Assembly (NCBI GenBank): GCA_018399715.1
Contig: JAGYNR010000012.1
Location: 1 to 36,361, forward strand
DNA length: 36,361 bases
Source: Desulfobacterales bacterium
GTDB lineage: Bacteria > Desulfobacterota > Desulfobacteria > Desulfobacterales > SKZT01
Direction of reading: 5' to 3'
The notes under the pieces are model-generated. The model worked only from the letters and a program-made list of their open reading frames with translations, was not told the origin of the DNA and ran no database searches. Below are positions 1 to 36,361 of this stretch, in pieces. Position 1 is the first letter of the stretch. Each line of letters starts with the position of its first letter. Both the position numbers and the translations under genes were made by a program.

Positions 1-45
1 AAATACTCTATGTATGTCTGTGGTTAAAATTTTCGTCTTCCTTGT

Positions 46-81
46 TCTTAACGAAAAATCCTGGTTTTCGTTCGGGCACTA
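46..81 (-). repeat. 36-bp palindromic dispersed repeat, copy 1
   Basis: This 36-bp unit is an exact reverse complement of the copy at 36325-36360 and differs by one base from the copy at 4164-4199. It contains an imperfect hairpin with arms AACGAAAA and TTTTCGTT around a short CCAGGA-type loop, plus a GTGCCCG flank on one side. It begins within two bases of the stop codon of the minus-strand gene ending at 83, so it lies in the 3' end of that transcript. It could act as a REP-like element or weak terminator. No transposase is nearby. Confidence 0.85.
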
Positions 82-82
82 T

Positions 83-2494
83 TTATAGTTGTTTTTCAAA
101 GGCTTTCAGCAAACCATTCATTTGCGCCGGATTGGAGATGTCAAGATTGTTTTCCGTCGCAATTTTCAGAATGATTTCAAGATTTATACCTTTATCAGCC
201 ATACGTTGTATTATCAAAGTATTTTCTTTCTGGTATCGCTCAAAATCTTTTCCAACGTCATCAATTTGCTTAAAAAGATTGTTTTTCAGTTCCTGAACAT
301 CAGGCCGGTTCGGCAAACGATTAATTTGTTTTCGTGCCTCATCCAATTGCCCCTTTTCGACAAATTTTTTGGATTTTTCAATTATTTCATCAATCTGTCG
401 GTTTATAAGGCTGGAATCTTCAGCATCATCAATTTGCTTAAAAAGATTGTTTTTCAGTTGTCGAACATCATCAGGCTGGTCCGGCAGACGCCTGACCTCT
501 TGACGGGCCCGATTGAACATACCTTTTTCGACTAAAGATTTTGCCTCTTTAATGACATTATCAATCAGATGATTGATCCTTTTTGCTTCTTGAGCCTGAT
601 TAATTTGACTCAGAAAATTTGTTTTCAGTTCGTCGATTCCTGGTTTGTCGGGTAGGCCATTTATGATTCGCCTTGCTTCATTAAACTGTTCCTTTTCTAT
701 GCATGATTTTGCCGATTCAACGGCTTCATTCAAAAGCTGTTTAACGGTAATTTGCTCCAGAATTTCATCAATCTCTCCGATACATTTCTGCTTGAAATTT
801 TCAGCAGGACCCTGACAAGACGTAGCCAAGAGCTTTTGTTTAATGTGTTCACAACGATTACTGATCTGCTGGAAATTATCTTCTTCAGAAAAATTGATGT
901 CGGCATGTATTATATTGCGAAATATGGTACTTGAGTCAACATCATCGGCGGCATCATCGTCTTTGAATCGGGGCAGAATTTCCAGCGCCATATCTAAAGC
1001 CGCCTGATATCGTTCGGTCTTCAAGTAGGCAAAAGCAATATACATACCAGGTCGGGCAGCCAGCATGGGCCGGATAGGTGGAGGACCATACAGGTCAATA
1101 ATTTCCTGCCAGGCTTGGTTGTTCATTAATCGATTGATAGCAATCTGCAGGGGAAATGCGCAGGCATCCCGAAGGCATTCCGTAACCGGTTTGTTCATGT
1201 CACTCCGGCAAAGTTGCATCTGAGATAAGGGAATCAGAAACCGGTGCATAGGGATATGAGCAATAAATCCGGCCATAGCGATGACTGACTCCACTTGAGG
1301 TCCTTCTAATGACTGCAAACCGAAACGAAATTCATCCCATTCCAGAAACCGGCTCATCAGCTTTAAGACCGGGTCAAAGGAAAGACATCCTGAGTGTTCC
1401 CGGCCGTCAACATCAAATTCGGCACTATCGTCAGCTCTAATGCTCCCTGTATAGCGAGAAAATTCGGGATAAAATACCATAAACCAGTAACGCATCATCG
1501 ATAGAAACCCATCGGCGCCATCCTGAATTTTTCTCAGGTCAAGACCGGTCTGGTGATGAACGCGAGAGGCATATGCCCTGTCCAGCCATACCAACGCTGA
1601 GACGGCCTCCAGCCAACGCGGAAGAAAACCCGACCGTTTCAGAATCGCCTGAGTATCGTTGATTGTTTTACTGCATTCCCGGTCCATCACAGTAGCGACT
1701 TGAGTATAAAACTGCCGTAGGTCTTCCCAGGCTTCGGTTATTTCGTCATTTCGAACCATACGCCACAGCAGTACTTTTACAAAACGTCTCCAGTAACGTT
1801 CGTAAGCTTCGATATCTTTCTGTTCACTGCTGATAGTAATCAGATTCCGAAGAACAGCAGGCTGGTCACCATCAATCAAAAGCATTTTTTCCAGGCTATT
1901 TCTTGTTTCGGTCAGATTACCGGCGATATAATCTTTATTTGCGGTCGCTGCCAGTTCTTGCAAGCTGTGGAGTAACCCTACACCGACAGCTTGGCTTTTC
2001 TGCCGTTTTATATCAGATGACGGCGGGATCACTGCGTTAAATACCATTTTGGCCTGATCAGCTATACCTGTATGGCCGTTCATAAATTCGCGGATTGTTT
2101 CTGCTGTATCGGGCGATACCTCCGGCAGAAGCCTTTCCAGTTTTTCCCGAACCACCTGATAAACGGCATCATCAGAAGAAGCCATCATCTGTAGCAGGCC
2201 AACCGGCACAAAGCCTGGAAATATCTGGTCACCGGAGCAAAAATATGTTCCCAGTTCATTTAGAAAAAGGCCGGCGGTTTCTGCCATTCCCAGCGACAGC
2301 GCATATCGTCCCCCTAAATAGAGAAGTGTTGGATCCCGATATCCATCTTCAAAAGACATTACCAGTCGGTCAAGTATTCGCTGGCGCGTCATCACATCAT
2401 ATTGTTCTGGGACATTGTCAGAAAATATCGTATTTTTCTTCAAAATGTCGTGCTTTCGGTAATTTTCATTGATTGATGGGCCCAGTCTTTTCAT
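83..2494 (-). CDS. 803-aa protein with three C-terminal 56-residue helical repeats, function unknown
   Basis: I do not recognise the family of the first ~580 residues, which look soluble and helix-rich with no signal peptide or membrane segment. The N-terminal part has TPR-like runs such as DPTLLYLGGRYALSLGMAET. From about residue 585 there are three tandem units of ~56 residues with the pattern A(K)xxxExGxxxxARxxxxxLPDxPxxxxLKxNLxxQI, each a likely helical hairpin. The last two units share a 34-bp identical DNA stretch. The ATG follows the stop of the upstream beta-propeller gene directly (TAAATG), so the two are translationally linked. A role as a scaffold or adaptor working with the propeller protein is inference from architecture only. 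A sigma-54-type promoter at 3682-3667 probably drives both genes. Confidence 0.85.
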   Translation of the reverse strand: MKRLGPSINENYRKHDILKKNTIFSDNVPEQYDVMTRQRILDRLVMSFEDGYRDPTLLYLGGRYALSLGMAETAGLFLNELGTYFCSGDQIFPGFVPVGLLQMMASSDDAVYQVVREKLERLLPEVSPDTAETIREFMNGHTGIADQAKMVFNAVIPPSSDIKRQKSQAVGVGLLHSLQELAATANKDYIAGNLTETRNSLEKMLLIDGDQPAVLRNLITISSEQKDIEAYERYWRRFVKVLLWRMVRNDEITEAWEDLRQFYTQVATVMDRECSKTINDTQAILKRSGFLPRWLEAVSALVWLDRAYASRVHHQTGLDLRKIQDGADGFLSMMRYWFMVFYPEFSRYTGSIRADDSAEFDVDGREHSGCLSFDPVLKLMSRFLEWDEFRFGLQSLEGPQVESVIAMAGFIAHIPMHRFLIPLSQMQLCRSDMNKPVTECLRDACAFPLQIAINRLMNNQAWQEIIDLYGPPPIRPMLAARPGMYIAFAYLKTERYQAALDMALEILPRFKDDDAADDVDSSTIFRNIIHADINFSEEDNFQQISNRCEHIKQKLLATSCQGPAENFKQKCIGEIDEILEQITVKQLLNEAVESAKSCIEKEQFNEARRIINGLPDKPGIDELKTNFLSQINQAQEAKRINHLIDNVIKEAKSLVEKGMFNRARQEVRRLPDQPDDVRQLKNNLFKQIDDAEDSSLINRQIDEIIEKSKKFVEKGQLDEARKQINRLPNRPDVQELKNNLFKQIDDVGKDFERYQKENTLIIQRMADKGINLEIILKIATENNLDISNPAQMNGLLKAFEKQL
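258..459 (-). repeat. In-gene tandem repeat with 34-bp identical blocks
   Basis: The 34 bases at 258-291 recur exactly at 426-459, a period of 168 bp or 56 codons. A diverged third block lies one further period away, near 594-627. They encode the LKxNLFKQIDD segment of the helical repeats at the C-terminus of the 803-aa protein. The exact identity at DNA level suggests recent duplication or gene conversion between units. Confidence 0.85.
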
Positions 2495-3607
2495 TTAAAC
2501 TCCTGTCATAACGGGATTGCCAAACAGGCGAACGTTTTTCCCGGTATAGCAGAGCAGAACACTCTCAGCAGCGGCCGGCAGAAACTTTCGGATTCCCTGG
2601 TGTTCATCATAAAGCATAATATCCTGATCACATACGGAAAAAAGTCGACCGTCATCAGTCAATCCCACCGCGATTAAAGTGTTAGGTCGCGACGGGTCAT
2701 AGATAATTTTGATGCTCTGGATTTCAAAACCAGTCCTGACCCTACAGTTAGGAAGGATTCTAATGGCTTGCCAGGGAAACCAATCAATAATACCACCCGG
2801 ATAAGCAAAAACAGAACATTGTGCCCTATGGTTATGGGCGGTGGTCTTGACCGGTCTTTCAGTCACGGCAACCTGTTTCCGTTGCCATGTACCGGTTTCG
2901 ATGCAGCTTATCGTAGTGTGGTCTTCAAGCATATATAATTTCGGCGTTTCCGTATTTATATCATTCACCCAGAAATCATCGGGATTTCCTGGAATTTTCC
3001 GGGCCGTTAACTCATTACCGTTACGATCCAGGAGATGCAGGGTTCTGGTCTTGTCAAAAACGGCAGTTAGATTTGGAGATATGGGCACGATCTTGGTAGG
3101 TAGGGAAAGCAAACGCACGTCACCGCATTGCCACAGCAAACTGGCGTTATTGTCCCAAGCCAGAACCCGTCCATCCCAAAATGCGGCAAACAGATCCCCG
3201 TTAATCCCTGTCGTTAAACAGTGAATGGGCACGTCGTCATAGAAAGCCTTTCGCAAAAAGGTTTTTTTAGTCCCTTCCATGTCATTGAAGATAAAAAGGG
3301 AACCCTCCCAGTCAGAAACAACCAGACCGTTACACCAGACCGCGTCAAGAAAACATTTGAAATGCATGTCGGGCAAAAACCAGCGTCTGGCCGGGTCCGG
3401 CCGGTTGAAGTGAAAAACTTTGACTTCATAACCATCTGTCACCCACAGCCGGTAATCGTCCTCAATAAACCAGGAGACTAAAACCGTCATGCCGACCATG
3501 AATTCAATATCTCTTGACCCGACTGGTGATGAATCCGTGTTGCTGGACACACTCGTCTTCTTAGACACGTTTTGTTCGGATTTTTTTCGAATACGGGTTT
3601 TGTTCAT
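2495..3607 (-). CDS. Beta-propeller-like protein
   Basis: This 370-aa protein has a basic, Ser-rich N-terminal tail (~35 residues), then repeated short beta-strand segments of roughly 40-50 residues that end in WD/PQQ-like strands. Examples are GSLFIFND, GRVLAWDN, TRTLHLLDRNGN, GRLFSVCDQDIMLYDE and NVRLFG. This pattern fits one propeller of about six or seven blades. No signal peptide is visible, so a cytoplasmic interaction platform is likely. It is the first gene of a two-gene minus-strand operon; the next gene starts immediately at its stop codon. The ribosome-binding site is weak. Beta-propeller proteins accompany some MoxR-VWA gene sets, and a MoxR-VWA set is encoded in this locus, but a direct role is inference. 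Blade count is uncertain because the repeats are degenerate. Confidence 0.8.
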   Translation of the reverse strand: MNKTRIRKKSEQNVSKKTSVSSNTDSSPVGSRDIEFMVGMTVLVSWFIEDDYRLWVTDGYEVKVFHFNRPDPARRWFLPDMHFKCFLDAVWCNGLVVSDWEGSLFIFNDMEGTKKTFLRKAFYDDVPIHCLTTGINGDLFAAFWDGRVLAWDNNASLLWQCGDVRLLSLPTKIVPISPNLTAVFDKTRTLHLLDRNGNELTARKIPGNPDDFWVNDINTETPKLYMLEDHTTISCIETGTWQRKQVAVTERPVKTTAHNHRAQCSVFAYPGGIIDWFPWQAIRILPNCRVRTGFEIQSIKIIYDPSRPNTLIAVGLTDDGRLFSVCDQDIMLYDEHQGIRKFLPAAAESVLLCYTGKNVRLFGNPVMTGV

Positions 3608-3666
3608 CGTTATTTGCTTTTTCAGGATAATTCTTTCTTTTTGGTTTTATCGCTATTCTTCAAATA

Positions 3667-3682
3667 AGCAATTTAGATGCCA
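3667..3682 (-). promoter_or_regulatory. Candidate sigma-54 promoter for the propeller operon
   Basis: Read on the minus strand, the sequence is TGGCATCTAAATTGCTT. It has GG (-24) and GC (-12) separated by exactly ten bases, and TTGCT at the -12 box. The consensus is TGGCACG-N4-TTGCW. Transcription would start near 3656, about 50 bases before the ATG at 3607. It is one of three such sites placed in front of the three operons of this locus. Confidence 0.6.
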
Positions 3683-3942
3683 TTTTTTTTACGCAAGTCA
3701 TTTTCAATGAGATAAACGGCCTGAACTTTTTGATAGTAACAATAGAAGCAATTGAAATTTATAGCAATTTTCTTTTCGATGACTATATATAAAAATACAA
3801 AAATTATGTCAAGAAATAAAAGGTTTCCATTTTGTGATTTTGATGACTTGAGTTCGAATTTACTATAGGACAACGATGATTGCAGTCAAAATCGGTGTCG
3901 ATATTGATCTTGTTGGCATAAGTTAAAATATTTGACACTTTT

Positions 3943-3966
3943 GTCTAAAAAATAGACATTCGTCTA
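3943..3966. promoter_or_regulatory. Possible activator-binding cluster of GTCTA half-sites
   Basis: GTCTA at 3943-3947 and TAGAC at 3953-3957 form an inverted repeat with a five-base A tract between them. A third GTCTA follows at 3962-3966. The cluster lies about 130 bases upstream of the plus-strand sigma-54-like -12 box, a usual distance for an enhancer. A TTGACA at 3932-3937 overlaps its edge but has no good -10 partner. The same cluster was not found before the third promoter. Confidence 0.3.
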
Positions 3967-4082
3967 AATTTGGGTTATTTACCATGAAAAAGATTATAAC
4001 GCTAAATACCTAATAACCTATTGATATTGATTTAGTGAAATAAAATATAGTATATCATTTTTATAATATGCCTTAATTTTTA

Positions 4083-4098
4083 TGGCATAATTATTGCT
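4083..4098 (+). promoter_or_regulatory. Candidate sigma-54 promoter for the VWA/kinase/stator/Clp operon
   Basis: The sequence TGGCATAATTATTGCT matches the sigma-54 pattern: GG at 4084-4085, ten bases, then GC at 4096-4097 within TTGCT. Expected transcription start is near 4109, giving a leader of about 137 bases that contains the palindromic repeat at 4164-4199. It shares the TGGCAT...TTGCT form with the divergent site at 3682-3667. Confidence 0.65.
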
Positions 4099-4163
4099 GA
4101 AACTAATACTTAAAATCAATTTAATTTAATATTGAATTTCAATTCAACTAAAATTTCTATAGT

Positions 4164-4199
4164 TAGTGCCCGAACGAAAACTAGGATTTTTCGTTAAGA
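4164..4199 (+). repeat. 36-bp palindromic dispersed repeat, copy 2
   Basis: Identical to the outer two copies except for one base in the loop (CTAGG instead of CCAGG). It lies in the predicted 5' leader of the plus-strand operon, 46 bases before the first ATG, where its hairpin (AACGAAAA/TTTTCGTT) could affect the transcript. Confidence 0.85.
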
Positions 4200-4245
4200 C
4201 CAATGTATAGTATAGATTGTGAATTTATAAGGAAAGGGTAATATT

Positions 4246-5790
4246 ATGAAAAAAATTATTTTTGTCTTAATATTTACAGGGGTTCTCTTTTTGGGAGTAT
4301 CGCAATCGGCATACAGTCAAAAAGAAACGAAAACCGAATTACAGCCATTGAAACTCGATATTCTGCTGGTTTTGGACAATTCGGGAAGTATGAAAAAAAA
4401 TGATCCTCAATTTTTAACGCGTGAGGTTGTTACTAATTTTTTGGATAGTCTTGGAGAAAATGCTCGTTTGGGGATGGTTATTTTTGATCAGGAGGCTACC
4501 CTTGCTGAACCTCTTGAGCGTGTGACGGATCCGAAGACTAGGACTGAGTTTTTAAAAAGTATAGATGATGTGAACTATAAAGGTCAGTTTACCAATAGCC
4601 CGGCAGCCATCGAACGAGCGGTTTATGAACTAAAAACCCACGGAAGAAAAGATGCACAAAAAGTTATCATTTTCTTGACAGACGGGATTGTCGATTCAGG
4701 GAACAAGACCCGGGATCTTGAAAGGGAAAAATGGCTAAAAGAAGATCTGACCCGGGAGAGTAAGAAGTTGGGAATTCGAATCATCGGTATTGCTTTTACG
4801 AATAATGCTGATTTTTCCCTGATCCAGACGTTGGCTATCAAAACGGATGGAGAATATTTTAGAGCATATAAAGCAGAAGATATTCGGGGGGTCTTTAAAA
4901 ACATAAACGAAATTATCAACAAACCTCCATCCACACCAGAGGTTACAGCGGTAAAGCCTAAAGTTAAAGCAGCAAAGCCCAAAATTGAAACGACTTCAAC
5001 CATTCCCCCATCGTCTCAAAAAGGCGATCTTTATCTACCGCTTGTCATAGCAGGGATAATTGCTATTTTCGTGGTTGCCGCTCTTATTTTTGTGTTTAAA
5101 AGAAAACCAAAAAAGAATATTCCGCCGGAGACTTCAGCACCGGAAATAAATTTCATACCACCTGCTGAATTAATTGATGTCAACAGTATTATTTCGGACA
5201 AAACGATACTTCTGAAAAAAAATAAAATAAAAATTGGACGTAATCCGGATAGCGATCTTGATATTGTAATTCCCAAAGATACTGTATCCAGCCTGCACGC
5301 TACTATCGAGTTTAAAGATGACTATTTTTATCTTGAAGACCAAAGAAGTACGAATAAAACGTATCTAAATAGCCAAGAAATAACGGCTAATCAACCGGTC
5401 AAATTGAAAAGTGGGGATATTATCAAATTTGATATTTTTGAGTTTAAATTTGTGTTGCCTGATCAGCTTCAGGCAGGGGGAACGAGAATTTCTGTAAAAG
5501 AACCGCAAAAAAGTGGAACCGTTTTAAGGCCCAAAAAATCAGACGGGCTTCAAAATGAACATTTGCCTCAACCCGAAAAGATAAAAGAATCTTCAGAAAA
5601 AAAGCCCGAAGATCAGGCACCTGACCAGGAAAACAAAACTCTGGTCAAGCCGGGGATGTGCCCAAACCACCCCGCCCGAAAGGCTACAGAACTCTGTCCA
5701 GTTTGTAAAAGAGCATATTGTAAACAATGTATGTCGGAAAAAGATGGAAAATATATGTGTGTTGATTGTGCAAAAAATCTTAATCAATAA
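4246..5790 (+). CDS. Secreted VWA domain, transmembrane helix, cytoplasmic FHA domain and B-box-like zinc finger
   Basis: Residues 1-25 are a signal peptide. Residues ~38-225 form a VWA domain with an intact MIDAS (DNSGS at ~44-48, later Thr, and LTDG at ~145). A Pro/Lys-rich linker leads to a single membrane helix at ~263-285 with a basic KRKPKK stop. Residues ~325-400 are an FHA domain (GRNPDSD, SSLHA, TNKTYLN), which binds phosphothreonine peptides. The last ~45 residues carry CPNH, CPVC, CKQC and CVDC pairs, resembling a B-box zinc finger. The topology places the metal-dependent VWA outside and the phosphopeptide reader inside. It is the first gene of the operon; the next genes are Ser/Thr kinases, the likely writers for its FHA domain. 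The ATG is preceded by a GGAAAGG ribosome-binding site. Confidence 0.9.
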   Translation: MKKIIFVLIFTGVLFLGVSQSAYSQKETKTELQPLKLDILLVLDNSGSMKKNDPQFLTREVVTNFLDSLGENARLGMVIFDQEATLAEPLERVTDPKTRTEFLKSIDDVNYKGQFTNSPAAIERAVYELKTHGRKDAQKVIIFLTDGIVDSGNKTRDLEREKWLKEDLTRESKKLGIRIIGIAFTNNADFSLIQTLAIKTDGEYFRAYKAEDIRGVFKNINEIINKPPSTPEVTAVKPKVKAAKPKIETTSTIPPSSQKGDLYLPLVIAGIIAIFVVAALIFVFKRKPKKNIPPETSAPEINFIPPAELIDVNSIISDKTILLKKNKIKIGRNPDSDLDIVIPKDTVSSLHATIEFKDDYFYLEDQRSTNKTYLNSQEITANQPVKLKSGDIIKFDIFEFKFVLPDQLQAGGTRISVKEPQKSGTVLRPKKSDGLQNEHLPQPEKIKESSEKKPEDQAPDQENKTLVKPGMCPNHPARKATELCPVCKRAYCKQCMSEKDGKYMCVDCAKNLNQ

Positions 5791-5807
5791 ATATATAAAG
5801 GGGAAAG

Positions 5808-7313
5808 ATGGACGTAAAACTTGAAATTATCAAAGGACCTGAACGCGGGAAAATATTTTCCATCAACGAGGTTACTACATGTATCGCTGGACGCAGCAAA
5901 GATGCTCGTTTCAGATTTTCCGAAGATGATCCTTATATATCCCGAAGACATTTTCTTCTGGAAATCTCACCCCCAAAAGTTTTCTTTAGAGATCTGGATG
6001 TCACCAATCCCTCCAGAATCAACGATCTCTATGTTGAAGAAGCGGAACTTTCTGACGGCGATATCATTGAAGTCGGCTACACCCAACTCAAGGTGTTTTT
6101 GAAACCAGACATCCGTACAAAAACTATCCGGTGTGTGAAATGCGGAAAAATCATAACGGTTTATGAAGACGAAAATCCCAAACAGGTTTGTAATGATTGT
6201 GCGAAAAAAGAAGAAACCATTCGAATTTCCGGGACACCGTCCCAGGCACCTTTGAAAATCACCTGTTCTTGCGGTAAAGACCTGACAAAATTTGCAGACA
6301 GTGATGGAAGGGCGCGGGAACTTTTGGGCATCGTTACCTATGCTTGTAAAAAGTGTCTTCCACCAAAAGGAGAGGATGCCGGGAAAAAGATCAACGATTA
6401 TGAAGTGATCAGAAAGGTGGGTGAAGGCGGTTTCGGTAAAGTCTATCTTGCATATCATTCTCCTACCTGCAGGTTGGTTGGGCTAAAGGAAATGAATATC
6501 TTCAATAAACAACTCGGGGCCCGGTTTAACCGAGAAATAAGAATCATGCGTCAAATAGCTCACAACAATATCTTGTGTTATGTGGACAACGGTCAGGACA
6601 AAAATACAGGCAAGCCCTATCTCACCATGGAGTTTGCCTCCAAGGGAAGCTTGGAGGATTTAATGATGCAAAATAACGGTTCCCTGGAACCTAAGTCTAC
6701 CGTTCAGTATATCATTCAGGTACTAAATGGTTTGGAATTTATTCATCGCCAGGGAATTGTTCACCGCGATATCAAGCCCGAAAACATTCTTCTTAAAAGC
6801 AACGGCGAAGGAAAAGGAAAATGGACCCCGAAAATTGCTGATTTCGGACTTGCCAGGGAATTTTCAAAAATCGGCGGCTCAAATCTTACCGGTTTAGGCA
6901 AGGCCATGGGTACTGTCCTGTATATGCCGCCGGAACAAATAACAGATGCCCATAATGCACGTGAACCCGCAGATATTTACGCCACGGGCGTCACGCTATA
7001 TCACCTTCTGACCGGGAAATACCCTTTCAATTTCCCTTCTCCTTTGGACATTTTAAAATTTTACCAGGAGAACAAACACCGTGCAAATTCCCCAGAGGCG
7101 GCGCTTCGATTAATGATGCAAATACAAAGGCTCAAAGTTCCTCACCAGATCGTTTTTGAAGAGGAGCCCATACCGATCAAACAAAGGAATGCCTCTATTC
7201 CATCTGATCTGGGCCAGGTGGTGGACAGAGCGATTAAAAAACCGCTTGAAGAAAGATTTCAAAGTGCAACTGAATTTAGAAGCCGATTGGAAACGGCTAT
7301 CGATAAACTTTGA
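5808..7313 (+). CDS. FHA-zinc ribbon-Ser/Thr protein kinase
   Basis: This 501-aa cytoplasmic protein begins with an FHA domain (residues ~5-95, with GRSKDA and SRRH). Two zinc-ribbon-like segments follow: CVKCG...CNDC at ~108-130 and CSCG...CKKC at ~148-185. A complete Hanks-type kinase domain spans ~195-500. Seen in it are the glycine loop GEGGFGKVY, lysine in LKEM (~226), HRDIKPENILL (~317), DFGLA (~343) and MPPEQ. All catalytic residues are present, so it should phosphorylate Ser/Thr targets, probably including partners with FHA domains. No membrane segment is seen; the membrane link may come from the preceding VWA-FHA protein. It starts 17 bases after that gene, with AAAGGGGAAAG as ribosome-binding site. 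Confidence 0.93.
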   Translation: MDVKLEIIKGPERGKIFSINEVTTCIAGRSKDARFRFSEDDPYISRRHFLLEISPPKVFFRDLDVTNPSRINDLYVEEAELSDGDIIEVGYTQLKVFLKPDIRTKTIRCVKCGKIITVYEDENPKQVCNDCAKKEETIRISGTPSQAPLKITCSCGKDLTKFADSDGRARELLGIVTYACKKCLPPKGEDAGKKINDYEVIRKVGEGGFGKVYLAYHSPTCRLVGLKEMNIFNKQLGARFNREIRIMRQIAHNNILCYVDNGQDKNTGKPYLTMEFASKGSLEDLMMQNNGSLEPKSTVQYIIQVLNGLEFIHRQGIVHRDIKPENILLKSNGEGKGKWTPKIADFGLAREFSKIGGSNLTGLGKAMGTVLYMPPEQITDAHNAREPADIYATGVTLYHLLTGKYPFNFPSPLDILKFYQENKHRANSPEAALRLMMQIQRLKVPHQIVFEEEPIPIKQRNASIPSDLGQVVDRAIKKPLEERFQSATEFRSRLETAIDKL

Positions 7314-7325
7314 TGATGGTGAGAT

Positions 7326-9275
7326 ATGATGCCCGACTATATTGAATTTGAACCCGGGGAAATCTTTGATGACTGCATTAAAATAACTGATGTCAAGAAA
7401 GGCGGTCTGGGATGCATTTATTTTGGATATTGCCGAAATAGAACAATAAATGTCGCTATTAAAACCATCCGGAAACAAATTTGGCACGAATATAACTTGT
7501 CGGATAAATGGTCTGCTATAAAAAATGAACTTATTGAGGCCAAACTTCCCAGTAGAAGCATCGATATCGGAGAATACATCTTTTTTACGTTTTTTCGGGA
7601 AGCCAGGTTGGTCTGCCAGTCACGCAATCATCCCAATGTGATTAAGGGAATGCGATTCTGGTGGTCGGATAACGGTCAACCCTTTTATGAGTGCGAATTT
7701 GTGGAAGATAGTCAGAATTTGGGCTCGTTTTTTAGAAATATCTTAAAAAAAACTGATTTTCAACGTCTGTCTGTACTGGAAGTTGCTCATATCGGCATAT
7801 CATTTTGTAACGGCATGATCTACATGAGCGATGAAATGATTAAGCAGTATAATAAATATCACCGGGATAACCCAGCGGCATTGTTTGTACACAGGGATAT
7901 CAAGCCGGAAAATATTTTAATTGATGACCGTAATATGATTAAGATCATCGACATGGGCCTGGCTAAATTTTTTCTTTCAAAAACCACCACTTTTTTTATG
8001 AGTTTTCCATTGCAGGGAGGGGTTCTCAAATATATGTCCCCCGAGCAATCAATCAGCTACGAAACGGTCACGCCGGCTTCAGACGTGTATTCTTTTGGGG
8101 CAACACTGTATGAAATGCTGGGCGGAGACATTTTCGGTGCCTTCACCGAACCTGAAAGCCGGGATGATATTCATGTCATCAACGGTATCCCCGATGAATT
8201 GAATTACATACTGTCTAAATGCATGAAAAGGGATATGACCCGGAGGTACCAAAGCTTCCGCGAGCTCAAAAAAGCGCTGATTCATTTTGTTGCCAGTGTA
8301 AAAAACGGATCAATTCATCTCAAAGAGAATCTTAGATGTTCAACATGTGGTTATATCAGCCCTGAATTTGAAACATCAGCAGGGTTTTCTTCGGGAAAAT
8401 ATATTGCCGGTCCCAACGACCATCAAATGGTAAGGATTCCGGCCGGCGAGTTTTATAAAGGATGTAGTGAAAAACATAGAAGGAGCCTCGGGCAAAAAAT
8501 AGGTTCCACCGCAAGTCTGGATGATGAAAAATACCAAAAAGTATATCTGGACACGTTTGAAATAGATATTTTTGTCGTAAGTAATCAACAATACCATAAC
8601 TTTATTAAAGAAAGCGGTTATCAGAGAATGCCTGACCACTGGGACAAGAAAAAAACCTCTCGATATCCTTTCCCGGAAGAACAGGCAAACCATCCGGTTA
8701 CCAACGTATCCTATGATGATGCCCTCGCTTACTGCAGATGGACCGGCTTGAGACTCCCCACCGGTGAGGAGTGGGAAAAAGCCGCCCGTGGAAAAGACGG
8801 ACGGCTCTATCCCTGGGGAGATGAATACAAGAACGACCTTTGTAACAGTGCCGAATCCCGGAACAGAAAACCTGTACCTGTAGACCGGTATGAACAGGGA
8901 ATAAGCCCCTATGGGTGTTACCAAATGGTAGGCAATATCTTCGAATGGGTGGATGAGTCCCATCCTAAAAGTAACAATTACAAATATCTTCGCGGCGGTT
9001 GTTGGGCGGTTTCCTGTGAGGTGCTGGGGCCCCCGTTTATGCATTACATTGCTTCTCTGACAAGCCGTACCGGCGCTTCCGGCCAAAAAGATATTTTCGG
9101 ATTTCGCTGCGCGGGAAACACATTAAAATCAAAAAGCACGGATTTAAAAGATGATAAAGAAAAAATACAACCGCGTTGTCCTTTGTGTAACGGTAAATTG
9201 ATTCAATTTAACCCTAATGAGTTAAAAATCCCGGAAAATAATATTTACACATGGTTCGGATATTTTGACATTTAG
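7326..9275 (+). CDS. Ser/Thr kinase fused to a formylglycine-generating-enzyme-like domain
   Basis: Residues ~15-325 are a Hanks-type kinase with glycine loop KKGGLGCIYFG, VAIK lysine, HRDIKPENILI (~188) and MSPEQ. The DFG motif reads DMG (~208). A CSTC segment (~336) links to an FGE-sulfatase fold at ~367-595: MVRIPAGEFYKG, NVSYDDALAYC, GLRLPTGEEWEKAAR, PWGDE, MVGNIFEWV, LRGGCW, FGFRC. The paired active-site cysteines of true formylglycine-generating enzyme are not seen in the expected stretch, which reads IASLTSRTGAS. The domain is therefore probably a non-catalytic binding fold, as in other kinase-FGE fusions such as chlamydial Pkn1. A final CPLC pair (~617) has no clear partner pair. The gene begins 12 bases after the preceding kinase gene. 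Confidence 0.9.
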   Translation: MMPDYIEFEPGEIFDDCIKITDVKKGGLGCIYFGYCRNRTINVAIKTIRKQIWHEYNLSDKWSAIKNELIEAKLPSRSIDIGEYIFFTFFREARLVCQSRNHPNVIKGMRFWWSDNGQPFYECEFVEDSQNLGSFFRNILKKTDFQRLSVLEVAHIGISFCNGMIYMSDEMIKQYNKYHRDNPAALFVHRDIKPENILIDDRNMIKIIDMGLAKFFLSKTTTFFMSFPLQGGVLKYMSPEQSISYETVTPASDVYSFGATLYEMLGGDIFGAFTEPESRDDIHVINGIPDELNYILSKCMKRDMTRRYQSFRELKKALIHFVASVKNGSIHLKENLRCSTCGYISPEFETSAGFSSGKYIAGPNDHQMVRIPAGEFYKGCSEKHRRSLGQKIGSTASLDDEKYQKVYLDTFEIDIFVVSNQQYHNFIKESGYQRMPDHWDKKKTSRYPFPEEQANHPVTNVSYDDALAYCRWTGLRLPTGEEWEKAARGKDGRLYPWGDEYKNDLCNSAESRNRKPVPVDRYEQGISPYGCYQMVGNIFEWVDESHPKSNNYKYLRGGCWAVSCEVLGPPFMHYIASLTSRTGASGQKDIFGFRCAGNTLKSKSTDLKDDKEKIQPRCPLCNGKLIQFNPNELKIPENNIYTWFGYFDI

Positions 9276-9288
9276 GAGGAGACGTTTT

Positions 9289-10617
9289 ATGCACCAAAAG
9301 CCGTTTGTGGTGCATGAAATGTATCCTACCTTTAAAATAAGGAGAAATTGTATGAATGCTGAAAGTAAAACAATGCATATGGCGGATGGCCGAAATATTT
9401 TAGCCACTGTGGGACAAAAATATACCAATGTACCATTGCTTCCCAGCCTCATTGTATCTTTAGCGGGGGGATCGGCAAGTATCGCAATGGCTTATCTGCT
9501 CAAAGGGTATTTTCCACATTTTTATTCGCTGATCATGGAGCGGGGGCCGCTTCAATGGGTAACCATATACGCCTTCTGGTTTACCGTAGGAATGCTGATT
9601 TTTAAATACAAAAATCTAAAAGAGGAACGTAGCGCCTTTCATCTTGATTTTATCAGATCGTTTACTACCGGAAGAGATGTTATTGGAAACAAGTCGTTTG
9701 TAGGGATCCATGCAGAAATTGAAGAAAACCTCGATCCCCGGCAAAAAGACTTGATTTTGGTGTCCCGTATCAACAAAGCGATCAAACAGATCCGGATCAA
9801 CAACAACCCGGCGGATGTGGCCAATGTATTGAAAACTGTAGCCGAAACCGATGCCGCTATTGTGGATTCTTCGTACATTTTAATAAAATTTATGATCTGG
9901 GCTATCCCGGTCCTGGGATTTATCGGAACCATTATGGGAATGACCCAGGCCATCGGCTCTTTTGATGTTGTTTTAAAAGGAATTAGCGAGGTGGGATTTG
10001 CGGGGGTTAAGCAAAACCTGGGGTTTGTAACCAGCGGACTTTCCGTGGCATTTGAAACCACTTTCCTGGCTCTTATCCTAAGTTCCATAGTCAACTTGTT
10101 TTCCAATGGTCTTCAAAAAAAGGAGGAGGATCTGCTTTCCGATGTGGAGGAATTTACCACCGATAACATTATCAACAAATATTCTTCCCTCAAAGATCAA
10201 ATAACCGGTCCCTTTCCAAAAGAAGACATTTTAGACTCCCAAAAAGAGTTCGCATCAACTGCTGAAGGCATTGTTCGGGAGCTTAAGAATATGAACAAGC
10301 AGAATCAAGTGCATGCGGATGAGATGATGTCGCAAGTAGGACGAGTTATCGAGGCCATTGATTCCTTGCCCAAAACAGCCCCCGAACCGGCAGGGCTGGA
10401 GGGTCCACAAGAAGACCTGCGTGCTTTGTTGCAGGAAATTGGGTCGGTTTTAAAGGATCAGGCTGAATTAATAAAAGAAATGACCGCGGTTTCTGCTTTT
10501 GTTCAAAAAAATATGGAAAGTATGGAAAAGCTTCCGGATGCAATCCTTGAAATGAAAGAAACCAGCAGAAAATTGGGAGCACTTTTGAGTAAAATTTATA
10601 ACAGATCATTTGCTTAA
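9289..10617 (+). CDS. MotA/TolQ/ExbB-type proton channel protein with long cytoplasmic tail
   Basis: This ~442-aa membrane protein has helices at ~48-72, ~89-106, ~196-222 and ~245-272. The last two carry the MotA/ExbB signature (VLGFIGTIMGMTQAIGSF and LSVAFETTFLALILSSIVNLF). A long helical, probably coiled-coil tail covers ~280-442. Such proteins form the ring of ion-driven stators (MotAB, ExbBD, TolQR, ZorAB) and need a MotB/ExbD partner, which the next gene may supply. The chosen ATG at 9289 has a perfect AGGAGGA eight bases upstream. A second in-frame ATG at 9352 has AAGGAGA six bases upstream and is an equally good start. The tail is longer than in ExbB and recalls the extended tails of ZorA-type stators, though no Zorya nuclease or helicase is nearby. 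Confidence 0.85.
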   Translation: MHQKPFVVHEMYPTFKIRRNCMNAESKTMHMADGRNILATVGQKYTNVPLLPSLIVSLAGGSASIAMAYLLKGYFPHFYSLIMERGPLQWVTIYAFWFTVGMLIFKYKNLKEERSAFHLDFIRSFTTGRDVIGNKSFVGIHAEIEENLDPRQKDLILVSRINKAIKQIRINNNPADVANVLKTVAETDAAIVDSSYILIKFMIWAIPVLGFIGTIMGMTQAIGSFDVVLKGISEVGFAGVKQNLGFVTSGLSVAFETTFLALILSSIVNLFSNGLQKKEEDLLSDVEEFTTDNIINKYSSLKDQITGPFPKEDILDSQKEFASTAEGIVRELKNMNKQNQVHADEMMSQVGRVIEAIDSLPKTAPEPAGLEGPQEDLRALLQEIGSVLKDQAELIKEMTAVSAFVQKNMESMEKLPDAILEMKETSRKLGALLSKIYNRSFA

Positions 10618-10745
10618 ACAATATTGAATAAAAGTTACCAGGCTTAAGGGTCTCAGCAAGAAATAATCAAACTATCTTTCTTGTCATTTTGCCTGTCTAC
10701 TGCGTTACACAATAATTCATGGTTATAGGTTTCCGAGGATAAATC

Positions 10746-11651
10746 ATGGCACGACCCAAAAAAGAACGAGAAGTCAGCATTGTCCATTTCTCCTTTTTTG
10801 ACCTTTTATTCGGAGCGTTTGGCGCGTTTGTCTTTCTGATGATCATGCAGGTGATCTCCACCCTGAATTTAGTAGATGCGGACATTCAGAAACTGGTTGA
10901 CGATACTATCCGGGAGAAAGTGACGCTGACAAAAAAGTTGCAAAAATACAAGGAGAGAGATCTTTTGTTTAAAGATCTGCAACACCAATATACCGCTTTG
11001 ATGGATGATAGAAAAAAAATCGTTCAAAAAAAGGAAGAGACTTTAAGAAAAGCCGAAAAGCTTGAGACACAAGTCGGCTCACTTCAAAGAGAGCTTGCTT
11101 CTCTCAAAAAATATCAAAAAACCGATCGAAAAAAAGGTGAAATGATAAAATCTTTGGAAGAAGAAAACAAACGGCTGGAAACAACCCTTAATCAGATGCG
11201 GCGAAAGTTATCGGTCCTAAAGACAATGCCGCTTACGATTAAACCAATTGCTTTGCCAACCACCATAACAGAGGAGCGGGTTCATCTGCCATTGGCAGCC
11301 GAAGGAGGATCACTGCCTTATTCCTGGCATTTGGAAGGAAATCTTCCCAACGGTGTTTCTTTTAATCGGCTTACGGGAACTATTTCCGGAATGGTTAAAA
11401 GTGCTGGTGATTACAATTTTAATGTCAAGGTCACAGATGCCAAAGGGGTAAGTGTCAAAACTAAAAAAGGTATTGCCTTTAAGGTAATCAAAAAATACGA
11501 AAAGCAGGGGGAAAAAGTTTCGTCCTGGTTCGTGATATTAACATTAATTTCGTCTTTGCTTTTAATGTATATCATATGGGGTAAATATAAGATACGAAAA
11601 GCCATAAAGAAAATGGAAGCTGAAGGATGGAGCCTAAAATGGGTAAAATAA
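10746..11651 (+). CDS. MotB/ExbD-like stator partner with coiled coil and Ig-like domain
   Basis: This 301-aa protein has a short basic N-terminus and a first membrane helix at ~17-41 with an early Asp (FFDLLFGAFGAFVFLM, Asp19). This matches the place and context of the proton-carrying Asp of MotB (DFMTAMMAFF type). A coiled coil runs over ~45-155, then a putative Ig domain of the He_PIG type at ~165-245 (LPYSWHLEGNLPNGVSFNRLTGTISG...AGDYNFNVKVTD). A second membrane helix at ~258-278 and a basic tail follow. The middle would be periplasmic with both ends inside. Unlike MotB it has no peptidoglycan-binding OmpA domain. It follows the MotA-like gene after ~130 bases. The partnership and Asp19 function are inferred. 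Confidence 0.75.
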   Translation: MARPKKEREVSIVHFSFFDLLFGAFGAFVFLMIMQVISTLNLVDADIQKLVDDTIREKVTLTKKLQKYKERDLLFKDLQHQYTALMDDRKKIVQKKEETLRKAEKLETQVGSLQRELASLKKYQKTDRKKGEMIKSLEEENKRLETTLNQMRRKLSVLKTMPLTIKPIALPTTITEERVHLPLAAEGGSLPYSWHLEGNLPNGVSFNRLTGTISGMVKSAGDYNFNVKVTDAKGVSVKTKKGIAFKVIKKYEKQGEKVSSWFVILTLISSLLLMYIIWGKYKIRKAIKKMEAEGWSLKWVK

Positions 11652-11746
11652 TGTTTTGACTCGATAATCAGGTTTTAGAGCTTTATAAATTTGCATTGTC
11701 TCAACCTTATATGACAGAAGCTCGAAGATAATAGAGGAACCGAAAA

Positions 11747-12547
11747 ATGGAGCAAAATATGAAATTCATAAAAAAGGTCTTGGGGATTCTCAAAAAAGAA
11801 GAAATGATGAAAAAAGCCGATGGAGAGACGGATGTCGGAAAAGTCCGGGAGGCAAACGAAGATTATTTCTTAGTCAATCCCGATAAAAGATTATACATTG
11901 TTTCAGACGGTATGGGAGGCCACAATGCCGGTGAAGTCGCCAGCATGAATGCAACGGAATCCGTAAACAACTATTTTAGCACCGAATTACTGTCTGAAAT
12001 GAGGGGAGATGATGAAAAAATTAAGAATGTCATGATAAACGCATTGCTCAATGCACATAAAGAGATTACCGATATGGCAAAATCTAATGCAACTTATACA
12101 GGCATGGGATGTACGCTTGTGGTTGCCTGGATTGATGGAGATGTACTTCACTTGTGCCACGTTGGAGATTCCCGGGCGTATATGTGTAACAATTCCGGAA
12201 TACAGCTTCTTACCACAGACCACAGTTATGTGATGTCACTGGTTGCTGAAAGTAAAATGACCATGGAAGAAGCCAGAGTGAGTCCTTTAAAAAATGAGCT
12301 ATCGCAGGCAATCGGCGCTTCTATAGAAATTGAGCCGGAATATAACAGATATTCAATAAAAAATGGAGATAAAATTCTTTTGTGTTCAGATGGGTTATGG
12401 GACATGCTTTCCGATGAGGAAATTTATGAGATTCTCCGAAACACAACACCTGTCACAACGATCTGTCAGGAACTTATCCATAAGGCGAATCAGGCAGGCG
12501 GACATGATAATGTCACCGCAGTGGTAATCCGGCATGAAGACAATTAA
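11747..12547 (+). CDS. PP2C-type protein phosphatase
   Basis: The ~266-aa protein has the metal-binding and catalytic motifs of bacterial PP2C/PPM phosphatases: GKVREANEDYF, YIVSDGMGGHNAGEVAS, HVGDSRAYM, LCSDGLWDML and GGHDNVTAVV. It should dephosphorylate Ser/Thr residues using two Mn/Mg ions and oppose the two kinases encoded upstream. A basic, Lys-rich stretch of ~35 residues precedes the domain and could touch the membrane or a partner. The start at 11747 follows AGAGGAA; a later in-frame ATG pair near 11804 is an alternative. The preceding ~95-bp gap contains an ACTCGATAATC motif also seen around clpP. Confidence 0.93.
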   Translation: MEQNMKFIKKVLGILKKEEMMKKADGETDVGKVREANEDYFLVNPDKRLYIVSDGMGGHNAGEVASMNATESVNNYFSTELLSEMRGDDEKIKNVMINALLNAHKEITDMAKSNATYTGMGCTLVVAWIDGDVLHLCHVGDSRAYMCNNSGIQLLTTDHSYVMSLVAESKMTMEEARVSPLKNELSQAIGASIEIEPEYNRYSIKNGDKILLCSDGLWDMLSDEEIYEILRNTTPVTTICQELIHKANQAGGHDNVTAVVIRHEDN

Positions 12548-12604
12548 GCGGTATTAGAGAAAAATGATCATAACAAACAATTTTTACAACCAGCGATAGT
12601 TTAT

Positions 12605-12626
12605 GTACCGGCAAAGATTGCCGTAC
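12605..12626 (+). other. Hairpin just upstream of the sigma-54 activator gene
   Basis: GTACCGGCAA and TTGCCGTAC form a nearly perfect hairpin with a tiny loop and one bulged base, ending 15 bases before the ATG at 12641. It overlaps no run of T, so it is not a classic terminator. It could modulate translation or protect the transcript end. Confidence 0.45.
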
Positions 12627-12640
12627 ATGGGGAATTAAAT

Positions 12641-14473
12641 ATGCAGAAAAAAGACGTCGCGGCGGAATTGACCATAAAAAAGGGCAATCGGATTGTTCAG
12701 AAATTCCAACTGTTTCCATATGATGATGTTATAACGATCGGACGGCATTATTCCAACAACATCCGACTTTCAGATGATCCCAAAATATCTCGTGTTCACG
12801 CCGCTATTGTCAGATACGATCCTGTTAAAGATTTTCATCAAGAAATTTCTAAAAATAAAACAACATCCTTTTTTATTCGGGATCTCGGCAGTGCTCACGG
12901 TACAAAAGTCGGAGGAAAATTTGTTCATAAAAGACTTCTGTATGAAGGAGATTTCATTCGCATTTCCAAATACACTATTATATTGTGTCAATCGGGTTCA
13001 AATCCAAACGAAGCAGCCGGTATCCCCCTTGATGAACGTTACGACAAATTAATCTCCCAAAAGGTCTATGAAAAAGACACAGCCTTAAGGCCTCTTCAAG
13101 GAAATAAAATAACCGCCGAATTTTCACGGGAGCAGGAAGAGTTTCTTTCCAATATGATTTCGGGAGGACTTTCAGCGGATTTTTCAGATCGGCCCAAAGC
13201 GTTTTTAAGACTGCTACTCGATTTAATGAAAGCCGAACAGGGTATTTTTGGTTGTTACAGTGACGCTAAAATTATTATCGAAGAAAGTAGCGGATTAGAG
13301 CGTGAAACGCCTCAATGCTCAGCTAAATTTATTGAGAATCTTTTTAAAACAGGTCCGAAAAGATCCGATGCGGCTTTATGGCTGCCTTTGCCGGAAAATT
13401 ATTTTTTGGCGCTATTTCGTATTCGCCCGCCTGCCTTTAATTCCGGTGATTTAAAATTTATGAGTTGTGTTTGTGATAACTTACCTGTTCTGGAAAACTT
13501 CGAGGACAACCTTTATGAATTAACAGAGTGGCCAACACCCATGGTGGGACTTGCTGAAATAAAAAAGAAAGCCAAAATCATTGCTCAAGCGGAAGAAACG
13601 GAAAATAATGATGTGTTGATTCTGGGTGAAACCGGAACCGGTAAAGAGGTACTGGCAAGATATATTCATAGAAATTCCCTCCGAAAAGAAAAGGATTTTA
13701 AAACTGTAAATTGCGCTGTATTGACCAAAGAACTGGTGCACAGTGAATTGTTCGGACATGAAAAGGGCGCTTTTAGTGGATCCAACAACAAAAGATCCGG
13801 CGCCTTTATGGATGCTGATTCCGGTGTTCTTTTTTTGGATGAAATCGGTGAGCTGCCCGGCAATATACAATCTGCATTGCTGACAGCTATCCAGCAACGA
13901 GAGATAAAACCGCTGGGAAGTGACCAGATAAAGAAGGTGAATTTACGAATCCTTGCTGCCACAGAAAAGGATTTGGAAAGAGGAATATTAAGTGAAACCT
14001 TTCGCCGTGCTCTTTATGAGCGATTTACCTATTCAATAATATTACCGCCGTTACGAGAAAGAAAAGAAGATATCTCTTTGATGGTACATTATTTTTTGGA
14101 TAAGTATTCTCAAAAAACCCGCGCGGTCTCCCGTGATGCAATTGAGTGCATGCGACAATATGAGTGGCCGGGTAATATCCGGGAGCTTCAAAGGGTTATA
14201 AAGGACCCGAAGTTATTGCAAAAAGAAATTGTTTATTCATGGGATCTTCCGCCGGAGATTCGAGCGGCTAAACAGATAAACCAATCTAAGAAAAAAATCA
14301 TGAAAACACTTAAAGAAACCGAGAAGGAAAAAATCATGGAGGTCCTTGAGGAAACCCGGGGAAATAAGAATTTAACGGCCAAAATTCTTGGTATATCCAG
14401 GGCAACATTGTTTAATAAATTTAAGCAACACGCTATTCCGACGGATCACGGTAGAAATCAGGGGGAAAGTTAA
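12641..14473 (+). CDS. FHA-domain sigma-54-dependent transcriptional activator
   Basis: This 610-aa protein has an N-terminal FHA domain (~28-110; IGRHYSNNIRL, SRVHA, GSAHGTKV) and a weakly recognisable GAF-like middle (~165-285). An AAA+ sigma-54 activator core covers ~300-530: Walker A GETGTGKE (~328), Walker B GVLFLDEIGEL (~396), ESLRERKEDI-like PPLRERKEDI, and WPGNIREL. A Fis-type helix-turn-helix lies at ~565-600 (NLTAKILGISRATLFNKF). The sigma-54 contact loop, normally GAFTGA, reads GAFSGS. FHA-type activators sense phosphothreonine, so kinase activity from this operon may switch the regulator. Likely targets are the three sigma-54-like promoters of the locus. Its stop overlaps the next start (TAATG). 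Confidence 0.93.
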   Translation: MQKKDVAAELTIKKGNRIVQKFQLFPYDDVITIGRHYSNNIRLSDDPKISRVHAAIVRYDPVKDFHQEISKNKTTSFFIRDLGSAHGTKVGGKFVHKRLLYEGDFIRISKYTIILCQSGSNPNEAAGIPLDERYDKLISQKVYEKDTALRPLQGNKITAEFSREQEEFLSNMISGGLSADFSDRPKAFLRLLLDLMKAEQGIFGCYSDAKIIIEESSGLERETPQCSAKFIENLFKTGPKRSDAALWLPLPENYFLALFRIRPPAFNSGDLKFMSCVCDNLPVLENFEDNLYELTEWPTPMVGLAEIKKKAKIIAQAEETENNDVLILGETGTGKEVLARYIHRNSLRKEKDFKTVNCAVLTKELVHSELFGHEKGAFSGSNNKRSGAFMDADSGVLFLDEIGELPGNIQSALLTAIQQREIKPLGSDQIKKVNLRILAATEKDLERGILSETFRRALYERFTYSIILPPLRERKEDISLMVHYFLDKYSQKTRAVSRDAIECMRQYEWPGNIRELQRVIKDPKLLQKEIVYSWDLPPEIRAAKQINQSKKKIMKTLKETEKEKIMEVLEETRGNKNLTAKILGISRATLFNKFKQHAIPTDHGRNQGES

Positions 14474-16938
14474 TGGAGATTACAATAGCGGTTCAAACTG
14501 TTTTTATGTTGTGTGTGATGGAGGCCAGAACGCTCAAAAGCAAATATGTTGAAAGCGAGCATTTATGGATAGGGTTTTTGAAAGCCCAGGATATTCTTAA
14601 TCTTGGCGACATGGACTTTCCCAATCTGTTTAAAGATGAAATAAAAGAAATTAAAGATGAGGTTTCCCAACTGGTCACCTTGTTTCAGGACTGTAAGCTG
14701 GACTGTAAAACAGCACGACGACGACTGAGAAGACTCGTAAAAGATCATCAACAAGAAGAAGGTGCGTTTTCAGGTCATCGTTCGGATCAATGTAAAGACG
14801 CGTTCCAACACGCTGCAGAAATTGCAGAAAAACAGGATAAAAAAAAGATTTCTTTATTTCCTCTTGCCCAGGCGGCTTTATTGCAGAATTTGGAAACAGT
14901 CAACAGGGTTTTATCTGAATATGGTACTTCAAAAGCATCACTTTTGGATCGGTTAGGCAACGAAAAACCTTTTTCCCATGAGAAAAAAAAACAATCTGAA
15001 GCACCTACAACTAAAAAGGACAAAACAAAGAAAACCGGAACACCGCTTTTAGATAAATTGGGCAGAGATTTGGTTCAGCTTGCCGGAGACAACAGGATCG
15101 ATCCGGTGATCGGCCGTTCAGATGAAATCAGGAAGGTCGCCCAAATTCTGGGCCAAAAAAAGAAAAACAACCCGATACTTGTTGGCGATGCCGGGGTGGG
15201 AAAAACTTGCATTGTAGAAGGACTGGCGCTTAAATGTCTTGATCCCAAAGCTCCCGAAAAATTTAAAAATATCAGGATTTATGAAATTACAATGGGTGCT
15301 CTCATTGCCGGGTCCAAGTTCAGAGGAGAGTTTGAAGATAGACTCGAAAAATTGGTAAAAGAAGCCTCCTCGGATCCCGATATTATTCTTTTTATCGATG
15401 AAATTCATACCATGGTTGGCGCCGGTGCTGGTGTGGAAGGCGCCATGAATGCAGCAAACATACTAAAACCAGCGTTGGCAAGAGGCTCGATAAAATGCAT
15501 CGGTGCAACGACTATCAGTGAATATCGGCTTCACATCGAAAAAGATCCGGCCCTTGAACGAAGATTCCAGTTGGTCTGGGTAGATGAACCTGACAGGGAG
15601 ATGGCCATTGAAATCCTAAAAGGAATCAAACCAAAATTTGAAGCCCATCATAACATTGAAATATCGGATCAGGCCATTGAGACGGCGGTGGAACTGTCCA
15701 TGAGGCACCTGATAGATTTCAGACTTCCGGATAAAGCCATTGACCTGATAGATCAGGCCTGTGCTCAGAATATGCTTCAAACGCTCTCTTTTACGGGGAA
15801 GTCAAAAATCCAGGCAAAAAAAATGATTGGAGTTCAAGAAATCGCCAAAGTTGTGTCTCAACGCACCCGGATTCCCCTGGAAAGTCTAACCGTTGAAGAA
15901 AGCGGGAGATTTCTTGATATGGAAAACATCCTGCGAAAACGTGTTAAAGGTCAGGATCAAGCGGTCAGAGAGGTTTCCGAAGCCGTCCGTACAACAAAAG
16001 CAGGATTGAAAGATCCTCGACGACCTGCCGGAGTTTTTCTTTTTCTTGGATCCACCGGAACCGGAAAAACCGAACTCGCCAAGGCTCTGGCAGAATTTCT
16101 CTTTTTTGATGAACACAAACTCATCCGGATCGATATGTCAGAGTATCAGGAAAAACACAGTGTTGCCAGACTCATCGGTGCACCTCCCGGATATGTGGGA
16201 TACCAGGATGAGGGTCAGCTCACCACACAAGTTCGAACCAGTCCTTATTCAGTTGTCCTCTTTGATGAAATTGAAAAGGCGCACCACGATATTTTCGATA
16301 TTTTCCTTCAGATCTTTGATGAGGGAATGCTCACGGATACCAAAGGCCGAAAGGTCAATTTCAGAGAATCGATTATAATTCTTACCTCCAATCTGGGCAG
16401 CAAAACGGTTAAAAAAACAAAACGACCGATCGGTATTTATATGAGCCAGGAGGAAAAACAAAAAAATCCGAAACCAGGGCAACCTTTGGGCGTTTCCTTG
16501 GGCGATTTGGAAACACAAATAGATACACCTCCCTTTGTTAGTCGGAAAAATCAATGGAAAGATTACAGGGAAAATATTTTAAAAGCTGTAAACCGCAGTC
16601 TGCGACCGGAACTCATCAATCGAATTCAAAAAAAGGTGTTTTTTTATCCTTTGGATAAAGAAGCAGTTAAGGAAATTGTTCAGAAAATACTATTTGATAT
16701 TAATCAGCGGCTTGAAGCCAAAAATATTGCCATAAAATTGAGCGAGGAAGCAGAGTCATTTCTTCTGGACCGGGGATATTCTGAAAAAGACGGTGCCAGG
16801 CATATGGAAAGAGTAATGGAACAGTACATCGTTCAACCAATTGGCCGGGAAATTCTTGAAGGCCGGATAAAATCCGGAGAATCTGTCGAGGTTACCGAAT
16901 CAGATACGGATGATAGACTATCTTTTCGAAGCCTGTAA
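14473..16938 (+). CDS. ClpA-like double-AAA+ unfoldase with IGI loop
   Basis: This 821-aa protein has a divergent Clp_N domain (~1-145; SKYVESEHLWIGFLK) and a charged linker. The first AAA+ module has Walker A GDAGVGKT (~237) and Walker B IILFIDEIH (~307). The second has Walker A GSTGTGKT (~525) and Walker B VVLFDEIEKAH (~594). A C-terminal D2-small domain follows (GARHMERVMEQYI). There is no long coiled-coil M domain between the modules, so it resembles ClpA rather than ClpB or ClpV. After the sensor-1 segment ILTSNLGS it has PIGIYM (IGI at 653-655), where ClpA has its IGL ClpP-docking loop, followed by an unusual ~45-residue insertion. A ClpP gene follows. It probably unfolds substrates of this locus for degradation. 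Confidence 0.9.
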   Translation: MEITIAVQTVFMLCVMEARTLKSKYVESEHLWIGFLKAQDILNLGDMDFPNLFKDEIKEIKDEVSQLVTLFQDCKLDCKTARRRLRRLVKDHQQEEGAFSGHRSDQCKDAFQHAAEIAEKQDKKKISLFPLAQAALLQNLETVNRVLSEYGTSKASLLDRLGNEKPFSHEKKKQSEAPTTKKDKTKKTGTPLLDKLGRDLVQLAGDNRIDPVIGRSDEIRKVAQILGQKKKNNPILVGDAGVGKTCIVEGLALKCLDPKAPEKFKNIRIYEITMGALIAGSKFRGEFEDRLEKLVKEASSDPDIILFIDEIHTMVGAGAGVEGAMNAANILKPALARGSIKCIGATTISEYRLHIEKDPALERRFQLVWVDEPDREMAIEILKGIKPKFEAHHNIEISDQAIETAVELSMRHLIDFRLPDKAIDLIDQACAQNMLQTLSFTGKSKIQAKKMIGVQEIAKVVSQRTRIPLESLTVEESGRFLDMENILRKRVKGQDQAVREVSEAVRTTKAGLKDPRRPAGVFLFLGSTGTGKTELAKALAEFLFFDEHKLIRIDMSEYQEKHSVARLIGAPPGYVGYQDEGQLTTQVRTSPYSVVLFDEIEKAHHDIFDIFLQIFDEGMLTDTKGRKVNFRESIIILTSNLGSKTVKKTKRPIGIYMSQEEKQKNPKPGQPLGVSLGDLETQIDTPPFVSRKNQWKDYRENILKAVNRSLRPELINRIQKKVFFYPLDKEAVKEIVQKILFDINQRLEAKNIAIKLSEEAESFLLDRGYSEKDGARHMERVMEQYIVQPIGREILEGRIKSGESVEVTESDTDDRLSFRSL

Positions 16939-16950
16939 TCAAATAGGAGT

Positions 16951-17062
16951 TATTACTCGATGATCAAGTTTTTTCCCGTCATCCCGGGTCTCCGTTCCGC
17001 TACGCCCGGAATGACGAAGTTTGTTATGAGCTGAATTAAAAAAACTTGATCATCGAGTAATA
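16951..17062. repeat. 112-bp nested palindrome (MITE-like)
   Basis: The outer arms are 24-bp perfect inverted repeats (16951-16974 and 17039-17062) with the core ACTCGATGATCAAGTTTT. Inside is a second inverted repeat (16977-16988 and 17005-17016) of CGTCATCCCGGG/CCCGGAATGACG, with 11 of 12 bases paired. A degraded further copy of the outer arm, AAAACTTAAACATCGAGTGA, lies just outside at about 17065-17084. The element fills the gap between the clpA-like gene and clpP and has no coding content. It could be a non-autonomous mobile element and could also terminate or fold the transcript. Confidence 0.8.
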
Positions 17063-17099
17063 CAAAAACTTAAACATCGAGTGAAAGGAGTTATAAAAG

Positions 17100-17702
17100 A
17101 TGGGATATGTCAAAATACCTCATGTTATTGAACTGACAGAGCAGGGGCAAAGACAGGTCGATATTTATTCAAGAATCCTGACCGACCGTGTCATTTTTTT
17201 AACAGGTGAAATCAACGATGATGTAGCGGATATCATTATTGCGCAGTTGTTTTATTTGGAATCTGAGGACAGCAAAGCAGATATATTTCTATATATCAAC
17301 AGTCCAGGCGGTGTGGTAACTGCTGGCCTGGCTATCTATGATACCATGCAGTATATTTCCTGTGATGTAGCGACAATATGTTTGGGACAAGCCGCATCCA
17401 TGGGCGCCATGCTCTTGGCAGCAGGAGAAAAGGGAAAAAGAATGGCTCTGCCCAATGCCCGTATTATGATTCACCAACCTCTCGGAGGTGCCCAGGGACA
17501 GGCATCCGATGTTGAGATACAGGCACAGGAAATAGTGAGGATTAAACAAAAATTAAACGAAATATTAGTTGAACATACTGGTCAACCCATTGAAATTATT
17601 AAAAAGGACACAGACCGGGATTTTTTTCTTACCGCTGAAGTGGCTGTTGAATATGGCCTGATTGACAAGGTGGTTAAAAAAAGAACCATGTACAAGAATT
17701 AG
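17100..17702 (+). CDS. clpP: ATP-dependent Clp protease proteolytic subunit
   Basis: At 200 aa it has the usual length of ClpP and the complete catalytic triad in family context: Ser100 in GQAASMGA, His125 in IMIHQPLGG and Asp174 in DTDRDFF. The INSPGG motif of the substrate-binding strand is also present. The protein forms a 14-subunit chamber that degrades chains threaded in by an AAA+ partner. It is placed behind a ClpA-like gene rather than next to tig/clpX/lon, so it is probably an accessory ClpP dedicated to this locus. The clear ribosome-binding site AAAGGAG lies 9-10 bases before the ATG. A stray mobile-like palindrome separates it from its partner gene. Confidence 0.96.
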
Positions 17703-18033
17703 ACTGCATCGATTGTTTTCCTAACCTATGGATAAATCAGTCATTTCAATAATCTCAAAGTTTATCCGCGTTACTGGTATCTAATAAAAAGACCCTTTTT
17801 GCAAACAATTACCAACCTATAATTTATATTCCTTTCTGTTGCAAATCACCATAACTATTTAAAATAATAGCAATTAAAGTAAAGAAAAACAATTTTTCAG
17901 AAATACTTTCACGATTGGCACGGCCTTTGATTCATACAGGTTAAACGGCAGAACAGATATAAAAATCGTAAAAACCGAAGAACCTGTAACTCGATATTCC
18001 AGTTTTAAGGATAAAGAAAAAAGGGGGGAAATA
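17703..18033 (+). other. 331-bp intergenic region upstream of the second operon
   Basis: No gene is seen. It holds a sigma-54-like promoter at 17916-17932, two AACCTAT boxes (17723-17729 and 17814-17820), a GGATAAA/TTTATCC inverted pair (about 17729-17767), two TTGCAAA boxes near 17799 and 17839, and the ACTCGAT...GTTTT motif at 17988-18006. No obvious terminator follows clpP, so read-through from the first operon is possible. Confidence 0.6.
17916..17932 (+). promoter_or_regulatory. Candidate sigma-54 promoter for the AAA/MoxR/VWA operon
   Basis: TGGCACGGCCTTTGATT matches the consensus TGGCACG-N4-TTGCW at every position except GA in place of the -12 GC. Spacing of GG to the -12 pair is the required ten bases. 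Expected start of transcription is near 17942, about 90 bases before the ATG at 18034. The -12 mismatch lowers certainty, but the complete TGGCACG box is unusual in this AT-rich stretch. Confidence 0.5.
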
Positions 18034-20307
18034 ATGAATCAGCCGCAATCACAAACCTGGAATAATGATCTGCAATCCGGACAGGCTACCGAAGCGCTGA
18101 AACAGGCTGCTGAATTCATGTCATCGCTGTTTGGGCTTGAAATCATCGTTAATCAAGATGGAATGCGGCTTTATTCCAGCATTCGTAAGGGGGCTGGGCA
18201 GGTCATCGGTGTGCAGGATGTTTGTGGAAAAATTATCAACGATGAGTATATTGTTTTTCAATTCAAAGTAGCCGAAGCGTCCACTAGTTTTCAATTGCCT
18301 TGGGGTATGATAGTTGAAGCTATAACCAGACTGGGACCTCGGATGACCGTCATAAAACCGCCTGTCAACTCCAACGACAAAACCACCGCCTTGTGGGTTG
18401 AACTGCGCACCAATCCGACTCCCATGGCCCCTATTCGAGCCGCAAATTTTTCCAGGCAGCTTGAAATTATTAACGATATCGCCAACCGGCTTCAGGCGGC
18501 AATTCCCAGCACAGACGAACGGGAAGCGGCTTTAAAGAAAAAATTCAAGGATTTTAAAGGGTTGGTTACTCCGATACTCCCGGCTCCGGTTGACACGGTT
18601 CAAAAATCGGATCTGACCGTAGCAAAAGAGATCGATTATTTTTTAACAGCATCCTGCCCGGTTGCTATTTTTTCGCAACATGATATTGTTACCCATTATT
18701 TCTTGGAATTACTGGCCAGCCTGATCAATCAAAAAACAACCCGTCACCCCCTTGGCAGACTGACACCCGGCAGTATAAGAGCCATCGAGCTGCTGGAATT
18801 GATAAAAAAAACCCCCGTAGTTCTGGTTATTCGCGTTGAACAGATTACCTTCGGCTCGGTCTATGAAAGCAATGCTGAAATCACTGGGTTTTTGCAGTCA
18901 CTTTTGGCTATCAATAGGCCATGTATATTTGTGGGCGGCTCGATCCAGATTCAGAATTTATTTTCGGGGGGCCAAATAGCTGCCAACTCCCCTCTTTCAC
19001 CGGTTCTCATTGCTTTACCGAACAAAGTTGCCAATGAAGATCTGATAGACTGTTCTTTAAGACAGGCGGCTGAATTTTGCGGCGGACTGGCAGCCGGAGC
19101 CCAAAACCAAATCCGCTCGGCTATTCTGGCACACACCCGTCACTTGCCCAACGATCAGTTCACTCATATTCTCCCATTTATCGCCAACAGCAGCTTAAAC
19201 CTGTGGACAGCACAGGGCTCATCGGGTTTAAAACAGGAACTAGAAAAAACCGTAGCTTTATTAAGCGGTAAAAAAGAAACTGTAGCCGGAATGGCCGCGC
19301 AGTTTTCCGCTCAGCGGCCAGATTCGATTCAGGCTTGCTTTGTCGACAAATTAAGTCATCCAAAGCAACTGCTGGACGATCTGAAATCTGATATTTTCGG
19401 TCAAGATTCTGTCCTGGAAACCGTTGCCAACCGATTGTGCCAGGAAGCCGTCAGCCGTCCCTCTAACCAGCCGATACGTTTGTGTCTTGTCGGTACGTCC
19501 GGTACCGGAAAATCTCAAACAGCCATGCGATTGGCTGGTTACCTGGGTATTCCTTATGAAAATATCGATGCTGGTGGATATTCAAACATTCAGATGGCCA
19601 ATACACAGCTTTTTGGAAGCGGGCCCGGTTTTGTTGACAGCAATAAAACACCGCGATTGATGAAAATTGCCGCTTATCATCTGGGATGTGTTCTGGAGGT
19701 GTCCGATCTTGACCACGCAACCCGGGAGGTACGTGAGCAATTGAGCGAACAATTTTTGCAGATCTTGCAAACCGGTCAGGCACAAAGTGGTCATGGCACC
19801 ACCTTTTCATGTGCTTCCCTGATTATCATATTCACATTAAATTTACCGGATGGAGCCGACGAACGGTTGTTTACTCCGATTGGCTTCGGACAACCGGAAG
19901 CCGGGGATATCCTAAATACCCTGACAACGGAATTGAAAAAAATGCTGTCGCCCGCATTTCTGTCCCGAATGGGGCAAGCCGTGCTGTTCAACCATTTGTC
20001 ACAACGCACATTGGCAATGATTATGGAAAGCGCTCTTGAAAAAAGCCTGCGCACGGCCGGAAAAAATTTTGGTATCGATATTAATCAGATACAGATTTCC
20101 CCAAGCCTCGGAAAAAATTTTATAAAAATAAAAAACAAAGACGCAATTGCTTTTGGTGCCCGACCTCTGGAAGATCGGGCCCGGGAACTGGTGGTTAACG
20201 CCTTTTTGGCTTTTATTGAAAACCACAATATGCAGCTTGCTGGTACCGTCAACCTGGCCGTAAAACTTTCCCAAAAAGGGGAAAGGCTTTTGCTAACAGC
20301 TTATTAA
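18034..20307 (+). CDS. Clp/HSP100-related double-AAA protein with degenerate ATP sites
   Basis: The 757-aa protein has an unassigned N-terminal region, a middle region (~200-380) with AAA-like strands but no visible Walker motifs, and a C-terminal AAA_2/Clp D2-type module. The latter has an intact Walker A GTSGTGKS (~487) and the conserved arginine and sensor-2 regions (LSPAFLSRM, FGARPLEDRARE). The Walker B, which should read like LFDEIEKA, reads LEVSDLDHA (~553-562), so the Asp-Glu pair is Ser-Asp. ATP binding is therefore likely but hydrolysis doubtful. The middle region may be a dead D1 module. It is the first gene of the second operon, behind a sigma-54-like promoter and with AGGGGGGAAA as ribosome-binding site. 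It may act as a structural or regulatory hexamer for the following MoxR/VWA proteins. Confidence 0.75.
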   Translation: MNQPQSQTWNNDLQSGQATEALKQAAEFMSSLFGLEIIVNQDGMRLYSSIRKGAGQVIGVQDVCGKIINDEYIVFQFKVAEASTSFQLPWGMIVEAITRLGPRMTVIKPPVNSNDKTTALWVELRTNPTPMAPIRAANFSRQLEIINDIANRLQAAIPSTDEREAALKKKFKDFKGLVTPILPAPVDTVQKSDLTVAKEIDYFLTASCPVAIFSQHDIVTHYFLELLASLINQKTTRHPLGRLTPGSIRAIELLELIKKTPVVLVIRVEQITFGSVYESNAEITGFLQSLLAINRPCIFVGGSIQIQNLFSGGQIAANSPLSPVLIALPNKVANEDLIDCSLRQAAEFCGGLAAGAQNQIRSAILAHTRHLPNDQFTHILPFIANSSLNLWTAQGSSGLKQELEKTVALLSGKKETVAGMAAQFSAQRPDSIQACFVDKLSHPKQLLDDLKSDIFGQDSVLETVANRLCQEAVSRPSNQPIRLCLVGTSGTGKSQTAMRLAGYLGIPYENIDAGGYSNIQMANTQLFGSGPGFVDSNKTPRLMKIAAYHLGCVLEVSDLDHATREVREQLSEQFLQILQTGQAQSGHGTTFSCASLIIIFTLNLPDGADERLFTPIGFGQPEAGDILNTLTTELKKMLSPAFLSRMGQAVLFNHLSQRTLAMIMESALEKSLRTAGKNFGIDINQIQISPSLGKNFIKIKNKDAIAFGARPLEDRARELVVNAFLAFIENHNMQLAGTVNLAVKLSQKGERLLLTAY

Positions 20308-20321
20308 GAAAGGAAATCGTA

Positions 20322-21035
20322 ATGTATAGAACCATTTATCCTATTTCTAACCAAAAAAAGTACAAGCAGGCCGGTCCTGACGATCTCATCGAATTTTTAC
20401 CGCCGCCCGGCGAGCATCCCTTGATTATCAGCAAGGGAATAGCCGAAATTCTGGTTTATGGAGTTGTCAACCGGGAAAAAATCCATTTATCCGGACGAAC
20501 CGGCCAGGCAAAAACCAAGTTAATCAATGACTTGGTTGCAGAACCCAAAAATTTTGAGATTATCTGTCATCAATTGGGATATCCGGTCAGACCATTGAAA
20601 GTATTTGCCTGTGAGATGGCTATGTTTGAAGCGCCATCTGAACTCTGGCAGCACCGGTCCCTTGAAAACGGCAATACCTTTGACGAACTCAGCATCCTGA
20701 TGCAGATGTTGAAGCAGGCCGCTCAGTTGACGGATACTGCATATCCGGTGATCCATCTGAAAGAGTTCGGGCGCGTTCATTCGTCGGCAGTGCAAGCTGG
20801 TTTGCCGAATATCATGGCCGAAGGTACTATCCGGACACCTGATAATCAGCTAATAAACGGCAGGTCAATGGCTTGGCTGGCAGACAGCAATTATCAGGAT
20901 GCGGACGGGCAATATACCCTGGTCAATCTTGATGACGCCTTAAAGCGAAGATTTACCTTGCATATCTGTATGGAAATTTTCAGTCCTGACCAGGAGTTGG
21001 CAATATTGCAGCAAACGGAAAAATTTTACCAATAA
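20322..21035 (+). CDS. Short MoxR-like AAA+ protein with altered Walker B
   Basis: This 237-aa protein resembles the ATPase core of MoxR/CbbQ-type AAA+ proteins. Seen are Walker A SGRTGQAKT (~57-65), a sensor-1-like WLADSNY, and the arginine-finger-like ALKRRF near the end. The Walker B strand reads VIHLKEFG (~144-151), with Lys where Asp should coordinate magnesium, although the following Glu is kept. It stops where the helical lid should begin; the next gene, 13 bases downstream, looks like that lid. It is probably a chaperone-type ATPase acting on or with the VWA protein encoded two genes downstream, as in MoxR-VWA pairs (RavA-ViaA, CbbQ-CbbO). It may be a non-hydrolysing paralogue. Confidence 0.8.
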   Translation: MYRTIYPISNQKKYKQAGPDDLIEFLPPPGEHPLIISKGIAEILVYGVVNREKIHLSGRTGQAKTKLINDLVAEPKNFEIICHQLGYPVRPLKVFACEMAMFEAPSELWQHRSLENGNTFDELSILMQMLKQAAQLTDTAYPVIHLKEFGRVHSSAVQAGLPNIMAEGTIRTPDNQLINGRSMAWLADSNYQDADGQYTLVNLDDALKRRFTLHICMEIFSPDQELAILQQTEKFYQ

Positions 21036-21048
21036 AAAGGAGGCTTCA

Positions 21049-21345
21049 ATGACGGAAAAAGAATTGCTTGAAAAAGTGATAAAGCTAGGAGACATTATTC
21101 GCGGTTACCAGGCCGAAGGTCAACTGCAATCAGTCCCGCCGCCGACCATTTATGGTTATCTTTCGCTTTTAAGACTGGCCAGGGGGTTATCCCATTTAAG
21201 CTTAAAGCAAGTGGCGTTTGCCACATTGCTGGGCAATGCCAGCCCCGAAGATTACAAAATCCGAAATAATGCCTTCTACGAAGCTTTTGGACTCCGCAAC
21301 GCCCAGAATGATGACGATCCGACGCTGGCCGGCGATTTGTTTTAG
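21049..21345 (+). CDS. Small helical protein resembling a detached MoxR/CbbQ AAA lid
   Basis: A 98-aa, all-helical protein with a perfect AAGGAGG ribosome-binding site. The segment GDIIRGYQAEGQLQSVPPPT followed by IYGYLSLLRLARGL resembles the C-terminal lid of CbbQ/NorQ-type AAA proteins, where a region like LRxxxxxGxLxxxPSxRxLxxxAxLIxxGL follows the arginine finger. The preceding gene encodes an AAA core that lacks this lid. The pair therefore looks like one AAA protein split in two, with a stop, a new ribosome-binding site and a new start between the halves. Alternatively it is an independent adaptor. The lid assignment rests on pattern resemblance only. Confidence 0.7.
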   Translation: MTEKELLEKVIKLGDIIRGYQAEGQLQSVPPPTIYGYLSLLRLARGLSHLSLKQVAFATLLGNASPEDYKIRNNAFYEAFGLRNAQNDDDPTLAGDLF

Positions 21346-21360
21346 AGAAAGGAGGTGTCC

Positions 21361-23559
21361 GTGAATCATTTTCAAATGAGTAACCAGTCGACACGCATGC
21401 GGCATTCAAAATTTGAATGGGCGGGATACAGTCTTGGTGATGGCTTTAAACAGGAGCTTTCTTTTCAAGACCGGGCCAAACCCCAGCAGGAATTCTATAA
21501 AAAAGCCAGCCAGATTCAACAAGCGATTGCCGCATTACTGGAAGGTGAAACCGAACATGCCCTGCATCCACGGATAAAAGTGCAATTAACACCATTTTTC
21601 ACGGACTACCCTTCTCAACTTTCCGCCTATGCAGCGTTAGGACTGACGGGTTTTCTTGAGTTTAAGACCAGAAATCACAGTAACTATTTACTCGACGCCA
21701 TAAAAGAATACTTAAAACAACCTCATAAAATTGACAACGTGAGGGTCGATAAAAAAGAATATCAACAGGTTATACGAACCGTCTGTGAGTGGGTGTGGAA
21801 TCGATTAATTCTGGAGGATCTCAGTCGCACCACGGCCAAAGCACCGTTGGAAATCTACAGGTTGTTTGTAGCATCACAAGAAAACCTGCGATTCAGTTGC
21901 ATTTCAGAAATCATCCGGGCTGTCGTACTCTTTGGTGACGTGCTTCCACCGCTTGAGAAATTGAATTTACATCCGTTAACCCAGGCCATAATCGAAAAAT
22001 GCATCCATATCAGTATGCCTTATTTTATAAGGATAAATAATGCACCCGCTAATGAATTTCCTAAGCTGGGAGTCATCTGGATACGCAAAATGAGCAAGAC
22101 CCTTTCGACCTATTTACCACCACCGAAACCAGCATATAACATTGATGATCTGAATGAAATTCTTAATAAACTGAATTTGGAACTTGAAAATATTGATAAA
22201 GATAAAGACCATGACCATCAAAAAAACTCCCCATTACCTGTTTCGGAAACAGTGGATACAGACAAGGAAGACAAACAAACTCAGCCCCCCTACCTGAATC
22301 GTCTTAAATCCGGAAACGGCAACCAATCTGATTTCCGTTTCAACGCTCTGGATGCGCCCCAACCTCCGGCTTTGGCACCTCCGGAAAGCGTGGCCGGTCA
22401 TATCGCCCAGGCCAGGTCGTCAAATAAAGAAACGACTGACCCGAATCTGAATTCCAACCATCCGACTGCTGATGGACCGAATAAAGATGACCCAGGGTTG
22501 AATGACATCATGAAAGATCTTAACAAAGCCCTTAATCAAGCGGGTAGACAGATGAACAATTTTGAAGATATCCGTTATGACAGGTTGAAAAATAATCAAC
22601 TGTTCAGACCGTTTGAAAAAGGTCCCATACAGGGCTTTTCTATGGAAGGACATGAAATTAAGCAGAAATTTGGTGACCAGGAAGCCGGCGGGCATTTATT
22701 TGATAAACAACTGCCAACAAGCAACGACTGGCAAAGTGTTCAGAATTTGCGGCAAGAGGCATTTCCTATCACCCGACAGTTGGTGAAAAACCTCTATCCG
22801 GCCTTGGAACATCAGCCAAGGGCACAGGCATTTCGGTCAAACGGATTGATTGATTCCCGCAGGCTGGCCCTATCCAATTTTTCAACGACAGTTTTCAAAC
22901 GATATCAGCAGCAATCTTTAAATTCCCGAAATGGACGCCCGTTGCTGGTTATTGCCTGTGATGGTTCAGCATCCTTAGGTAAAAAAGAAATGACGACATT
23001 AAAAGTGCTGGCAACCGCATTTTTAGAATCTTCGGTTAAAAGCCGGCTTCAGGTAATGGCCGCGCTCTATCACTCGGATTCCATTCACAATGCACCGGTC
23101 GTGCAATGGATCTATCACCCTCATAAATCACCGATGAACAGTCCGAAGCAGGGAATAAACGCCCTGGCCGCTCTTCCGAAATCCGGACAGGGTACCCAGT
23201 CGGATGCCATCAGCTTGTCATTTGTCTTAAACGAGGCCAAAAAGTTGGCCCGGAATAATATGACTTATCTGGTATTGCTGACAGATGCCAAATGGAACCA
23301 GTCTTATAAGCAAAAGCTGAAAGACCTGTCGGCCACCGAAGAAGTCAGTGGAACATTTGAAAATGCTTATAAGGAATTCGCCGGAAAGTTGGATGTAACC
23401 ATTATTGCCACTAAAGCTAAAACCGGTCTGGAAGATCTGGTGAATAAAAGCATTCATATTGACAAGGCTGAACAAGCGGATCCATTTCGGGTTGCCGAGA
23501 AAATCGCTTTATATGTCGCTTCTTGCTTACGTGAGCGGAAACACATCAATTTCCTTTAA
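21361..23559 (+). CDS. VWA-domain protein of the MoxR-VWA class
   Basis: The ~732-aa cytoplasmic protein has an uncharacterised helical N-terminal half, a low-complexity, Asn/Asp/Pro-rich hinge (~265-390), and a C-terminal VWA domain (~528-730). The MIDAS is complete: CDGSAS, the Thr in QGTQSDA, and LLTDAKW. This CobT/CbbO/DUF2201-like layout typically works with a MoxR AAA+ ATPase to remodel or insert metal into a target. The MoxR-like core and lid-like genes lie directly upstream. GTG at 21361 is chosen because AAAGGAGG ends five bases before it; an ATG at 21376 is too far from that site and the GTG at 21355 overlaps it. Confidence 0.87.
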   Translation: MNHFQMSNQSTRMRHSKFEWAGYSLGDGFKQELSFQDRAKPQQEFYKKASQIQQAIAALLEGETEHALHPRIKVQLTPFFTDYPSQLSAYAALGLTGFLEFKTRNHSNYLLDAIKEYLKQPHKIDNVRVDKKEYQQVIRTVCEWVWNRLILEDLSRTTAKAPLEIYRLFVASQENLRFSCISEIIRAVVLFGDVLPPLEKLNLHPLTQAIIEKCIHISMPYFIRINNAPANEFPKLGVIWIRKMSKTLSTYLPPPKPAYNIDDLNEILNKLNLELENIDKDKDHDHQKNSPLPVSETVDTDKEDKQTQPPYLNRLKSGNGNQSDFRFNALDAPQPPALAPPESVAGHIAQARSSNKETTDPNLNSNHPTADGPNKDDPGLNDIMKDLNKALNQAGRQMNNFEDIRYDRLKNNQLFRPFEKGPIQGFSMEGHEIKQKFGDQEAGGHLFDKQLPTSNDWQSVQNLRQEAFPITRQLVKNLYPALEHQPRAQAFRSNGLIDSRRLALSNFSTTVFKRYQQQSLNSRNGRPLLVIACDGSASLGKKEMTTLKVLATAFLESSVKSRLQVMAALYHSDSIHNAPVVQWIYHPHKSPMNSPKQGINALAALPKSGQGTQSDAISLSFVLNEAKKLARNNMTYLVLLTDAKWNQSYKQKLKDLSATEEVSGTFENAYKEFAGKLDVTIIATKAKTGLEDLVNKSIHIDKAEQADPFRVAEKIALYVASCLRERKHINFL

Positions 23560-23575
23560 AGAAGAGGAGGTGCAT

Positions 23576-24586
23576 ATGTTGAATGCAGCAGCGCCGAGAA
23601 AAAAGAAGGTCCGGCAATATATCGGCCCATTGTTGAAACATCTCAAAAATTATGACAATTATCGAATCGAGCTTCAAAACCAAGGCGGTAACGCCAGAGC
23701 AATTCGCCAATTGACAAGCTTGCTGAATAAAAAGTTTTTAATCAATTCTCCATATGAAACAAACGTCATGTCTTTGACTGACCAGCAGGCATTAAAAAAA
23801 CTGCTTAATCAGTACGACATTATTTTCGATATCCGGCAAAATCGACTTGGCATGCCATTATATTATGTATGCTGGACATATTATGATTATTATTCAAACA
23901 CCAGTCTTATTATAGACGACCTTTATATAAGCCCCGATTATCAATTCAGTGATGAGCGATTCGTTAAGCTTATGTATAGCGGTCATGAAATATGGCACAT
24001 ACGGGTAGCACCTTTCTGGGATGCGTTGTACGAAGAATTGAAAAAGAAAGTCATCTACGATGCCGAAGACCGAACAGATGCCGTCTTGACAATGCTGGGT
24101 AGTCATATCCTGGGTGCGGCCTGGCATAGTGATCAAATGCTGGCAGTTCTGACCGCCAGACACTTTGGTCTGAATCATTTTTATCAGACGATAGAGCTTC
24201 TTTACCTGATTCTTTCGGGTGAACTCACTCAAATCCGAAATATGCTTGACCCGGATATTTTGAATTTTTTTGATCACATTTATACTAACCCGTCTGTTCA
24301 CCGGTTTCTAGTATCACTTGATACCATTGATGGAAATGCAATCAGCCAATTGCCTGCTACCGCACTCAATTTGTATCAAGATCTGAATGCGGCATTTTCC
24401 CGCTTTTTAACGACACAAGTAAGCTGGGGATTTAATCATCATAACATCGCCTTATGGAAAGTCGTTTTTGGTAACTATTACCGTCTTGATCTGGTAGCGG
24501 CGTCTCTGTCGAACAATGAAGAGCTGAGCAAGGCGTGCAGCATTTTAGAACAGCGGGCAAAAGACATTATTGAAGCGGTATTTTGA
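23576..24586 (+). CDS. Putative zinc metallopeptidase-like protein (HEIWH motif)
   Basis: A 336-aa protein of unrecognised family. Residues 137-141 read HEIWH inside YSGHEIWHIRV, which fits the HExxH helix of zincin metallopeptidases with hydrophobic flanks. Acidic residues downstream (YDAEDRTDA, ~160-170) could include a third zinc ligand, but this is not certain. There is no signal peptide or membrane helix. A strong GAGGAGG lies just before the chosen ATG; the frame is open further upstream but overlaps the VWA gene without a ribosome-binding site. It is the last gene of the AAA/MoxR/VWA operon. In DUF2201-type MoxR sets a putative metallopeptidase also accompanies VWA and MoxR modules. 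It may be the effector of this set (inference). Confidence 0.75.
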   Translation: MLNAAAPRKKKVRQYIGPLLKHLKNYDNYRIELQNQGGNARAIRQLTSLLNKKFLINSPYETNVMSLTDQQALKKLLNQYDIIFDIRQNRLGMPLYYVCWTYYDYYSNTSLIIDDLYISPDYQFSDERFVKLMYSGHEIWHIRVAPFWDALYEELKKKVIYDAEDRTDAVLTMLGSHILGAAWHSDQMLAVLTARHFGLNHFYQTIELLYLILSGELTQIRNMLDPDILNFFDHIYTNPSVHRFLVSLDTIDGNAISQLPATALNLYQDLNAAFSRFLTTQVSWGFNHHNIALWKVVFGNYYRLDLVAASLSNNEELSKACSILEQRAKDIIEAVF

Positions 24587-24738
24587 TGGACAAGTTCAGT
24601 ATATAGGTTGCTGGCAAATGATCTTGAAAGCTTTGCCAATTTTTCAGATAATAGCATTTATGAAAAAGTAAATGTTTACAAGACACTGATGCCAATATCC
24701 GTGAAGAGGCCGAAAGGACATTGACACTATTGCGGTAA
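24587..24738 (+). pseudogene. Possible gene remnant with a frameshift
   Basis: After the TGA at 24584-24586 the same frame stays open for 45 codons (including YRLLANDLESFANFSDNS and YEKVNVYKTL). A shift of frame near 24683-24690 continues a protein-like sequence, DANIREEAERTLTLLR, to a TAA at 24736. There is no start codon with a ribosome-binding site. The composition is protein-like, so I read it as a decayed gene or the lost C-terminal part of the upstream gene. The rest of the gap, to 24878, shows nothing else supportable. Confidence 0.35.
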
Positions 24739-24878
24739 GGCACATGGGGTTTGAACTTCTCTCAAAAGCATCCTCAACTTCGGCAAAGATTGGAGTCCAA
24801 ATGAATTCTGATCAAAGCGGGCAGTATGAAAGGGTTGGCCGAGGAAGCCCCGGTAGCATACATTGATTAATGCCTTCG

Positions 24879-25295
24879 TTAGGATGTCATCAATTCTTTA
24901 ATAGTATCCAGAATCGGTGATTTCAGAGGACGCCATTTGGGTTCAATCGCTTTTTTATTGTACCATTTAAAGTCCACCGCCTCGTACTTTTCCTTAATCA
25001 CATACTGATTCTGATCACCATAACGTATTTCAGGGTAATATTCGATAAAAAGCATCCGGTTGGGCTCAATATTGAATTTTTCCGTAACCTGAGTAGCAAT
25101 ATGTCCTGAGCAGCTTTTAATGGACATTTTGCTGTCCGGAACATCGGAAATAATAACGATTATAGGTCTTAAAAAGGCTAATCTTGTATTTGTTCCTTTT
25201 TTAAGATCGAAAATACGTAATTTGCATTTTCCACTGGCTAGTTTCAGCGGACCGCCCCATCCGTCCCATGTAAATATTTCATCGTATATTTTCAT
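24879..25295 (-). CDS. Conserved-looking 138-aa protein, function unknown
   Basis: I do not recognise this protein. It is soluble, rich in Trp, Tyr and Lys, and has compact motifs such as TWDGWGGPLKLASGKCKLRIFD, SCSGHIATQV and MLFIEYYPEIRYG that look like a conserved alpha/beta fold. The ATG at 25295 is chosen because GAAAGGAGAG lies directly upstream; an in-frame ATG ten codons earlier has no such site. It lies 56 bases after the NorD-like VWA gene on the same strand and is probably cotranscribed with it. It may belong to the VWA system, but nothing in it shows a mechanism. Confidence 0.8.
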   Translation of the reverse strand: MKIYDEIFTWDGWGGPLKLASGKCKLRIFDLKKGTNTRLAFLRPIIVIISDVPDSKMSIKSCSGHIATQVTEKFNIEPNRMLFIEYYPEIRYGDQNQYVIKEKYEAVDFKWYNKKAIEPKWRPLKSPILDTIKELMTS

Positions 25296-25351
25296 ATATT
25301 CTCTCCTTTCATAATCCGTATTCATATATCGGATGAAGTCTTATATAAAAA

Positions 25352-28150
25352 CTAATACCGGGTGAGGGCACTGTAAACACGAAGCAATTTGTCCGGAAGT
25401 TCACGGACATCCGAGATTATGCTGTGATGAACAGCACCATAAAGATCGTCAAGGCGAGGATCGCCGGTAATATTGACAGTGATTGCTCTAAAAGCAATTT
25501 TTTTAGCCAGAGTTTCGGAAACCGCCTTTCGGGTATCCCGGATAGCATATTCCTGCTTGTAATCCAGATCATTCGGGAATCCATCCCCCAAAAGTATCAT
25601 TAATCGTACTATCGCCGGTACATTTTCCAGTTGGCTGGCAGCGTGTCGAATGGCCGCTCCCATCCGGGTGCTCCGTTGGGGAGCCATCGCATTTATCCGA
25701 TTTTTAACCGGAGCCTTTATCGGTTCGCCAAAATCCCTGATTCGGAAATAATCCACCCCAAGGCGGCCGGTTCCGGAAAAACCGGCGATCGCCAGGTCAT
25801 CTCCTAGAACTTCCAGAGCTTCGCAGAAAAGGACAATCGCTTCTTTTTCCACATCCAGCACGCTTTGCGTCGATCCTGGCACATCATTTCTGGTAGATCG
25901 TGAAAGATCCACAAGCAGAAGCACCGCCACATCGCGCACCTGTTTGAGTCGCTTGATGTAAAGTTTATCCGATGGCAACCATCCAGCTTTTCTGTCTATG
26001 GCAAAATCAAGCATTGCCCGGTAATCAAAATCATCTCCTTCACTCCATGGCCTTAAAATTTTTAATCCCTGAGGCTTCAGAAGTTCAAAGGCATATTTGA
26101 TTCGGCTGACAAGTCCCGGATAATTTTGAAGCGTCATTTCATAAAAATCACCATCTTGTTCCGGAATATAGCGATCCGTTACGCGAACATGGTCATTGAT
26201 ATAATCGTTTAGGTGGCAATTCCATTCTCTATACCAAAAAACCGATCCATCAGTTTCGATATCCGAATCATCCGCATATTGTCCTATTATCTTTTTCAGA
26301 TCGGTATCTGAAAAATCCCGGAAAACGGGTATTTGTTGAGATTGGGTAGGCTCTGTCTGAGCAAGCTGAAGCAGCTCGTTAAAATCATCGGGAGACAACC
26401 GCCCCCCTTTTTGAATCATTCGTTTTCGTATTTCGGATTTAAAAATGTTCAGGCCAAACATCTTTAATTTAGATTTTAATTTGTCTGCCAAGTTATCAAT
26501 ATGTTGAAATGTTTTTCTATATAAATCCGGACGGATAAGCCGATTGAAAGGAACTTTTAAGGGCTGATAGCAGGTATTTGTGCTCAAATCTTTAATCCGG
26601 CACTGGTTTTGGAAAAAATCCGTCACAACCGGATAGGCGAAAAACACCAGGCCGGCACTGGTTTCCACTGTTGGGGCTTTGCTGATTTCAATTTCGAATT
26701 TTTCTGCCAGGTCATTGACAATACGATTTTCCGTACCGGTTAAGAATTTCTGGATACAGGGAATAAAAACGCCGGCGCCGATTTTCGCATAAAGGGCTAA
26801 CAGCAAGCATACTCCGTTTTCAGTACCTATTTGAGCAGTGATACGTTTCAGTTCGGCTGTCAACAAAGGGGTGACTTTTTGGATCAGGCCGGGATATTTT
26901 CGGGCCATCAGAACCCGCAATCTGCCATGTTCGAAAATATTGAAAAGATCATACGCCAGTTGTTGTACGGAAAATGAAACCAGAAATTTTTCCAGGTCTG
27001 AAAGCATAGACAGATCTGTTTCAGTATTGTTTAAAGCTAACTTATTTTGGGAGCAAAATCGTTCCAGATCGAAATCAAAAGTGGAAAATTCATAGAGTCC
27101 GGTTTCCAGCCGGATAAGAACCTTATACAGATTAAAATTATCTTCCTTGTTATTAAAGTAACCAATCCGGTCCGGAAGATACAAATATTTGCCATCGGAA
27201 CAGGCATAAAGCGCTTCATTTTTGTCTTTTACAGAATCGGAAAGCTTGGATACAGGACGGACCGCAAGAGACATCCCGGTTCTTGCCCGAAGATAACGGT
27301 TGAGTGACTGCTGCACCTGAGAAAAAGGCACCAGAATTTGTATTTTATGAAAACAATCCCTGCCCAGGTAGGAGTTTAATGACAAAAAGTTTGCAGCCAT
27401 CTGCCGACTATGGAATCGTTTTTTAAGACCTATGGATACAAATTGCTTTAATGACGCCGGTGATAGAAGATCCAGTCCTTTGTCAAGCCCGTCCAGAAAA
27501 GCATCAGCCAGGAAATAATCAGCTTTGATAACTTCGGCAAAAATTGAAATAAACAAATGCCGGTTTTTCGTGGGAAACTTTTTTACGGCATCGGGGATCA
27601 GGTAGGAAAAATGCAGCGATTGGTTATAATTTAAAGCTTGTGAGAAGGTATCATACAGCAATATCAAAAATGCCTCAGCGTCGGCTTTATCTTCTGAGTT
27701 TAAAAGATTTGTTAATACCTGAAGTGATGTTTTCAGCGTATAGGTTCCTTTGGCGTTCATGGTATTTACTGCCAGGAGAAACTGGTTTAGCAGTGCATCA
27801 TTCCCATGAATCAAAACAGGGGGTAAATGTTCGGCCATCAGACGACCTATGGTAGGACCTGTTTTCCCGAATTCATAGACCAGTTTCCGGTAAACCGGTA
27901 TCTTATTGATACTGCCTTGTCCCAGAAGTTGGGCAAATCCCACCGCAATTGCCCACCCAAAAGAGACCTCCCGTTCCATTGCCCAAAATGTATCTTCCAA
28001 AAGCAGTTTCAGGTTCTGGTTTGAAATAAAAGAAAGGTTTTGGGTCAACTGTTGTTTAACACTTCTCGACAGTTCCGGATCGGCGATGGAAAGAGTTTTT
28101 AAGGTTTCCTCGAAAGCGTGAGGCGTGTTGTGATGATTAACTTCTTTCAA
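25352..28150 (-). CDS. NorD/CbbO-like VWA protein
   Basis: A 932-aa cytoplasmic protein. The first ~650 residues are helical and repeat-like. The C-terminal ~260 residues form a VWA domain of NorD/CbbO type, with MIDAS residues LLVDLSRST, STRMGAAIRHA and LLGDGFPND. The typical lead-in GDDFDYRAMLDFAIDRKAG is also present. NorD/CbbO proteins are partners of NorQ/CbbQ MoxR ATPases that activate metalloenzymes. No full NorQ gene lies beside it, so the MoxR-like core and lid genes at 20322-21345 are the nearest candidates. The start is uncertain: the frame opens at a TTG (28150) with no ribosome-binding site, and an in-frame stop lies just upstream. No better start occurs before residue ~58. Confidence 0.88.
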   Translation of the reverse strand: MKEVNHHNTPHAFEETLKTLSIADPELSRSVKQQLTQNLSFISNQNLKLLLEDTFWAMEREVSFGWAIAVGFAQLLGQGSINKIPVYRKLVYEFGKTGPTIGRLMAEHLPPVLIHGNDALLNQFLLAVNTMNAKGTYTLKTSLQVLTNLLNSEDKADAEAFLILLYDTFSQALNYNQSLHFSYLIPDAVKKFPTKNRHLFISIFAEVIKADYFLADAFLDGLDKGLDLLSPASLKQFVSIGLKKRFHSRQMAANFLSLNSYLGRDCFHKIQILVPFSQVQQSLNRYLRARTGMSLAVRPVSKLSDSVKDKNEALYACSDGKYLYLPDRIGYFNNKEDNFNLYKVLIRLETGLYEFSTFDFDLERFCSQNKLALNNTETDLSMLSDLEKFLVSFSVQQLAYDLFNIFEHGRLRVLMARKYPGLIQKVTPLLTAELKRITAQIGTENGVCLLLALYAKIGAGVFIPCIQKFLTGTENRIVNDLAEKFEIEISKAPTVETSAGLVFFAYPVVTDFFQNQCRIKDLSTNTCYQPLKVPFNRLIRPDLYRKTFQHIDNLADKLKSKLKMFGLNIFKSEIRKRMIQKGGRLSPDDFNELLQLAQTEPTQSQQIPVFRDFSDTDLKKIIGQYADDSDIETDGSVFWYREWNCHLNDYINDHVRVTDRYIPEQDGDFYEMTLQNYPGLVSRIKYAFELLKPQGLKILRPWSEGDDFDYRAMLDFAIDRKAGWLPSDKLYIKRLKQVRDVAVLLLVDLSRSTRNDVPGSTQSVLDVEKEAIVLFCEALEVLGDDLAIAGFSGTGRLGVDYFRIRDFGEPIKAPVKNRINAMAPQRSTRMGAAIRHAASQLENVPAIVRLMILLGDGFPNDLDYKQEYAIRDTRKAVSETLAKKIAFRAITVNITGDPRLDDLYGAVHHSIISDVRELPDKLLRVYSALTRY

Positions 28151-28177
28151 AATAATTCGTGTTGATCAATTACAATA

Positions 28178-28205
28178 TTGACTGACAGTTTTTACTGTGT
28201 AAAAT
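28178..28205 (+). promoter_or_regulatory. Sigma-70-type promoter with internal palindrome
   Basis: TTGACT (28178-28183), a 16-base spacer and TAAAAT (28200-28205) form a good housekeeping promoter for the small membrane protein at 28257. The spacer contains the perfect inverted repeat ACAGT-TTTT-ACTGT (28185-28198), a likely repressor site. On the opposite strand a TTGACA (28229-28224) may serve the NorD-like gene. Confidence 0.55.
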
Positions 28206-28256
28206 TAATAAATTTAAAAAGTATGTCAATTTAAACACAATATCAAGGAGAATTTC

Positions 28257-28670
28257 ATGACCCTGCAAGGTGCCGGTGGAACCAAAGGAGGCATTGGTCG
28301 TTTTTTTATCGGTTTTGTCATGATGGTAGCCGGGGGATACTTGTTTCTCGATGCTATAAAAGTCACTAACCATTTTGGGTTCGGTCACGCACTGTATTCT
28401 TTCGGAAGTTTTCATTTGACAACCGGAATGGTCATGTTTCCGTTTATCTTCGGCATCGGTATTATTTTCTATAATGCTAAAAATATTCTCGGCTGGATTC
28501 TGGCTGTCGCATCTTTAATTATGCTGGGCTTTGGTATTATTTCCAGTATTAAGTTTAGAATGCGGTCCATGTCTGCTTTTGAATTAATCAGTATCCTGGT
28601 CCTGATGATCGGCGGTTTGGGGCTGTTTTTAAGCTCCCTGAAAAACTTTACTGACAATAATCGTTCATGA
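28257..28670 (+). CDS. Small membrane protein with about four transmembrane helices
   Basis: A 137-aa hydrophobic protein with a Gly-rich N-terminus and helices at about 15-35, 55-75, 78-98 and 107-127. No known family is recognised. AAGGAG lies at a normal distance before the ATG. It is transcribed alone from the promoter at 28178-28205 and ends at the strong terminator at 28682-28719, so it is a single-gene unit. It is divergent from the NorD-like VWA gene, and the two share a ~105-base promoter region. Confidence 0.82.
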   Translation: MTLQGAGGTKGGIGRFFIGFVMMVAGGYLFLDAIKVTNHFGFGHALYSFGSFHLTTGMVMFPFIFGIGIIFYNAKNILGWILAVASLIMLGFGIISSIKFRMRSMSAFELISILVLMIGGLGLFLSSLKNFTDNNRS

Positions 28671-28681
28671 AAAGCCACGTA

Positions 28682-28719
28682 AAAAGGCAGGACTTATTGA
28701 TGGATAAGCCCTGCCTTTT
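28682..28719. terminator. Bidirectional rho-independent terminator
   Basis: A 16-position stem (AAAAGGCAGG-a-CTTAT / ATAAG-c-CCTGCCTTTT) with one mismatch and a 6-base loop. It is flanked by A and T runs on the two sides, so it can serve both the plus-strand membrane-protein gene and the minus-strand dodecin gene. Confidence 0.9.
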
Positions 28720-28753
28720 ATAGGTGCTTATTTTCAGAATCGATATTTCAGTT

Positions 28754-28963
28754 TTAGTCCTCTAATTTAAAAGATACATTTACTCTCGCACGATAGGCAG
28801 TCACCTTACCGTTCTCTACTTTCAGGTCCAATTTACTGATCTCAGCTACTCTCAGATCCCTTAAAGATTTACTGGCCGCAGTTATAGCATTCATGGCGGC
28901 TTCCTCCCAGGAGTTCGGGCTGGTTCCGACTACTTCGATGATCTTGTAGATACTACCGCTCAT
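28754..28963 (-). CDS. Dodecin (flavin-storage protein)
   Basis: A 69-aa protein with the typical dodecin sequence: an N-terminal beta-strand (YKIIEVVGTS), the SWEEAAMNAITAASKSLRDL helix with the Trp that stacks on flavin, and the C-terminal strands VTAYRARVNVSFKLED. Dodecins form hollow dodecamers that bind and buffer flavins. The ATG at 28963 is chosen because AAGGAGG lies seven bases upstream; the frame's earlier ATG lies upstream of that site. It is monocistronic, with the shared terminator at 28682-28719. Confidence 0.94.
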   Translation of the reverse strand: MSGSIYKIIEVVGTSPNSWEEAAMNAITAASKSLRDLRVAEISKLDLKVENGKVTAYRARVNVSFKLED

Positions 28964-29260
28964 AGTTTCCTCCTTCCTAAACATATTTAAGGTTAAGTGC
29001 CGATTCTAAATTGTCTTTTATTAATTAATGGTAATGATTACTCAAAAGTCAAGAAAATTACAAAAAAGGTTCCAGGAATTTCAATAAAAAAATTGTGTAT
29101 TTTGAATTGGTTATCCCTGAAAATCCATGTTAAGGGATATCCGAGGTAAGTATGTGCTTTATTGATCGAATTGATTATATTTGATATATATGATTTTTAT
29201 CTGATGGTCAAGATTACGTTTTAATTTCATTCTATTTTTAAACCTGATGTTTTTTGCGAA
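28964..29260. other. Divergent intergenic region, dodecin / histidine kinase
   Basis: No gene is seen in these ~297 AT-rich bases. TGGTAATGATTACTC (29029-29043) contains the palindrome GTAAT-G-ATTAC and partly resembles a Fur 7-1-7 site (about 10 of 14 positions), which is weak. The histidine kinase ATG at 29261 has no good ribosome-binding site. Confidence 0.4.
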
Positions 29261-30223
29261 ATGACTCGATCACGCTGGTTTTTTCAAACCTTATTTGTCT
29301 TTATTTTCTCTATTTTTGCTCTGGGGCTTTCTTTATTTTTATATATTTACTGGTATATGGAAGTCAGTCAGGGACTCCGGAAACTAATGGACAAGTTCGA
29401 TCTCAATAAAACCCAGGTGCTGGCTTCGGAAACATGGTTGGTAATCTTGATACTATCAATTTTGATGGCCCTGATTTTTGTGGGAATTTTTATCATTTTT
29501 GTATACAGCCAGAAAACTTTTCGGCTTTTCAGGTTACAAGAAAACTTTATCAATAATTTTACCCACGAGTTGAAAACTCCGGTGACATCCCTCAAATTAT
29601 ATCTGGAGACTTTTCTGAAGCATGAAATTCCTGTGGAAAAACGCAATATATTTATCAATTATATGCTTCAGGATGTGGCCCGTCTTTCCGATACAATTAA
29701 CCGGATTATGAATATGGCAAAAATCGAGAGCAAAAGTTATACGAAAGACTTTGTGGCTTCTGAAATTGTATCGGAAGTGAAACGGTTTTGTAGCAATAAT
29801 AAGCATCTTTTTCCCGATTGTGAAATCAGCGTTTGTCATCCCCCGGGATTTCAGTTTCGATACCAGATCAATCAGTCCCTCTTTGAGATGCTGTTGATAA
29901 ATCTGATTACCAACGGTATAAAATATAACCATTCAAAAAAACCGGAGATTTTGATTGATTTTTCAGAAACCAAAAAGAAAATCCAGATTCGGTTTCAAGA
30001 CAATGGCATTGGACTGGAACGTATGGAATTAAAAAAAATCTTTCGTAAATTTTACCAGGTAGGCGATTCTGACGATATGTCTGCAAGGGGAAGTGGTTTA
30101 GGACTTTACATGGCCCAGAATATTGCCCGTATTCACAAGGGAAAATTAATTGCCGATAGTCAGGGCCCGGGAAAAGGAACAACATTTATACTTATGCTTC
30201 CACGAAACAGGATGGTTCAATGA
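29261..30223 (+). CDS. Membrane sensor histidine kinase
   Basis: A 320-aa protein with two membrane helices (~7-31 and ~58-82) around a very short periplasmic loop of about 26 residues. The H-box FTHELKTPVTSL has phospho-accepting His102. ATP-binding motifs are present: N-box LLINLITNGIKYN, G1 DNGIGL and G2 GSGLGLYMAQ. The tiny sensor loop suggests that it senses the membrane, a small ligand or a partner protein. There is no HAMP or PAS domain. Its stop overlaps the response-regulator start (ATGA), so the two form a translationally coupled pair. Confidence 0.93.
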   Translation: MTRSRWFFQTLFVFIFSIFALGLSLFLYIYWYMEVSQGLRKLMDKFDLNKTQVLASETWLVILILSILMALIFVGIFIIFVYSQKTFRLFRLQENFINNFTHELKTPVTSLKLYLETFLKHEIPVEKRNIFINYMLQDVARLSDTINRIMNMAKIESKSYTKDFVASEIVSEVKRFCSNNKHLFPDCEISVCHPPGFQFRYQINQSLFEMLLINLITNGIKYNHSKKPEILIDFSETKKKIQIRFQDNGIGLERMELKKIFRKFYQVGDSDDMSARGSGLGLYMAQNIARIHKGKLIADSQGPGKGTTFILMLPRNRMVQ

Positions 30224-30954
30224 CAATCACATCCAAAAAGCGAATTTTGATCATTGAAGATGATGCCCATATTGCCAATGGTCTTCAGTTAAACCTTGTC
30301 CTTCAAGGTTATGAGGTATCTGTTTCTTTGGATGGTAATGCCGGTTTGAAAAAGTGGCAAGACTGGAATCCGGATCTTATTATTCTGGATCTGATGCTTC
30401 CGGGTATCGACGGGATTTCCGTTTTGAAATATATCCGTAAAAGTGATGAACGACTTCCCATTTTAATTTTATCCGCCAAAAATGCATCCAATGACAAAGT
30501 CAAAGGGCTTTCATACGGCGTGGATGATTATATTACCAAGCCATTTAATCTGGAAGAATTTATGCTTCGGGTAGAACGTCTGCTGGTTCGGGATTCCTGG
30601 GCACGAGAGGAGTCGCTTCAACGGCTGGAAGCAAAACCATCCGGTGGCATCTATCAGTTCGGTGAAAACCGGATTAATTTTGATACGCTGACAGCCCGTG
30701 GACGATATGGAAAAATACAACTGACTGAACTAGAGACCCGGCTTTTGTGGATTTTTGTTCAAAATCGGGGTAAGCCCCTTCATCGATCACAACTGTTGGA
30801 AGAAGTATGGGGATATAACGCAAAAACCTCTACACGTACATTGGATAATTTTATTGTAAGATTCAGAAAATATTTTGAAGCAAATCCGAAAAAACCGGTT
30901 TATTTTAAAAGTCTTCGATCTGTCGGATACATTTTTGATCATAATTCGATTTGA
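30220..30954 (+). CDS. OmpR/PhoB-family response regulator
   Basis: A 244-aa protein. The receiver domain (~8-125) has the acidic pair EDD, phospho-acceptor Asp57 (LIILDLMLPG), LILSAK and TKPF. A winged-helix DNA-binding domain (~145-240) has TELETRLLWIFVQNRGKPLHRSQLLEEVWG and the wing YFKSLRSVGYIF. It should be phosphorylated by the kinase encoded immediately upstream. Targets are unknown; the nearby dodecin and feo genes are candidates by position only. It converges with the nitrilase-family gene, with 12 bases between their stops and no clear terminator. Confidence 0.95.
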   Translation: MTITSKKRILIIEDDAHIANGLQLNLVLQGYEVSVSLDGNAGLKKWQDWNPDLIILDLMLPGIDGISVLKYIRKSDERLPILILSAKNASNDKVKGLSYGVDDYITKPFNLEEFMLRVERLLVRDSWAREESLQRLEAKPSGGIYQFGENRINFDTLTARGRYGKIQLTELETRLLWIFVQNRGKPLHRSQLLEEVWGYNAKTSTRTLDNFIVRFRKYFEANPKKPVYFKSLRSVGYIFDHNSI

Positions 30955-30966
30955 AAAGTATAGATT

Positions 30967-31914
30967 TCAGCATTTCAACGGAACGGATCCCACATCGTTC
31001 ATTCGTTTGTAAAAACGGGCAAAATCGATTTGGTAATTAAAATCATCCCGTTCTTTTAACCACTGATCTTTGATATCCATGTTTCTTACCAGAATCAATT
31101 CTTCGGTTATATTCGATGCCTGGATAATTTTCATTCCGGAGGGTGCCCAAATGCCGCTTCCCCCCCAAAAATAGTCTCCGGTGACAGCGTGACGTCCTAC
31201 CATATTGGCACTTACGGTCCAGATCTGATTATAGGCCGCCTTGGAGGCATTCATTAAATCCCACAGCAGGCCATAATAATGGTCACTCATGATATTCATA
31301 CGGGGATATTCGCGGAGTGCTTCGGAACGCCAGTTTGCCATCGTGATGATTCCATTTACATGATCCCGGAATGCATATTTTTTGGACAGCTCTACAAAAC
31401 AAAGGTCATAGCAGATCAAAAAACCGAATCGTCCCCACTTGGTATCTATGGTAAGACGCTTGTCAGAACCTTGCAGAAAATATTGCTGCTCGATAGGCGG
31501 CAAAAACACCTTATCATATATATAATTTTCATCGAGGTAATTGATGTTTTGGCTCAAAATAAATGTGGAATTATAAAAAGCACCGTTTTTTTTCCGCACA
31601 TTGTTGTAAAACACATATTCAAGCCCCTTACCGTCGGTACGAAGACTTTCACGGATACGCCGGATGGTTGGCCTTATGTTTTCATTTTTACCTTCTTCCA
31701 AAAGTTCTGTAACGGTCTCATAGTCATCCCAAACATATCCGGTAACTGTCAGCTCCGGGAAAATGACAATGTTTGCCCCTTTTTCATGAGCTATCTGAAC
31801 AACCTCTTCCATTCTTGAAAGATTGATTGATACATCGGAAACTAAATTAAGATTGGCCAACAAAATACTGGGGCAGTTTTCTTTATCGGAAAAATCTCTT
31901 TCTACAAGACGCAT
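30967..31914 (-). CDS. Carbon-nitrogen hydrolase (nitrilase superfamily)
   Basis: Counted from the start at 31914, the protein has 315 residues and a full Glu-Lys-Cys triad: Glu54 in VIFPELTVTGY, Lys135 in YDKVFLPP and Cys168 in FLICYDLCF. These enzymes hydrolyse C-N bonds of amides, ureas or N-carbamoyl compounds with a cysteine thioester intermediate. The substrate cannot be read from the sequence. The ATG at 31914 is preceded by GAGGAAG at good spacing. The frame is open to a TTG at 32007, but that has no ribosome-binding site, and the conserved part begins after the ATG. Confidence 0.9.
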   Translation of the reverse strand: MRLVERDFSDKENCPSILLANLNLVSDVSINLSRMEEVVQIAHEKGANIVIFPELTVTGYVWDDYETVTELLEEGKNENIRPTIRRIRESLRTDGKGLEYVFYNNVRKKNGAFYNSTFILSQNINYLDENYIYDKVFLPPIEQQYFLQGSDKRLTIDTKWGRFGFLICYDLCFVELSKKYAFRDHVNGIITMANWRSEALREYPRMNIMSDHYYGLLWDLMNASKAAYNQIWTVSANMVGRHAVTGDYFWGGSGIWAPSGMKIIQASNITEELILVRNMDIKDQWLKERDDFNYQIDFARFYKRMNDVGSVPLKC

Positions 31915-32054
31915 GGTATATTGCTTCCTCAATTTATTTTTGAACGTTTCGTTGAGTTTTATACTGTTGCTATCGATACTACAGTACATAACCCGGGGCA
32001 AGGACAAAAACAGGCCCGGAATACGAAACGAAAAAATATTTTTTTAAAAAATGC

Positions 32055-32115
32055 TTGACAAAATTATCAGGGTATATTAATTAGTCGCTTCTTTTTTGAT
32101 TAGGACATTCTAATC
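32055..32115 (+). promoter_or_regulatory. feo promoter region with palindromic operator
   Basis: TTGACA at 32055-32060 has a plausible -10 TAATTA (32078-32083, 17-base spacer). Just downstream, 32098-32115 is the palindrome GATTAG-N6-CTAATC, placed where a repressor would block transcription. Its TTAGG/CTAA character is closer to DtxR/MntR-type boxes than to a Fur box. Iron-responsive repression of feoAB is expected from the pathway; the regulator class is inference. Confidence 0.5.
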
Positions 32116-32163
32116 TAATATGATAAACCTTACGGTCTTCGGCCATAGAGCGCGAAGAAAGTG

Positions 32164-32212
32164 AAGGCGTAACCATTGACAAAGTTCTCAATTGTCAGGT
32201 TGCGCCTTTTTT
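32164..32212 (+). terminator. Rho-independent terminator/attenuator in the feo leader
   Basis: AAGGCGTAACC and GGTTGCGCCTT pair around an inner TTGACAA/TTGTCAA stem, followed by a run of six T. It lies between the promoter-like region at 32055-32115 and the feoA ATG at 32236, and no gene ends just upstream. It may therefore be an attenuator in the feo transcript rather than an end-of-operon terminator. Confidence 0.7.
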
Positions 32213-32235
32213 ATTGACCATTAAGGAGGCAAAAC

Positions 32236-32457
32236 ATGACATTGGATCAATTACATCCGGGCGATGAGGGCTATATCAAAAAATTATCCAGCCGCGATAA
32301 ACTGGGGCGGCGGTTGATAGACATGGGAATTTATCCGGGGCTGCATATCAAGGTAATTCGAAATGCACCCTTAAATGATCCGATGGAAGTCAGATTAGAT
32401 GGCTATTTTATCAGTCTGAGGCATGAAGAAGCCAGATTTGTGGAGGTTTCAAATTGA
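32236..32457 (+). CDS. feoA: Ferrous iron transport protein A
   Basis: A 73-aa SH3-like FeoA protein (LDQLHPGDEGYIKKL, RLIDMGIYPGLHIKVIRNAPLNDPMEVRLDGYFISLR, HEEARFVEV). It is a small cytoplasmic helper of the FeoB iron transporter. AAGGAGG lies eight bases before the ATG. Its stop overlaps the FeoB start. Confidence 0.96.
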   Translation: MTLDQLHPGDEGYIKKLSSRDKLGRRLIDMGIYPGLHIKVIRNAPLNDPMEVRLDGYFISLRHEEARFVEVSN

Positions 32458-34931
32458 TGAATGACCGGAAAGTTCTTGTTGCGCTGGCGGGTCAGCCCAA
32501 TTCCGGTAAATCAACAGTCTTTAATGCGTTTACCGGTGCCAGCCAGCATGTTGCCAATTATCCCGGTGTTACGGTGGATAAAAAAATCGGGTGGTATTCC
32601 TACAACGGCCATAAGGTTGAGGTGGTGGATCTGCCGGGTACGTACAGCTTGACATCTTACTCTCCCGAGGAGCAGGTGGCCAGAGATTTTATCCTTCGGG
32701 AACATCCGTCTGTGGTGGTCAATATCATGGATGCATCCAACCTGAAGCGATGTCTTTTTCTGACATTTCAGTTAATGGAGATGCAGACACCGCTGGTGTT
32801 AAACCTTAATATGATTGATATTGCTCAAAAACGGGGCATTCAAATTGATACGGATAAACTTGCCAGGCTGCTGGGTATTCCGGTTGTCACCACCAATATG
32901 AAATCAAAAGTTGGCAAGAATGACCTGATGAATACCATTGCTGACACAGCATCCAACAAAAACGCCCGAAAAGGGGTAAATATCGATTATGGCAAAATGG
33001 AGCCGATTCTCCGGGAAATTGAAAATCGGATTACACAGGATATCCCGCAGATTTGTGGTCAATATCCACTCCGATGGCTGGCCATTAAGTTAATGGAGGG
33101 CGACAACGAGATTCACAAACTCGTGTCGGAAATTCATCCCATGCCGGAGGGTTTTATGGCTGCTGTCGATCAGTGGCGGGCCGATTTTGAATCTACATGT
33201 GATGAAATGCCGGAAGTGCACATTGCTAACCGTCGGTATCAGGCGGCGGGTCGTATTGCCAGATCCTGTCTTCAGTCAACATCAATGGACCGGCTTCCCT
33301 GGTCGGATCGTATCGACAATTTTGTCTGTCACCGGGTTTTGGGACCGGTCATTCTGGTAGGTGTTATCTGGCTGCTGTATTATCTTTCTATCGTTCAGGG
33401 GTATCATTTAACCAATTATACCTGGCCATTTCTGGCAAAGATCCGGAGTTTAACGGAAACAATCATGCCCGCAGAGGGGTTTATTGAAATTCCATTGATC
33501 CGGTCTTTTGCCTTATGGTTTGTGGACAGCATTAATGCACTGCTGAACTATATTCCGATTTTTTTTATTTTGTTTGGTCTGATTGCCATTCTGGAAGACT
33601 CCGGCTATATGCCACGCATGGCTTTTATTATGGACCGGTTATTTTCCAGGTACGGTCTGCACGGCCAGTCCACACTGCCCATGGTGCTTGGCGGCATCTA
33701 TGTCGGCGGATGTGCGGTGCCGGGAGTGATGTCCTGCAAAGGTATTCCGGATGAACGGTCACGACTTGCCACCATTTTGATTATTCCGCTGTTAAACTGC
33801 CTGGCCAAGGTTCCGCTGTATGTATTGCTGATCAATATTTATTTCGCTGCGCACAAGGCGTGGGCCATGTTTTTTATCTCAACCATCAGCCTGCTGATGG
33901 TGCTTCCGATTTCAAAAATCCTGACACTCACGGTTTTACGAAAAAGGCCGACATCTCCATTTGTTATGGAGATGCCTCCTTATCATATGCCGACCATACA
34001 GGGAATTTTGACCCGTGCCGTGGAACGGGTATGGCTCTTTATCCGAAAAATTATCACCATTGTGGCGGCGGTAGCGGTGGTGGTTTTTGTTCTGATGCAG
34101 TTTCCGGGAATCAGCGAAGATCGTATGGCATATTATCATTCTCAGAAAGAAAAGGCGATTCAGATATTTTTGAACCGCATTCAACATACCTCCTATGACG
34201 GGGTGATTCATGAAAATGACATCATGAGTTTTGTCAACTACTGGAATGATTATAAAAACGCAAGGCTTCAGGCTGGTGGCGGAGCCGCAGCCAAAGCGAT
34301 CAATGAAAGCTTTCAGAAAAAAAATCCTGTGTTTTTCGATATTATCCGTCGTGAGGGAAAAGACGGCATGATCGCCTACCGGGCCGGCCGGCAGCTTATA
34401 CAAAGCCGGAAAACCTTGCTGATGGAGATGAAAAACGAACGGATCAACGAAAGCTTTTTGGGACGGATGGGAAAAGCCCTGGAACCGGTAACACAGTATG
34501 CGGGATTTAACTGGCGGGTTAATGTGGCGCTGTTAAGTGCGCTTGCTGCCAAAGAAAGCAGTGTTGCTACTCTGGGCGCTTTATACGAATCAGATGAGCG
34601 GGGAGAAACCCTCGAAAAGCGGATGGCGGAAAAAGAAACCGGCTTTACGTCTCTTCATGCCCTTGCCCTGATGCTTTTTATGGTGCTCTACCCTCCATGT
34701 CTGGCTGCTGCCATTGCGGTTAAAATTCAGGCTGGTGCCACCCGATGGATGCTGTTTTCCATCGGGTATTCAATGATTTTGGGCTTGACCGTGGCATTTC
34801 TGGTATTTTCCGGGGGGCGCGCACTCGGACTGACCGGTCTTCAGGCCATGGTTATTTTTTACGGCTTGGCACTCGTGACAACCATTGTCATGGGAATTGT
34901 CAAAAAACAGCCGGAAGTTGAATATGCATAA
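32457..34931 (+). CDS. feoB: Ferrous iron transport protein B
   Basis: This 824-aa protein combines an N-terminal G domain (G1 GQPNSGKST, G3 DLPGTYSL, G4 NMID) and helical GDI region with a polytopic membrane part from ~300. Gate motifs GGCAVPGVM and PLLNCLAKVPLY are present, which carry the cysteines used in ferrous iron transport. Between the gate regions is a charged, soluble stretch of ~110 residues (~560-670) that makes it longer than the ~770-aa enterobacterial FeoB. It imports Fe(II) across the inner membrane. The ATG at 32457 overlaps the feoA stop (TGATG); a TTG one codon earlier is less likely. Confidence 0.96.
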   Translation: MNDRKVLVALAGQPNSGKSTVFNAFTGASQHVANYPGVTVDKKIGWYSYNGHKVEVVDLPGTYSLTSYSPEEQVARDFILREHPSVVVNIMDASNLKRCLFLTFQLMEMQTPLVLNLNMIDIAQKRGIQIDTDKLARLLGIPVVTTNMKSKVGKNDLMNTIADTASNKNARKGVNIDYGKMEPILREIENRITQDIPQICGQYPLRWLAIKLMEGDNEIHKLVSEIHPMPEGFMAAVDQWRADFESTCDEMPEVHIANRRYQAAGRIARSCLQSTSMDRLPWSDRIDNFVCHRVLGPVILVGVIWLLYYLSIVQGYHLTNYTWPFLAKIRSLTETIMPAEGFIEIPLIRSFALWFVDSINALLNYIPIFFILFGLIAILEDSGYMPRMAFIMDRLFSRYGLHGQSTLPMVLGGIYVGGCAVPGVMSCKGIPDERSRLATILIIPLLNCLAKVPLYVLLINIYFAAHKAWAMFFISTISLLMVLPISKILTLTVLRKRPTSPFVMEMPPYHMPTIQGILTRAVERVWLFIRKIITIVAAVAVVVFVLMQFPGISEDRMAYYHSQKEKAIQIFLNRIQHTSYDGVIHENDIMSFVNYWNDYKNARLQAGGGAAAKAINESFQKKNPVFFDIIRREGKDGMIAYRAGRQLIQSRKTLLMEMKNERINESFLGRMGKALEPVTQYAGFNWRVNVALLSALAAKESSVATLGALYESDERGETLEKRMAEKETGFTSLHALALMLFMVLYPPCLAAAIAVKIQAGATRWMLFSIGYSMILGLTVAFLVFSGGRALGLTGLQAMVIFYGLALVTTIVMGIVKKQPEVEYA

Positions 34932-34955
34932 AATAAACAATACGGAGGACAATAA

Positions 34956-35276
34956 ATGTTAAAGAAAATTTTGATGTTAACTGTTTTTACGGCTTTGATA
35001 TCAATGGGTAACGTTGCTCTGGCACACACCCCTCTTTGCTCCTGTTATGACGGCGGGGATGGAACCATCATCTGTGAAGGCGGGTTTTCCGACGGTTCAT
35101 CGGCGGCCGGTGTTGAAATGCGGGTTGTCGATAAAGACGGTCATGTCATTAAAGAGGGCAAAATCAATAATTTCGGTGAATTTATTTTCGATAAACCGGA
35201 GGGTTCCTATGAGGTCATTTTTGACGCCGGGCCGGGTCATGAAATCAAAATAAACAGTAGTACCATCGCCGAATAA
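34956..35276 (+). CDS. Small secreted protein of the feo operon
   Basis: A 106-aa protein with a clear signal peptide (1-23, ending ALA-H). The mature part begins HTPLCSCYDGGDGTIICEGGF, a Cys/His-rich segment, followed by a carboxypeptidase-regulatory-like beta domain (SAAGVEMRVVDKDGHVIKEGKINNFGEFIF). It lies 24 bases after feoB with GGAGG before the ATG, so it is part of the operon. The His and Cys residues at the mature N-terminus could bind a metal in the periplasm before transport. This is inference. Confidence 0.85.
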   Translation: MLKKILMLTVFTALISMGNVALAHTPLCSCYDGGDGTIICEGGFSDGSSAAGVEMRVVDKDGHVIKEGKINNFGEFIFDKPEGSYEVIFDAGPGHEIKINSSTIAE

Positions 35277-35330
35277 ACAGCAAACTCTTGAAAATAGTCA
35301 GGAGACAACCAAAAAGGAGATTTTCTTAAA

Positions 35331-36128
35331 ATGCGAAAAATAAGTTGGACATTGACCGGTGTTTTGATGTTGATAATGACAGCTTCAGCATCAGCCCATT
35401 TCCAAATGATTTACACGCCGGAGTCAGCCCTTGATAGCGGAAAGCCTGTGGGGATGAAGCTGGTATTCACCCATCCGTTTGAGGCCGGTCATACCATGGA
35501 TATGGAAAAACCAGAGCAGTTTTTCGTGGTTAGAAAAGGCCGGAAAACAGATTTGCTTGACACCCTGAAACCGATTCAGTGGAGCAGCCTTACCAACACC
35601 GGCGCTGCGTATGAGACAACGTGTACACTTCGGGGTATGGGAGATAATGTCTTTTGCCTGGTACCGGCGCCCTACTACGAAAAAGAAGAAGATTGTTATA
35701 TTCAGCAAATCACAAAGATGATTGTTAACACCGCAGGCTTTCCGACGGACTGGGATACCAGGATAGGACTGCCGGCTGAAATCGTTCCCTTAGACAAACC
35801 CTACTGCCTTTGGACCGGAAATGTATTCAGGGGAATCGTTAAAGGTGATGGCAAACCGGTACCCTATTGCGAAATTGAGGTGGAATATCTGAATCATCAG
35901 CCCTTGATGGACAAAAATGCGTTTGCCGGCACGGCAGCGGTCAGAGCTCCCCAGGATGCCTTTATTACGATGACCATCAAGGCAAATGCTCACGGAGAAT
36001 TTACCTTCGGCATTCCCAAGGCCGGATGGTGGGGATTTTGCGCTCTGGGAGCAGGGCCCGATGATCAACATAACGGCAAAGAACTGTCCCAGGATGCTGT
36101 TATATGGGTTCAGGCAAAAGATATGTGA
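35331..36128 (+). CDS. Secreted DUF4198-family protein
   Basis: A 265-aa protein with a signal peptide (1-22, ASASA-H). The mature N-terminus HFQMIYTPESAL and the later beta-sandwich parts (GMKLVFTHPFEAGHTMDMEKPEQFFV, ...GEFTFGIPKAGWWGF) match the DUF4198 family. These proteins occur with metal-uptake systems and often begin with a metal-coordinating His after cleavage. It ends the feo operon, 54 bases after the previous gene. A role in periplasmic iron handling follows from context; no enzyme activity is indicated. Confidence 0.88.
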   Translation: MRKISWTLTGVLMLIMTASASAHFQMIYTPESALDSGKPVGMKLVFTHPFEAGHTMDMEKPEQFFVVRKGRKTDLLDTLKPIQWSSLTNTGAAYETTCTLRGMGDNVFCLVPAPYYEKEEDCYIQQITKMIVNTAGFPTDWDTRIGLPAEIVPLDKPYCLWTGNVFRGIVKGDGKPVPYCEIEVEYLNHQPLMDKNAFAGTAAVRAPQDAFITMTIKANAHGEFTFGIPKAGWWGFCALGAGPDDQHNGKELSQDAVIWVQAKDM

Positions 36129-36137
36129 ACCTGAACC

Positions 36138-36166
36138 CGCAGAATAATGAAAATTATCCTTCTGCG
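36138..36166 (+). terminator. Hairpin after the feo operon
   Basis: CGCAGAA-TAAT-GAAA-ATTA-TCC-TTCTGCG folds into a stem with a three-base bulge, beginning 9 bases after the last stop codon. It lacks a T run, so it may stabilise the 3' end or pause polymerase rather than terminate alone. Confidence 0.5.
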
Positions 36167-36203
36167 ATAACGGCTGTAAATCAAGACTGTTGGATCAGGG
36201 TGC

Positions 36204-36229
36204 CACGGGCAAAGCGAAGCTTGCCCGTG
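36204..36229. other. Perfect 9-bp hairpin in the right intergenic region
   Basis: CACGGGCAA and TTGCCCGTG flank an eight-base loop. No T run follows. The surrounding bases (36129-36361) hold no gene I can support. Local GC content is higher than the neighbourhood, which fits a short repetitive or REP-type element. Confidence 0.5.
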
Positions 36230-36324
36230 CAAATCCCTGTACTACAAAACTTCGTAAGTTCGTTACCCCCTTTATGACTTTGTCAGGTCATGTAAAATTA
36301 ACCTTTTGGCATCTTAAAGGGAGG

Positions 36325-36360
36325 TAGTGCCCGAACGAAAACCAGGATTTTTCGTTAAGA
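36325..36360 (+). repeat. 36-bp palindromic dispersed repeat, copy 3
   Basis: Identical in all 36 positions to the reverse complement of 46-81. It lies in the gap after the feo operon. With copy 1 it forms a long-range inverted pair ~36.2 kb apart; the middle copy at 4164-4199 differs by one base. Confidence 0.85.
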
Positions 36361-36361
36361 T

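Follow-up and report, generated by a model that had tools for sequence, protein, structure and literature searches.

A candidate phospho-switch beside Clp-type protease genes, and a neighbouring MoxR-like/VWA cassette, in a Desulfobacterales genome

Genes and promoter-like sites of the locus

The stretch of DNA analysed here (the window, 36,361 nucleotides) carries three neighbouring units: unit 1 on the reverse strand, followed by unit 2 (4246-17702) and unit 3 (18034-24586), which are adjacent and co-oriented. Below, the core denotes the VWA-FHA membrane protein, kinase, PP2C phosphatase, FHA-kinase and Clp-type unfoldase of unit 2. The features, with the basis of each assignment, are as follows.

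83..2494, minus: TPR-containing protein, unit 1 (Pfam TPR_19, E 1e-7)
2495..3607, minus: unit 1 protein
3667..3682, minus: sigma-54-like promoter TGGCATCTAAATTGCT ahead of unit 1 (one mismatch, GG/GC core kept)
4083..4098, plus: sigma-54-like promoter TGGCATAATTATTGCT ahead of unit 2 (one mismatch, GG/GC core kept)
4246..5790, plus: VWA-FHA membrane protein, core (hydrophobic start, VWA, membrane helix 266-284, FHA; Pfam)
5808..7313, plus: FHA-kinase with Cys-rich linker, core (Pfam)
7326..9275, plus: second Ser/Thr kinase, carrying a fused FGE-sulfatase domain (Pfam)
9352..10617, plus: accessory MotA/ExbB-like subunit with C-terminal extension (Pfam; weak ZorA match)
10746..11651, plus: accessory MotB-like partner, Ig domain plus a further hydrophobic helix (gene order, membrane Asp)
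11747..12547, plus: PP2C phosphatase, core (Pfam)
12641..14473, plus: FHA-sigma-54 activator (Pfam; FHA E 4e-14)
14473..16938, plus: ClpA/ClpC-like unfoldase, core, IGI at the presumed ClpP-docking loop (Pfam, NCBIfam)
17100..17702, plus: module-specific ClpP paralogue (Pfam; identity to the module ClpP of a second genome, G049)
17916..17931, plus: weak sigma-54-like site TGGCACGGCCTTTGAT ahead of unit 3 (no GC at -12)
18034..20307, plus: degenerate first AAA and Clp-D2-type AAA (Pfam AAA, NCBIfam, P-loop, fold comparison)
20322..21035, plus: MoxR-like ATPase core (cassette comparison)
21049..21345, plus: C-terminal part of the MoxR-like protein, own cistron (own AAAGGAGG)
21355..23559, plus: VWA protein (DxSxS motif; sub-threshold Pfam VWA)
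23459..24586, plus: protein of unassigned fold (uncertain start; similarity from about 23609)

These genes largely match a preliminary description made from the sequence, but the membership of all of them in one machine, which it also proposed, is not upheld. Pfam confirms the two Ser/Thr kinases and single PP2C phosphatase, as well as FHA domains in the membrane VWA protein (E 5e-19), a kinase (E 2e-9) and the sigma-54 activator. Key kinase, phosphatase, FHA and ClpP motifs are all found in the window proteins. The FHA-kinase has its FHA at the N-terminus (residues 26-90) and its kinase domain at 198-411, the second kinase occupies the position of large kinases found in relatives, and the membrane protein is predicted to hold its VWA outside and its FHA inside. 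In unit 1, a search of 290 other genomes of the class gave no relative of the TPR protein at E<=1e-10, and a beta-propeller suspected for its neighbour was dropped, with no match in Pfam, PADLOC or NCBIfam. An Rfam search gave no match at the gathering score.

Of the proposed MotA/MotB-like pair, the first member is recognised by Pfam well (MotA_ExbB in 9265-10617, E 5e-10, 39.6 bits against a cut-off of 22.9), with the ATG at 9352, which has a ribosome-site-like stretch, a likelier start than 9265; a ZorA profile matches it weakly (E 9e-8, residues 207-422 of the 450-residue reading). The second is MotB-like by gene order, helices and a membrane Asp, whereas Pfam finds neither MotB nor a peptidoglycan-binding domain in it, but only an Ig-like He_PIG domain flanked by two hydrophobic helices. 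The Asp, at the start of the first helix, recurs in 5 of 7 other MotB-like proteins compared.

The unfoldase has the two Clp-type AAA domains expected of it, though calling it ClpA is a choice: NCBIfam scores ClpB higher (ClpB 758, ClpA 713 and TssH 656 bits, all below cut-offs), and its best solved relatives are ClpC. Full-length identity to its counterparts in G049 and four Chlorobiaceae is 50-53%. At the presumed position of the ClpP-docking loop, all six aligned unfoldases have a hydrophobic-G-hydrophobic motif, which reads IGI in the two that adjoin a ClpP gene. That a ClpP gene lies beside the unfoldase in the window is borne out by Pfam; of the 5 loci with a visible gene after the unfoldase, only 2 have a ClpP there. 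The window's module ClpP is co-inherited, being 80% identical to that of G049 as against 62% to its own housekeeping ClpP; ten other genomes have one ClpP each.

Each unit had been thought to start at a sigma-54-like promoter, which holds for two of the three because the site at 17916 lacks the -12 GC. Window-wide, matches with at most 2 mismatches are at chance level (17 against 16.9 expected). The sites at 3667 (minus) and 4083 (plus) are strong and intergenic, and a fraction of about 0.002 of base shuffles of their region (n=3000) contains such a strong site. Among relatives, G049 has TGGCATGAGAATTGCC, also sigma-54-like, 40 bases upstream of its VWA-FHA gene, and no site with a GG/GC core was found in 4 of 6 upstream stretches. 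The FHA-sigma-54 activator has an identical architecture in G049 and at a further locus (L160), and none was seen in the Chlorobiaceae stretches.

Within unit 3, the protein at 18034-20307 is indeed a double-AAA protein: its first AAA domain lacks a P-loop, and its model aligns loosely to Clp proteins (about 620-740 aligned columns, TM-scores 0.33-0.37 by query length). An FtsH assignment was rejected on sequence and fold; the second AAA domain is of Clp-D2 type. The MoxR-like protein is truly split, its second part having its own AAAGGAGG, while its identity as MoxR is weak. Neither part in the window has a Pfam match, and the fused version in another genome (G227; P-loop GPTGTAKS) falls just below the cut-off (AAA_5, E 2e-4). 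Similarly, the VWA protein keeps DxSxS in all four aligned sequences but scores 20.3 bits against a Pfam cut-off of 23.8. For the last gene, described earlier as an HExxH protein, a metallopeptidase was rejected because the motif is not conserved: HEIWH in the window reads HEIYY, HENYF and RETSF in three homologues. A fold search with its model (mean pLDDT 68.1) returned nothing below E 0.3.

Distribution of unit 3, the MotA-like gene and the core

In a class sample of 291 genomes, four besides that of the window carry the unit 3 cassette, with identical gene order. In all five cassettes the MoxR-like and VWA genes, both below Pfam cut-offs, adjoin, with the MoxR-like protein split in three and fused in two. 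The unit 2 core is absent from the stretches seen around those four cassettes (8.2, 40, 60 and 7.1 kb), and none of the four genomes contains a match to the N-terminal part of the FHA-kinase at E<=1e-8. On the complete G227 chromosome, a VWA-FHA gene without core neighbours lies 3.6 Mb from the cassette. No relative of the unit 3 VWA protein was found on plasmids, and a VWA alignment gave none on viral contigs.

These observations bear on the proposal that the MotA/MotB-like pair, kinases, ClpAP and MoxR-VWA cassette work together as one machine. Units 2 and 3 adjoin in the same orientation and unit 3 has a weak sigma-54-like site ahead of it, as this proposal would have it, but unit 3 stands without unit 2 in all four other genomes, a search of the 7 further genomes that have the core in whole or in part did not find the MotA-like gene, and no second genome was seen in which units 2 and 3 adjoin. 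Relatives thus keep apart the genes that the preliminary description had joined. We reject the single machine because unit 3 and the MotA-like gene are inherited independently of the core; as a recent union confined to this lineage, it is very unlikely. The best reading is that unit 3 is an independent MoxR-like/VWA/Clp-type cassette and a chance neighbour of unit 2. Its chaperone-like genes look like a system of their own, and the analysis parts two systems which by eye resemble one.

Relatives of the MotA-like protein at 32-36% identity occur in one genus (six genomes), and the stretches retrieved around them contain no further gene of the window; none was found among phages or on viral contigs. 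On a Rhizobium plasmid, consecutive PP2C, FHA, MotA and MotB-like genes lie next to a divergent kinase gene. This single, independent case suggests a link between stator and phospho-signalling, and the recurring kinase-PP2C-FHA-stator association deserves a wider search. A Zorya-like defence, with phosphorylation gating a MotA/MotB channel and ClpAP incidental, would fit the weak ZorA match, the retained Asp and three plasmid relatives, placed near type III-B CRISPR genes, near a DNA methylase or within a kinase-PP2C-FHA cluster. We regard it as quite improbable, given that no peptidoglycan-binding domain was found, that the matches listed in a scan of 16 window proteins (the best 25 for each of the two kinases) include no ZorC, ZorD or ZorE, and that the MotA-like gene was not found in the other core genomes searched.

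A smaller association does persist: the phospho-signalling genes and Clp-type unfoldase are conserved neighbours, and the whole core is found together, in the window, in G049 (a second Desulfobacteria genome; PP2C 50% identical) and in three Chlorobiaceae. The window and G049 carry the FHA-sigma-54 activator and ClpP in addition, and two further genomes, seen in part, show the FHA-kinase and unfoldase on short contigs. At E<=1e-80 the FHA-kinase is present in 5 of 150 genomes around and including G624, each time with the unfoldase gene directly after it (one FHA-kinase is cut by a contig end); in the wider family, the neighbourhood in reach contains no unfoldase at 6 of 13 loci. In its tree the FHA-kinase cuts across phyla, the window grouping with Competibacteraceae (100/98) and G049 with four Chlorobiaceae (100/100); the cluster has spread horizontally among distant bacteria. 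At one Competibacteraceae locus (L159), another AAA+ protease, a ClpA-D2/FtsH-M41 fusion, is encoded close to genes for a VWA-FHA protein, a large kinase and an FHA-kinase. No relative of the FHA-kinase was found on plasmids (whole protein, E<=1e-60; N-terminal part, E<=1e-8) or, with its alignment, on viral contigs. The unfoldase alignment did give relatives on viral contigs, at least 350 (80 kept, 34-43% identity). A candidate second full locus, in G147, was set aside; its ClpA gene adjoins ClpS-like and aminoacyl-transferase-like genes (by eye) and is therefore probably housekeeping.

Proximity to defence genes is seen in some relatives and not in the window, where none was recognised among the neighbours tested. 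Two Chlorobiaceae carry the core amid Wadjet, PARIS-like or candidate defence genes. Across the relatives, recognised neighbours include PDC-M28, HEC-01 and a split Wadjet (L161/G624), AriA/AriB-like genes and JetA/JetB (L165), and, in the Competibacteraceae, PDC-S45 (L159). The single neighbour tested in G049 was not recognised as a defence gene, and locus L162 is flanked, further out in either direction, by housekeeping genes, with no PADLOC match for two neighbours tested.

A possible phospho-switch with proteolytic output

On balance, we consider it somewhat probable that unit 2 is a horizontally mobile phospho-switch, similar to the kinase-kinase-phosphatase (KKP) module and coupled to an AAA+ protease, with unit 3 independent of it. 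The VWA-FHA membrane protein, the two kinases, of which one bears an FHA itself, and the PP2C phosphatase would jointly set a phosphorylation state. The FHA-sigma-54 activator would sense this state and act, via the sigma-54 promoters, on its own operon and divergent unit 1, while FHA-docked phosphorylated partners would be handed to the unfoldase and degraded by the module ClpP; kinase control of the unfoldase is suggested only by gene neighbourhood. In this lineage the MotA/MotB-like pair would be an accessory, serving most likely as envelope sensor or proton-driven input. This reading draws on the recurrence of the core as a block, the unfoldase gene that follows the FHA-kinase, the motif at the presumed docking loop, the ClpP identities, the Competibacteraceae protease fusion, the cross-phylum tree, the defence neighbours of some relatives and the strong sigma-54-like sites. 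Counting against it are the window and G049 neighbours without a recognised defence gene and the housekeeping ones of L162, the merely generic PADLOC matches, a ClpP gene at only 2 of 5 loci, the Chlorobiaceae stretches without the activator, the upstream stretches without a sigma-54-like site, the higher ClpB score, the wider-family loci without an unfoldase and the lack of FHA-kinase relatives on viral contigs and plasmids. Domains, gene order, horizontal spread, the separateness of unit 3 and the sigma-54-like sites are what the analysis shows; topology, signal flow, substrates and the defence role are inferences.

The response served is probably stress or anti-virus. It is possible, though rather unlikely, that the cluster regulates stress or envelope homeostasis and has no part in defence, with sigma-54 and Ser/Thr phosphorylation tuning protein turnover. 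The dedicated activator and promoters, the window neighbours free of recognised defence genes and the wide occurrence of VWA-FHA homologues (26 of 290 other class genomes, with the rest of the core missing from 17 of 18 neighbourhoods viewed) would suit such a regulator, whereas the patchy cross-phylum spread and the defence genes around the core in two Chlorobiaceae do not. For the mobile phospho-switch, the trigger would probably be phage attack or envelope damage, and its action therefore KKP-like with proteolysis as output. If true, bacteria would offer here a concrete and testable example of regulated proteolysis under the direct control of Ser/Thr phosphorylation.

Comparison with known systems

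The threonine phosphorylation pathway of type VI secretion combines a kinase, PP2C, FHA and a Clp-type ATPase, as does unit 2, but no secretion-machine gene was recognised among the Pfam-annotated genes of the locus. ClpAP and ClpCP likewise pair a two-AAA Clp-type unfoldase with ClpP; unit 2 differs in its divergent N-domain, second, paralogous ClpP and phospho-signalling operon. Among the PADLOC matches listed, the core proteins have none but those to generic models for kinase, PP2C, activator and AAA.

Zorya resembles unit 2 in its MotA-like ZorA with a C-terminal extension and MotB-like ZorB with a membrane Asp (PMC11890865); in unit 2 no ZorB-type peptidoglycan-binding domain was found, and kinases and a phosphatase are part of the operon. 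In MoxR-vWA FtsH ternary systems, MoxR and vWA genes go with a third component that has two FtsH-type AAA domains, the first inactive, and GPTGTAKS is a reported P-loop variant (PMC7159879). Unit 3 has a MoxR-like and a VWA protein, both below Pfam cut-offs, and a two-AAA protein with no P-loop in its first domain, and the G227 MoxR-like protein has that P-loop variant; the active AAA of unit 3 is of Clp-D2 type rather than FtsH, three of the five cassettes have a split MoxR-like protein, and there is no named effector.

We hold it doubtful, and offer only tentatively, that unit 2 represents a new class of immune system, in which an FHA-read kinase-phosphatase switch would license a dedicated ClpAP (elsewhere FtsH-type) protease upon infection, with an optional proton-driven MotA/MotB-like membrane sensor. 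A close parallel is KKP, a prophage defence module that is likewise mobile and has two Ser/Thr kinases, one FHA-bearing, and a PP2C phosphatase (PMC11341870). This gene content is present in the cluster, not as an adjacent PP2C-kinase-kinase triplet. One KKP kinase has a cold-shock domain, and the FHA of the other is C-terminal (PMC11341870), whereas the unit 2 kinases give no cold-shock Pfam match (FHA and FGE-sulfatase instead) and the FHA is N-terminal, not after the kinase domain. Unit 2 further adds the VWA-FHA protein, the sigma-54 activator and the Clp-type unfoldase with ClpP; if the reading is true, kinase-phosphatase defence modules gain a proteolytic output.

Distribution of the unit 2 core

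The domains and gene order assigned to this locus in the preliminary description hold, with corrections to the HExxH, sigma-54, MotB-like, MoxR-like and unfoldase assignments. The source genome is fragmented (2.58 Mb in 243 contigs, 76.67% complete), and the window is the entire contig C24.

Unit 2 (positions 4246-17702) holds a mobile core: genes for a VWA-FHA protein, a kinase, a PP2C phosphatase, an FHA-kinase and a Clp-type unfoldase. VWA-FHA relatives occur in 26 of the 290 other class genomes; among the 18 of these neighbourhoods that we inspected, the remaining core genes were found only in G049, a second Desulfobacteria genome. Its locus encodes an FHA-sigma-54 activator, VWA-FHA, two large kinases, PP2C (50% identical to that of the window), FHA-kinase (45%), unfoldase (50%) and ClpP, with neither a MotA/MotB-like match nor unit 3 within 60 kb. 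The same operon (L111:5526-10406) also holds a phosphopantetheine-binding protein, a radical SAM-SPASM protein and two Cys-rich proteins, one or both of which have ankyrin repeats. The N-terminal part of the FHA-kinase was found in 7 of the 290 other class genomes and, G049 apart, no unfoldase match lay near the other 7 loci (6 genomes) within the stretch examined.

Searching the GTDB species collection with an alignment of this N-terminal part yielded 13 loci, three of which (L166, L168 and L169) were assessed via copies in genomes G289 and G167. The unfoldase gene adjoins the FHA-kinase gene in five (G049 and four Chlorobiaceae), two carry a partial core (L159, Competibacteraceae; L160, Pseudomonadota), and at six, all distant relatives, the unfoldase was not within reach. 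The core is complete in three Chlorobiaceae (L161/G624, L162/G625 and L165/G627); at L164 and in G645 only the FHA-kinase and unfoldase are visible, since both contigs are short (4.2 and 3.8 kb). In a set of 150 genomes comprising G624 and those around it, 5 have the FHA-kinase at E<=1e-80, followed by the unfoldase gene each time. The second kinase varies, being an FGE-sulfatase fusion in the window and a large kinase in relatives, one with WD40 repeats. In a 17-row FHA-kinase tree the window groups with Competibacteraceae (support 100/98), and G049, from the window's own order, clusters with four Chlorobiaceae (100/100), a topology that indicates horizontal transfer.

A sigma-54-like promoter had been placed before each of the three units; two of these sites are convincing and the third is not. 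Of six upstream stretches scanned in relatives, four lack any site with the GG/GC core; the other two, one preceding the VWA-FHA gene of G049 and one in L160, each have such a site, with two mismatches.

For the unfoldase, initially called ClpA-like, the best NCBIfam match is ClpB (758 bits; ClpA, 713; all below cut-off) and the nearest solved chains are ClpC. The presumed ClpP-docking loop keeps its hydrophobic-G-hydrophobic pattern in all six aligned unfoldases. ClpP is encoded twice in the source genome. The housekeeping copy is flanked, by eye, by trigger-factor-like and ClpX-like genes; the module ClpP is 80% identical to that of G049 (81% by tblastn) and 62% to its own housekeeping counterpart. 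G049 likewise has two at E<=1e-20, and each of 10 other genomes searched has one; six of these 10 carry the core in full or in part. ClpP adjoins the unfoldase in two of the five loci where the next gene is visible. In Competibacteraceae, a 1190-residue protein (L159:24-3596), near the FHA-kinase and 4.7 kb from the VWA-FHA gene, is a fusion of a ClpA-D2-like AAA part with an FtsH AAA domain and M41 peptidase, which is suggestive, though not proof, of a replacement protease.

Unit 3 as an independent system

Unit 3 (18034-24586) is an independent system. The proposal that all parts form one membrane-triggered machine fails on the four other genomes with unit 3: the core of unit 2 is absent from each over the stretch examined, and none has a genome-wide match to the FHA-kinase N-terminal part at E<=1e-8. 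In a class sample of 291 genomes, counting the one that the window comes from, these four are the only others with near full-length relatives of the two-AAA protein (E 9e-209 to 3e-73); the next-best matches (E 3e-22) cover the AAA domain only. MoxR-like and VWA genes follow in that order in all four, and the fifth gene comes next in the three whose contigs are long enough. The HExxH motif first noted in this fifth gene (23459-24586) is not conserved, being carried by one of four aligned sequences. The unit 3 VWA alignment had no match among the 344 other phylum-sample genomes, in viral contigs or in plasmids.

The MoxR-like protein is indeed split between two cistrons, and a separate ribosome site serves the second; the protein's identity as MoxR is weak. 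Its ATPase core and C-terminal part (20322-21345) are separate cistrons in three of five cassettes and fused in two. The G227 MoxR-like protein has the P-loop GPTGTAKS, a variant described in PMC7159879 for FtsH and beta-propeller ternary systems. The two-AAA protein lacks a P-loop in its first domain and has one in its second; its model (mean pLDDT 75.8, pTM 0.50) matched ClpA, ClpC or ClpB in all 50 structures listed, loosely (TM-scores 0.33-0.37 by query).

Beside a unit 3-type cassette in genome G069 lies a divergent sigma-54 activator gene (L085:17760-19463). The window also encodes, at 25352-28150, a large protein with a C-terminal VWA domain, no link to the units and no NCBIfam match at E<=1e-10.

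The MotA/MotB-like pair

The MotA-like protein exceeds the Pfam cut-off; its partner keeps the name MotB-like on topology, a first-helix Asp and gene order, with no domain match. A search of seven other genomes that bear the core, whole or partial, did not find the MotA-like gene, and the pair is therefore treated as accessory; by itself an empty answer shows little, but a near-identical query recovers the window's own genome. Relatives at 32-36% occur in six class genomes, all of one genus, in unrelated settings. At one such locus (L040:9014-18549) two separate MotB-like genes lie a few kb from the MotA-like gene, and the large gene preceding the latter is common to two genomes of that genus.

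Three further relatives are on plasmids. The Microcystis gene adjoins a DNA methylase. In Anabaena (L173:7857-10436) a MotA-like and two MotB-like genes directly follow a type III-B CRISPR locus, and a viperin gene is close by; this stator-like set may be a defence accessory. In Rhizobium (L174:81-6554) PP2C, FHA, MotA-like and MotB-like genes (the last without a Pfam match) stand in a row adjoining a divergent kinase gene with PDZ; this is a second, independent association of phospho-signalling with a stator.

Defence neighbours and known systems

PDC and HEC are candidate defence systems rather than proven ones. At L161 in G624, PDC-M28A, B and C sit between the PP2C and FHA-kinase genes, with HEC-01A/B next, JetB/JetA beyond and JetC on the far side; the JetB to JetC gap, about 30 kb, contains the module. 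The Wadjet locus (JetA/JetB and JetC; L275:1-3207 and L161:16833-19057) is interrupted by this stretch, in which further candidate defence genes accompany the kinase-unfoldase module. Four further proteins here (L161:6351-9458, L161:11614-11988, L275:10325-11182 and L275:11270-12256) gave no defence match. At L165, JetA/JetB accompany AriA/AriB-like genes (E 5e-24 and 1e-14), and L159 has a PDC-S45 match. Against a defence setting, PADLOC gave no match for two neighbours tested at L162; an FRG-domain gene is nearby and the outer flanks look housekeeping-like by eye. The one neighbour tested in each of L160 and G049 had no defence match, and the 16 window proteins scanned gave, besides the weak match to ZorA, generic ones to kinase, PP2C, activator, AAA and coiled-coil models.

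Among the matches listed from open-licence PMC articles, no paper describes the combined gene set. PMC12505986 surveys MotA/MotB relatives, and the term 'FHA' is absent from its text. Zorya, as presented in PMC11890865, is close to the window for the stator only. KKP (PMC11341870) is the system closest in logic to unit 2; two of its domain features, a cold-shock kinase and FHA after the kinase domain, were not found in the window.
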